Source: Ziziphus jujuba
Lineage: Eukaryota > Streptophyta > Magnoliopsida > Rosales > Rhamnaceae
NCBI RefSeq assembly: GCF_031755915.1
Contig: NC_083390.1
Location: 18,631,001-18,695,000 of the forward strand
DNA length: 64,000 bases
Reading direction: 5' to 3'
Shown: piece after piece, positions 1-64,000 of the stretch
Layout: each line of letters starts with the position of its first letter
Position numbering within the stretch: position 1 is the first letter of the stretch
Position numbers and translations under genes: made by a program
The notes under the pieces: generated by a model
What the model was told of the DNA's origin: nothing
Databases searched by the model: none
The model's input: the letters and a program-made list of their open reading frames with translations, nothing else

Positions 1-984
1 ACGAGCAGCAGAGAAGAAGATTGTTGCAAGTAGAGAGGAATCAAATGTGACAACCGAACCAATCATGTCATTGTGCTTAACCTTGCTGGATTTTATTATG
101 AATATGATCACCAAGGTTTTGATTTTGATAATATCACTAGATACTTTGATGACTATGATGTAGCTTTGAGTTTTGTTTTTGGCTACTCCAATTTTGGCGG
201 TGAGATTGGCTCTTCCTTGGTTGAATTGAAACACTTAAGGCAATTGGATCTCAGTAACAATGATTTTATTAGGATTCCAAAGTTCATTGGTTCTTTAGTT
301 TGGCTCAGATATCTCAACCTCCTAAGGAATCCAATAAGTGGAATTATCCCTTCCCAACTTGGAAATCACACTAGGCTGCGTTTTCTTGATCTAAATTCCA
401 ATGGAGGAATGACTGCTGAGGATCTCGAATGGCTCCCTCGTCTCTCTTCTCTCACAGCCCTTTCATTGGGTAATCTCTATCTATCTAATTCGGTGGATTG
501 GCTTCAATCAATCAGAATGGCCCTTTCATTGTCAAGTTTGAAATTATGGAATTGCCACTTTCCTTATAAGGTAAAGGTAGGTACTTCATCTCTTTCTCAT
601 ATAAACTCTTCCAACTCTCTCAGAGCTTCAAAGGTAGTAGGAAGTACAATACATCCTATAATAGTTCCTTGGTTGTTCAATGTTAGCTGTAATTTAGTCA
701 ATCTTAGGATATGGTGGAGCAAAATAATGGGCCCACTTCCAAATTCTTTTGATAATATGAGGTCCTTAGAAAATATTGATTTGCCATCAAACAATAAAGA
801 AGGTGGAATACCAAAATCCATAGGGCATCTTTGCAATTTGAAGTCACTAGATCTTTCTTACAACTCTTTAAATGGTAGAATAATGGATCTTTTAAAAAGT
901 TTGGCTGGTTGTGCTAGAAAATCCTTAAGAGATTTTGAATTTGGATGGAAACAAACTTAGAGATTCGTTGCTTGATCTTTCCCC

Positions 985-1290
985 ATTTTCAATATTGAAA
1001 GAGTTATATTTAGCTAATAATGAACTGAATGGTAGAATGGAAAATATTGGTCAGCTCTCTAATCTTGAGATTTTAGATGTTTCTTCAAATTATATTACTG
1101 GAATGGTCTCCAAATTGAATGGTAGCTTGCCCGAACTTTCATAATTTTCATCTTTGAAAGATTTACGTTTAGCTAATAATAAACTGAATGGAAGCTTAAT
1201 GGAAAGTATTGGCCAGCTCTCTAATCTTGAAATCTTAGATGTTTCTTCAAATCATATTACTGGGGTGGTCTTCAAAGCTCATTTACAGAA
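985..1290 (+). repeat. Internal duplication of an LRR pair in R1
   Basis: The stretch coding the LRRs around 985-1145 (KELYLANNELNG, then the GQLSNLEILDVSSNYITG block) is repeated at about 1146-1290 (KDLRLANNKLNG, then GQLSNLEILDVSSNHITG). Intact R2 has this block once (about residues 388-425). The extra block carries the TAA at 1142-1144. It is also present in R3 (35977-36282). Confidence 0.75.
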
Positions 1291-1474
1291 ACTATCTGTT
1301 GAGATTCTACCTATGGATAACAAGTAATATATATCCACAAGCAGCACACAACCCACAACTAGTCCACAAACAAGCAAATATAGATGAAATAGATGATTTT
1401 AGAACAAACTCAATGACAAAAAATCTAGGAAGAGAAAGACAAGCACATAAATATAAAAGGAGAGAGAGAGAGAG

Positions 1475-3831
1475 AATATACAATACAATCTGCAAAACCA
1501 TATCTCACCAGTGCCTTGGATTGTCTCTGCTCTCTATCGTGAGCCAAATTGTAATCATGGAGGCTATAAACATCAATCACCTCCTCATCGGTATGATCAA
1601 CTATCTCATCAACTTGTTCTTGAGCCACTTGTGTATCATGGTGCTCCTCACAAGTCACATTCTTTCTTGGATTATCCTTAATCCCAAGATCAAATGTCTC
1701 CTTGTCAACTTCACCTCCACTTGAAGATTCTCCATCCTTCGCCAACCCAAGCATCTCATTCTCCTTGAACACCACATCCCTACTAATCACACACTTCCTG
1801 TATTTGGATTCCAAAGTCTATAGCCTTTGATACCCTCCGGGACCCCAAGAAAATGCATTTCATAGATCTTGGATGTAACTTGCCTTCGTTTACATGAACA
1901 TACGAAGTGCAACCAAAGACCTTCAGATTACTTAAATCTGGTGCGTGCTTGTACCACTTCTCCATTGGAGTATTGAACTCAATAGCACTCGATGGACACC
2001 AATTGATCAAGCACACCACGGTATTCACCACCTCTACCCAAAAACTTATAGGTAGCTTAGCATTGGAAAGCATACTTCTCACTCTTTCCAAAATGGTCCT
2101 ATTCATACATTTGGCAAGACCATTTTATTAAGGAGTCATCTGCACGATCTTGTTCTCATAATTCCATGCTCATTGCAATAGGAATTGAACTCTTCATTGC
2201 AATACTCGAGCCCGTTATCCGTTTGGAGCATCTTCATCTTCTTTTCAGTTTGGTTCTCAACCATAACCTTCAATTCCTTGAACTTAATGAAAGCCTCATC
2301 CTTGGTTTTCAACATGTAAACCCATACTCTCCTTGAGTAATCATTAATGAGGGTCATGAAGTACCTACAACCACTCATTGAATTTGTTCTTATGGGGCCC
2401 CATACATCGGAATGTACATAATCCAAGATCGCCTTAGTTCGATGCACCGCGATGTTAAACTTCACCCTAACTTGCTTGCCATAGATACAATACTCACAAA
2501 AGTCAAGTTTCTCCACCTTATGCCCACACAAAAGCCCTTGTTTACTAAGCACAATTAGCCCTTTCTCGCTAATGTAGCCTAGCCTTCTATGCTAAAGTGT
2601 GGTGTCTCTCACTTTCTTATTCACCGAGACTGAAGCTTCACCTTGAACTGCACTTCCATCTAGCACATACAAGTCATTCTTCTTAGAAGCCTTCATCGCT
2701 ACCATTGAACCCTTCAAGACCTTCAAAGTGCCTCTCTCGGCCTTATAACTATACCCATGCTCATCCAATGTACCAAGAGAATCAAATTCCTCCTCAACCC
2801 AGGAATATACCGCACATCCGACAAAGTTCTCACAACTCCATCATGAAGCTTCAACTTTATTGTACCAATCCCCTTAACATTGCAAACCGCATTGTTCCCC
2901 ATGAGAACACATCCTCCATCTAGTTCCTCAAATGTATCAAAATAACTCCTCATCGGACTCATATGGAAAGTACAACTCGAGTCAAGTATCCATTCAACAC
3001 CATTGTCTCGGTTGGTTACAAGCAATACTTCAGAGCTTTCATAACCTTCCAAGGCAACACTTGCATCTCCATCGGATTGCTTCTCCTTCCTTTTCCAAGC
3101 CTCTCTGAACAATCCTTCTTGAAATGCCCCAATTGATTACATCGGAAACATCTCATTTTCTCCCTTGATTTCGATCTCCCCTAACTTTTACCTTGCCAAT
3201 TTCTACCACTAGGCTGATCCGAGGTTCTACCTCTCACCGCAAGCCCCAACCCATCACTACTCTTGCCAATTAAGCTCTTCTCTGCATCCTTAGCAACTAT
3301 TGCCACTATAACTTCCTTCACATCCAAGGTTTGTCTTCCATACTTGAGAGTATCCCCAAAGTGCTCATTTCCTCGAGGCAAAGAATTAAGCAAAATCACC
3401 GCTTGGTCCTCACCCTCAATTGAGATTTGCATACTTTCCATATATTGAATCAACTTAGTGAAATCATCAAGATTTTCACTCAAACACTTTCCCTCTTTCA
3501 TTTTGAAGCTGTATAGTCGTTATTTCAAATTGATGCAGTTCGGTATCGATTTAGCCATGTACCTCTCTTCCAAAACTCTCCAAACATATGCCGTCGTTGT
3601 TTCCTTCGATACCTCTCTCAACACCTTGTCGCCAAGACCAAGAATTATTGAACTATATACATTTTTCAATAATTGCCTCCTCTCTCTAACATCCATTGTT
3701 TCCGATAAATGGCCCTCACCCTCTAAAGCGACATCTAACCTTTCCTTGACTAACACCGCCTTCATTTTCATCTTCCAAAGGCCAAAATCATTTAAGCTCG
3801 TGAATTTCTCCACCTTAAAGTTAGTAGACAT
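1475..3831 (-). pseudogene. copia gag-pol remnant
   Basis: Read right to left: a gag start near 3831 with the FTSLNDFGLWKMKMKA motif, more gag to about 3181, a CX2CX4HX4C zinc knuckle around 3150, a protease segment at about 2980-3020 (WILDSS, with Ser in place of the usual Gly of DSG), then integrase from about 2550. The integrase keeps two catalytic Asp motifs (HSDVWGP, QTDNG) but Glu is replaced by Lys in the GLAKCMNRT block, and stops precede it. The frame breaks repeatedly, and RT and RNase H are deleted. Non-functional. Confidence 0.88.
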
Positions 3832-3988
3832 GGTCAAGTTTGCTTGGGAACACTATAATCAACCTAGCTTCAACCAAGGGAACCTCCAATTCCACTGCAA
3901 GAAGCTAACAATAACAAGCCACACAAAAGCCCCAAATCTCCAAACTTCAATCCCTAAATTTTCACCAACCTAGGTTCTGATATCAATT

Positions 3989-4540
3989 TATTAAGATTCA
4001 ACCTGTGTATAACAAGCAATATATATATACACAAGCAGCACACAACCCACAACTAGTCCACAAACCAGCAAATATAGATGAAATAGATGATTTTAGAACA
4101 AATCCAATGAAAAATCTAGAAAGAGAAAGACAAGCACATAAATATAAGAGGAGAGAGAGAGAGAGAGAGAGAGAAAAAAATACAAAAAATTTTACGTGGT
4201 TCGATTAAGATGATCTACGTCCATGGGCAAGCAAGGAGATGACGATTTTCATTAACTTGAAGAGATTACAAGCTTAATCACCAAGAACATGACACCATTG
4301 ATGGGATGTTTGAAGAACCCATTGGTTCTCTCTCTAAAACCAGGTAGAAAACCCCCTTACTGTTTCGCACGAATTCCTAGGCTAACAAATCATTATAGAA
4401 GGGCAAAACAATAATTTCGTAAAAACCTTTTTTCTTTTCGGCTTTTTTTATTTTTCCCCCTTCTTCCTCTTCACTTCATCACCAAACATTATCCCTTCAA
4501 CTCTCATGTTCACCATTAATTTAGAGTCAAAAAAACAACA
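3989..4540 (-). repeat. copia 5' LTR (R1 copy)
   Basis: About 552 bp, matching 41399-41940. On the + strand it ends in CAACA, pairing with the TGTTG that opens the other LTR at 1297. Its inner end reads TATTAAG where the outer LTR has TGTTGAG. It contains a GA microsatellite near 4150-4174 and many differences from the other LTR, so the insertion is not recent. Confidence 0.88.
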
Positions 4541-6170
4541 CTATCCAAATTGAAGAAACTCGATTTAACTCTTTCATAATCAATATTGAATCCAAGTGAG
4601 TTCCACCTTTTCAACTATTTGAATTGAAATTGAGATCTTGTAGGTTGGGTGCATCATTTCCTAGTTGGCTTCAAACCCAATTGAAATTGTTTAGCCTTGA
4701 TATCTCCAATTCTGGAATTTCAGATTATATCCCTGACTGGTTCTATAATCTGACTCCCAAATTAAGATATTTAAACTTGTCTTGCAATTCTATTAGAGGT
4801 ATCGATCTTGCCAAATTTTCCTGTGAGATTTGATAACTACCCAATCATTGATTTGAGCTCCAACCAATTTCATGGTTCCATTCCCATTTCTCTTGCTAAT
4901 GTAACTGCATCATATCTCTCCAACAATGCATTAACCATCTTCAAGCCATTCTTATGTACAGAACAATCATATAGGCAAACAAGTTTTCTTGACCTTCCCA
5001 ACAATATGTTATCTAGAAGCCTTCCTGATTGTTGGATGCATTGGACTGAACTGAGAGTTCTTAATTTGGAAAACAATAAATTGTCTGGAAATATTCCATC
5101 CTCAATGGGTTCACTATATCTAATTTCAACATTGCGTTTGAGCAACAACAACATCTCAGGAATTTTGCCTTCCTCTTTGACGAATTGCAGTTTGCTAAAA
5201 TTTTTATGTGTAGGACAAAATAGTTTGAACGGAGAAATACCAACATGGATTGGAGAATATCTAACTGGATTGGTTGTCCTACGTTTAAAGTCAAATAGAT
5301 TCTATGGGAGCTTACCTTTAAATTTATGTCAGCTTAGTGATATTCAAATACTGGACCTTTCCCTAAATGATATATCTGGAGTCATTCCATGGTGCTTCCA
5401 TAATTTTACCCCGATGGTTCACAAAGTAGAAGGTTATGATGCTTCCGTTTCCCTTTATCATTTTGATGGATTAAGAGGTTATGCAAAAGTGTATGTAAAT
5501 CATGAATACATAACATGGAAAGGGAAAAACTACAAGTACGACAAGAATCTTGGACTACTCAGAGTCATTGATCTTTCAACTAATAAACTGAGCGGAGAGA
5601 TTCCCACAAATCTAACGATTCTTGTAGAGCTTGGCCAGTTAAACCTCTCAAGGAACAATTTGAGTGGAACAATCCCTGAGAGCATAGGGAAGATGAAGCT
5701 GCTGGAATCTCTAGATTTATCTCACAACCAGCTTTCTAGCAAAATTCCAAAGGGATTAGTTGATATATCTTTTTTTAGCTTTATTGGATTTGTCGAATAA
5801 CCAGTTGTGGGGGAGAATCCCTACAGGCACTCAATTGCAAAGCTTTGAAGATTCCCAATATTTAGAGAACAAAGGACTTTTTGAACCTCCTCTGAATTTT
5901 GCATGTTGTGGAGATGGAAAATTCCAAGAAACTTCTACTTCTTGTGAAACTGTTGCTGGAAGAAACATTGAAGAAGATGATGAAGAATGGGTTGATATGT
6001 CATGGTTTTATATGGGAATTGGAGTTGGATTTGGTATTGGGTTTCTGGGAGCTTTTGGGTTGGCTTGGTATTTCAACACTTCCAGGAGACGTGTCTATTT
6101 TAACCAGCTTTTGAATCGTCATCGGAGGAGGACTAGCAACTATGGAGCTAGATTGAGAAGGCCACTTTGA

Positions 6171-7007
6171 ACTTAGTTGGTAAGAGTGTTTCCCTTTTTT
6201 TTTTTTTTTTCCTATTTTATGTTTTTTAATTATCATTTTTGTGTGTCTGTGATATAACTCTTATTGTGTTTCTGTTTTAATGTTTACAAGGAGCTCACTG
6301 CATTGGCACTTTGAAGAACCATCGATTAAATTATTATCCAGCCAAGGGCATGTGGAAATTAAGCATCTGATACATATATTGTCCGATGATGAAATCATTC
6401 CGTTCGAAAGAAAAACAAAACAAAAGCAAAAAAAGATTTATGTTTGTGTGTTGTGTGTATCTAGGTTGTTGTGAAATGATTCATGCATGATGAACAATAA
6501 ACCCTAATAGTATGGCATTTCCTTGACAGTTTTTATGGTTGCTTGTATAATTTTGTTTTGTGTTGGTGTTAACTCTATAATTAAGTAAAGCCTTTGTTTT
6601 TGTATTATTATTGAATTCAACTTTCTAAGTAAATAAATATTGATATTTTCTATTTTAATCTTATTTCTTCCATTTTCCATTTGTCTAAAATTTCTTTAAC
6701 CTTTTTCTATTTATATGTAAATGTATTCTTAATACTATATATTAATCTACTAGAATTTCATTCTTAAGTACTACTTTAAAAAAAAAAAAATTATAAAGTA
6801 GATAATCTTTATTGATTACAAAATTAATTAATAAAACAAACAACACTGTCACATTAATACAGCTAAGAAGATCAGATAACGAGAAACATACAGATTTAGT
6901 AATTTTCACAGCTAACCAACTATTTTTGCAGTAATTAATGTTAACTAACAGCATGTATTGAGCATTGTTCCCAATTACTTAGATTTATGGGGCTTTCTAG
7001 CATATAT

Positions 7008-7045
<38 letters not shown>

Positions 7046-7195
7046 TTGTCACTAAGAACAAGAGGTTCCTTTGCACAGCAGGCTTAAGTTTAATTGGGCC
7101 TAAATTAATTAAACACCAGCCTTGTCCATATTTGTGAGAATGTAGATAAAAGGGGCCAGTCTATAATTAAGGCCCATTCTATGTGATAGAGTCTT
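6171..7195. other. R1 3' flank; older paralogue of the R2 3' flank
   Basis: No gene seen. The stretch aligns with 21108-22110 downstream of R2 and with 43570-44580 downstream of R3. It holds a candidate polyadenylation region (ACAATAAACC near 6495), a T run near 6198-6211, an A run near 6778-6790 and an AT dinucleotide array near 7009-7042. Its right part (7095-7195) continues the homology to sequence found after MULE-2 at 27934, so it serves as the empty site for that element. Confidence 0.7.
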
Positions 7196-7689
7196 GGGGA
7201 ATTTAGCCCAATACCCACAAAAATAAACGGCTAATGATATTTACCCGTTCTTTGTCAAGTTTTTTTTATCTACCCCCTGCTTCCTATTTTGCCCCTCATA
7301 AAACAAAAAATTACTTTACTTTCCTTTTCTCATTCTTAAAGCCAATAATTCCGAGTCCCTGCACCTCTGCTTTCCTTTCTTTCTTCTTGCCTGAGAAAAC
7401 CCACAAATAATCCCATTAAAAATCCTGCTCGACCTCTTTTTTCCTTTCCTCCATGAAAAATCAAATTTACATCTTTTGATTTTTTCTGTGTGAATTCTTA
7501 GCTAATATTACTGTATCGGTGGCCTTGATATGTAATTGGTGCTTTGTAGGGTAATTTGCAAGTTGCAAATTTATATGCTGGTACCGACAGTGTAGAGCTC
7601 AAAGGCCTGAAATAATTGCTGAATTGAATTATTTCTTAAGGCATTGTATCTGCAAGTTGCAAGTGTATATTCTTTTCTCAAAGAAGCCG

Positions 7690-8174
7690 TTCCTGGTGTT
7701 TTTAGAATCTGTCGGCTACTCGCAAGAAGATGTGCTCCTTTAGAAGCCCGAAGCTGCGTATGTATAGCTTCAAATCATTCTTAATCAGAATGCTTAAATC
7801 ACCCTTGAATCAGGCTTTCTGATCTAGATTCAAATGTGGGTTAATATCAGTTACTGAGTAGTATAATGCTTGCAGCTCCTGAAGCCTACTTTCACAATTA
7901 CATGTGATAAAGATTCCAAATGCTTCCTTTGATAAAGATTCAAAATACTTCCTTTTATTGATTCGTGGAACCCATAGCATCAAAGATACACTAACAACAG
8001 CTAGTGGTGTAGTGGTACCTTTCCTCTCTTTTATTTTTCATGATGGTGGGATAAGCAATTTGGTTCTGGTTTTTGCATATTGTGGGATGGTTGTTGCTGC
8101 TCGTTGGATTGCTAAGCTCAACACTTCATCCTTGCTTAAGGCTCTCAATGACTATCCTGACTACAAAGTTAAGG
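7690..8174 (+). pseudogene. Class 3 lipase fragment (captured)
   Basis: Two exon-like pieces. The first, 7690-7757, codes GYSQEDVLL and is followed by a GT donor; the second, about 7876-8174, follows TTGCAG and codes YFLLLIRGTHSIKDTL, then the HDGG and YPDYKV region, ending at a GTAAAC donor. This resembles the N-terminal half of plant class 3 lipases (putative diacylglycerol lipases); the GHSLGG catalytic elbow that should follow is absent. Copy A has TAG (7740-7742) where copy B has CAG, and both have a TGA caused by a 25-bp tandem duplication of GATAAAGATTC near 7910-7945. Broken, with no catalytic serine. Confidence 0.65.
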
Positions 8175-8550
8175 TAAACAACATTTATTTTATCTAAGAA
8201 ATAAGTTAATTTCTTATTCAATTGCATATGATCTTGTTTCTCATTATGATACTATAGGAATGTTGTCTGAAATTTCACATGCTTGGGCTTGATTGGGTTG
8301 CCCCCTTTATAAAAGGTTACATGAGTGTAGAAAGATATATATATTGTCACTTAGCACACAATACTTGCTTTGTAATGCATTCATGTAAGGTTTTGTCTGA
8401 AAACTCATTGTTTTAAGGTTTTATGTCATATGCTCTAAGTTGTTACATAGAAAAATACATTTAGATGGCTGCATAAAAAGTTTCTATGGGCTATATGTAA
8501 ATGAAACTAGTTCTGTATATTGACTTCCTTTAAATGTTCTAGGCTTCTAG

Positions 8551-9190
8551 GATCACTTAGTGTACAAAGGACACCAAATATTCTTGTACAAAAGAGAACA
8601 AATATCTGCTACAAATTTGTGGGGTGCATTTCAAGGCCAAGGATATGGAGAATTTAATGACATTAGATCCATTACTATTATGGTCGATTATATTGTTCCA
8701 GCGGTTCTTCAACAACTTGGCATGCTGAAATACAGTTCAAAGCTTGCCAAATTGATTGTGGCTAATAATGAAATAGATTTAGGCAGTGAGGAGGAAGTTA
8801 ATCCATATATGCTATGGAGAGGATGAAGGAGTTGATCAGTAAAAAATCAGGGAAGCAGGTGTTGCTAAATTCCTTTGACATTTCTAGCAATTTAGTACTT
8901 GTATATTTCCTTTTGGTATTTCAATGATTTTCACTCTTTTTGTTTAGATCAATCTATGTCCTTCTATTTTTTTCTTTTGCTTTTTTTTTTCCCAATAGTA
9001 TATATAATCTTTCTCTTTGTTTTCTCAGTGTTTTCCCGTTGTTTTTATTTATTTATTTATTTATCTAGTTGTTTAAATCATGTGACTTTTGTATTCAGGT
9101 GCTTAGTGTGGAGTTAGACCTTTGGCTTTGGTCTTTTGGCATTCAATTTCCATCTCTGCAACACCACTGAACACTTTCAACATATTAATG
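8551..9190 (+). pseudogene. Queuosine-salvage protein (QNG1/DUF2419) fragment (captured)
   Basis: The first piece (8551-8890) codes IFLYKREQI, LWGAFQGQGYGEF, then SITIMVDYIVPAVLQQLG; this follows the FYKRAQ ... ITMFADYRLPQVL pattern of queuosine 5'-phosphate N-glycosylases. A second piece follows a CAG acceptor at 9099-9190 and codes LSVELDLWLW, then HH, a TGA where the family has Arg, then TLSTY, matching the C-terminal SILLDYYLW/HR/IYY block. The N-terminal half is missing. A 16-17 bp deletion near 8798 shifts the frame in this copy; copy B keeps those bases. It lies just downstream of the lipase fragment in the same orientation. Confidence 0.8.
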
Positions 9191-10080
9191 AGCTCACCAT
9201 ATCCGATGGTGTCCTTAATTTATGCTTCTAACTGTAAGATTATAGGAACTAGCATAGTAAGTTTTGGGGCGAAGTCATTAGACAGATGTATCTATAAATT
9301 CCTCGCATCTATTTTTCTTTTTGCATGGTTGTAGCTTTTCTTAATTTTGAGAAGTACTACTAATATTAGCCTTGAGTTGATGAACCAAAAACTTATTGTT
9401 TTAAAAATTGACCATTTGATATGTTGCTATTACCTATTTTGAGATATCTGTCACTTGTATTTTCTATTCACTGTAAAAAAATTAGTGGCTTTGTAATGTC
9501 GCAGTAGGTGTCATAGCTTTTCATGTTATTTTTAATTTATGTTTAACAACTCTATATGTACCTTGAACCTCTAGATTATATTTCATTGTTTGCCCTTTAA
9601 AGATGACAAAATAGAGTTGCTGAAACTCTTAAAACATCTTCAGCAGGTGTCTGTTTATAGGCTTTAGATTCACTAAACATTTGATATTATACAGAATTAC
9701 ATGTAGTAGCAACGAAATTAATTGTTTTTGTACGTGGATTGGATTAATATACATTAATTCAAATAACAAAGTAAAAAAAAAAAGAAAGAAAAAAAAGCAT
9801 TGGAAGAAGTGAAAGAAAAAAAAGCATTGGAAGAAGTGAAAAAATGACAAATTAACTTCAATACTGACGGGCAATCGGTACACCGATGGAAAAAGTCGGT
9901 AATCCAATTAATTATTTTACTACTTGATGGAAAATTTACCGATGGATCAATGGTAATTGTCAATTGTTAATTTTTTCAATTGAACTCACCACAATTCAAT
10001 ACAACCTTTGATAATATGTATTTACATCAAGAACATGCTAAATGGAATTTTATTTCATTATAAAAATGAAGGTAAATATA
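9191..10080. other. MULE-1 interior without a gene
   Basis: No coding signal recognised. AT-rich. It contains a 22-bp motif built on AAAAGCATTGGAAGAAGTGA, present twice at about 9796-9841 and only once in copy B. From about 9867 it carries short inverted motifs of the form ATCGGTACACCGATGG and TTACCGATGG that foreshadow the adjacent array. Confidence 0.55.
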
Positions 10081-10890
10081 GTTGACAAATTTTTTGACTC
10101 CCACAAGTCCCCTAATGTGTGTTTTGTGCAACAACATGCAAAATATACATTCATCAATGATCCTAAACAGCAAAATCCCCATAAAGTTTGGAAAAAGTTC
10201 TAAAATTGCCAAAAAAATGTGATTACCGTCAGGCCTTCGGTAATTTTTCCAGCAAGGACAATTTGATTACTGATAGTTTCATCGGTAATTACCGAAGGCC
10301 CAACGATAATTAAATTTTTTTGGCAATTTTAGAACTTTTCTGAACTTTATGGGGATTTTGCTGTTTAGGATCATTGATGAATGTATATTTTGCATGTTGT
10401 TGCACGAAACGCACATTAGGGGACTTGTGGGAGTCAAAAAATTTGTCAACTATAATACCGAAAGCCCTTCGGTAATTATCGATGAAACCTTCGGTAATTT
10501 TTCCAGCAAGGGCAATTTGATTACCGATGGTTTCATCAGTAATTACCGAAGGCCTTACGGTAATCAATTTTCTTTTGGCAATTTTAGAACTTTTTCTGAA
10601 CTTTAAAGGGATTTTGCTGTTTAGGATCATTGATGAATGTCTATTTTGCATGTTGTTGCACGAAACACACATTAGGGGACCTGTGGGAGTTAAAAAATTT
10701 GTCAACTGTAGTTATCGAAGGACCTTTAGTAATTACCGATGAAACCTTCGGTAATTTTTCCAGCAAGGGCAAGTTGATTACTAATGGTTTCATTGGTAAT
10801 TATCGAAAGCCCTATGGTAATCAAATTTTTTTGGCAATTTTAGAACTTTTTCCGAACTTTATAGGGATTTTGCTGTTTAAGATCATTTAT
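10081..10890. repeat. 255-bp repeat array with head-to-head hairpin (MULE-1, copy A)
   Basis: One inverted unit (10081-10214) faces two direct units whose marker GTGGGAGT sits at 10427 and 10683, a 256-bp step. Each unit has a conserved half (CCCCTAATGTGTG ... ATGATCCTAA ... TTGCCAAAA) and a half made of palindromic TTACCGATGAAACC / GGTTTCATCGGTAA motifs. The arms 10081-10214 and 10317-10450 form a near-perfect inverted repeat. The same family occurs in MULE-2 (25725-26745). Confidence 0.88.
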
Positions 10891-11225
10891 GAAGGATGTT
10901 AATTTTTTTTATATAATGTAACTATGTAACTATGATAATCTTAGGGTTAATTGATGCATAATGGATGAGGAATATGTATATGTTTGTGTACGTATATGAA
11001 AATATGGATATATATATATATATATATCCATATATATATATATGGACTGAAAAATAATTGCATAGTACAAGACAAAGTATATGCTTCATAAGAAAACGGC
11101 TATTGGACCTGAATTCATCCACCATATCAACAAATAAAAGAATTTTTCAAAAGCCATGAAAGTAACTCAATACCATTGGAAGCTTTGCCTTTGAAAAAAA
11201 GAAAAAAAAATGTCAAACTAGATGG
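10891..11225. other. AT-rich spacer with AT microsatellite in MULE-1
   Basis: No gene. Contains TATA dinucleotide arrays (about 11009-11042) flanked by mirrored CATATA/TATATG runs; array length differs in copy B (48632-48674). Confidence 0.6.
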
Positions 11226-11672
11226 TTAAAACAGCTTTAATGGAATGAAGTGGAAATTTATGGCTTTAATTCTCTTTTGTGAACAATAAATAGCCTTGTG
11301 GAAGACTTGACTCACAAGCAATTCAATACTAACATTTCTCAACTGCATTGAACCACCAATGGTTGGCTTGCATATCTCTTCAACGGAAGAATCAATTCCA
11401 CCCACCATGCATCCTTTAAAAGGTGCAACATGACTCATCCGCATGAAAGTTCTATTCCATGGACACAAATCTTTTAAATTTCTCATTTCTTGATGTTGGC
11501 ACATCACCATCTGCTGGAACTCAAGCAAGTTCACACGATCTACCTGAGCATTGACTTGTATTCTCCTCAGAGTTTGCTCAAGCTTCATCAGCACTTCCTG
11601 CTCTTGTAATAGTTGTGTTGTAGCAGCGACAAATCTTTTCATTTTCTTCACTTTCCTATCCATTTTCTTCAA
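11226..11672 (-). pseudogene. DUF668-family protein fragment (captured)
   Basis: An open stretch of about 148 codons. Its N-terminal part (KKMDRKVKKMKRFVAATTQL, then LEQTLRR, LLEFQQMVM and LKDLCPWNRTF) resembles the conserved block of plant DUF3475/DUF668 proteins (the PSI1 family), where WNR(T/S)(F/Y) is followed by DYVVRLLARS. Here that continuation is replaced after WNRTF by an APFKGCMVGG...DSSVEE stretch resembling a later part of the same family, so an internal deletion is likely. The opening ATG would be at 11661-11663. Copy B is at 48869-49303. Function cannot be retained with the domain cut. Confidence 0.55.
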
Positions 11673-13439
11673 TCTATATTCCTAGCCAAACCATTGAAAA
11701 TCATTCTGAATAGGATCATTACAAAATTGTTCAAGACGGTGATAAACAGGATTGGCACGTCCTATATATGCACAATCATACAAAGAAACCAAAAGATATT
11801 ACGTGTTACTGTTTACATTTGGATGGAAATTTCAATTTTTAAATAAAGAGAAGCACTAAAACAAAAGTTAACATCACACTGATAGAACAAATTCACTAAA
11901 TGAATCGAAGAAACCAAGTTGGCCAGGAAGAGTTTCCAACAACCTACTAAACGGGTGGCTAATATTGATTTAGATTTCCCATTTTCAAAAGAAAAAGTCA
12001 AAGAGTAGTTTTAAATTCTCCAAGATTCTTCATATGCTATCACCATTAGTGCAAGTACCTTAAACATTTTTTAGCACAAGAAGAATTACATGTATCATGC
12101 AATCAGATTAATCCAATCAAACAACCAATATCAGCCAGGAAGAACAGATTGTTTATACCTTTATGTACCTTCCAAATTTAGTTCCTTGATCTTTTCTAAT
12201 AGTGGAACAACAGGTTCCATGACAATATAGATAGCAACCTTTGTCGTATTACCATGAAAAGTTTTAGTCTCCATACTATAAAGGAATGATAAAATATTTG
12301 GATGTCTGACCTGAAAAGAACAAACGTGACTTTTTTTATACTAGTAGGTATCGCAAAAAAATTCCTTTACAGAAGGCTACTAACAGAAGGATAAAGTAGC
12401 TAGACAGGGAAACAAAACATGTATTAAAGCTTTAGAAAAATAGGCATACTATCAAACAAAATCTATGGACTCTGAAAAAACAACCATGTTGAGTTAATGC
12501 TTGATAAAACTAAAAATTTAAACATTTTGTTACAAAAATATTACACTTAAATTTAATCAGATTATTGGATTTCAAATTTCAAGGATGTAAGAATCTTTCA
12601 TATCAATTCCCTCTTTGATTTTGATAGGTGTATGTGACAAGAAAATCCATAATGCATCAATCCGCTAATATCTAAATTCAAAAAAAGTAGCAACCAAAAT
12701 ATTGAAAATTGCAAAGAGAAGAATATTTAAACCAATCCAAGAAACCAAAGAGAATAAGAACTTTCTCAAGAAAAATACTAACCACATCAAAGAGTAAAAC
12801 AGATGAGAACTTATAGTTCTTAGGCGCTTTACACCATTACGACCAGCAGCTAAATGTCCATCTTGGCATTACTTCCAGAAAGAGAAAATATACATACAAC
12901 AGATCCATCATCCTAAAATACCAATTAAAAGTATATCAACATATCATGTATTTATATATGATAAATTTTTCTTAGATTAGAGAAACTGAAGATTGAAATT
13001 CGTAATTGAAGTATAGGAAATAGCCAATAATAAGATCTTAGGAAGATCTGAGCATATAGACACATCCAAGACTTTAACAGAACAGGTTATGGAATATCTT
13101 CACTACTAAAATTTTCTCTTCATTTGTATAAGCAAAAGCATTATATAATTTCCACCACACACACGCGACCCAATAAAACATATCAACAAACAGTTAAAAT
13201 GCATATGATTTTGGCCCCAAATAGTAAAACCCAGAAATAATAGCATTCTAAAAACAAGTTCAGTAATTAATAATTACTATACCCCATCTATAAGATCCAT
13301 TAACTTAATATTTTCAATTGTAATAATCAACAAAATTTCCAGAACAGCTACTAAAAACAAAAATAAAAGCAGACCCAAAAAACTAGACGGAACAAAAAGT
13401 AAAAGAAGATTTAAGGGGGCTGAATGATCATCGTCACCT
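11673..13439. other. MULE-1 interior, intron-like, no gene recognised
   Basis: AT-rich sequence with no long open frame and no motif I recognise. It may be captured intron sequence of the flanking minus-strand fragments, since a CATCAG/GTGACG donor-like site on the - strand lies at about 13439. Copy B (49304-51069) is nearly identical. Confidence 0.5.
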
Positions 13440-13672
13440 GATGAGGTTATTGTTTTAGTTGTCTCAGTGAGTCAGTGAGAAGCAGAGGAATGGGAAGAGT
13501 GTTGAGAAGAAGAAGAAGCAGAAGAGGAAGGAGGAGTTTGTTGTAGACTTGCTCGCCAACTCCGAGGACAAGACCGAGAAGGGCATGGCAGAGCTGATTG
13601 CTGAGCCTTGGATGCTTCCTCCACTCTCTTCTCCTCCTGAAGAACTCTGATTTTCCCAAAACGCTTCGCCAT
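13440..13672 (-). pseudogene. Complex I subunit NDUFB3 (B12) first-exon fragment (captured)
   Basis: On the - strand an ATG at 13672 begins MAKRFG. After a frame change the next codons read EFFRRRREWRKHPRLSNQ, then HALLGL and GVGEQVYNKL. This is the order of plant NADH dehydrogenase 1 beta subcomplex subunit 3 (MAKPLG..., EFFRRRDEWRKHP, HALPGL, VGEQVYNK), a small inner-membrane accessory subunit. The transmembrane stretch between GL and VGEQ is shortened. A CT-rich leader typical of a 5' UTR lies at 13673-13740, so the captured 5' end abuts the right TIR of MULE-1. Copy B is at 51070-51302. Confidence 0.65.
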
Positions 13673-13892
13673 TCTCTCTCACTTTCTCTTCCTCTTCCTC
13701 TTCTTCTTCGTGCTCCGTTTAGGGGGAAAATGGCGTAACCTTACATCTTCATTCTTCCTTTTCACATTTGAAAAGGGTAATGTGGGGATATTTAAAAATA
13801 GAAGGGTAAAACAAAAAAGGTTGGAAACGGATGGGTAGTTTTCATTAAAGCCTTTAAAACAAGGGTATTGGACCAAATTCTCCTATGGTCTT

Positions 13893-15267
13893 TTCAAGCG
13901 CAACAACGCCCCAGCTATCTAGGCAATGTCATTGTGGAATCAAAAGTTGTCATCAAAAAGTCTTTCCCAAAAAAAAAAAAAAAAGAAAATTAATCGTGTG
14001 CTGACGAGAGTAAGTTATCTATTGATAGGTATTGAAGGGAGATTTTAGTTATTTGAAGCAGGGGTTAATAATATTTTCAGTTACCGCATAACTATGGGTG
14101 TGAAAATGAGATTGTAAAATATTGGAAGACTTCCAAAGTTTTGATTCTTTAATTAAAGAAATGAAAAAATCTTGGAGAGTTACTATTGTAAGAATTGTAA
14201 TAATAGGACACCCAATTAATGCATTGTGCAAAATAAAGCCGATGTTTCACAAAACGTCAAAACGTTACAAATTTATTGAAATTTCGATGGATATTATAAA
14301 TATTCTATCTATTTTTATTTGAAATCCAAATTTATTTTCGAATCTATCTTTTAAAAAAAAAATTCAAAAAAAAAATCAGTATTTAACCTTGAATAAAACT
14401 TTATAATACTTTCAGTAAATGAATAACTATGGGTGTGGAAACGAGATTATACAATATTGGAAAACTTCTAAAATTTTGATTCTTTAATTGAAGAAATGGA
14501 AAAATATTGGGAGTTGAAACAAACCATAGTCGAAGCTCATTCAGAGAATTCTCAAAACAAAGAACTTCAAACTGAACAAATGGATCTTTCGGCTTCTGAT
14601 TTGCACCAACGATCTGTTAGCTATAGAGTAGCAAACACAAAGAGAAGGAAAATAAATTTTGTGCCATTATTGTTTGTGCAAAAATAAATTAATAAATAAA
14701 TAAAAAGGGAGGAGATGGGAGACATGATCCAGTCATCAGACTCTCGCAATAAAGGATCGAGTTGATCGACCACCTCTTAGCAACAGCATGTTAAATAAAT
14801 ACAAGTCATCCAGCCTATTAAATCCTTATAGACTACATACTTAATATTACTTATATGCAGGGTAACACCCTCCAAGCTTTGTCAGAATCAGTCAAAAAGC
14901 CTTATGCTCAAATTAAGCTAACCAGATTCAAAGAAGCCTTAATTCTCTAATCGAGTTAACTAGGTTCCAAAAAAAACAAAAAACATCCTTAATGCTCGAA
15001 CAGAGCTAACTAGATTCAAAAAAAATTATGCTCATTAATGCTCATTAGAACTAACTGGCCATGTAATACAGCAATCCGACAATGTTAAAAATAAAATAAG
15101 TTGTATCATATTGTAGAGGTTTATTGTATGCTATAGATAAATCCTCGAATTTAAAATATTTCATACTTTCTTATAATGGATCAAATTTTTTATGGCTAAA
15201 GTTTACTTATCCCTATATAAGAAAAAATTAAATGACATATGATATTATCCATTATAACAAAATTATT

Positions 15268-15303
<36 letters not shown>

Positions 15304-16069
15304 AAAAGACAAGGTATCCAATGCTCATCATTGCTAATCAATAATGGTGTTCCCATGCTCATTAGAGCTACGTCAGCTAACACGGTGCATTTTATATGTA
15401 TGAACAAGATCATCATTTAATTTCTTTTTTAAGTGGAGGCCCAATAAGGTTTACCAAGTACTGTGGAGAACTATTTCTTCAAGTGTGGATTTGTGAACCA
15501 AGTAAATCATACACGTATTCGCCACTGGAAAAATGCAGTTTTAGGTGTATACTCGCATATGGTATGAGTAATTAGCTGGTTACACGGAACAGGGGATTAA
15601 CTGGACTTTAAGGGGGAGCGCTGATAAAAAGGGGAAAAAACCATAACGCATGGCTTAGAGATTCTAACAGCTGAATTCATATACGTACATATAATAAGTA
15701 TGGAATCGAAAGTTGGAAGTCTGCTACCTAAAAGCCCATCCCAATCTTACCAGTTTTATTCTATACGTATGCAAATACATTTAGAAAAAGAATAGATTTA
15801 ATATACTCCACGCAAGTGAAAGGGACATAAATATCCAAATAATAAGGTGTGACAAATTAGAAGGAAAGTTAGAAATTAAAACTCTCGGACACCATGGAGG
15901 GACTATCAATATAAATTCTTCCTATATATCATGGATGGTGTAATGTCATTGAGCTAGACATCTCCATCTCTGGATGCAAGTTCCTCAAGGTAGGCTGCTG
16001 TTTATAAAAATGTTCAACAAAAAAAAAATAAAGACCAAGGATTCCTCAAGGTAGGCTGCTGTTAATGAG
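13893..16069. other. R2 distal upstream region, first part
   Basis: No gene. Homologous to the region after 27934 (for example 28010-28330) and to 51523-52835 plus 58794-59645. It holds an A run at 13971-13984, an insertion-like duplication at 14075-14513, an AT/CA microsatellite at about 15271-15303 and the empty site of the copy-B hAT (CTTATCCC at about 15208-15215). Confidence 0.6.
14075..14513. repeat. Direct duplication of a ~100-bp block
   Basis: The block CTATGGGTGTGAAAATGAGA ... ATTGGAAGACTTCC ... ATTCTTTAATTAAAGAAATG at about 14090-14175 recurs at about 14427-14512. The paralogous region near 28222-28315 has it once, so about 340 bp were added here. It is also present in copy B. Confidence 0.7.
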
Positions 16070-16275
16070 ATGTTTAATAAAATCAAATAAAGACCAAGGA
16101 TCGAGGCTCACAAGGTTGGTGGGGCTGTCGTAGAAGACATTGAAGGCGAGAATGAACTTGAGGATGCATACTTGAGATACCATACAAAGCCAGATGTGCA
16201 ACTCCTTGCTGGATTCTCGTTTGTATGTTCCATGTGAAGAAACAGTTGCTTTATGGTCAAAGTGGCAGCGAGAAG
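16070..16275 (+). pseudogene. ABCB-type transporter fragment (Walker A region)
   Basis: One frame reads GGAVVEDIEGENELEDAYLR, then YHTKPDVQLLAGFS, matching the stretch just before the first nucleotide-binding domain of plant ABCB/P-glycoprotein transporters ([25 protein letters not shown]...GFS). After a frame change, codons for YGQSGSEK at about 16253-16276 recall the Walker A motif GQSGSGKST. A TAA lies seven codons after the putative ATG. An old relic with homologues at 28941-29049 and 59646-59851. A 62-bp direct duplication sits just upstream (about 15985-16100). Confidence 0.65.
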
Positions 16276-17681
16276 TTAAAAGAGTAATCAGACTATTGAA
16301 AAGATTCTATAACACACCAATAAGGTGTTAATTAAGTTGGTAACAAACTGCAATTTAAAATTTATACTTGATCAGAAGTGAGAAATATTGGTTGGAGTAG
16401 TTTTTGTTGGGAAAAAAAACATACCTATTGACACTTTAATTTTGGAATAGAAACTAAGTCCATACCCAATTGAATATGAAGATACCATATGGTAAAAAAA
16501 AATTCTGATGAAAGTTGCAGCTTAAATGGGTAAGAGAGAAGGTTGGGTTGGATAGTTAACAACGAATTTTTTTTGCAACTAATAAATATGATAAATAAAT
16601 TGTTAGAAAATGCAAATGAAGTCCCATATTGATAAGAAATCCAAAGAAAAAATCTACTATATAATTCACATAGATTATTATATCAATTTGTCAAATTGAG
16701 ATTATTATATCAATTGTCAAATTGTTTTGGAATAGAATCTCATATAAATTCGCCCAAATTGGCTTGGGCATAAACTGGAAGTCAAACAGTTGTTTGGTGT
16801 CAATCGGACTAATTTTTTTTTTATATATTAATGGATAAAAAAATATAATTTATCATATTATTCATTGATTTGTAAACTAAACAAAATGATTTTGATTTTA
16901 ATTAGATGAGTCATTTATCTAATAATTTTATAAAAGAGTTTTATCTAATTAATATTATCAAAATAAAATAATTATTTGTATATATTTCTTCTATTATTAT
17001 ACAGTCATTAAAAAATCATATATTAATCGAAGACTTGACGAATAATTTGTCTACACTCTGCAACTATATTAATTAATGGATAAATGAAAATTGATGTATA
17101 TTTTATAATTGATTAGATTTGGAAATCCCAATATTAAAAAAAAAAAAATTAAAGTGGAAAAGAAACGTTGGTTTGGAGCCAAGAATGGAGAAAGGAAGCA
17201 GTCCCAAGTGTCACCAAGCTGACCCACCTCTTGATGGGAGAACTTATCCGATGAAATGCCAAACTATTCCACTGTTTAGATTTCTAATCCCGCGTTGTTT
17301 TTCATGGGATATTATTATTAAAGCAGTGCTAACAACACTTGCTTTGTTTGTCATTATTGGTATAATCCCATCCTATTGGAGAAAAATATAAATGAAATAA
17401 AATCAATCTTTTATCAGTTTAAGTTTTTAGAATCAATATATTTCAATTTGGTATTCAAAAAGTTAAAAATACATATAAAGATTCAAAAAAAAATCCTAAT
17501 AAAGGTAAACCTATATGTAAGAGAGAATATTTAAGAAAAATATAAATGAAATAACCTACAATGAGTCAAAAAAGAACTCAATAAAAACCTATATATAAGA
17601 AAAATATTAAAAAAATATATAAATAAAATGAAAATTTATATTTTATCGATTTAAACTTTTAGGATGAGTAGTATATTTCAG
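16276..17681. other. R2 upstream region, second part
   Basis: No gene that I can support. The open stretch at 17119-17391 has paralogous sequence at 30240-30400 that is not open over the same length and resembles no family I know. The rest is AT-rich with short homopolymers. Confidence 0.5.
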
Positions 17682-17840
17682 CTCACCCTTACCTAGCGTA
17701 CCATACCTAGCATACCAAATACGCTCACCCTTACCTAGCGTACCAAATACGCCTTCAAAGTCTTTCTCTATGTAGGACTAGGAGCCAAATACGCCTCCAA
17801 AGTCTTTCTCTATGCCGGACTAGGAGCTAAATAATAGGAG
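17682..17840. repeat. Short tandem duplications in the proximal R2 upstream region
   Basis: A module CTCACCCTTACCTAGCGTAC is present twice (17682 and about 17724), and a module CAAAGTCTTTCTCTATG followed by GGACTAGGAGC is present twice (about 17755 and 17799). R4 has the same pair at about 61260-61410. R3 keeps only one degenerate version, split by the Harbinger-like element. A regulatory role is possible but not shown. Confidence 0.65.
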
Positions 17841-17937
17841 ACGTAGGCGCTAAAAATAAATTAGTAAAAGTCAGTCAACATGGAAAAATATGTTTTGTTT
17901 TGTCTACCAAATAATATTCAACATGATCAATCACACC

Positions 17938-18143
17938 AAAATAATAATAATAATAATAATAATCAACATGAGCAGATAAGGAAACACATCTCTCGCCCAC
18001 ACAGGACAAGCGGACAGGCGAGAAGCAAAGGCACAAGTAGTTTCAGTGGGTGGGAAAAAAAATATATATATATATATATATATATTTGTGCCAACTAGAG
18101 AGAGAGAAAAAAAAAAACAAACAAATAAGGTGAACAAATTTTT
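17938..18143 (+). promoter_or_regulatory. Proximal upstream/leader of R2
   Basis: Contains an (ATA)n microsatellite at 17938-17963, an A-rich plus AT array at about 18055-18086 that could supply a TATA element, and a purine-rich GAGAGAGA leader just before the gene. Homologous positions upstream of R3 have a clearer TATAAAAGG (about 34727). The transcription start is not determinable from sequence. Confidence 0.4.
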
Positions 18144-18158
18144 GTGCCAACAAATATC

Positions 18159-21107
18159 ATGAAGATGAGAGGTACTGGTAGATCGATTGCATGGTGTGCT
18201 GGACTTGTATTATCCATTGCAACCATTGCTATATTCAGCGAGGGTGGCAAAAGTATAGTTCAAGCACGGTGCATAGACAGTGAGAGACAAGCTCTTCTTG
18301 ACTTCAAACAGGGCCTTGAAGATTATCATAACACCTTATCCTCTTGGACAAGCGGCGAAGGAGAAGACTGTTGCCTTTGGAGAGGTGTCAAATGTGACAA
18401 CAAAACCAATCATGTTGTGGTACTTCTTCTTGGTGATCATGTTCTTGCACCAGGCAACTTTGGTCATGACTACTCCAGATACTTTCATGACTTTGATTAT
18501 TTTGTCGTAATGGCGCCTAACAGTAGGTTCGGCGGTGAGATTGGCTCTTCCTTGGTTGAACTGAAATACTTGAGGCACTTGGACCTTAGTTGCAATGATT
18601 TTTCAAGGATTCCAGAGTTCATTGGTTCTTTAACTCGGCTTAGATACCTTAACCTTGGATTTAATCCAATAAGTGGAACTATCCCTTCCCAACTTGGTAA
18701 TCTCACTAGGCTGCGTTTTCTTGCTCTTGATCGTGCCGATGAGTTGATTGCTGATAATCTGGAATGGCTTCCCCGTCTTTCATCGCTGACAACCCTTAAA
18801 TTGGGTACTCTCACTCTATCCAAGCCCGCCGATTGGCTTCAATCAATCAAAATGGCCCCTTCATTGTCAAGCTTGGAATTGGTTGGGTGCTATTTTCCTT
18901 ATAAGGTAGCTACTTCATCTCTTTCTCATATAAATTCTTCCAATTCTCTTAGAACTCTTGTTATAAAATACAGTAAATTCCATCCTACAGCAATTCCTTG
19001 GTTGCTCAATGTCAGCTATAATTTAGTCAATCTTACTATAAAGCATAGTGAAATAATAGGTCCACTCCCAAATTCTTTTGACAGTATGAGGTCCCTTGAA
19101 AACATTGATTTGAAATCAAATAAACTTGAAGGTGGAATACCAAAATCCTTGGGGAATCTTTGCAATGTAAAGTCTCTGGATCTTTCTTTCAACCTTTTGA
19201 ATGACACGCTACATCTAATAGAGACTTTGACTGGTTGCACTGCCAAGTCCTTGGAGATTTTGTATTTGCATGGCAACGAACTTGTAGGTTCATTGCCTGA
19301 TCTTTCCCAATTCTCATCCTTGAAAGAGTTACGCTTAGCTGATAATAAACTAAATGGTAGCTTAGCGGAAAGTATTGGCCAGCTCTCTAATCTTGAGATC
19401 CTAGAAGTTTCTTCAAATTATATTACTGGAGTTATCTCCAAAGCCCACCTACAAAAATTATCCAAATTGAAGGGGTTAGATTTATCATTCAACTCCTTAA
19501 CATTGAATTTTGAGTCCAGGTGGGTTCCACCCTTTCAACTCTTTTCCTTAAAGTTGAGTTCTTGTAAGTTGGGTGCACCATTTCCTGGTTGGCTTCAGAC
19601 CCAGGTGAAATTGTTTAACATTGATATCTCTAAATCCGGTATTTCAGACAATATCCCTGACTGGTTCTACAATTTGACACCCAAATTAATCAACTTGAAT
19701 CTGTCTTTCAATTCTTTCAAAGGTATCTTACCAAATTTTCCCTTGAGATATGATAACTACCCAGTCATTGATTTGAGCTCCAACCAGTTTTATGGTTCCG
19801 TTCCCGTTTCTCTTGCTAATGCATCTGCACTGATTATCTCCAATAATTCAATTACGAGCTTCAAGCTATTCTTATGTACAGAACTATCTGATCGGCCAAC
19901 AACTTTTCTTGACCTTTCTAACAATATGTTATCTGAAAGCCTTCCTGATTGTTGGATGCATTTGGGTAAATTGAGAGTTCTTAATTTGGAAAACAATAAA
20001 TTGTCTGGAAATATTCCTTCCTCATTGGGTTCGCTGGATCAAATTTCAACACTGCGTTTGAGCAACAACAGCATCTCAGGAATTTTGCCTTCCTCGTTGA
20101 AGAATTGCAGTTTGCTACGACTTTTAGATGTTGGACAAAACAATTTGTATGGAGAAATACCAACATGGATTGGAGATTATCTAACTGATTTGATTGTCCT
20201 ACATTTAAAGTCAAATAGATTCTATGGGAGCTTACCTTTAAGTTTATGTCACCTTAGTGATATTCAAATACTGGATCTTTCCCTAAATGATTTATCTGGA
20301 GTCATTCCAAGGTGCTTCCATAACTTTACCCCAATGATTCATGGAGTACATGATTCTGATAGCGCTGCTTTTGTCGATGGCATTGATGCCTCATATATCA
20401 TTGATCAATCGAGAGGTTATGGACGAATCTTTGTAAATTATGAATACATAACATGGAAAGGGAAAAACTACAAGTACGACAAGAATCTCAGACTACTCAG
20501 AATTATTGATCTTTCAAGTAATAAACTGAGCGGAGAGATTCCCACAAATCTGACAAATCTTGTAGAGTTGGTCCAGTTAAACCTCTCAAGGAACAACTTG
20601 AGTGGAACCATCCCTGAAAGCATAGGGAAGATGAAGCTACTGGAATCTCTAGATCTATCTCACAACCAGCTTTCTGGTAAAATTCCAATGGGATTAGCTG
20701 ATATATCTTTTTTGGCATTCTTGGACTTATCGAATAACCAATTGTGGGGGAGAATCCCTACAGGAACTCAATTGCAAAGCTTTGCAGCTTCTGACTATTC
20801 AGAGAACAGAGGACTTTGTGGACCTCCTCTGAATGTTAGATGTTGTGGAGATGGAGAATTGCAAGAAACTTCTACTTCATGCGAAACCGGTGCTGGAAGA
20901 AACGTTGAAGAAGATGATGAAGAGTGGGTTGATATGTCATGGTTTTACATGGGAATTGGAGTTGGATTTGGTATTGGCTTTCTGGGAACCTGTGGGTTGG
21001 CTTGGTATTTCAACACTTCCTGGAGACGTGTTTATTTTAACCAGCTTTTGAATCGTCGTCGTTGGAGGACTAGCAAGTACGGAGCTAGATTAAGAAGGCC
21101 ACTTTGA
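18159..21107 (+). CDS. LRR receptor-like protein R2 (EIX2/Ve1-type), intact
   Basis: Probable cell-surface immune or developmental receptor without a kinase; family members signal through SOBIR1/BAK1-type co-receptors. Start: the first in-frame ATG is at 18159 (an in-frame GTG at 18144 aligns with the ATG of R3), giving 982 aa in a single exon. Layout: signal peptide about 1-37; N-terminal cap with Cys38 and the DCCLWRGVKC motif (about 70-79); leucine-rich repeats from about 121; a non-LRR island about 723-779 (ending WKGKNYKYDKNL); four further LRRs (IDLSSNKLSGEIP onward); a Cys-rich cap (LCGPPL, RCC); acidic EEDDEEW about 916-923; a transmembrane segment about 927-951 with GxxxG spacing (MGIGVGFGIGFLG); and a basic 31-residue tail. 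The ligand is unknown. This is the only unbroken copy here; R4 is its near-identical sister. Confidence 0.95.
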   Translation: MKMRGTGRSIAWCAGLVLSIATIAIFSEGGKSIVQARCIDSERQALLDFKQGLEDYHNTLSSWTSGEGEDCCLWRGVKCDNKTNHVVVLLLGDHVLAPGNFGHDYSRYFHDFDYFVVMAPNSRFGGEIGSSLVELKYLRHLDLSCNDFSRIPEFIGSLTRLRYLNLGFNPISGTIPSQLGNLTRLRFLALDRADELIADNLEWLPRLSSLTTLKLGTLTLSKPADWLQSIKMAPSLSSLELVGCYFPYKVATSSLSHINSSNSLRTLVIKYSKFHPTAIPWLLNVSYNLVNLTIKHSEIIGPLPNSFDSMRSLENIDLKSNKLEGGIPKSLGNLCNVKSLDLSFNLLNDTLHLIETLTGCTAKSLEILYLHGNELVGSLPDLSQFSSLKELRLADNKLNGSLAESIGQLSNLEILEVSSNYITGVISKAHLQKLSKLKGLDLSFNSLTLNFESRWVPPFQLFSLKLSSCKLGAPFPGWLQTQVKLFNIDISKSGISDNIPDWFYNLTPKLINLNLSFNSFKGILPNFPLRYDNYPVIDLSSNQFYGSVPVSLANASALIISNNSITSFKLFLCTELSDRPTTFLDLSNNMLSESLPDCWMHLGKLRVLNLENNKLSGNIPSSLGSLDQISTLRLSNNSISGILPSSLKNCSLLRLLDVGQNNLYGEIPTWIGDYLTDLIVLHLKSNRFYGSLPLSLCHLSDIQILDLSLNDLSGVIPRCFHNFTPMIHGVHDSDSAAFVDGIDASYIIDQSRGYGRIFVNYEYITWKGKNYKYDKNLRLLRIIDLSSNKLSGEIPTNLTNLVELVQLNLSRNNLSGTIPESIGKMKLLESLDLSHNQLSGKIPMGLADISFLAFLDLSNNQLWGRIPTGTQLQSFAASDYSENRGLCGPPLNVRCCGDGELQETSTSCETGAGRNVEEDDEEWVDMSWFYMGIGVGFGIGFLGTCGLAWYFNTSWRRVYFNQLLNRRRWRTSKYGARLRRPL

Positions 21108-22110
21108 ACTTGGTAAGAGCGTTTCCATTTTTATTTTTTCTTTTCTTTTTTCTTATTTTAATCTGCTTTTTAATTATCATTTTTGTGTGTCTGTAATATA
21201 ACTTTATTGTGTTTCAGTTTTAATGTTTACAAGGACCGCAACGCATTGGCACTTTGAAGAACCATCAATCAAAATTATAATACAGCGAAGGGCATGTGGA
21301 AATTAAGCACCTGATACATATGTTGTCCGGTCATGAAATCATTCCTTTTGAAAGAAAAACCAAAAAAAAAAAAAAAAAAAGGATTTATGTTTGTGTGTTG
21401 TGTGTATCTAGCTTATTGTGAAATGATTCTTGCATGATGAACAATAAAACCCTATTGGTATGGCATTCCCCTGGCAGTTCTTGTGGTTGCTTCTATAATT
21501 GTGTTTTGTGTTGGTGTAAACTCTATAAGTGAAGCCTTTCTGTTTGTAATATTATTGAATTCAACTTCCTAAGTAAATAAGTATTAATATTTTCTATTTT
21601 GATTTTATTTCTTCCATTTTCCATTTGTCTAAAATTTTTTAACCTCTTTCTAGTTATATGTAAGTTGATGTGTTCTTAATACTATATATTAATCTGCTCG
21701 AATTTCATTCTTAATTACTATTTGAAAAAAAAAAAAAAACATTATAAAGTAGATAATCTCTATTGATTATAAAATTAATTAATAAAACAGAGAACAATAT
21801 CACATATAGCTAAGAAGATCAGATAACGATAAATATACAGATTTAGTAATTTTCGCAGCTAACCAACTATTTCTGCTGTAATTACTGTTAATTAATAGTA
21901 TATATTGAGCACTGTTCCCAATTAATTAGATTTATGTGGCTTGCCAACATATTAAATTATAATATATATGTATAATATATATATATATATATATGTATAT
22001 TATATTTGTTTGTCACTAAGAACAAGAGGTTCCTTTGCATTACTTGCATACAGCCCCTTAAGTTCATCAGGCTTAAGTTTAATTGGGCCGAAATTAAGTG
22101 ATTGAAAAAA
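21108..22110. other. R2 3' flank
   Basis: No gene. A possible polyadenylation signal AATAAA lies at 21443-21448, with A/T runs and an AT array at about 21960-22005. Homologous to the flanks of R1 and R3. Ends at the left TSD of MULE-2. Confidence 0.6.
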
Positions 22111-22400
22111 GGGGAATTTGGCCCTATATCCTCATTTTAAACACCTTAATGAAAAATACCCCCGCCCTTTAAAACTTTTTCCATCTACCCATCTTTTTTT
22201 TCATTATTCCAACTTTATCCTTACTCTGTAAACCACGTGCAATTTCTCTCTCACTGATCAATATCTCACCCACCACATTCCACATCCAGACAGAGCTTTT
22301 ACAGCTTTAACAGCTCACCTCTTCTTCTCTGCTGCTTGTCTTCTGGTGATGTTCTTCCCCAACATCCGTCTACAACCCCATCGCTTCCAATCAGCTCCCT

Positions 22401-22640
22401 TTGGCTGTAATTAGCGATATTTACCTTCTAGACTTCGTGGATCCGTCTGGGTTTGTTCAGGAAATCTCTTCCAAGGTCAGCAGAGTGGTGGTTTCGAATC
22501 ACTACAAGACCGCACTAGATTGCAGTGAGAGTTCTTGTTCAGTTGGTGAGAATGTGGAGAGGGTTATTGAGATCTGGAGGAGTGGAGCTACTGTTGTTTT
22601 TTATTATTTCAAGGAAAGAGCTGGTAGTGGTCTAAAAGAT
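22401..22640 (+). pseudogene. DHH-family phosphoesterase fragment (captured)
   Basis: The open stretch codes IYLLDFVDPSGFVQEISSKV, then RVVVSNHYKTALD, ENVERVIEI and RSGATVVFYYFKE. This follows the plant DHH/DHHA1 (nanoRNase/pAp phosphatase-like) pattern of LDFVGPSGF...RVIVLDHHKTAL...RSGATVAFDYFK. The hallmark DHH reads NHY, so two of three motif residues are changed. Its 5' end lies about 290 bp from the left TIR. A second coding-looking piece (about 22855-22935; NDSLGQSYEIALVAGAFGDC) follows in the same orientation, but I cannot assign it. Confidence 0.6.
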
Positions 22641-22935
22641 TTGAATTTTGTTTCGATGAGGGTTTGATCTTTGAATCCATCTTCGTTCAAGCGAGTAATT
22701 TGTTTTTATCGGTTTATTGATTTTTCATTTTATTTTATTTTATTTTTTAAAGCTGTAAAGCTACAAAATTCTCTCTTTATTTGGGTGTATAAGGCTTTTG
22801 CATTTTCTTTTTTTGAAGTTGGAGGATGTAATTAGTCAAGGATTAACCGGCTTATCCTAGAAGCAGGAATGATTCTCTCGGTCAATCATATGAGATTGCT
22901 CTTGTGGCTGGAGCATTTGGAGATTGCCTGGTATA

Positions 22936-24957
22936 GTCAATGTATCCTTCTGTCTCTCCAAACATGGGTCATTGTAGCATTTTTATATATGTTCTTGTAC
23001 TTATTTGCTCCAGCGTATAGAGGTGTTGTGTTAGGTAGAAGTGAATTGATGACTGAATTCTTAGTGTACAGTCATGTCAAGTTTATACATTTGTTTATGT
23101 TAGATTTGTCCTTCCATGCATAGGCTATGAAAGCTAATTCTTTATTGGAGTTGAGGAGTGAACTTGGACATAAATTAGCTAACAAACGTTGTAATCTAAA
23201 GTTGAGGTGTTGAGGTATGAAGCTATCTACCTACAAATATGATTGTCAATGTATTTATAGCATATTTTTCTTTTTCTTTTTTAACATTCATTGATTAGAC
23301 ATTTTTTTTTTTTTTATGTTATTAGTTGACTTCAATTTATCCCTAGAAAATAAGTAGGCTTGGAGTGTACGTTAGTTTAAATCTAGTCTAAAGTTGTTAT
23401 TTTGCCAGCTGCACTAATAGTTGTTGACATGTTGTGGGCCTGAGGCAACTTAAGGACTTAAATGACATAGATGATTACAATAGCTTCACATTTCATTGGA
23501 GAGATTTCTTTTCTTGAAGAATTTCTGTTCTTTTCTCCTTTGAATGTATTGATTATTGGCTCGCCACATTTAAGCATTTACATGCCAGTTTTCTCGTAGT
23601 TATAATTCCTATGGAAAAGTAATGTTGAGGACCGAGACTGGTAAGTATGGCGTTAATTGCTTAGGATATTCTTTCTAGAGTTATAATGTGGTAGATTGTT
23701 TTTTTCTCCAGTAATATATATTCATGCAACAGAGAAATCATACTTTAGTTCTCTCTGATAAATTGGATAAGCCCCTTTGTCAGAATAAATAACAGTCAAT
23801 CACTGGGCATTGGAAATCACTTCAACTCTACGATGATGTGGTTCAGATAATACACCTAATCTTTTCCTTGGTTAAGGATTTAATGCCAATACTTCTGTAG
23901 ATTTGTATTCCTACTTTCTTTTGATTATCTTTGAAGTGTCACAACTAAAAATACCTCTAGTAACTAAAAATGCCTCTAGTGTCACAACTAAAGGACTATA
24001 GGGGGTTGCAGAATAATATAAGAATAGCTGCCAACCAAAGAAGTCTTTATAAACAAGCCACTAAAGAAGTGAATTTAATAGCTCTTATGACTGGAGTATA
24101 TTTAATATAGACTTTTGAATATTTTTATGAACTTTTTTTAAGTGATTACTTTTACGAACTTAATGCAATTCTATTTGGAAAAAGTACTTTTTTATTACAA
24201 ATTTTTATGTTATTGCATGATTTTTATTTTAGCAATATATTTTGTTTAAATGTAATGACCTTGATTTATTTGTTACTTATGGTTCTTAGGCTTTTATGAA
24301 GTTTTCTTATGAAGTTCTTATGCCACAGTCTGATTTTCACTACTGAAGCTACAGCTAGGTGGGTGGGTGGGTGTGTGTGTGTGTGTTTTTTTTTTTTTTC
24401 TTTGAAAGAAAAATGTAGAAACAGGCATGCAAAATGTTTGAGGTCTAGGCCTTTTTATCCGAGCTTGAGATATCCTTTGATTTACTGGGTTTGCGAATGG
24501 GAAAGTTTTGTTGTTTAGTCTATCGGTGTGGTCCCTCTCCTTCCCTGCTCTATTATCATTATTATTTCTATAGGCTTATTAATTTCATACAAAAAAATAA
24601 AAATAAATAAACATATTCAAGGTAGGTTTGACATGGACTGGTTATCTCCTCTAGAGTTTAAGGTGATGGTATGTGATATAAAAACCACATGAAAAAAATT
24701 GGGGTTGTAGAGGTCGGAAACCAAGTTGCTTTCATGAGTTGAGTTAATTAAACTTGTCAGCGCCTTGCTGTAGAAATTGTTGCAAATATATGACAGGCTT
24801 GTTGCCTTGTTAATGATTTTCAAGTTGATATTTCTATAACTATATCAAAATGGTTTGTATAAGTCCTTTATATTATTATTGATTTTCGGGGATCATTTAA
24901 ATCTTGTTAAAATGTTTAAGAAGCAACTAGTAATGTTTTTACATACAAATCTTTTTC
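22936..24957. other. MULE-2 interior, intron-like, no gene recognised
   Basis: AT-rich sequence with T runs, a GT/GGTGG microsatellite at about 24358-24385 and no convincing open frame on either strand. Possibly intronic material carried with the captured exons. Confidence 0.5.
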
Positions 24958-25054
24958 CAGGCTCAGCAGACAGAACTGTGAAATTCTGGGATTTGGAAAC
25001 CTTCGAACTGATTGGATATACAAGCCTCGGAGTCACCGCATTCAATGTCTACTT
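24958..25054 (+). pseudogene. Katanin p80 WD40 subunit exon fragment (captured)
   Basis: After a TTTTTCCAG acceptor, the exon codes GSADRTVKFWDLETFELIG, the WD40 repeat motif typical of katanin p80 (KTN80), the microtubule-severing targeting subunit. It degenerates after about 30 codons, and a GTGAGC donor-like site follows at about 25055. Only one repeat of the propeller is present, so no function is expected. Confidence 0.7.
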
Positions 25055-25724
25055 GGTGAGCGAGCAGGTCTGCAGTCGAAGAGAGCTTGGGAGAGAAAAG
25101 AGAAAGCGAGAGAGAGCAGGTCTGCAGCTGGTATTCTTTCTTATATTTTTTTATCATTAAAGAATGTTGCACTCAACATGTTCTATGGTGCAATACATTG
25201 TTAAAAAATAATTGTAAATTTGGATGATTTGTGAAAGAAAATTTTTTACGCAATTTTGATGATAATTAAAAAGATCCTCACCTTAAAAGCATATATGGTC
25301 CGGTATTCCCTTGTTCCCTATATTGTTTATGCTCTTTATCTCTTGTGTAGCAGAAACTAGTTGAGCTCCATTTGATCTCCCAGAAGCGGAATCTGAATCC
25401 GTTGTAGGCTATAATGTGAATGCAATTTTTCCTAAGTCTTTCATATGCTTACAAGAGGAGAGATGAGAGATGCTTTTTCATAGAGGAAAGGAAAACAGAG
25501 GTGGTATTACTTTGGTAAAATAGTATTGTGTTTTAATTATTTCATATGTTATTTACCGTTATAAAGATGGCGTTATCATGACAATACGATATTAATGTGT
25601 GTATGGAATTATGGTGGGAATAATTATTTATTCTTCGCGCAAATACACATTATCAAAGTAGGTATATTGAATTGTAATGATTCAAAATGAAAAATAAAAG
25701 AATTGGCAACAACATGGTTATCAC
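25055..25724. other. MULE-2 interior spacer
   Basis: No gene recognised. Includes a purine-rich GAGAGAAAAGAGAAAGCGAG stretch (about 25083-25117) and AT-rich sequence leading into the repeat array. Confidence 0.45.
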
Positions 25725-26745
25725 ATTTTACCAATTTTTTGGCCCCCACAAGTCCTCTAATGTGTGTTAAATGCAACAACATTCAAAATATACATTCATT
25801 AATGATCCTAAGAAGAAAAAATCCCAAAAGTTCTAAAAAAGTTCTCAAATTGGCACAAAAATTTGATTACCGTAGGATTTTCGGTAATTACCGATGAAAC
25901 CTATGGTAATCAATTTGTCCTTACTTGAAAAATTACTGTAGGTTTTATCGGTAATTATTGAAACTCCTATGGTAATCACATTTTACCAATTTTTTGACTC
26001 CCACAATTCCCCTAATGTGTGTTAAATGCAACAACATGCAAAATATACATTCTTCAATGATCCTAAGGAGAAAAAATCCCAAAAGTTCTGAAAAAGTTCT
26101 CAAATTGGCATAAAAATTTGATTACCATAGGGCCTTCGATAATTACCGATGAAACCTACTGTAATCAATTTGTAGTTACTGAAAAAATTACCGTAGGTTT
26201 TATTGGTAATTACCAAAACCCCTATGGTAATCATATTTTACCAATTTTTTGGCCCCCACAAGTCCCCTAATGTGTGTTAAATGCAATAACATGCAAAATA
26301 TACATTTTTCAATGATCCTAAGGAGAAAAAGCCCCAAAAGTTCTGAAAAAGTTCTCAAATTGGCACAAAAATTTGATTATCGTATGGCATTCGGTAATTA
26401 CCGATGAAACCTATGGTAATCAATTTATAGTTGCTGGAAAAATTACCATAGGTTTCATCGGTAATTACCGAAACCCCTATGGTTATCACATTTCACCAAT
26501 TTTTTGGTCCCCACAAGTCCCTTAATGTGTGTTAAATGCAACAACAAGCAAAATATACATTCTTCTATGATCCTAAGGAGAAAAAACTCCAAAAGTTCTG
26601 AAAAAGTTCTCAAATTGGCAAAAAAAATTTATTACCGTCGGACCTTCAGTAATTACCGATGCAACTTATGGTAATCAATTTGTCCTTGCTGAAAAAATTA
26701 CCAAAGATTTCATCAGTAATTACCAAAACCCTTGTAGTAACACCA
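25725..26745. repeat. 255-bp tandem repeat array, four units (MULE-2)
   Basis: The marker (GG/GA)(C/T)CCCCAC occurs at 25741, 25996, 26251 and 26506, an exact 255-bp period. Units share TAATGTGTG, TGCAACAACA, TATACATTC, AATGATCCTAA and CAAATTGGCA, followed by palindromic TTACCGATGAAACC / GGTTT(C/T)ATCGGTAATTACC motifs. Same family as the MULE-1 array, in the opposite orientation to its direct units. No spacer or leader structure, so not a CRISPR. Confidence 0.92.
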
Positions 26746-26984
26746 AGCCATCACACCCAAACACAAAATTAATCTACAAATTCTTTGATAACCAAAACTC
26801 CAAAAAGAGTTCAAGAAATTCAAATTATTTAGACCCATTTCACTAAAAACACCATACTAAAACCCATATTCCATTTTCATAAGAAAATGCAGAATTAATG
26901 AAAAAAAAGAATCGTTTTCTCCATAAGAAGGGGGAAAACAAAAAAAAAAGAGTAAAGGGAAGTACTTGACCAACAATGGCAGCT

Positions 26985-27790
26985 AGAGGGAAATACTATC
27001 TTCCATAAGGAGTAACATATGGGTTCTTCTTTGGAGCTAGTACGGCTCCATTGCCATTGCCAGAGTCAGCTAGACCTGGCAATTCGTGTTTGTGGATCGT
27101 GTTCGTGTCAAAAATGCCTAACCCGAACACGATCCATTTATCAATCGTGTCAGGTACCTAAAATACTAACCCGACCTGTTTATAAACAGGTCAACACGAC
27201 ACGACCCGTTTAATACGATTATTTTAACGGATTGTGTTGACCTATTAACCTGTTAACCTGAAATTGACCTATTAACCCGTTAACCCGAAAATTAATCTAT
27301 TAACTCGAATTTTTTTTTTATTTTTATGTTTTTTTTTATTAAAGATGTATTTTTTGTTTTTAAAAAATTAGTAATAGAAAATTATTTTTATAAAATTTTT
27401 AATTTATAATATTTTTTAGTTATTAAATATTATATTAGTGATAAAATATTAATTTAAAATTAAATTTAAATAGGTTGTAATAGGTGTATAATCGTGTCGG
27501 GTTGAAACTGACACGTTTAATAAATGGGTCGTAACGGGTCAATTTTGAATTAAACAGGTCAACCCGAAAATGACACGATTAATATTTGTGTTAAACGGAT
27601 TGACCCGATTATGACCCGAACCCATTTATAATAAACTCAAGCCCATTTATTCCGTGTCGTTTTCGAATCGTGTCGCCGTGTCATGACCCAAATTACCAGG
27701 TCTAGAGTCAGCAGCAGTAGCATTTGCATAAGCACAAACATAAAGGCCGTGGAAGTGAAGGCGTTGAGTTGAAAGAAGAAGAAGAAGCAA
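26985..27790 (-). pseudogene. Unrecognised captured gene fragment split by the hAT
   Basis: On the - strand, 27775-27705 codes LHFHGLYVCAYANATAADS. If the hAT and one TSD copy are ignored, the frame continues across 27070-26985 through a PKKNPYVTPYG stretch. I do not recognise the family. A CT-rich leader-like sequence lies upstream (27776-27800), and its 5' end points toward the right TIR, like the NDUFB3 fragment in MULE-1. Confidence 0.45.
27071..27704. mobile_element. Non-autonomous hAT element nested in MULE-2
   Basis: Terminal inverted repeats TAGACCTGGCAA / TTACCAGGTCTA, an exact 8-bp duplication GAGTCAGC (27063-27070 and 27705-27712), 634 bp, no transposase. Subterminal regions are dense in CGTGTCG, ACCCGTT and GGGTCA motifs on both strands, as in plant hAT elements. 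It splits a coding-like minus-strand stretch of MULE-2. Confidence 0.93.
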
Positions 27791-27933
27791 AAGAGTGAGA
27801 GAAAAGACATATAGGTCTTTTAAAAGTTTTTTAAAGGCATAATGGATATTAAAAGGCAAAGTAAAAAAGTTCATAATTCGGTAGGTATATATCTTCAAAG
27901 CTCTTTCAAAAGGAATATTGGGCCAAATTCCCC

Positions 27934-28940
27934 CTTAAAAAACCAGGCTAGTCCAAGTTTGTAACAATGTTCATATAACCGGCCAATTTATAATCAGGCC
28001 CATTCTATGTTATAGAGTCTTTTAGAGCCCAACAGGGCCCCAACTATCTACCCAATGTCATTGCCGAATCGAAAGTTGTTATCAAAAAGTCTTTCCGGGG
28101 GAAAAAAAAAAAAAAAAAAAAAATCGTGTGCGGACGAGAATCAGTTATCCATTGCTATGGGTATAGAAGGGAGATTATATTAATTATTTGAAGTAGGGGT
28201 TAATAATATTTTCAGTTAATGAATAAGTATGGGTGTGAAAAATGAGATCATACAATATTGGAAGACTTGGACATTTTTGATTCTTTAATTAAAGAAATAG
28301 AAAAATCTTGAGGAGTAGAAATCAACCATATTCGAAAGCTCATTTGGAGAATTCTCAAAACATGGAACTTCAAACTGAACAAATTGATGTTTTGGCTTAG
28401 CAACAGCATGTTGGCCAAATAAGTCGTCCAGCATACTGAATCCTTATAATAACTATTTCTTCAATTTTGGATTCGGGAACCAAGTAAATTATATACTCAC
28501 TACTGGAAAACTGCATTACAAAAAAAAAATCAGCTGGTTACAAGGAACAGGGAATTAAATTGACTTTATAAGGGGAAGCGGTGATATAAGAAGGCAAATA
28601 AGCCATAAACCATGGGTTAGACTCAAACAGCTGAATTCATATAAGTACATATGGGATCGAAAGTTGCAAGTCTGCTACATAAAACCTCGTCCCAATCTTA
28701 TCATACGTATGCATGCATATATATATATATAGAAAAAGGGTAGATTTTATCTACCACACGCAAATGAATGGGACATAAATACCCAAATAATATGGTGCAA
28801 CAAAGAAGAGGGAGCTAGAAACAAATGGGGGATTGTCAATATAAATTTTTCCTATATATCATGGATGGTGTAATGTCACTGGGCCAGAGTTCTCCATATT
28901 TTCATATGCATTTTCCTCAAGGTAGCGTGCTTTTTATAAA
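27934..28940. other. Paralogue of the R2 upstream region, first part
   Basis: No gene. Aligns with 7100-7195 and then 13893-15900, with MULE-1 absent at the TAGAGTCTT site near 28014. An A run lies at about 28108-28122 and an AT array at about 28716-28730. It holds one copy of the block duplicated at 14075-14513. Confidence 0.6.
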
Positions 28941-29049
28941 GTGTTCAAAACAAAGGCCAAAGATCTGGACTCATAAAATTGGTGGTGCTGTCATAGAAGA
29001 CTTCAAAGGCAGGATCGAACTTGAAGATGAAGCAAAAAAGAGTTTGTGA
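28941..29049 (+). pseudogene. ABCB-type transporter fragment, second paralogue
   Basis: Codes HKIGGAVIEDFKGRIELEDE, aligning with the fragment at 16070-16275 and with the VLEDIKGDIELRDVYF region of plant ABCB transporters. It is closer to the family in this block (KGRIELED) but stops earlier (TGA at 29047). Confidence 0.55.
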
Positions 29050-30494
29050 TGATTACAACTACAGTGATCAAGAATGGCGTGATTGCTAAAATAGGAACTC
29101 ACAATAATCTGATGAAAATCACTATAAAGCTTATGCATCGTTAGTGCCACCAGTCTATATAAGTTCAAAAGGAGGAAGAGTGTATAGGAAAATAAATTAT
29201 ACATATACGGGGAAGGGAAGCCTGAAAGATTTAATTCAAAGGAGAGTAACATTTAAGTTATCAAAAATGGAAAAAATCTGCATTTGTTAAAGTTCTTAAG
29301 TGACCCCTTGCTTGACAAAAAATCTAATCAAGCAAAAGATCACTTGGGGGTAGTGTTAATAGCCAAAATTACACACCAATAAAATAGCTCAATCATACAC
29401 ATGTTTAAGGGTAAAACAGTTGATACAAAGATCCAATAGAGGGACCAGGTTTATTTTTATTTATTTATTTTTTTGGGTGCACAGGTCACAATTAGACTGT
29501 ATTTCTAACTAAGACTACAGGACTACAGGATAAAAATCCAGTACTATGTTTTTTGTCAATAAAATTAAAATATTTTTTTATATGAATTGATAAAAATTAT
29601 AATTTATCATATTATTTATTAATTTGTAAACTAAACAAAATGATTTTAATTTTAATTATATAAGTCATTTATCATTATAATTTTTTAAAAGAGTTTTATC
29701 TAATTGATATTATCAAAATAAATTAAATATTGGATAAGTATTTATTATCTTTCTTTTTTATTTTTTGATAAAAGTATATATTATCTTTAAATGAAAATTA
29801 AATTTTCTTTTTTTTTTAAATTAAAATTAACTAGGATATGATTTTTTAAGGAAAATTTGTTTTGCTTAAGATGTATCTAATTTATTATACACTATTTAAA
29901 TGACAAAATAATATAACTAAACTACATTTATTACTAAATTGGCTATAAGAAAATATTATATAGTTTGATTATATTAAATAAAATAATTATTTGTGCATAT
30001 TTATTCTATTATTATTTAGCAATTAAAAAATATCATATACTAAGCGAAAGACTATTTTTTTTTTTTCATCGATTACAATAATAATCTTCCATACCTCAAT
30101 ATCTCAAGTATGAATGGTTTATCAAGGAAATTAATTTCCCTTAACCATATCAATTCAAGATTTGATGAATAGTTTATTTACATTCTACAATATTTTATAA
30201 CGGATTAGATTTCCCGAGATTTTTATAAAAAATAAAAAAATAAAAACACAATCGTTTAGTTTGGAGCCAAAAATGTGAAAAGGAAGCAGTCCAAGTGTCC
30301 CCAAGCCTACCATCCCTTGATGGGACAACTTATATGATAAAATACCAGACTATTCCACTATTTACATTTCTACTCCCCACTTGCGCCATTTATGCCATTT
30401 TCTTCTGTCAAATCCCACCTTACGCCATTTTCGTACGCCATTTTCTTCTGTCAAATCTCATCCTTATCAAGCGTGCCAAATAGGCCCCAAAATC
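29050..30494. other. Paralogue of the R2 upstream region, second part
   Basis: No gene recognised. AT-rich with several T and A runs. Aligns in part with 16800-17330. Ends at the left TTA of the Harbinger-like element. Confidence 0.5.
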
Positions 30495-30497
30495 TTA

Positions 30498-33400
30498 TTT
30501 GAATATGTTTGGTACGTGGGATTGGCCAAGATTGGACGGAACTGTGTTCCAATTTAATATTTGGTTTGTTATTTTGAGATCGGAACAACTTATACTAAAC
30601 AGTAATTTTATCCCAATTGATTAGGACTTATTTGACCCGGCTCCTTCCTGGATCATTTTTGTCCTAAATTCAAATGAAGCCCTACTTTGTTCTCTTGCTG
30701 AAGCAGATTGTTGGCTCACGGTGGAAAATCGAAAGAGCTCGTTGGAACGCAATGGAAAATTGAAGGAGCTCACCGGACATTTGCATCTCTCAGAGAAAGA
30801 AACACAATTGGTGAGTATGGTTTACCCTCCATCTCTGCATCTCTTCTGTTTAATCTTCTTCTTCCTTCTTCGTGACCTTTCTTCTTGTCCTTTGTTGAAA
30901 TGAAACCAGATCTTACTTGATCTGGAAAGTTAAGGCTTCGAGTTGCAAGTAAATCCCAGATTTGCAAGGACCCAGTCAAGTGTCATCTTTTTCTCTTTGT
31001 TTATATTGTCGTGGTGTGGATTTGAAACCCAATTTTCATCTCTTGCTGACTTCTCTTAAAAAAAAAAAATTACTTAAAATTTTTACCAAAACCACCTTTC
31101 CCCCCCCCCCCCCCCCCCCGAACTTTTGGGAATTTTTTTTTTTTAAATGCACTTTTGCAAGTAAATCCCAAATTAGAAAGGACCTAGGCAAGTGTCATCT
31201 TCCTCTTTGTTTATGTTGTCGTGGATGTAGATTTGAAACCCAAATTTTCATCCCTCGCCGACTTCTCTTAAAAAAAAAATTACTTAAAATTTTTACCAAA
31301 ATCCTTTTTTTTTCCTAACGCTTGGGAAATCTTTTTTTGCAAATGCTCTTTTGCATTTTTTTTTTCGGTTTGGGCAATTTTTCTTTTCGTTTGGTTTGGG
31401 CATTCTTCTTCTTCTTTTTAAGCTTTTCATTGCAGACAAGGTTCTCAGCCCTATGCTCTCTGTTTCTCTATATATAGATACGTATGTATGTGTTGGTGTG
31501 TGTGAATGCATTTTGATATAAAATTTGTTCGTTTTGATGTTGAAGTTTGTATTAGTATGGAACAAATTTTAACGAATTTCCTACTGCATGTTCTGTCTTA
31601 GAAACATAATATATTGGAGAAAGGTGTCTAGGCACTCTTCACTGTATCTTCCTCCTCCCAAATCTTATCGATTATTGCTCGAACACAAAACCTTAGCACC
31701 AAAGGTCAAATCCTCTACATACTGTTGCTATTTTCTTGTTCTTGTCTCTGAATTCTTCTTGTTAGAGGAATATGTTTTAGCTTATGCAGCTATTAATTTA
31801 TTGTAATTTTTTTTTATTTGGCCTTGTGTGTCTGAAGTATGTGAAATGGTTCTAACTTATTTGGTCTTATTTGTGCTATTTTGATTTGGGTCGGTCTGAT
31901 TTATTGTTCTCATTTGGTGTTGATTTCAATTTGGGTTAGTGGAGGTATAAGATGTTTAAGCTTTTCTTTGTTGGTTTGCCTGCTATGTCATTTTTATTTT
32001 TATTTCCTTGAAGAAAACCTATCTTGTGTTCCTTGGTTGTAGTTGTAATATTTGGTTTGAGGAGTTGTATGTTTGTTGCTTCCTTGCACGGGTTGCATGT
32101 TACTGTTGATGAGGATTCCAAGTTAGATGCTGCTTTCATGTTATTATGACATGCTGGCTTTGTTTTATAGTGTGAAGATGGTTTTGGGTTTTATAGTTGT
32201 TGTTTTCAGTAGTTTGTTCTTATGACACACTGGCTTTGTTTTCTAGTTTGAAGATGGTTTTGGCTTTTAAGTTAGCTGTTGGTTTCATTATTTTGTTCTT
32301 TTATAGTGAGTTTTGCACATTTTTTTAAACATTTAGTACAGTTGGTGGTACTTGAAAGGATGACAGGAAACGTATGTGAAATCCTTCTACTGTACCTGAA
32401 TGACAAAGTTTAAACTTAAATTTCTATTTCCTTTGCAATATCTCTAAATATAATTTTTACATTGTCACTCTTTTTAGCATAAAATTGTACCAGCTATGAA
32501 TGGTTTCTATTTATTGAAGTTCAAGGACTTGGCTTTCAAAATATTAAGTTGGTGAACTAAATTGTTAAATTGTGCAAAAGTAAATTGTGAGTGCTAACTA
32601 GTTTATGACTATATTATTGTGTTTCCATTGCATTGTGCAAAACTCTAGCTATGAATGCTATTAGTTTGGCATTTGATTTTTCTGTTTATCCTTGTGCAGT
32701 TGTTTTGCATGTGCAGCTTTAATTTAGATGCCCTGATTTTTAGTTAAGACCTACATTTTCTAGGAAGAAAAGATTAAACGGAGGATTGGTTAGATAAGAG
32801 GGGTGGAAAGTAAGATGGAAGGAAAAGAAAATTATAATCCAACATATTTTGTACAATAAGAAGTGCAAAGTTTTGTTAGTCTCTCCTTTGTTTGGTAATG
32901 GAGGTAAAAACCAGAAGGAAAGAAAGTCTTTTATTAAGGGTTATTATATTTCACCCTCTAAACTACAGCATATTTGACATTTTGACCCCAAACAATTGTT
33001 CTGCAGGTATAGCTTTTACTTAGTGCATGGATTTAGAAAAGTCCCCTTTATTATCTATAACCAAAACATAAATAATAAGGAATCCCAATAGACATAATTC
33101 ATATTTCATACCTAATTTAAACATAATGCCTTTCATTTTTGTGTAGTTTAGAGCTTATCTTTTATGCATAATGCCTTTCTTTTTTGTGTAGTTTAGCACT
33201 TCTCTTTTATGCATAATGCCTTTATTTTTTTGTGTAGTTTAGACCTTAACTTGTGATTTGGATCGGTCAAACAAATAGGCAATGCAATTTGTGATTGAGA
33301 AACTTCGGTTCTTGATAGCTAAAAAAGCTTGATTAGAAAAACAGTGCTTCTTAAAAGTGGTGTTGATCAAATGTTTTGGCTTTTCTTTGTTGGTTTTCCT

Positions 33401-34365
33401 ACTAAGTCTTTTTTCTTTGTATTTCCTTAAAGAAAATCTATCTCGTGTTCTTAAAATCCATCTTGAATCTTTTTATTGATGATGTTTGGCTATAGTTTAA
33501 GTTTGGAAATGATGTTTGGAAAATCTCTCATGTTTGCTCATTTGGTGTTTTCCATTGGCATGCCAATAAATATAATATACTATATACCCAATCCATTAAT
33601 TAATTATTGGATTTAGTTATTTGTACCTTGTACAACAAGTACTCTTATTAAATTCTTTATAAATTAATATACTATCTATATATATTAGCCTAATATAACT
33701 AATTCCATGTCTCCTATCAATTCCCGTCTCTCACACAATCATCTTCATCTTACTGTACTTACCCAATCCACTTTATTGAAATGAGGTTATGAAATTGATG
33801 CCTTATTTATTTAAAACATGTAATAAAAAATTAAAAATATATAAAATACATATTGAATTTAACAATAATAAAATATATATTTGATTATAAATGAAAAAAA
33901 AAGTTAAATAAAATATAAAGCACATAAATATGAATAAATATTAAATATGAAATATGAAATAAATATTTTTTGTGTTAATCCTTAATTCTAACTCATTGCC
34001 ATAATCAATTAAACACAAAAATATTAATTATGAAATCCCGATAGACAAAATTATAAATTAATATAGTTTGTGGATGTAATAAAAATTTAAATTTCATATG
34101 TAAATACAAAATATATAAATTTACCATATTAATTAAATATATTATTTTTTAATGCAATTATAAGTAGAATTTTAAAATTTTTTACTTTAAAAAAATAAAA
34201 AAGTATAAAATAGTCCAATCCAATCCAATTCTTCACCAAACATGAAACAACTAGTCCACCATTCAATTCGAAATTATACTAAATACAAGACTGCACTATT
34301 TTATCCTATCCGATCCGGACCTATCATGTCCGATCCGAACCTGTCCTGCGTATCAAACGCACCCT
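30498..34365. mobile_element. Harbinger-like (TTA-flanked) non-coding element upstream of R3
   Basis: The right end, reverse-complemented, is AGGGTGCGTTTGATACG; the left end contains GTTTGGTACG. Flanking TTA (30495-30497, 34366-34368) fits a PIF/Harbinger target. The homologous sequence upstream of R2 (CAAAGTCTTTCTCTATGTAG near 17755) is uninterrupted. About 3.87 kb, no transposase or recognisable gene; mostly AT-rich, with CT-rich leader-like sequence near 30840-30900. The left terminus matches the right poorly over its first bases, so boundaries and superfamily are tentative. Confidence 0.5.
30940..31312. repeat. ~210-bp direct duplication plus poly-C tract
   Basis: The block beginning TTGCAAGTAAATCCCA and running through AAGTGTCATCTT, TGTCGTGG, GACTTCTCTTAAAA and TTTTTACCAAAA occurs at about 30944-31095 and again at about 31156-31303. 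Between the copies is an uninterrupted run of about 20 C at 31099-31119, rare in this AT-rich window and a likely sequencing or assembly weak point. Confidence 0.85.
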
Positions 34366-34368
34366 TTA

Positions 34369-34788
34369 TGTAGGACTAAGAGTCAAATAAGAATAAACAT
34401 TGACCCTGAAAGTAAATTAGCAACAATCAATAAAGCGACCCTTAGCGTAAGAAATGCACTTCAAAAGGCAAAAAGTCTTATCTCCATAGGGGTAAAAGCC
34501 TAAAAATAGTAAATGTAGGCCCTGAGAACAAATTAGCAAATACTAGTTAAGCCCCACAACAGTAAAAATGGAGATCTATATAATACTTAACATGAAGAGA
34601 TGAGAAAACACTTCTCTTGCCCACAACACAAGCGGACAGGAGAGAAGCAAAGTGAGTAGTTTCAGTGTGTGAGAAAAAAAAAAAGAAGAAGAAGTTATAT
34701 TTACGTGTCAGCTAGAGAGGAAGTATAAAAGGAGGGATAAAAAAAGAAAAAAAAAAGAGAGAGACAGAGATAAGGTGAACAAATTTCT
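34369..34788 (+). promoter_or_regulatory. Proximal upstream region of R3
   Basis: Contains a TATAAAAGG element near 34727, about 60 bp before the R3 ATG, and purine-rich GAGAGAGA leader sequence. Homologous to the R2 and R4 leaders. The Harbinger-like element separates it from more distal upstream sequence. Confidence 0.5.
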
Positions 34789-36288
34789 ATGCCAACAAAT
34801 ATCACGAAGATGATAGGTATCAGTAGATGGCTTGCATTGTGCGTTGGACTTGTATTATCCATTGTAACAATCACTATATTAAGCGAGGGTGGTGAAAGTA
34901 AAGTTCAAGCACGGTGCATAGACAGCAAGAGGCAAGCTCTTCTCAAATTCAAACATTGCCTTGAAGATTATCATAACACATTATCCTCTTGGACGAGCAG
35001 CAGAGAAGAAGATTGTTGCAAGTAGAGAGGAATCAAATGTGACAACCGAACCAATCATGTCATTGTGCTTAACCTTGCTGGATTTTATTATGAATATGAT
35101 CACCAAGGTTTTGATTTTGATAATATCACTAGATACTTTGATGACTATGATGTAGCTTTGAGTTTTGTTTTTGGCTACTCCAATTTTGGCGGTGAGATTG
35201 GCTCTTCCTTGGTTGAATTGAAACACTTAAGGCAATTGGATCTCAGTAACAATGATTTTATTAGGATTCCAAAGTTCATTGGTTCTTTAGTTTGGCTCAG
35301 ATATCTCAACCTCCTAAGGAATCCAATAAGTGGAATTATCCCTTCCCAACTTGGAAATCACACTAGGCTGCGTTTTCTTGATCTAAATTCCAATGGAGGA
35401 ATGACTGCTGAGGATCTCGAATGGCTCCCTCGTCTCTCTTCTCTCACAGCCCTTTCATTGGGTAATCTCTATCTATCTAATTCGGTGGATTGGCTTCAAT
35501 CAATCAGAATGGCCCTTTCATTGTCAAGTTTGAAATTATGGAATTGCCACTTTCCTTATAAGGTAAAGGTAGGTACTTCATCTCTTTCTCATATAAACTC
35601 TTCCAACTCTCTCAGAGCTTCAAAGGTAGTAGGAAGTACAATACATCCTATAATAGTTCCTTGGTTGTTCAATGTTAGCTGTAATTTAGTCAATCTTAGG
35701 ATATGGTGGAGCAAAATAATGGGCCCACTTCCAAATTCTTTTGATAATATGAGGTCCTTAGAAAATATTGATTTGCCATCAAACAATAAAGAAGGTGGAA
35801 TACCAAAATCCATAGGGCATCTTTGCAATTTGAAGTCACTAGATCTTTCTTACAACTCTTTAAATGGTAGAATAATGGATCTTTTAAAAAGTTTGGCTGG
35901 TTGTGCTAGAAAATCCTTAAGAGATTTTGAATTTGGATGGAAACAAACTTAGAGATTCGTTGCTTGATCTTTCCCCATTTTCAATATTGAAAGAGTTATA
36001 TTTAGCTAATAATGAACTGAATGGTAGAATGGAAAATATTGGTCAGCTCTCTAGTCTTGAGATTTTAGATGTTTCTTCAAATTATATTACTGGAATGGTC
36101 TCCAAATTGAATGGTAGCTTGCCGGAACTTTCATAATTTTCATCTTTGAAAGATTTACGTTTAGCTAATAATAAACTGAATGGAAGCTTAATGGAAAGTA
36201 TTGGCCAGCTCTCTAATCTTGAAATCTTAGATGTTTCTTCAAATCATATTACTGGGGTGGTCTTCAAAGCTCATTTACAAAAACTATC

Positions 36289-36832
36289 TGTTGAGATTCA
36301 ACCTATGGATAGCAAGTAATATATATCCACAAGCAGCACACAACCCACAACTAGTTCACAAACAAGCAAATATAGATGAAATAGATGATTTTAGAACAAA
36401 CTCAATGACAAAAAATCTAGGAAGAGAAAGACAAGCACATAAATATAAAAGGAGAGAGAGAGATAGAAAAAAAACACACAAAAGTTTTTACGTGGTTCGA
36501 TCAAGATGATCTACGTCCACAGACAAGCAAGGAGATGACGATTTTCATTAACTTGAAGAGATTACAAGCTTAATCACCAAGAGCATGGCACCATTGATGG
36601 GATTTTTAAGAATCCACTGTTTCTCTCTCTAAAACTAGTTAGAAAACCCCCTTTTACTGTTTGGCATGAATTCCTAGATTAACATATCATTAAAGAGGGG
36701 AAAAACAGTAATTTTGAAAAAAAAAAAAACTTTTTTTTTTTTTTGGTTGGCCTCCTTCCTTTTCACTTCATCACCAAACATCATACCATCAACTCGCATG
36801 TTCACCATTAATTTAGAGTCACAAAAACAACA
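36289..36832 (-). repeat. copia 3' LTR
   Basis: About 544 bp, opening TGTTGAGATTCAACC on the + strand and ending ACAAAAACAACA. Includes a GA microsatellite at about 36450-36464 and a polyA/polyT stretch at 36717-36742. Confidence 0.92.
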
Positions 36833-37203
36833 TTTCTTCACCTTGACTCTAAATTCACAAACTCTTCAAATCACTTCCCATCACTCCTTGCTTACACACA
36901 TCCTCATCACTTGCTTTGCACATTGCTTAGACTCATACAGAGCCTAAGCTTCTCCATTGGCACTACCTTGGTCAACATATCCGTCAGATTCTTTTCACCC
37001 TCAATCTTGACCAAATCCACTTCACCTTTGTCGATCAATTCTCAAACAAAGTGGTACTTCTTCTCGATATGCTTTATACGGTCGAAGAAGGCTTGATTCT
37101 TTACCAAGTAGATTACACTTTGGTTGTCACAATGCACAATGACTTGGTTTTAGGGAACACCAAGCTCATTTACCAACCATTTTAACCATAATGAGTCCCT
37201 TGT

Positions 37204-40200
37204 TGCTTACGTGGCTGTCATATATTCAGCTTCGATACTTGAGAGTGCAACCACTGATTGTAACAATGCTCTCCAACTAATTGTATTACCCCAAACTGAA
37301 AATATATAACCCATCAAGGACTTTCTCTTATCCCTATCACCACCAAGGTCTGCATCACAATATCCGATAACACAATCACCATTACCATTGTTCTCTTTCC
37401 GATACAATAAGCTAACATCCATGGATCCCTTCAAATACCTTAGAATCCATCGCAAAGCCTCCCAATGTGGTTTGCCCGAATTACTCATAAATCTACTCAC
37501 CACACTAACCGCATGAGCGATGTCTAATCTAGTACACACCATCAAATACATGATGCAACCTACGACACTTGCATATGGCATCTTAGCCATGCTCTCCCTC
37601 TCTTGTTCACTTTCCGGGCATTGCTTGAATGACAATTTGAAGTGGGATGCTAAAGGCGTGATCACGGGATTTGCACTGCCCATGTTGAACCTCTCCAAGA
37701 CCATCTCAATATACTTCCTTTGAGAGATAAATATCTCCCGATTCTCCTTATCCCCAAATATATCGATCCCCAAAATTTTCTTGGCTTCTCCAAGGTCTTT
37801 CATTTCAAACTTAGAACTCATCAACTTCTTCAAATTATCAACCTCATCCATACGTTTGCACGCAATCAAGATACAACAAGAGATATACACACAAAGATCA
37901 AATGTGCTCTTCTTGAAGTCAATACCAAGCTTAAACTTGTCGAATTTCTTATATAATTGCCTAGGAGATTGTCACAAGCCATAAAACGATTTTTGAAGCA
38001 AGCATACCTTGGCACCCTTTGCATATCCTTCAGGTTGAGCCATGTAAATCTCTTCCTCAAGGTCTCCATGCAAGAATGCCGTCTCGATGTCCAATTGATG
38101 CAACTCAAAACCCTTGTGAACCACATGTAACATCCCACATCGGTTGGAAAGGGAAACGAAGCATGGCTTATAAACGTGTGGATACCTTTCCCTAGAGAGG
38201 CCTTTTCCTGTGACCCACCGTTGTACCGGGGTCGGGAAGAGTAAAACCGTGCGGGTCGGGCCCAAAGCAGATAATATCTTGAGGCGGGTGGTTTGGGCTG
38301 TTACAGTGGTATCAGAACCGGACCTGGATCGGTGTGCCAGCGAGGACGCTGGGCCCTAAGGAGGGTAGATTGTAACATCCCACATCGGTTGGAAAGGGGA
38401 ACGAAGCATGGCTTATAAGCGTGTGGATACCTTTCCCTTCAAGAGGCCTTTTCCTGTGACCCACCGTTGTACTGGGGTCGGGAAGAGCAAAACCGTGCGG
38501 GCCGGGCCCAAAGCGGACAATATCTTGAGGCGGGTGCTCTGGGCTGTTACACCACAAGTGATAACAAGATCTGAATAAAAGTGTATCTCACCATCAGGGA
38601 GAATATTTCATTGAAATCCACTCCCTTCTTCTGAGTATAACCTTTGGCAACCAATCAAGTTTTGAACCTTGATGCCTCAACTCCGGGTACACCTTCTTGA
38701 ACACCCACTTGCAACTTACAACCCTTCCACCTTTAGGCTTATCTACTAACTTCCAAGTTTGATTCCTGTGCAAGGAATCCATCTCCTCATCCATGGATGC
38801 CTTCCACTTTACCGAATCCTTTGAAGCTAAAGCTTCCTCAAACGTGTTAGGCTCCGAGTCCATTTCTTCCGTAACTTTGAGAGCATATACAATACAATCT
38901 GCAAAACCATATCTCACTAGTGCCTTGGATTGTCTCTGCTCTCTATTGCGAGCCAAATTGTAATCATAGAGGCTATCAACATCAATCACCTCCTCATCGG
39001 TATGATCAACTATCTCATCAACTTGTTCTTGAGCCACTTGTGTATTATGGTGCTCCTCACAAGTCACATTCTTTCTTGGATTATCCTTAATCCCAAGATC
39101 AAATGTCTCCTTGTCAACTTCACCTCCACTTGAAGATTCTCCATCCTTCGCCAACCCAAGCATCTCATTCTCCTTGAACACCACATCCCTACTAATCACA
39201 CACTTCCTGTATCTGGATTCCAAAGTCTATAGCCTTTGATACCCTCCGGGACCCCAAGAAAATGCATTTCATAGATCTTGGATGTAACTTGCCTTCGTTT
39301 ACATGAACATACGAAGTGCAACCAAAGACCTTCAGATTACTTAAATCTGGTGCGTGCTTGGACCACTTCTCCATTGGAGTATTGAACTCAATAGCACTCG
39401 ATGGACACCAATTGATCAAGCACACCACGGTATTCACCACCTCTACCCAAAAACTTATAGGTAGCTTAGCATTGGAAAGCATACTTCTCACTCTTTCCAA
39501 AATGGTCCTATTCATACATTTGGCAAGACCATTTTATTGAGGAGTCATCTGCACGATCTTGTTCTCATAATTCCATGCTCATTGCAATAGGAATTGAACT
39601 GTTCATTGCAATACTCGAGCCCGTTATCCGTTTGGAGCATCTTCATCTTCTTTTCAGTTTGGTCTCAACCATAACCTTCAATTCCTTGAACTTAATGAAA
39701 GCCTCATCCTTGGTTTTCAACATGTAAACCCATACTCTCCTTGAGTAATCATTAATGAGGGTCATGAAGTACCTACAACCACTCATTGAATTTGTTCTTA
39801 TGGGGCCCCATACATCGGAATGTACATAATCCAAGATCCCCTTAGTTCGATGCACCGCGATGTTAAACTTCACCCTAACTTGCTTGCCATAGATACAATA
39901 CTCACAAAAGTCAAGTTTCTCCACCTTATGCCCACACAAAAGCCCTTGTTTACTAAGCACAATTAGCCCTTTCTCGCTAATGTGGCCTAGCCTTCTATGC
40001 TAAAGTGTGGTGTCTCTCACTTTCTTATTCACCGAGACTGAAGCTTCACCTTGAACCGCACTTCCATCTAGCACATACAAGTCATTCTTCTTAGAAGCCT
40101 TCATCGTTACCATTGAACCCTTCAAGACCTTCAAAGTGCCTCTCTCGGCCTTATAACTATATCCATGCTCATCCAATGTACCAAGAGAAATCAAATTCCT

Positions 40201-41241
40201 CCTCAACCCGGGAATATACCGCACATCCGACAAAGTTCTCACAACTCCATCATGAAGCTTCAACTTTATTGTACCAATCCCCTCAACATTGCAAACCGCA
40301 TTGTTCCCCATGAGAACACATCCTCCATCTAGTTCCTCAAATGTATCAAAATAACTCCTCATCGGACTCATATGGAAAGTTCAACTCGAGTCAAGTATCC
40401 ATTCAACACCATTGTCTCGGTTGGTTACAAGCAATACTTCAGAGCTTTCATAACCTTCCAAGGCAACACTTGCATCTCCATCGGATTGCTTCTCCTTCCT
40501 TTTCCCAAGCCTCTCCGAACAATCCTTCTTGAAATGCCCCAATTGATTACATCGGAAACATCTCATTTTCTCCCTTGATTTCGATCTCCCCTAACTTTTA
40601 CCTTGCCAATTTCTACCACTAGGCTGATCCGAGGTTCTACCTCTCACCGCAAGCCCCAACCCATCACTACTCTTGCCAATTAAGCTCTTCTCTGCATCCT
40701 TAGCAACTATCGCCACTATAACTTCCTTCACATCCAAGGTTTGTCTTCCATAGTTGAGAGTATCCCCAAAGTGCTCATTTCCTCGAGGCAAAGAATTAAG
40801 CAAAATCACCGCTTGGTCCTCACCCTCAATTGAGATTTGCATACTTTCCATATATTGAATCAACTTAGTGAAATCATCAAGATTATCACTCAAACACTTT
40901 CCCTCTTTCATTTTGAAGCTGTATAGTCGTTATTTCAAATTGATGCAGTTCGGTATCGATTTAGCCATGTACCTCTCTTCCAAAACTCTCCAAACATCTG
41001 CCGTCGTTGTTTCCTTCGATACCTCTCTCAACACTTTGTCGCCAAGACCAAGAATTATTGAACTATATACATTTTTCAATAATTGCCTCCTCTCTCTAAC
41101 ATCCATTGTTTCCGATAAATGGTCCTCACCCTCTAAAGCGACATCTAACCTTTCCTTGACTAACACCGCCTTCATTTTCATCTTCCAAAGGCCAAAATCA
41201 TTTGAGCTCGTGAATTTCTCCACCTTAAAGTTAGTAGACAT
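37204..41241 (-). pseudogene. copia gag-pol polyprotein, degenerate
   Basis: Domain order on the - strand: gag from the ATG at 41241 (DFGLWKMKMKA); zinc knuckle CFRCNQLGHFKKDC near 40555; protease WILDSS near 40385; integrase with HRRLGH preceded by a TAG near 40001, both Asp motifs, but Lys for the catalytic Glu (GLAKCMNRT, near 39515); RT beginning NQTWKLVDKPKGGRVVSCKW near 38740; TRIM insertion at 38126-38551; RT continuing [19 protein letters not shown]; the YVDD catalytic box replaced (YISCCILIAC) near 37880; RNase H (GYCDADLGGD, SSIEAEYMTAT) to about 37207. Multiple stops and frame changes mean no active protein. Confidence 0.93.
38126..38551 (+). mobile_element. TRIM element nested in the copia RT domain
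   Basis: Two near-identical terminal repeats of about 180 bp (38126-38305 and 38371-38551), each running from TGTAACATCCCACATCGG to GGGCTGTTACA. Between them lie 65 bp containing a Met-tRNA-type primer site TGGTATCAGAACC (38307-38319) and a purine-rich GGAGGGTAGAT tract just before the second repeat. The 5-bp TSD CCACA is at 38121-38125 and 38552-38556. No coding capacity. This is a terminal-repeat retrotransposon in miniature, inserted opposite to the host copia. GC content is well above its surroundings. Confidence 0.94.
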
Positions 41242-41398
41242 GGTCAAGTTTGCTTGGGAACACTATAATCAACCTAGCTTCAACCAAGGGAACCTCCAAT
41301 TCCACTGCAAGAAGCTAACAACAACAAGCCACACAAAAGCCCCAAATCTCCAAACTTCAATCCCTAAATTTTCACCAACCTAGGTTCTGATATCAATT

Positions 41399-41940
41399 TA
41401 TTGAGATTCAACCTATGTATAACAAGCAATATATATATATACAAGCAGCACACAACCCACAACTAGTCCATAAACCAGCAAATATAGATGAAATAGATGA
41501 TTTTAGAACAAATCCAATGAAAAATCTAGAAAGAGAAAGACAAGCACATAAATATAAGAGGAGAGAGAGAGAAAAAAAAACACAAAAAATTTTACGTGGT
41601 TCGATTAAGATGATCTACGTCCATGGGCAAGCAAGGAGATGACGATTTTCATTAACTTGAAGAGATTACAAGCTTAATCACCAAGAACATGACACCATTG
41701 ATGGGATTTTTGAAGAACCCATTGTTTCTCTCTCTAAAACCAGGTAGAAAACCCCCTTACTGTTTTGCACGAATTCCTAGGCTAACAAATCATTATAGAA
41801 GGGCAAAACAATAATTTCGTAAAAACCTTTTTTCTTTTCGGCTTTTTTTATTTTTCCCCCTTCTTCCTCTTCACTTCATCACCAAACATTATCCCTTCAA
41901 CTCTCATGTTCACCATTAATTTAGAGTCAAAAAAACAACA
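41399..41940 (-). repeat. copia 5' LTR
   Basis: About 542 bp. Its inner terminus is mutated from TG to TA (41399-41400). Flanked inside by the primer binding site and outside by CTATC. Confidence 0.92.
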
Positions 41941-43569
41941 CTATCCAAATTGAAGAAACTCGATTTAACTCTTTCATAATCAATATTGAATCCAAGTGAT
42001 TCCACCTTTTCAACTATTTGAATTGAAATTGAGATCTTGTAAGTTGGGTGCATCATTTCCTAGTTGGCTTCCAACCCAATTGAAATTGTTTAGCCTTGAT
42101 ATCTCCAATTCTGGAATTTCAGATTATATCCCTGACTGGTTCTATAATCTGACTCCCAAATTAAGATATTTAAACTTGTCTTGCAATTCTATTAGAGGTA
42201 TCGATCTTGCCAAATTTTCCTGTGAGATTTGATAACTACCCAATCATTGATTTAAGCTCCAACCAATTTCATGGTTCCATTCCCATTTCTCTTGCTAATG
42301 TAACTGCATCATATCTCTCCAACAATGCATTGACCATCTTCAAGCCATTCTTATGTACAGAACAATCATATAGGCAAACAAGTTTTCTTGGCCTTTCCAA
42401 CAATATGTTATCTAGAAGCCTTCCTGATTGTTGGATGCATTGGACTGAACTGAGAGTTCTTAATTTGGAAAACAATAAATTGTCTGGAAATATTCCATGC
42501 TCAATGGGTTCACTATATCTAATTTCATCATTGCGTTTGAGCAACAACAACATCTCAGGAATTTTGTCTTCCTCTTTGACGAATTGCAGTTTGCTAAAAT
42601 TTTTATGTGTAGGACAAAATAGTTTGAACGGAGAAATACCAACATGGATTGGAGAATATCTAACTGGATTGTTTGTCCTGCGTTTAAAGTCAAATAGATT
42701 CTATGGGAGCTTACCTTTAAATTTATGTCAGCTTAGTGATATTCAAATACTGGACCTTTCCCTAAATGATATATCTGGAGTCATTCCATGGTGCTTCCAT
42801 AATTTTACCCCGATGGTTCACAAAGTAGAAGGTTATGATGCTTCCATTTCCCTTTATCATTTTGATGGATTAAGAGGTTATGCAAAAGTGTATGTAAATC
42901 ATGAATACATAACATGGAAAGGGAAAAACTACAAGTACGACAAGAATCTTGGACTACTCAGAATCATTGATCTTTCAACTAATAAACTGAGCGGAGAGAT
43001 TCCCACAAATCTAACGATTCTTGTAGAGCTTGGCCAGTTAAACCTCTCAAGGAACAATTTGAGTGGAACAATCCCTGAGAGCATAGGGAAGATGAAGCTG
43101 CTGGAATCTCTAGATTTATCTCACAACCAGCTTTCTAGCAAAATTCCAATGGGATTAGTTGATATATCTTTTTTTAGCTTTATTGGATTTGTCGAATAAC
43201 CAGTTGCGGGGGAGAATCCCTACAGGCACTCAATTGCAAAGCTTTGAAGATTCCCAATATTTAGAGAACAAAGGACTTTGCGAACCTCCTCTGAAGTTTG
43301 CATGTTGTGGAGATGGAAAATTCCAAGAAACTTCTACTTTTTGTGAAACTGTTACTGGAAGAAACATTGAAGAAGATGATGAAGAATGGGTTGATATGTC
43401 ATGGTTTTATATGGGAATTGGAGTTGGATTTGGTATTGGGTTTCTGGGAGCTTTTGGGTTGGCTTGGTATTTCAACACTTCCAGGAGACGTGTCTATTTT
43501 AACCAGCTTTTGAATCGTCATCGGAGGAGGACTAGCAACTATGGCGCTAGATTGAGAAGGCCACTTTGA

Positions 43570-44580
43570 ACTTAGTTGGTAAGAGTGTTTCCCTTTTTTT
43601 TTTTTTTTTCCTATTTTATGTTTTTTAATTATCATTTTTGTGTGTCTGCGATATAACTCTTATTGTGTTTCTGTTTTAATGTTTACAAGGAGCTCACTGC
43701 ATTGGCACTTTGAAGAACCATCGATTAAATTATTATCCAGCCAAGGGCATGTGGAAATTAAGCATCTGATACATATATTGTCCGATGATGAAATCATTCC
43801 TTTTGAAAGAAAAACAAAACAAAAGCAAAAAAAGATTTATGTTTGTGTGTTGTGTGTATCTAGGTTGTTGTGAAATGATTCATGCATGATGAACAATAAA
43901 CCCTAATAGTATGGCATATCCTTGACAGTTTTTATGGTTGCTTGTATAATTTTGTTTTGTGTTGGTGTAAACTCTATAATTAAGTAAAGCCTTTGTTTTT
44001 GTATTATTATTGAATTCAACTTTCTAAGTAAATAAATATTGATATTTTCTATTTTAATCTTATTTCTTCCATTTTCCATTTGTCTAAAATTTCTTTAACC
44101 TTTTTCTATTTATATGTAAATGTATTCTTTATACTATATATTAATCTACTAGAATTTCATTCTTCAGTACTACTTTAAAAAAAAAAATTATAAAGTAGAT
44201 AATCTTTATTGATTACAAAATTAATTAATAAAACAGACAACACTGTCACATTAATACAGCTAAGAAGATCAGATAACGAGAAACATACAGATTTAGTAAT
44301 TTTCACAGTTAACCAACTATTTTTGCAGTAATTAATGTTAACTAACAGCATGTATTGAGCATTGTTCCCAATTACTTAGATTTATGGGGCTTTCCAGCAT
44401 ATATATTATAATATATATATATATATATCTTTGTCACTAAGAACAAGAGGTTCCTTTGCACAGCAGGCTTAAGTTTAATTGGGCCTAAATTAATTAAACA
44501 CCAGCCTTGTCCATATTTGTGAGAATGTAGATAAAAGGGGCCAGTCTATAATTAAGGCCCATTCTATGTGATAGAGTCTT
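43570..44580. other. R3 3' flank
   Basis: No gene. Copy of 6171-7195, with shorter T, A and AT runs at the same places (for example the AT array at about 44407-44428). Confidence 0.65.
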
Positions 44581-45074
44581 GGGGAATTTAGCCCAATACC
44601 CACAAAAATAAACGGCTAATGATATTTACCCGTTCTTTGTCAAGTTTTTTTTATCTACCCCCTGCTTCCTATTTTGCCCCTCATAAAACAAAAAATTACT
44701 TTACTTTCCTTTTCTCATTCTTAAAGCCAATAATTCCGAGTCCCTGCACCTCTGCTTTCCTTTCTTTCTTTTTGCCTGAGAAAACCCATAAATAATCCCA
44801 TTAAAAATCCTGCTCGACCTCTTTTTTCCTTTCCTCCATGAAAAATCAAATTTACATCTTTTGATTTTTTCTGTGTGAATTCTTAGCTAATATTATTGTA
44901 TCGGTGGCCTTGATATGTAATTGGTGCTTTGTAGGGTAATTTGCAAGTTGCAAATTTATATGCTGGTACCGACAGTGTAGAGCTCAAAGGCCTGAAATAA
45001 TTGCTGAATTGAATTATTTCTTAAGGCATTGTATCTGCAAGTTGCAAGTGTATATTCTTTTCTCAAAGAAGCCG

Positions 45075-45559
45075 TTCCTGGTGTTTTTAGAATCTGCCGG
45101 CTACTCGCAAGAAGATGTGCTCCTTCAGAAGCCCGAAGCTGGGTATGTATAGCTTCAAATCATTCTTAATCAGAATGCTTAAATCACCCTTGAATCAGGC
45201 TTTCTGATCTAGATTCAGATGTGGGTTAATATCAGTTACTGAGTAGTATAATGCTTGCAGCTCCTGAAGCCTACTTTCACAATTATATGTGATAAAGATT
45301 CAAAATGCTTCCTTTGATAAAGATTCAAAATACTTCCTTTTATTGATTCGTGGAACCCATAGCATCAAAGATACACTAACAGCAGCTAGTGGTGTAGTGG
45401 TACCTTTCCTCTCTTTTATTTTGCATGATGGTGGGATAAGCAATTTGGTTCTGGTTTTTGCATATTGTGGGATGGTTGTTGCTGCTCGTTGGATTGCTAA
45501 GCTCAACACTTCATCCTTGCTTAAGGCTCTCAATGACTATCCTGACTACAAAGTTAAGG
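45075..45559 (+). pseudogene. Class 3 lipase fragment, copy B
   Basis: As in copy A, but the first piece is open through LLQKPEAG (CAG in place of TAG). The second piece still has the TGA created by the GATAAAGATTC tandem duplication. This copy is therefore slightly less decayed. Confidence 0.65.
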
Positions 45560-45935
45560 TAAACAACATTTATTTTATCTAAGAAATAATTTAATTTCTT
45601 ATTCAATTGCATATGATCTTGTTTCTCATTATGATACTATAGGAATGTTGTCTGAAATTTCACATGCTTGGGCTTGATTGGGTTGCCCCCTTTATAAAAG
45701 GTTACATGAGTGTAGAAAGATATATATATTGTCACTTAGCACACAATACTTGCTTTGTAATGCATTCATGTAAGGTTTTGTCTGAAAACTCATTGTTTTA
45801 AGGTTTTATGTCATATGTTCTAAGTTGTTACATAGAAAAATACATTTAGATGGCTGCATAAAAAGTTTCTATGGGCTATATGTAAATGAAACTAGTTCTG
45901 TATATTGACTTCCTTTAAATGTTCTAGGCTTCTAG

Positions 45936-46587
45936 GATCACTTAGTGTACAAAGGACACCAAATATTCTTGTACAAAAGAGAACAAATATCTGCTACAAA
46001 TTTGTGGGGTGCATTTCAAGGCCAAGGATATGGAGAATCTAATGACATTAGATCCATTACTATTATGGTCGATTATATTGTTCCAGCGGTTCTTCAACAA
46101 CTTGGCATGCTGAAATACAGTTCAAAGCTTGCCAAATTGATTGTGGCTAATAATGAAATAGATTTAGGCAGTGAGGAGGAAGTTAAGCTATGGACTTGCT
46201 CCATATATGCTGTGGAGAGGATGAAGGAGTTGATCAGTAAAAAATCAGGGAAGCAGGTGTTGCTAAATTCCTTTGACATTTCTAGCAATTTAGTACTTGT
46301 ATATTTCCTTTTGGTATTTCAATGATTTTCACTCTTTTTGTTTAGATCAATCTATGTCCTTCTATTTTTTTCTTTTGCTTTTTTTTTTCCAATAGTATAT
46401 ATAATCTTTCTCTTTGTTTTCTCAGTGTTTTCCCGTTGTTTTTATTTATTTATTTATTTATATAGTTGTTTAAATCATGTGACTTTTGTATTCAGGTGCT
46501 TAGTGTGGAGTTAGACCTTTGGCTTTGGTCTTTTGGCATTCAATTTCCATCTCTGCAACACCACTGAACACTTTCAACATATTACTG
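45936..46587 (+). pseudogene. Queuosine-salvage (QNG1) fragment, copy B
   Basis: Retains the bases lost in copy A, so the frame runs through EEEVKLWTCSIYAVERMKEL, matching the family block EEVEIR(G/A)CS(L/I)W(C/A)VE. The final piece (46496-46587) codes LSVELDLWLW, then HH and a TGA. The N-terminal half is absent. Confidence 0.82.
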
Positions 46588-47450
46588 AGCTCACCATATC
46601 TGATGGTGTCCTTAATTTATGCTTCTAACTGTAAGATTATAGGAACTAGCATAGTAAGTTTTGGGGCGAAGTTGTTAGACAGATGTGTCTATAAATTCCT
46701 CGCATTTATTTTTCTTTTTGCATGGTTGTAGCTTTTCTTAATTTTGAGAAGTACTACTAATATTAGCCTTGAGTTGATGAACCAAAAACTTATTGTTTTA
46801 AAAATTGACCATTTGATATGTTGCTATTACCTATTTTGAGATATCTGTCACTTGTATTTTCTATTCACTGTAAAAAAATTAGTGGCTTTGTAATGTCGCA
46901 GTAGGTGTCATAGCTTTTCATGTTATTTTTAATTTATGTTTAACAACTCTATATGTACCTTGAACCTCTAGATTATATTTCATTGTTTGCCCTTTAAAGA
47001 TGACAAAATAGAGTTGCTGAAACTCTTAAAACATCTTCAGCAGGTGTCTGTTTATAGGCTTTAGATTCACTAAACATTTGATATTATACAGAATTACATG
47101 TAGTAGCAACGAAATTAATTGTTTTTGTACGTGGATTGGATTAATATACATTAATTCAAATAACAAAGTAAAAAAGAAAAAAAAAGAAAAAAAAGCATTG
47201 GAAGAAGTGAAAAAATGACAAATTAACTTCAATACTGATGGGCAATCGGTACACCGATGGAAAAAGTCGGTAATCCAATTAATTATTTTACTACTTGATG
47301 GAAAATTTACCGATGGATCAATGGTAATTGTCAATTGTTAATTTTTTCAATTGAACTCACCACAATTCAATACAACCTTTGATAATATGTATTTTCATCA
47401 AGAACGTGCTAAATGGAATTTTATTTCATTACAAAACGAAGGTAAATATA
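46588..47450. other. MULE-1 copy B interior without a gene
   Basis: Copy of 9191-10080 with a single copy of the AAAAGCATTGGAAGAAGTGA motif (near 47193). No coding signal. Confidence 0.55.
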
Positions 47451-48520
47451 GTTGACAAATTTTTTGACTCCCACAAGTCCCCTAATGTGTGTTTTGTGCA
47501 ACAACATGCAAAATATACATTCATCAATGATCCTAAACAGCAAAATCCCCATAAAGTTTGGAAAAAGTTCTAAAATTGCCAAAACAATTTGATTACCGTC
47601 AAGCCTTCGGTAATTTTTCCAGCAAGGACAATTTGATTACTGATAGTTTCATCGATAATTACCGAAGGCCCAACGATAATTAAATTTTTTTGGCAATTTT
47701 AGAACTTTTCTGAACTTTATGGGGATTTTGCTGTTTAGGATCATTGATGAATGTATATTTTGCATGTTGTTGCACGAAACACACATTAGGGGACTTGTGG
47801 GAGTCAAAAAATTTGTCAACTATAATACCGAAAGCCCTTCGGTAATTATCGATGAAACCTTCGGTAATTTTTCCAGCAAGGGCAATTTGATTACCGATGG
47901 TTTCATCAGTAATTACCGAAGGCCCTACGGTAATCAATTTTCTTTGGCAATTTTAGAACTTTTTCTGAACTTTAAAGGGATTTTGCTGTTTAGGATCATT
48001 GATGAATGTCTATTTTGCATGTTGTTGCACGAAACACACATTAGGGGACCTGTGGGAGTTAAAAAATTTGTCAACTATAGTTATCGAAGGACCTTTAGTA
48101 ATTACCGATGAAACCTTCGGTAATTTTTCCAGCAAGGACAATTTGATTACCGATGGTTTCATTAGTAATTACCGAAGGCCCTACGGTAATCAAATTTTTT
48201 TGGCAATTTTAGAACTTTTTCTGAGCTTTATGGGGATTTTGCTGTTTAGAATAATTGATGAATATATATTTTGCATGTTGTTGCACGAAACACACATTAG
48301 GGGACTTGTGGGAGTCAAAAAATTTGTCAACTGTAATTACCGAAGACCATTCAGTAATTACCGATGAAACCTTCGGTAATTTTTCCAGCAAGGGCAAGTT
48401 GATTACTAATGGTTTCATTGGTAATTATCGAAAGCCCTATGGTAATCAAATTTTTTTGGCAATTTTAGAACTTTTTCCGAACTTTATAGGGATTTTGCTG
48501 TTTAAGATCATTTATGAAGG
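47451..48520. repeat. 255-bp repeat array with hairpin, copy B (one extra unit)
   Basis: One inverted unit followed by three direct units (marker GTGGGAGT at 47797, 48052 and 48308; steps of 255 and 256 bp). Copy A has two. The arms 47451-47584 and about 47687-47820 form the same hairpin as in copy A. Confidence 0.9.
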
Positions 48521-48868
48521 ATGTTAATTTTTTTTATATAATGTAACTATGTAACTATGATAATCTTGGGGTCAATTGATGCATAATGGATGAGGAATAT
48601 GTATATGTTTGTGTACGTATATGAAAATATGGATATATATATATATATATATATATATATCCATATATATATATGGACTGAAAAATAATTGCATAGTACA
48701 AGACAAAGTATATGCTTCATAAGAAAACGGCTATTGGACCTGAATTCATCCACCATATCAACAAATAAAAGAATTTTTCAAAAGCCATGAAAGTAACTCA
48801 ATACCATTGGAAGCTTTGCCTTTGAAAAAAAGAAAAAAAAATGTCAAACTAGATGGTTAAAACAACTT

Positions 48869-49303
48869 TCATGGAATGAAGTGGAAATTTATGGCTTTAA
48901 TTCTCTTTTGTGAACAATAAATAGCCTTGTGGAAGACTTGACTCACAACCAATTCAATACTAACATTTCTCAACTGCATTGAACCACCAATGGTTGGCTT
49001 GCATATCTCTTCAACGGAAGAATCAATTCCACCCACCATGCATCCTTTAAAAGGTGCAACATGACTCATCTGCATGAAAGTTCTATTCCATGGACACAAA
49101 TCTTTTAAATTTCTCATTTCTTGATGTTGGCACATCACCATCTGCTGGAACTCAAGCAAGTTCACACGATCTACCTGAGCATTGACTTGTATTCTCCTCA
49201 GAGTTTGCTCAAGCTTCATCAGCACTTCCTGCTCTTGTAATAGTTGTGTTGTAGCAGCGACAAATCTTTTCATTTTCTTCACTTTCCTATCCATTTTCTT
49301 CAA
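48869..49303 (-). pseudogene. DUF668-family fragment, copy B
   Basis: Nearly identical to 11226-11672, with a few substitutions (for example MQM for MRM after WNRTF, and VVSQVF for LVSQVF). Still open over about 144 codons, but lacks the core after WNRTF. Confidence 0.55.
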
Positions 49304-51069
49304 TCTATATTCCTAGCCAAACCATTGAAAATCATTCTGAATAGGATCATTACAAAATTGTTCAAGACGGTGATAAACAGGATTGGCACGTCCTATATAT
49401 GCACAATCATACAAAGAAACCAAAAGATATTACGTGTTACTGTTTACATTTGGATGGAAATTTCAATTTTTAAATAAAGAGAAGCACTAAAACAAAAGTT
49501 AACATCACACTGATAGAACAAATTCACTAAATGAATCGAAGAAACCAAGTTGGCCAGGAAGAGTTTCCAATAACCTACTAAACGGGTGGCTAATATTGAT
49601 TTAGATTTCCCATTTTCAAAAGAAAAAGTCAAAGAGTAGTTTTAAATTCTCCAAGATTCTTCATATGCTATCACCATTAGTGCAAGTACCTTAAACATTT
49701 TTTAGCACAAGAAGAATTACATGTATCATGCAATCAGATTAATCCAATCAAACAACCAATATCAGCCAGGAAGAACAGATTGTTTATACCTTTATGTACC
49801 TTCCAAATTTAGTTCCTTGATCTTTTCTAATAGTGGAACAACAGGTTCCATGACAATATAGATAGCAACCTTTGTCGTATTACCATGAAAAGTTTTAGTC
49901 TCCATACTATAAAGGAATGATAAAATATTTGGATGTCTGACCTGAAAAGAACAAACGTGACTTTTTTTATACTAGTAGGTATCGCAGAAAAATTCCTTTA
50001 CAGAAGGCTACTAACAGAAGGATAAAGTAGCTAGACAGGGAAACAAAACATGTATTAAAGCTTTAGAAAAATAGGCATACTATCAAACAAAATCTATGGA
50101 CTCTGAAAAAACAACCATGTTGAGTTAATGCTTGATAAAACTAAAAATTTAAACATTTTGTTACAAAAAAATTACACTTAAATTTAATCAGATTATTGGA
50201 TTTCAAATTTCAAGGATGTAAGAATCTTTCATATCAATTCCCTCTTTGATTTTGATAGGTGTATGTGACAAGAAAATCCATAATGCATCAATCCGCTAAT
50301 ATCTAAATTCAAAAAAGTAGCAACCAAAATATTGAAAATTGCAAAGAGAAGAATATTTAAACCAATCCAAGAAACCAAAGAGAATAAGAACTTTCGCAAG
50401 AAAAATACTAACCACATCAAAGAGTAAAACAGATGAGAACTTATAGTTCTTAGGCGCTTTACACCATTACGACCAGCAGCTAAATGTCCATCTTGGCATT
50501 ACTTCCAGAAAGAGAAAATATACATACAACAGATCCATCATCCTAAAATACCAATTAAAAGTATATCAACATATCATGTATTTATATATGATAAATTTTT
50601 CTTAGATTAGAGAAACTGAAGATTGAAATTCGTAATTGAAGTATAGGAAATAGCCAATAATAAGATCTTAGGAAGATCTGAGCATATAGACACATCCAAG
50701 ACTTTAACAGAACAGGTTATGGAATATCTTCACTACTAAAATTTTCTCTTCATTTGTATAAGCAAAAGCATTATATAATTTCCACCACACACACGCAACC
50801 CAATAAAACATATCAACAAACAGTTAAAATGCATATGATTTTGGCCCCAAATAGTAAAACCCAGAAATAATAGCATTCTAAAAACAAGTTCAGTAATTAA
50901 TAATTACTATACCCCATCTATAAGATCCATTAACTTAATATTTTCAATTGTAATAATCAACAAAATTTCCAGAACAGCTAATAAAAACAAAAATAAAAGC
51001 AGACCCAAAAAACTAGACGGAACAAAAAGTAAAAGAAGATTTAAGGGGGCTGAATGATCATCGTCACCT
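49304..51069. other. MULE-1 copy B interior, no gene recognised
   Basis: Copy of 11673-13439, AT-rich and intron-like, with no motif I recognise. Confidence 0.5.
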
Positions 51070-51302
51070 GATGAGGTTATTGTTTTAGTTGTCTCAGTGA
51101 GTCAGTGAGAAGTAGAGGAATGGGAAGAGTGGTGAGAAGAAGAAGAAGCAGAAGAGGAAGGAGGAGTTTGTTGTAGACTTGCTCGCCGACTCCGAGGACA
51201 AGACCGAGAAGGGCATGGCAGCGCTGATTGCTGAGCCTTGGATGCTTCCTCCACTCGCTTCTCCTCCTGAAGAACTCCGATTTTCGCAAAACGCTTCGCC
51301 AT
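51070..51302 (-). pseudogene. NDUFB3 first-exon fragment, copy B
   Basis: The ATG at 51302 is followed by the same frame change and EFFRRR, EWRKHPRLSNQ and GVGEQVYNKL blocks as copy A. A few substitutions only. Confidence 0.65.
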
Positions 51303-51522
51303 TCTCTCTCACTTTCTCTTCCTCTTCCTCTTCTTCTTCGTGCTCTGTTTAGGGGGAAAATGGCGTAACCTTACATCTTCATTCTTCCTTTTCACATTTG
51401 AAAAGGGTAATGTGGGGATATTTAAAAATAGAAGGGTAAAACAAAAAAGGTTGGAAACGGATTGGTAGTTTTCATTAAAGCCTTTAAAACAAGGGTATTG
51501 GACCAAATTCCCCTATCGTCTT

Positions 51523-52835
51523 TTCAAGCGCAACAACGCCCCAGCTATCTAGGCAATGTCATTGTGGAATCAAAAGTTGTCATCGAAAAGTCTTTCCCAA
51601 AAAAAAAAAACAGAAAATTAATCGTGTGCTGACGAGAGTAAGTTATCTATTGATAGGTATTGAAGGGAGATTTTAGTTATTTGAAGCAGGGGTTAATAAT
51701 ATTTTCAGTTACCGAATAACTATGGGTGTGAAAATGAGATTGTAAAATATTGGAAGACTTCCAAAGTTTTGATTCTTTAATTAAAGAAATGAAAACATCT
51801 TGGAGAGTTACTACTGTAAGAATTGTAATAATAGGACACCCAATTAATGCATTGTGCAAAATAAGAGCCGATGTTTTACAAAACATCAAAACGTTACAAA
51901 TTTATTGAAATTTCTATAGATATTATAAATATTCTATCTATTTTTATTTGAAATCCAAATTTATTTTCGAATCGATCTTTTGAAAAAAAAAATTCAAAAA
52001 AAAAATCAGTATTTAACCTTGAATAAAACTTTATAATACTTTCAGTAAATGAATAACTATGGGTGTGGAAACGAGATTATACAATATTGGAAAACTTCTA
52101 AAATTTTGATTCTTTAATTGAAGAAATGGAAAAATATTGGGAGTAGAAACAAACCATATTCGAAGCTCATTCAGAGAATTCTCAAAACAAAGAACTTCAA
52201 ACTGAACAAATGGATCTTTCGGCTTCTGATTTGCACCAACGATCTGTTAGCTATAGAGTAGCAAACACAAAGAGAAGGAAAATAAATTTTGTGCCATTAT
52301 TGTTTGTGCAAAAATAAATTAATAAATAAATAAAAAGGGAGGAGATGGGAGACATGATCCAGTCATCAGACTCTCGCAATAAAGGATCGAGTTGATCGAC
52401 CACCTCTTACCGACAGCATGTTAAATAAATACAAGTCATCCAGCCTATTAAATCCTTATAGACTACATACTTAATATTACTTATATGCAGGGTAACACCC
52501 TCCAAGCTTTGTCAGAATCAGTCAAAAAGCCTTATGCTCAAATTAAGCTAACCAGATTCAAAGAAGCCTTAATTCTCTAATCGAGTTAACTAGGTTCCAA
52601 AAAAAACAAAAAACATCCTTAATGCTCGAACAGAGCTAACTAGATTCAAAAAAAATTATGCTCATGAATGCTCATTAGAACTAATTGGCCATGTAATACA
52701 GCAATCCGACAATGTTAAAAATAAAATAAGTTGTATCATATTGTAGAGGTTTATTGTATGCTATAGATAAATCCTCGAATTTAAAATTTTTCATACTTTC
52801 TTATAATGGATCAAATTTTTTATGCCTAAAGTTTA
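51523..52835. other. R4 distal upstream region, left of the hAT
   Basis: Copy of 13893-15207, including the ~100-bp direct duplication (about 51718-52140). No gene. Confidence 0.6.
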
Positions 52836-53863
52836 CTTATCCCTAGGGGTGGGCTCGGTGCGGATTGGTTCGGTTTTTGGGGTTTTTTTAAACCTAACCG
52901 ACCAATTCGGTTTGGGTTGGTTACATAACCGAACCGAACCGAACCCAATACAAAAACCGAACCGAACCGAACCGACCATACTTGATCGGTTTGGGTTGGG
53001 TTTGCGGGTTGGGCCGGTCTGGGCTTCGTGTTGGGCCTCGGCCCAAATTGTATATATATATATATATATTTCGAATTTGGTATTTTTTGGACCAAAATTG
53101 TATAAAAAAATTTTTAGACCTTTTTAATCATCAATCTATATTTTAAATTAGATATTCTTTTCAAATTATTCTTTAAATTAAATAATTTTAACATACATCC
53201 ATCCACCTAAACAAAAATACCAAATAAGTTAATTATTAAGCATCAAACATATTAAATAATACAACACATAATCATACAACTATAATACAAATCTACTACT
53301 ACCACCACCCAATTATAAACCATACATCAACAAATAAAGTATATAACAAGTCTACAACCATTATTAGCTACAAAATAAAATACAACCCATATTTGAAATC
53401 TAAAATTTTAAAATAAACTTATAATTAAATAAACTAATAATCCATAAAAATAAAAATTAGTTTAAATATTGTTTTCTTCCACATTCTCCATTGCATGAAA
53501 AGCCACCAGCAGCAACCACAAGCTCACTACCTCAATAAACCAAATTCCATTCATCCTTCAACAAACATTAAAATTATAAATAAACATTAAACATTAAGCA
53601 TTAAATGTAAAGAATTAGCAATCAATAAACATTAAGTGTATTACTAAAATATTATCTAACGTAAAAGATAATTGATGATTTGGAATTAACAACAAACTTA
53701 CCAAGTAATCATATATCAATTAGGTGGAGGTAAACTTTGTTTTGTAACCCAAGATGCTCCTAAACAAATTAAAATATGATATTAGATTAATTAGTAAGCT
53801 AAACGAAGTTGTAAATATTACTAAAAAATTCTAAAAACTCTAAAATAGATAATAAAAATAAAA

Positions 53864-56026
53864 TTACAAATAATAATAATAAAAAAAATTCTTACCCGAT
53901 TCAATAGAATCATAATATGCGACATCTTCTATTGGTATTTCAACTCTATAATCATACGTCATAGGCTTTGATTGCAACCAATTTTGAGAACAAATCAAAG
54001 CCTCCACCATTTTTGGACCCAATGAACTTCTGAATGCATCAAGAATACGCCCTCCGGTACTAAAAGCAGATTCGGATGCTACTGTAGAAACTGGAATGGC
54101 GTATACATCTCTTGCAATTTGAGATAAAATTCGATATTTTGTCCAATTATTTTTCCACCAAGCCAAAATATCAAATTTCTCACTCTCCACATCCTCACAT
54201 GGATCAAACAAAAATTTATCAACCTCATTCTTTATTTCCAATTCATTTTTTTCCATTTTTCTTTTTTTAAATTGTGATTCTTTCAAACGCCGACGATCAT
54301 CTATGCTTCCATCATCCAATGAATCCATCATCATCCCACTTTGTTGTGCTTGCATTGATTGACCATCATTTGAATTTGATACTTTAGAACTCCCATTCAT
54401 AGAATCAATTTCCTTATAGAAGTTGTAAAGGTTAACTAAAGTATCTTTTACATCCCTAGTCAAAGATTCAACCATACCACTTTCATAAGCATCCTCAAAA
54501 AGATATGATACATATTCCAGCTTATATCGTGGATCAAGCACAATGGCAATAAGCAACAACTTGTTGACATTTCCAAGTGAACCCCAATATTTGTCAAACT
54601 TTATCAACATTTTCTTTGCCATATCGGCCATCAAATGATTTTGACTATTACTCCATTCAACAAGTGCATTATACATCAAACTCAATTCATGAAAACATAT
54701 ATTAGAAGTAACAGTCAAAGAGGCACTAAACTTTAAGGTAACTTCATAAAAAGTAGCAAGAAATTTCACAAAAACCCTTGCACTATCCCAATCTTTAATT
54801 AGAGGTGGTCCGGCTCTCTTCCTTCCTACTTCATCTTCCTCAAAATATCTAAGATAATGTCCATCAGCATCTATCATCCTATCAAAACCTTTTTGATACT
54901 TCAAAGCCGAGTTCAACATCAAATAGGTGGAATTCCACCTAGTAGACACATCCAAAACCACGGTTTCTTTATATTCAATTTTCTCATTCTCTACACATTC
55001 TTTAAATTTGTTTAACCTTGAAGGAGATGATCGAACATATCTAATAGCATTACGAATTCCAGCAATACTATCATGGATTTCCTTTAATCCAAATGTCACA
55101 ATTAAATTTACAATATGTGCAGCACAACGAACATGTAAAAACTCACCATCCAAAACATTTCCTTTCCAATAATTTAATTTTTCTTTCAAAAAATTAACAG
55201 CCACATCATTTGAAGAAGCATTATCAACCGTTATTGTGAAAACCCTTTCAATACCCCATTCAATCAAACAATTTTCTATAACCTTACCAATTGTCTCACC
55301 CTTATGATTTTGCACAATACAAAAATTTAAAATTCTCTTATGCAACTTCCAATCATCATCAATGAAATGAGTGGTAAGAGTCATGTAATTGTTATTTTGA
55401 ATGGAAGTCCATGTGTCCGTCGTAAGACAAACCCTTTGCTTCCTCAATGAAAACACACTCTTCAAAATTTTTTTCTCATCTAAGTACAACTGAAACACAT
55501 CTCTAGAAATTGTTCTACGAGATGGCGGTTCAAACTTAGGGTTCAAAGCATTACAAAACTTTCTAAACCCTTCTCCTTCAACGTGGCTAAATGGTAACTC
55601 GTCCATGATGATCATTTCTGCACATGCAAGCCTACATGCCTCTTTACTAAATGTTGTACTCATAGAGACCAAATTGCTACTACCACTTTCAAATGAAAGA
55701 ACTTGTTGCTTTTTATCCTCCATCCTATTAGGGTATTTTTTGCATTGGTTCATCAAACGGTTTCGCAATGTACTAGTTCCACATCTCTTGGTATTACATG
55801 CATAATCTACCCCACAATGTTTACATTTGCACCTAGGATTATTTGGATCATAATCTGGAATTTTTTCAAAATGTTCCCAAACCCAAGATGGAGCCCTAGA
55901 AGGTTTTCTCTTTTGCGTTTTATAAGGTTTATCCAACTGTGAAGGTTGAGATTCAGCTTTATCTGATTCATTTAAATACTCTTCCAATTCATTAATATCA
56001 TACAAATCATTGTGGCCTTCATCCAT
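53864..56026 (-). CDS. hAT transposase (BED zinc finger, hAT dimerisation domain)
   Basis: 720 codons. Catalyses excision and insertion of the element in the nucleus. BED-type zinc finger about 47-99 with C68-x2-C71 and C95, but the expected His is Arg90. RNase H-like core: Asp204 (LTTDTW), Asp268 (VDNASSND), CAAHIVNL 301-308, RWNSTY 363-368, LDPRYK 497-502. C-terminal dimerisation block about 617-685 with SESAFSTGGR (Glu652, probable third catalytic residue). No internal stop. The last codons run into a poly-A/T stretch coding FFYYYYL. A GTAAG donor at 53895 and a TTTAG acceptor ending at 53760 would instead splice to a 14-codon terminal exon ending at 53716; I think this more likely. The ATG at 56026 directly follows a TTCTAG acceptor-like site. 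Confidence 0.93.
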   Translation of the reverse strand: MDEGHNDLYDINELEEYLNESDKAESQPSQLDKPYKTQKRKPSRAPSWVWEHFEKIPDYDPNNPRCKCKHCGVDYACNTKRCGTSTLRNRLMNQCKKYPNRMEDKKQQVLSFESGSSNLVSMSTTFSKEACRLACAEMIIMDELPFSHVEGEGFRKFCNALNPKFEPPSRRTISRDVFQLYLDEKKILKSVFSLRKQRVCLTTDTWTSIQNNNYMTLTTHFIDDDWKLHKRILNFCIVQNHKGETIGKVIENCLIEWGIERVFTITVDNASSNDVAVNFLKEKLNYWKGNVLDGEFLHVRCAAHIVNLIVTFGLKEIHDSIAGIRNAIRYVRSSPSRLNKFKECVENEKIEYKETVVLDVSTRWNSTYLMLNSALKYQKGFDRMIDADGHYLRYFEEDEVGRKRAGPPLIKDWDSARVFVKFLATFYEVTLKFSASLTVTSNICFHELSLMYNALVEWSNSQNHLMADMAKKMLIKFDKYWGSLGNVNKLLLIAIVLDPRYKLEYVSYLFEDAYESGMVESLTRDVKDTLVNLYNFYKEIDSMNGSSKVSNSNDGQSMQAQQSGMMMDSLDDGSIDDRRRLKESQFKKRKMEKNELEIKNEVDKFLFDPCEDVESEKFDILAWWKNNWTKYRILSQIARDVYAIPVSTVASESAFSTGGRILDAFRSSLGPKMVEALICSQNWLQSKPMTYDYRVEIPIEDVAYYDSIESGKNFFYYYYL

Positions 56027-56056
56027 CTAGAACCTATTAAAAACAAAATAAACATA

Positions 56057-56954
56057 TACATATATGTATATATATATATATATATATACAAATATATATA
56101 CATATAGCTGTCAAAATCAGCAGGCCAGGTTATATTAACAACTTCACAGCAATCAAGTCACACATCACTTCACAATCTCCAAACTTCACAGCAAACAATT
56201 TCACAGCCTATGCTTCACTACACTTTCCAAAAGCAATTTTTGACCTTCCCACATGCAAAAATAACGAGAAAAAGGCTAAGTAACTTACCTCCAAATAATA
56301 GACAATCACACAATTGTTTGTGATCTTGGAATTAAACAAAGAAAAGGAATGCTATTCGATTTATGCAAGTCACGATAGGCTGTTTGATTTTATCTACAAA
56401 ACAGGGGAAAAAAATATATTAGACCACAAAGCAAAATAAAAAAAATAAAATTGCAATACTAATTAGAAAAAACAGAAAAAAAATACACTTCTTCCATCCA
56501 AACTCCTGGTGTTAAGACTGATTAGAAAAAACAGCATTCCATAGTTTCCATGTATAATATTTTATGTATTTAAAATAGCATAGATTCTTTAAGTAATGGG
56601 AAACAACCACCAAAGGAAATTAAAAGAGAATAAATTCCAGAGAATTAGAAGCTTATCAAACCTGCCACATCTGTTCTACCATTTGGAGAGGAATTAGATT
56701 CACTGCCCAAATTAGTGCTGACTGCTGAGAGTTTGAGAAGCCTGTCCAACAGGTGATTCAGGCAAGCTGTTTGGTCCTTGAAGGTGACTGAAGAAGTAGC
56801 TTTCTTCCAATATATTCTGCGATTGTGAACAAAAAATGCAGGTTAAGGTTTTTATTCATATTTATCAAGACAAAAAGTTTTAGTTATGCATAAATAATTT
56901 TGAGTGACTTGAGGAAAAGAACCTCATATATAATTATATATAAATATATAAATA

Positions 56955-56988
<34 letters not shown>

Positions 56989-58300
56989 GCTTGTACTTTA
57001 AGTTTAGCTTGTACATAATTATGAACATTATTATGATGAATTTATATAATAATTGGGCAGATACTGCCAAGTCCACCATTCAACAAAATAAGCCATTTGA
57101 ATCAAACAAACAACAATATAAACACTCTGATTTGCACAAGATTTTAGGGCATAAATATAAATGAATTGAAATAAAAAAATAATATTTATTTTCCATCATT
57201 CATGCAAATGACATAATTGAGTACAAGTATGCATTTTTAACCATTAAGAGCAAGAATCAAATTGGCAATGACAGATTGTTCAACAAAGAAATTAATTTTT
57301 AAATATTTTTAAAGTTCTAGATTCAAAATTACTATTATTTGATAAAGAAATTATACATAACCCAAAAAGTTTCCACTTAGTTTTCTTAATCATTGTTCTT
57401 TTTTATATCACTTATCCCCAACCAAATCATTCTGCACCTACACCATTACACAAGAAAAGAATAAACTTAAACATCACCGAAAAGAAAAAAAGTGAAATTT
57501 GACTATCTTTTAAGAGGAAATTTGACTAGTCTGAGTCAATACTCAATATTTTATTGGATTACCGGGTTTTAGACAAGAGCATGAAAAAGTAATGAATTAA
57601 CTGCCTTCTATGGCAGTCTTTAACTCTTTTTAAGCCAGCAAAAGCTCCGCTACTCACTCTTTTAAATAGATCACAGCAACTGGGTATTTTCTACTTTTCA
57701 TTTTCAGTTCTCTGTATTTGCTTTCTCTGAATCTGTTTTTTTTTTTTTTGGGTGTTTCCAGAAAGTAATAAAAATACTATTTTTCTGTTTTTCTGCTTGT
57801 GTTTGTTTTTTCTCTAAATCAGAATCAGATGGTGCCATTCTCATCTTGTTGCTGTATCGATTGAGATGAGAGGAGCTTCTCCGAGTCCCGTGGAGCCCAG
57901 ACTCCGTTTGTCTGCTTCAGCTAAGTCAGTCTCTTTCTGTCTCTGTCTCTTTGTTTTCTGTGTTTCATTGCTTTCATTTCTGGGTTTTTAGCTTAATTGG
58001 GTTGTGAAGGATGATTGCAATTTCCCGGAAAATTGTTTAATTTGTGCATAGGTGTTTCAGTGTTTGTGTAATTAGGATGTAGAGTGAGCCTCGTGAAAGT
58101 GTTGAGTGTTACAAGATTTGAATTGTGTGAGATGCAAAGATCTATTTAATTTTCCAATTCGAAGGGAAGCAGAAAGAAACGAAAAAAAAATAAAATAGAA
58201 GTTGCTAACTCGAAATAAAATAAAATTATGAAAGATTTCCTTTCAATTTCAATCAATCAATAATCACTATAATAATAATAAGAAATATAATGATTTTTAC
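56057..58300. other. hAT interior: AT arrays and a leader-like plus-strand stretch
   Basis: AT arrays at about 56057-56104 and 56935-56985. At 57640-57930 the + strand reads like a plant 5' leader: a TTTAAATAGATC box (about 57660), CT-rich sequence, an in-frame ATG at 57866 opening a short GC-richer frame (MRGASPSPVEPRL), and a donor-like GTCAGT. It is not part of any transposase exon I can propose and could be a captured host fragment. No product recognised. Confidence 0.4.
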
Positions 58301-58520
58301 CTGCAGAGCTTGGGACTTGGGAGGGTGACGAGTGGTGGCGTTGCTTGGGAGTTCAATCGGGTGGTGGCTGGCCGGAGGATGCTGCCTGCAAGTGGCGATT
58401 GGCGACGCGAATGCTAGGGCTTCAATTTCGTTTTGTGAGAATCTGAGATTGTGTTCTGTTGAGTGCTGTCACTGTTGTGTATTGTGTTTTCATCTTGAAA
58501 TCCAACGGTGGTAATTAGAT
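56289..58520 (-). other. Probable 5' untranslated exons and introns of the hAT transposase
   Basis: Read on the - strand: a leader exon ending GCTCTGCAG/GTAAAAA (exon end 58301); an exon 56816-56662 bounded by AATCGCAG and GTTTGA; an exon 56393-56289 bounded by TTTTGTAG and GTAAGTTA; then an acceptor just before the ATG at 56026. Splice sites are read by eye, not shown by transcripts. The exon 56816-56662 happens to be open in one frame. Long spliced leaders are known for other hAT transposase genes. Confidence 0.5.
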
Positions 58521-58793
58521 GGTGAGAGATCAATGGCTTACAAAATTTCATAGAAATAATTTAATGAAAATAATTTTTGCAAAATGGCTCTTTGGTTATG
58601 AAACGGTTCGGTTCGCGTTGGGTGGGTTAAAATTCCTTCCAACCCGTAACCCGAACCGAAAATCTAACATTTAAATATGTATAACCCGACCCAAACCGAC
58701 TAAACAATAAAAACCAATCCAAACCGACCCAAATTCTTCGGTTTGGTCGGTTTTGTCGGGTCAGGTCGGTTTTTGCCCACCCCTACTTATCCC

Positions 58794-58847
58794 TATATAA
58801 GAAAAAATTAAATGACATATGATATTATCCATTATAACAAAATTATT

Positions 58848-58881
<34 letters not shown>

Positions 58882-59645
58882 AAAAGACAAGGTATCCAAT
58901 GCTCATCATTGCTAATCAATAATGGTGTTCCCATGCTCATTAGAGCTACGTCAGCTAACACGGTGCATTTTATATGTATGAACAAGATCATCATTTAATT
59001 TCTTTTTTAAGTGGAGGCCCAATAAGGTTTACCAAGTACTGTGGAGAACTATTTCCTCAAGTGTGGATTTGTGAACCAAGTAAATCATACACGTATTCGC
59101 CACTGGAAAAATGCAGTTTTACGTGTATACTCGCATATGGTATGAGTAATTAGCTGGTTACACGGAACAGGGGATTAACTGGACTTTAAGGGGGAGCGCT
59201 GATAAAAAGGGGAAAAAACCATAACGCATGGCTTAGAGATTCTAACAGCTGAATTCATATACGTACATATAATAAGTATGGAATCGAAAGTTGGAAGTCT
59301 GCTACCTAAAAGCCCATCCCAATCTTACCAGTTTTATTCTATACGTATGCAAATACATTTAGAAAAAGAATAGATTTAATATACTCCACGCAAGTGAAAG
59401 GGACATAAATATCCAAATAATAAGGTGTGACAAATTAGAAGGAAAGTTAGAAATTAAAACTCTCGGACACCATGGAGGGACTATCAATATAAATTCTTCC
59501 TATATATCATGGATGGTGTAATGTCATTGAGCTAGACATCTCCATCTCTGGATGCAAGTTCCTCAAGGTAGGCTGCTGTTTATAAAAATGTTCAACAAAA
59601 TCAAATAAAGACCAAGGATTCCTCAAGGTAGGCTGCTGTTTATGA
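58794..59645. other. R4 distal upstream region, right of the hAT
   Basis: Copy of 15216-16069. Holds the AT/CA microsatellite (about 58849-58881) and the 62-bp tandem duplication near 59562-59680. No gene. Confidence 0.6.
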
Positions 59646-59851
59646 GATGTTTAATAAAATCAAATAAAGACCAAGGATCGAGGCTCACAAGGTTGGTGGG
59701 GCTGTCGTAGAAGACATTGAAGGCGAGAATGAACTTGAGGATGCATACTTGAGATACCATACAAAGCCAGATGTGCAACTCCTTGCTGGATTCTCGTTTG
59801 TATGTTCCATGTGAAGAAACAGTTGCTTTATGGTTAAAGTGGCAGCGAGAA
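59646..59851 (+). pseudogene. ABCB-type transporter fragment, copy B
   Basis: Copy of 16070-16275 with the same TAA after six codons, the same EDIEGENELEDAYLR and KPDVQLLAGFS blocks and the displaced GQSGSEK Walker A remnant. Confidence 0.65.
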
Positions 59852-61259
59852 GTTAAAAGAGTAATCAGACTATTGAAAAGATTCTATAACACACCAATAA
59901 GGTGTTAATTAAGTTGGTAACAAACTGCAATTTAAAATTTATACTTGATCAGAAGTGAGAAATATTGGTTGGAGTAGTTTTTGTTGGGAAAAAAAACATA
60001 CCTATTGACACTTTAATTTTGGAATAGAAACTAAGTCCATACCCAATTGAATATGAAGATACCATATGGTAAAAAAAAATTCTGATGAAAGTTGCAGCTT
60101 AAATGGGTAAGAGAGAAGGTTGGGTTGGATAGTTAACAACGAATTTTTTTTGCAACTAATAAATATGATAAATAAATTGTTAGAAAATGCAAATGAAGTC
60201 CCATATTGATAAGAAATCCAAAGAAAAAATCTACTATATAATTCACATAGATTATTATATCAATTTGTCAAATTGAGATTATTATATCAATTGTCAAATT
60301 GTTTTGGAATAGAATCTCATATAAATTCGCCCAAATTGGCTTGGGCATAAACTGGAAGTCAAACAGTTGTTTGGTGTCAATCGGACTAATTTTTTTTTTA
60401 TATATTAATGGATAAAAAAATATAATTTATCATATTATTCATTGATTTGTAAACTAAACAAAATGATTTTGATTTTAATTAGATGAGTCATTTATCTAAT
60501 AATTTTATAAAAGAGTTTTATCTAATTAATATTATCAAAATAAAATAATTATTTGTATATATTTCTTCTATTATTATACAGTAATTAAAAAATCATATAT
60601 TAATCGAAGACTTGACGAATAATTTATCTACACTCTGCAACTATATTAATTAATGGATAAATGAAAATTGATGTATATTTTATAATTGATTAGATTTGGA
60701 AATCCCAATATTAAAAAAAAAAAATTAAAGTGGAAAAGAAACGTTGGTTTGGAGCCAAGAATGGAGAGAGGAAGCAGTCCCAAGTGTCACCAAGCTGACC
60801 CACCTCTTGATGGGAGAACTTATCCGATGAAATGCCAAACTATTCCACTGTTTAGATTTCTAATCCCGCCTTGTTTTTCATGGGATATTATTATTAAAGC
60901 AGTGCTAACAACACTTGCTTTGTTTGTCATTATTGGTATAATCCCATCCTATTGGAGAAAAATATAAACAAAATAAAAATTAATTTTTTATCAGTTTAAG
61001 TTTTTAGAATAATATATTTCAATTTGGTATTCAAAAAGTTAAAAATACATATAAAGATTCAAAAAAAAATCCTAATAAAGGTAAACCTATATGTGAGAAA
61101 GAATATTTAAGAAAAATATAAATGAAATGACCTACAATGACTCAAAAAAGAGCTCAATAAAAACCTATATATAAGGAAAAAATATTAAAAAAATATATAA
61201 ATAAAATGAAAATTTATATTTTATCGATTTAAATTTTTAGGATGAGTAGTATATTTCAG
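59852..61259. other. R4 upstream region
   Basis: Copy of 16276-17681. No gene that I can support. AT-rich. Confidence 0.5.
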
Positions 61260-61735
61260 CTCACCCTTACCTAGCGTACCATATCTAGCGTACCAAATAC
61301 GCTCACCCTTACCTAGCATACCAAATACGCCTTCAAAGTCTTTCTCTATGTAGGACTAGGAGCCAAATACGCCTCCAAAGTCTTTCTCTATGCCGGACTA
61401 GGAGCCAAATAATAGGAGACGTAGGCGCTAAAAATAAATTAGTAAAAGTCAGTCAACATGGAAAAATATGTTTTGTTTTGTCTACCAAATAATATTCAAC
61501 ATGATCAATTACACCAAAATAATAATAATAATAATAATAATCAACATGAGAAGATAAGAAAACACATCTCTCGCCCACACAGGACAAGCGGACAGGCAAG
61601 AAGCAAAGGCACAAGTAGTTTCAGTGGGTGGGAAAAAAAAATATATATATATATATATATTTGTGCCAACAAGAGAGAGAGAAAAAAAAAAAAACAAACA
61701 AATAAGGTGAACAAATTTTTGTGCCAACAAATATC
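61260..61735 (+). promoter_or_regulatory. R4 proximal upstream repeats and leader
   Basis: Carries the paired CTCACCCTTACCTAGC and CAAAGTCTTTCTCTATG modules (61260-61410), an (ATA)n array at about 61518-61541, an AT array at about 61641-61661 and the purine-rich leader, all as upstream of R2. Confidence 0.45.
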
Positions 61736-64000
61736 ATGAAGATGAGAGGTACTGGTAGATCGATTGCATGGTGTGCTGGACTTGTATTATCCATTGCAAC
61801 CATTGCTATATTCAGCGAGGGTGGCAAAAGTATAGTTCAAGCACGGTGCATAGACAGTGAGAGACAAGCTCTTCTTGACTTCAAACAGGGCCTTGAAGAT
61901 TATCATAACACCTTATCCTCTTGGACAAGCGGCGAAGGAGAAGACTGTTGCCTTTGGAGAGGTGTCAAATGTGACAACAAAACCAATCATGTTGTGGTAC
62001 TTCGTCTTGGTGATCATGTTCTTGAACCAGGCAACTTTGGTCATGACTACTCCAGATACTTTCATGACTTTGATTATTATGTCATAATCGAGCCTAACAG
62101 TAGGTTCGGCGGTGAGATTGGCTCTTCCTTGGTTGAACTGAAATACTTGAGGCACTTGGACCTTAGTTTCAATGATTTTTCAAGATTCCAGAGTTCATTG
62201 GTTCTTTAACTCGGCTTAGATACCTTAACCTTGGATCCAATCCAATAAGTGGAACTATCCCTTCCCAACTTGGTAATCTCACTAGGCTGCGTTTTCTTGC
62301 TCTTGATCGTGCCGATGAGTTGATTGCTGATAATCTGGAATGGCTTCCCCGTCTTTCATCGCTGACAACCCTTAAATTGGGTACTCTCACTCTATCCAAG
62401 CCCGCCGATTGGCTTCAATCAATCAAAATGGCCCCTTCATTGTCAAGCTTGGAATTGTTTGAGTGCTATTTTCCTTATAAGGTAGCTACTTCATCTCTTT
62501 CTCATATAAATTCTTCCAATTCTCTTAGAGCTCTTGTCATAAAACACAGTAAATTCCATCCTACAGCAATTCCTTGGTTGCTCAATGTCAGCTATAATTT
62601 AGTCAATCTTACTATAAAGCATAGCGAAATAATAGATCCACTCCCAAATTCTTTTGACAGTATGAGGTCCCTTGAAAACATTGATTTGAAATCAAATAAA
62701 CTTGAAGGTGGAATACCAAAATCCTTGGGGAATCTTTGCAATGTAAAGTCTCTGGATCTTTCTTTCAACCTTTTGAATGACACGCTACATCTTATAGAGA
62801 CTTTGACTGGTTGCACTGCCAAGTCCTTGGAGATTTTGTATTTGCAGGGCAACGAACTTGTAGGTTCATTGCCTGATCTTTCCCAATTTTCATCCTTGAA
62901 AGAGTTACGCTTAGCTGATAATAAACTAAATGGTAGCTTAGCGGAAAGTATTGGCCAGCTCTCTAATCTTGAGATCCTAGAAGTTTCTTCAAATTATATT
63001 ACTGGAGTAATCTCCAAAGCCCACCTACAAAAATTATCCAAATTGAAGGGGTTAGATTTATCATTCAACTCCTTGACATTGAATTTTGAGTCCAAGTGGG
63101 TTCCACCCTTTCAACTCTTTTCCTTAAAGTTGAGTTCTTGTAAGTTGGGTGCACCATTTCCTGGTTGGCTTCAGACCCAGGTGAAATTGATTAACATTGA
63201 TATCTCTAAATCCGGTATTTCAGACAATATCCCTGACTGGTTCTACAATTTGACACCCAAATTAATCAACTTGAATCTGTCTTTCAATTCTTTCAAAGGT
63301 ATCTTACCAAATTTTCCCTTGAGATATGATATCTACCCAGTCATTGATTTGAGCTCCAACCAGTTTTATGGTTCCGTTCCCGTTTCTCTTGCTAATGCAT
63401 CTGCACTGATTATCTCCAATAATTCAATTACGACCTTCAAGCTATTCTTATGTACAGAAGTATCTGATAGGCCAACAACTTTTCTTGACCTTTCTAACAA
63501 TATGTTATCTGAAAGCCTTCCTGATTGTTGGATGCATTTGGGTAAATTGAGAGTTCTTAATTTGGAAAACAATAAATTGTCTGGAAATATTCCTTCCTCA
63601 TTGGGTTCGCTGGATCAAATTTCAACACTGCGTTTGAGCAACAACAGCATCTCAGGAATTTTGCCTTCCTCGTTGAAGAATTGCAGTTTGCTACGACTTT
63701 TAGATGTTGGACAAAACAATTTGTATGGAGAAATACCAATATGGATTGGAGATTATCTAACTGATTTGATTGTCCTGCATTTAAAGTCAAATAGATTCTA
63801 CGGGAGCTTACCTTTAAGTTTATGTCAGCTTAGTGATATTCAAATACTGGATCTTTCCCTAAATGATTTATTTGGAGTCATTCCACGGTGCTTCCATAAC
63901 TTTACCCCAATGATTCATGAAGCAGATGATTCTGATTACGGTACTTTTGTCGATGGCATTGATTCTTCATATATCATTGATCCATCGAGAGGTTATGGAC
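61736..64000 (+). pseudogene. LRR receptor-like protein R4, frameshifted and cut by the window end
   Basis: Nearly identical to R2 over its first three quarters. The first ATG aligns with that of R2. One G is missing near 62184 (CAAGATTCC where R2 has CAAGGATTCC), so the frame reaches TAA at 62207-62209, about 157 codons in, inside the first LRRs. Beyond it the R2 frame resumes with LRRs to the start of the island domain at 64000. No other break was noticed, but I did not check every codon and the 3' quarter is outside. If the single base is a sequencing error, R4 could be functional. Confidence 0.85.

Follow-up and report, generated by a model that had tools for sequence, protein, structure and literature searches.

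How pieces of unlinked host genes came to lie between similar ends is the question raised by two blocks, MULE-1 and MULE-2, in a 64,000-nucleotide window on chromosome 12 of Ziziphus jujuba. In this window LRR units are arrayed in tandem, with 98% duplications, and an earlier note had described the blocks as sister gene-capturing elements of the Mutator superfamily.

Ends and target sites of MULE-1 and MULE-2

A search of the window for GGGGAATTTGGCCCAATA, allowing up to three mismatches, returned exactly the six claimed termini, compared with a chance expectation of 0.07. The ends are related, as the earlier note had described; their similarity extends for about 120 bp and is weak. Local alignment of left with right ends scored 31.5 for MULE-1 and 39 for MULE-2, and the MULE-1 right end scored 51 against the MULE-2 left end, the maximum among 500 random pairs being 32.5. 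The score of MULE-1's own pair therefore falls within chance unless the anchored terminal 18-mer is counted. The 9-bp target site duplications (TSDs) were likewise found to be imperfect, as described, with two mismatches in each element. As these duplications are imperfect and the terminal inverted repeats (TIRs) diverged (left/right identities of 0.51 and 0.49 for MULE-1 and MULE-2), no recent movement is visible for the two elements themselves. No transposase was detected in either element by Pfam searches of all six frames or by tblastn, in agreement with the earlier claim, and PDB searches with two frames from each element gave no match.

Empty sites had also been reported in paralogous flanks. 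That of MULE-1 was confirmed, a single copy of the target being present in the paralogous unit at 28013-28021, while the alignment for MULE-2, in unit 1 at about 7108-7111, was less clean. The duplicate of MULE-1 at 44581-51513 is real, and is part of a segmental duplication of about 98% identity rather than a second insertion. Since one duplication of the LRR array carries MULE-1 along, the blocks could in principle be segmental copies of host regions and no transposons at all. This holds for the 44581-51513 copy alone; as an origin of MULE-1 and MULE-2 it is extremely improbable, and was rejected because the parent loci are unlinked, TSDs and an empty site are present, and copies are scattered over different flanks.

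Table 1. Positions of MULE-1, MULE-2, their component parts and a coding relative (C, contig; percentages are identities)
Feature	Position	Strand	Details
MULE-1, non-autonomous gene-capturing MULE, 6688 bp	7196..13883	.	Terminal 18-mers, imperfect 9-bp TSD, empty site in paralogous unit
MULE-1 left TSD	7187..7195	.	TAGAGTCTT
MULE-1 right TSD	13884..13892	.	TATGGTCTT; 2 mismatches to left copy
Captured class 3 lipase fragment	7775..8386	+	81% to C11:27149880-27150580; left edge is the limit of parent DNA compared
Captured QNG1 (queuosine salvage) fragment	8408..9276	+	Q_salvage 7.4e-28; 89% to C7:13766400-13767400; right edge is the limit of parent DNA compared
MULE-1 255-bp repeat array	10073..10895	.	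With orientation switch
Captured DUF3475/DUF668 gene fragment	11322..11758	-	91%, in two pieces, to C11:8160200-8161400; 316 bp of parent missing
Right 2.24 kb of MULE-1	11643..13883	.	About 95% to mudrA-remnant subgroup (L010, L012, L016-L018, others)
Captured NDUFB3 fragment	13525..13650	-	phmmer 1.5e-12 to 7aqw_k (plant complex I); aligned in 5 relatives
MULE-2, non-autonomous gene-capturing MULE, 5823 bp	22111..27933	.
MULE-2 left TSD	22102..22110	.	TTGAAAAAA
MULE-2 right TSD	27934..27942	.	CTTAAAAAA; 2 mismatches to left copy
Captured DHH-like fragment	22277..22681	+	92% over 406 bp to C9:26989700-26990600
Captured WD40-like piece	24661..25017	+	94% over 302 bp and 87% over 55 bp to C1:20459600-20460200
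Mitochondrial nad1 fragment	25285..25418	+	1.1e-16; 90% to C13 (365,190-bp contig)
MULE-2 255-bp repeat array	25715..26739	+	About 4 units
Second MULE-1 copy	44581..51513	.	From segmental duplication including flanks
17.4-kb element	C2:33841615-33858993		Same ends as MULE-1 and MULE-2; perfect TSD

Captured fragments and their parent loci

The fragments were traced to unlinked parents (two sites on C11, and C7, C1, C9 and C13), which do not adjoin one another in the same order elsewhere; the lipase and DUF668 parents, although both on C11, lie 19 Mb apart. Several of the names first given to the fragments were sustained. The identity of the QNG1 and NDUFB3 pieces was confirmed, the latter having no Pfam match, and that of the lipase was weak in the element itself (Pfam, 0.09) and recovered through its parent (Lipase_3, 6e-5). 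The translated QNG1 fragment is 83% identical in amino acids to its jujube parent LOC107424965 and 80-82% identical to Rhamnella proteins. The lipase and QNG1 fragments retain non-coding parts of their parents, and their homologies end no more than 22 bp apart. For the piece called DUF668, the parent gene does contain that domain according to Pfam; the captured stretch, however, lies between the DUF3475 and DUF668 domains and has no relevant Pfam match of its own. Capture of this piece in spliced, intron-less form (from cDNA) was considered and dropped, as the parent reading frame is continuous across the 316-bp gap, which indicates an internal deletion.

Two names in MULE-2 were not supported by a significant Pfam match. 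The first piece, called DHH phosphoesterase in the earlier note, had no Pfam match, and its presumed parent locus on C9 runs into N. The second, putatively katanin p80, gave a sub-threshold Pfam beta-propeller match (0.005) and WD40 matches in PDB that are sums over repeats with no single significant stretch. The nad1 piece is an addition to the earlier inventory.

The annotated queuosine-salvage models P0121, P0122 and P0231 were 85-91% identical to the MULE-1 fragment, compared with 83% for the parent. Judged by this similarity, some annotated jujube "genes" are probably transposon cargo, a warning for the use of such gene models.

Relatives of the two elements in the jujube genome

Exact terminal 18-mers were found at 325 places genome-wide, and none was found with the reversed control. 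Of the sites listed, the first 100 (C1-C3) were examined for orientation: neighbours no more than 21 kb apart were facing in 21 cases, in the same orientation in three and diverging in none. When 22 facing end pairs were inspected, the 9-bp TSD was perfect in 16, had one mismatch in three and was lacking in three, whereas the best of 462 mismatched control pairings had two mismatches. The ends therefore do occur at the borders of other insertions. Gene-carrying copies were also dispersed: of 34 matches to the joined lipase and QNG1 segment (1291 bp), 20 hold at least 1230 bp of it, some of these places having arisen by segmental duplication. Five MULE-1-type copies were checked, of which two have a TSD of their own (C2:7.83 Mb, perfect; C7:1.47 Mb, one mismatch) and three lack one end. 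For MULE-2-type copies the left ends alone were compared, and six of seven share the start base in different flanks.

A MULE with the same ends and a transposase, which the earlier note had proposed to look for, was found in the 17.4-kb element, the most complete family member examined. It contains a mudrA transposase (MULE, 7.6e-20; SWIM, 6.8e-10; DBD_Tnp_Mut, 7.3e-8), the frame of which is interrupted by a stop codon, together with a VANC/KAONASHI-type DUF1985+Ulp1 gene in convergent orientation, similar to genes that enable some plant transposons to evade silencing. By tblastn the transposase is 92% identical to that of L027, a mudrA-type element with the same ends and a perfect TSD. Mutator TSDs measure 8-11 bp, usually 9 bp. 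The assignment to the Mutator superfamily is thus supported by 9-bp TSDs, family-wide TIRs and a mudrA-type transposase inside the same ends, the TIR evidence being weak for MULE-1's own pair. Gene pieces are also carried by CACTA, PIF and hAT elements of grapevine, according to the accessible part of PMC2528002, and by maize Helitrons, according to that of PMC13317346, and a different superfamily (Helitron, CACTA or hAT) could have captured genes while resembling a MULE. With 9-bp TSDs, inverted ends starting in GGGG and a DBD_Tnp_Mut/MULE/SWIM transposase in the same ends, such an origin is scarcely credible.

Judged from sequence comparison, elements of the family are recombinant mosaics. 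The right 2.24 kb of MULE-1 resembles a subgroup with transposase remnants, the right side of L011 is about 98% identical to group A, and 0.7 kb common to L009 and L027 adjoins the L009 array. Left/right TIR identity was 0.75-0.81 in L027 and five DUF1985+C48 carriers, and 0.49-0.58 in MULE-1, MULE-2, L009 and the mudrA-remnant group. The description of MULE-1 and MULE-2 as sisters stands in so far as their repeat units form one supported group (100/100); that group, however, is joined by single diverged units of four further elements, one apiece, which are placed nearer MULE-1 and come from the remnant subgroup just mentioned.

Host gene fragments from other loci, the lack of a transposase and the mobility of gene-carrying copies together point to Pack-MULEs. 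MULE-1 and MULE-2 are non-autonomous Mutator-superfamily elements with inverted ends of about 120 bp, the interior coding sequence of which was replaced by genomic copies of pieces of unlinked host genes and, in MULE-2, one mitochondrial piece. They would move in trans, served by a MURA-type transposase that relatives like the 17.4-kb element encode; the pieces may have been gained when a gap was incompletely repaired and the template switched, and the halves may have been reshuffled by recombination among family members. The cargo then spread with the element, to the 20 places holding the lipase and QNG1 pair and, for MULE-2-type copies, into at least six flanks. This explanation as a whole is, in our judgement, very likely correct.

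The 255-bp array and known transposon families

A 255-bp repeat array was present in 17 of the 18 elements read (16 of 17, plus the 17.4-kb element, where two opposed arrays lie between the two genes), including all five gene carriers without detectable mudrA, DUF1985 or C48. By analogy with the VANC target repeats of Arabidopsis VANDAL elements, it is conceivable, though rather unlikely, that the DUF1985+Ulp1 protein of the family acts on the array as a site in cis. Pack copies would then retain two signals, the ends serving the transposase and the array serving anti-silencing, and captured genes would be accompanied by an anti-silencing tag wherever they moved; this reading extends the Pack-MULE explanation and does not compete with it. 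Consistent with it, DUF1985 (2.1e-24) and Peptidase_C48 (1.7e-15) lie next to the array in L013 and both recur in the 17.4-kb element; DUF1985, with Ulp1, is present in coding relatives and absent in MULE-1 and MULE-2. Furthermore, CGGTAAT, a motif picked after the repeat had been seen, occurs 10.5 times per kb in arrays compared with 0.36 outside. According to PMC5735166, in the part available, VANC proteins contain DUF1985 and recognise short motifs within tandem repeats of non-coding DNA. The jujube motif, however, is unlike those of VANC21 and VANC6, L015 has DUF1985 without an array, and the array is internal to the element and could be retained passively; independent cargo sets number only about four (MULE-1, MULE-2, L009 and L011/L014). 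Pooled pN/pS of the exons (0.40, 0.64 and 0.78) came from few differences, which are not independent, and was too imprecise to support a claim; stops interrupt some copies.

We give an even chance to the array being neutral. It would then be a hot spot of recombination, or filler resembling a satellite, that persists by chance because its edges are where deletions and captures tend to begin. Copy number varies, units within one element are often alike, and several module junctions lie beside arrays (the L011 right side and the L009-L027 segment). The neutral reading accounts less readily for retention in five gene carriers that have lost mudrA and DUF1985-C48, and for the finding that 13 of the 17 elements with an array have full-length units in both orientations.

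Doubtful, too, is the suggestion that family functions are split over complete, DUF1985+Ulp1-only, transposase-remnant and gene-carrier elements, with the opposed arrays as a shared anti-silencing target. If true, Pack-MULEs would be two-signal elements, and captured fragments would be moved and kept unsilenced when the helper is active. This touches on why the genes that Pack-MULEs capture are in some cases expressed and dispersed, and on which sequence besides the ends non-autonomous copies must keep. A single genome here offers a two-gene element, DUF1985+Ulp1-only elements, several independent gene carriers and one common internal repeat, and the mapped parent loci allow captures to be polarised.

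Pack-MULEs, or MULE transduplication, were reportedly described by Jiang et al. in 2004. The jujube elements are like them in their MULE ends and 9-bp TSD, in having no transposase, in carrying pieces of several host genes in which non-coding parts are preserved, and in the amplification of this cargo. They differ in that the five gene carriers read measure 5.8-8.8 kb and all have an internal 255-bp array, and in that MULE-1 carries fragments of four genes and MULE-2 of three, one of them mitochondrial. Grapevine cases of MULE transduplication are given in the available part of PMC2528002, and Ziziphus is not mentioned in the main text of the Pack-TYPE survey PMC8903248.

Arabidopsis VANDAL and KAONASHI (KI) elements are described, in the available parts of PMC5735166, PMC10398659 and PMC13317346, as non-TIR MULEs. 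As far as those parts go, they resemble the jujube family in a mudrA-type transposase with a DUF1985 protein, in Ulp1 (KI type) and in non-coding tandem repeats. Because the jujube family has inverted ends, it was not filed as VANDAL or KI. On the same partial descriptions, it differs further in the layout of the 17.4-kb element, whose two genes point towards each other and towards a pair of opposed arrays, and in that gene-carrying derivatives retain arrays.

ULP1-containing MULEs of melon, rice and grapevine were reportedly described by van Leeuwen et al. in 2007. A ULP1-like region within a MULE is the shared feature, and no such array architecture appears in their description, in the part of PMC2528002 available. 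Among the best 150 of 1226 candidates for PF10551 in the jujube genome, the domains scored at least 83.5 bits, those of the family itself scoring 65.6 and 71.6 bits, so that this list does not bear on the family. The melon protein P0259 (PF02902 and PF10551) was among relatives of the jujube transposase, and the melon relatives listed were 39-44% identical to its ORF.

Ends, target site duplications and dispersed copies

The earlier note had placed six related termini in the window, bordering two non-autonomous gene-capturing Mutator-like elements, MULE-1 (7196-13883, with a duplicate at 44581-51513) and MULE-2 (22111-27933). The terminal 18-mer was found in the window at exactly those six places, and a search of the genome (394 Mb, 14 contigs) returned 325 occurrences, compared with 0 for the reversed pattern. 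Pairing of ends was based on the first 100 of these sites listed, on contigs C1-C3, where neighbouring ends at most 21 kb apart were facing in 21 cases, in the same orientation in 3 and diverging in 0. Target site duplications (TSDs) of 9 bp were sought at each of the 22 facing pairs lying at most 35 kb apart among the matches listed, a sample chosen by exact ends and therefore biased towards young copies; 15 were read whole and 7 by their ends, one of the latter being subsequently read whole. Perfect TSDs were present in 16 of the 22 and a single mismatch was seen in 3 (one in a run of A), with no TSD at L011, L015 and L021. The best of 462 mismatched control pairings had 2 mismatches. The claimed ends border other insertions. 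The TSDs of MULE-1 and MULE-2 carry 2 mismatches each, and these two elements therefore look older.

Gene-carrying copies were dispersed in the genome. Both ends were examined in five MULE-1-type copies: one had a perfect TSD (C2:7.83 Mb), one a TSD with one mismatch (C7:1.47 Mb), two at C2:30.3 Mb shared a left flank (duplicated DNA) and lacked the right end, and one at C9:21.8 Mb lacked the left end. Of the seven MULE-2-type left ends fetched, six shared one start position, each in a different flank; no end was found in the stretch read for the seventh, which belongs to a C2 cluster. About 13 same-orientation places, 85-90% identical to the left half of MULE-2, were also seen within some 374 kb at C2:31.98-32.36 Mb, and represent a local amplification of MULE-2-like DNA.

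Parent loci and exchange between elements

The joined lipase and QNG1 segment of MULE-1 (1291 bp) had 34 genome matches, 20 of which hold at least 1230 bp at 89-100% identity, MULE-1 and its window duplicate included. Its two halves mapped to separate loci, with alignments that cross non-coding parts and stop at points no more than 22 bp apart. No two of the mapped parent loci were adjacent, which by the earlier note's own reasoning argues for capture of unlinked genes and not for a simple segmental copy.

Parent loci of the captured pieces
Piece (element)	Window position	Parent locus	Identity	Remark
Lipase half (MULE-1)	7775-8386	C11:27.15 Mb	81%	
QNG1 half (MULE-1)	8408-9276 and on	C7:13.77 Mb	89%	
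DUF3475/DUF668 gene piece (MULE-1)		C11:8.16 Mb		
WD40-like piece (MULE-2)		C1:20.46 Mb	94%	
Piece called DHH (MULE-2)		C9:26.99 Mb	92%	locus then reads N
nad1 piece (MULE-2)		C13	90%	

We infer that C13, which is of mitochondrial size (365,190 bp) and carries nad1, is mitochondrial. Besides MULE-2, ten loci on C2, C3, C5, C7, C10, C11 and C12 hold copies, at 87-91% identity, of a segment of about 305 bp that includes the nad1 piece (25156-25460); shorter matches to this segment were seen close to other MULE-1-like copies, on C12 and C1. Three gene models of jujube var. spinosa assigned to the queuosine-salvage family (P0121, P0122 and P0231) are 85-91% identical to the MULE-1 fragment, compared with 83% for the parent; these annotations probably represent transposon cargo.

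The right 2.24 kb of MULE-1 showed about 95% identity to the subgroup with mudrA remnants, and the NDUFB3 piece is common to both. A query with the DUF668 piece gave 39 matches, 22 of which hold just its first 47-48 bp, so that those elements break inside a stretch continuous in the parent gene; the MULE-1 state at this junction is for that reason likely ancestral. On this reading, the right half of a gene carrier would have passed to an element that had a transposase remnant.

Gene content, the 255-bp array and mobilisation

Fifteen relatives were read whole, as was a 17.4-kb element (C2:33841615-33858993) with a perfect TSD, which carries both a mudrA and a DUF1985 gene in the order mudrA, plus-strand 255-bp array, minus-strand array and convergent C48-spacer-DUF1985 gene. 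Its mudrA consists of two same-frame ORFs split by a stop codon, with DBD_Tnp_Mut in the first and MULE and SWIM in the second. DUF1985 and C48 were present in five relatives (L013, L019, L021, L023 and L025), some of these genes being broken, and tblastn found no mudrA in any of the five. L027 retains mudrA together with part of C48, L010, L012 and L016-L018 keep the mudrA C-terminus, and L015 has DUF1985 only; tblastn detected none of the three in L009, L011, L014, MULE-1 or MULE-2. L009 has a perfect TSD and no transposase and represents an independent gene carrier, with three pieces of an oxysterol-binding protein (7.9e-13, 7.6e-9 and 1.1e-5) and with M24 and DUF7792 matches below threshold; L011 and L014 hold an mS41-like (mitochondrial ribosomal) piece (2.8e-10). 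Pooled pN/pS for exons of the DUF1985+Ulp1 gene was 0.40, 0.64 and 0.78, from few, non-independent changes.

A profile built from one MULE-2 unit located the 255-bp tandem repeat in the 17.4-kb element and in 16 of 17 others (the 15 relatives, MULE-1 and MULE-2), L015 giving no match; within the window it occurred inside MULEs only. Of the 17 elements with an array, 13 had full-length units on both strands; in MULE-2 and L009 these units were all plus, and in L011 and L014 all minus. The motif CGGTAAT, picked after the repeat had been seen, had a density of 10.5 per kb in arrays compared with 0.36 outside. A tree of 76 units, limited to 3 per strand and element, placed those of MULE-1 and MULE-2 in one supported group (100/100), which also took in a single diverged unit from each of L010, L012, L017 and L018; these four units lay nearer MULE-1.

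Movement of the gene carriers could have been provided in trans by the transposase of a relative, with capture through interrupted gap repair and template switching, and with exchange among family members. The VANC proteins of Arabidopsis VANDAL elements contain DUF1985 and are reported to bind short motifs located in tandem repeats in the non-coding DNA of the elements that encode them; Ulp1 is found in the KAONASHI types (PMC5735166, PMC10398659, PMC13317346). The jujube elements with a DUF1985+Ulp1 gene and repeat arrays resemble these, and the gene carriers keep their arrays; most speculatively, the array might be a candidate target of the DUF1985 protein. Both Pack-MULEs and MULEs that bear ULP1 have been described before (PMC13317346, PMC2528002). 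The listed titles and abstract openings of literature on jujube MULEs and on Pack-MULEs with VANC and tandem repeats contained no description of the jujube family and no gene-capturing elements with anti-silencing repeats.

The two insertion sites

The window, at C12:18631001-18695000, consists of tandemly arrayed LRR receptor-like genes. Self-comparison showed two duplications that account for its layout: an older one of units, at about 76-85% identity, and a recent one, at 98-99.5%, in which 1-20424 matches 34993-64000 in pieces. The two old units hold one element each, MULE-1 and MULE-2, and the MULE-1 duplicate arrived through the recent duplication. In paralogous coordinates, a distance of about 85 bp separates the sites of the two independent insertions (7108-7195 and 22097-22110), and an AT-rich repeat tract (7002-7043; 21958-22009) lies about 100-200 bp from both; this closeness hints at a common insertion hot spot. 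Outside the window, some 35 kb upstream of MULE-2, lies another copy of it at 99% identity (C12:18618379-18621726), which suggests that the array duplications reach further. Each of two stretches is present in just one of the two recent duplicates. One, of 5.9 kb (52845-58784), holds a 720-aa ORF (53864-56026, minus strand; hAT dimerisation 7.3e-29, RNase-H 5e-24), an apparently uninterrupted hAT transposase; the other (36468-38879) contains Copia-type retroelement pieces (RVT_2, rve), which also occur at 2136-2552.
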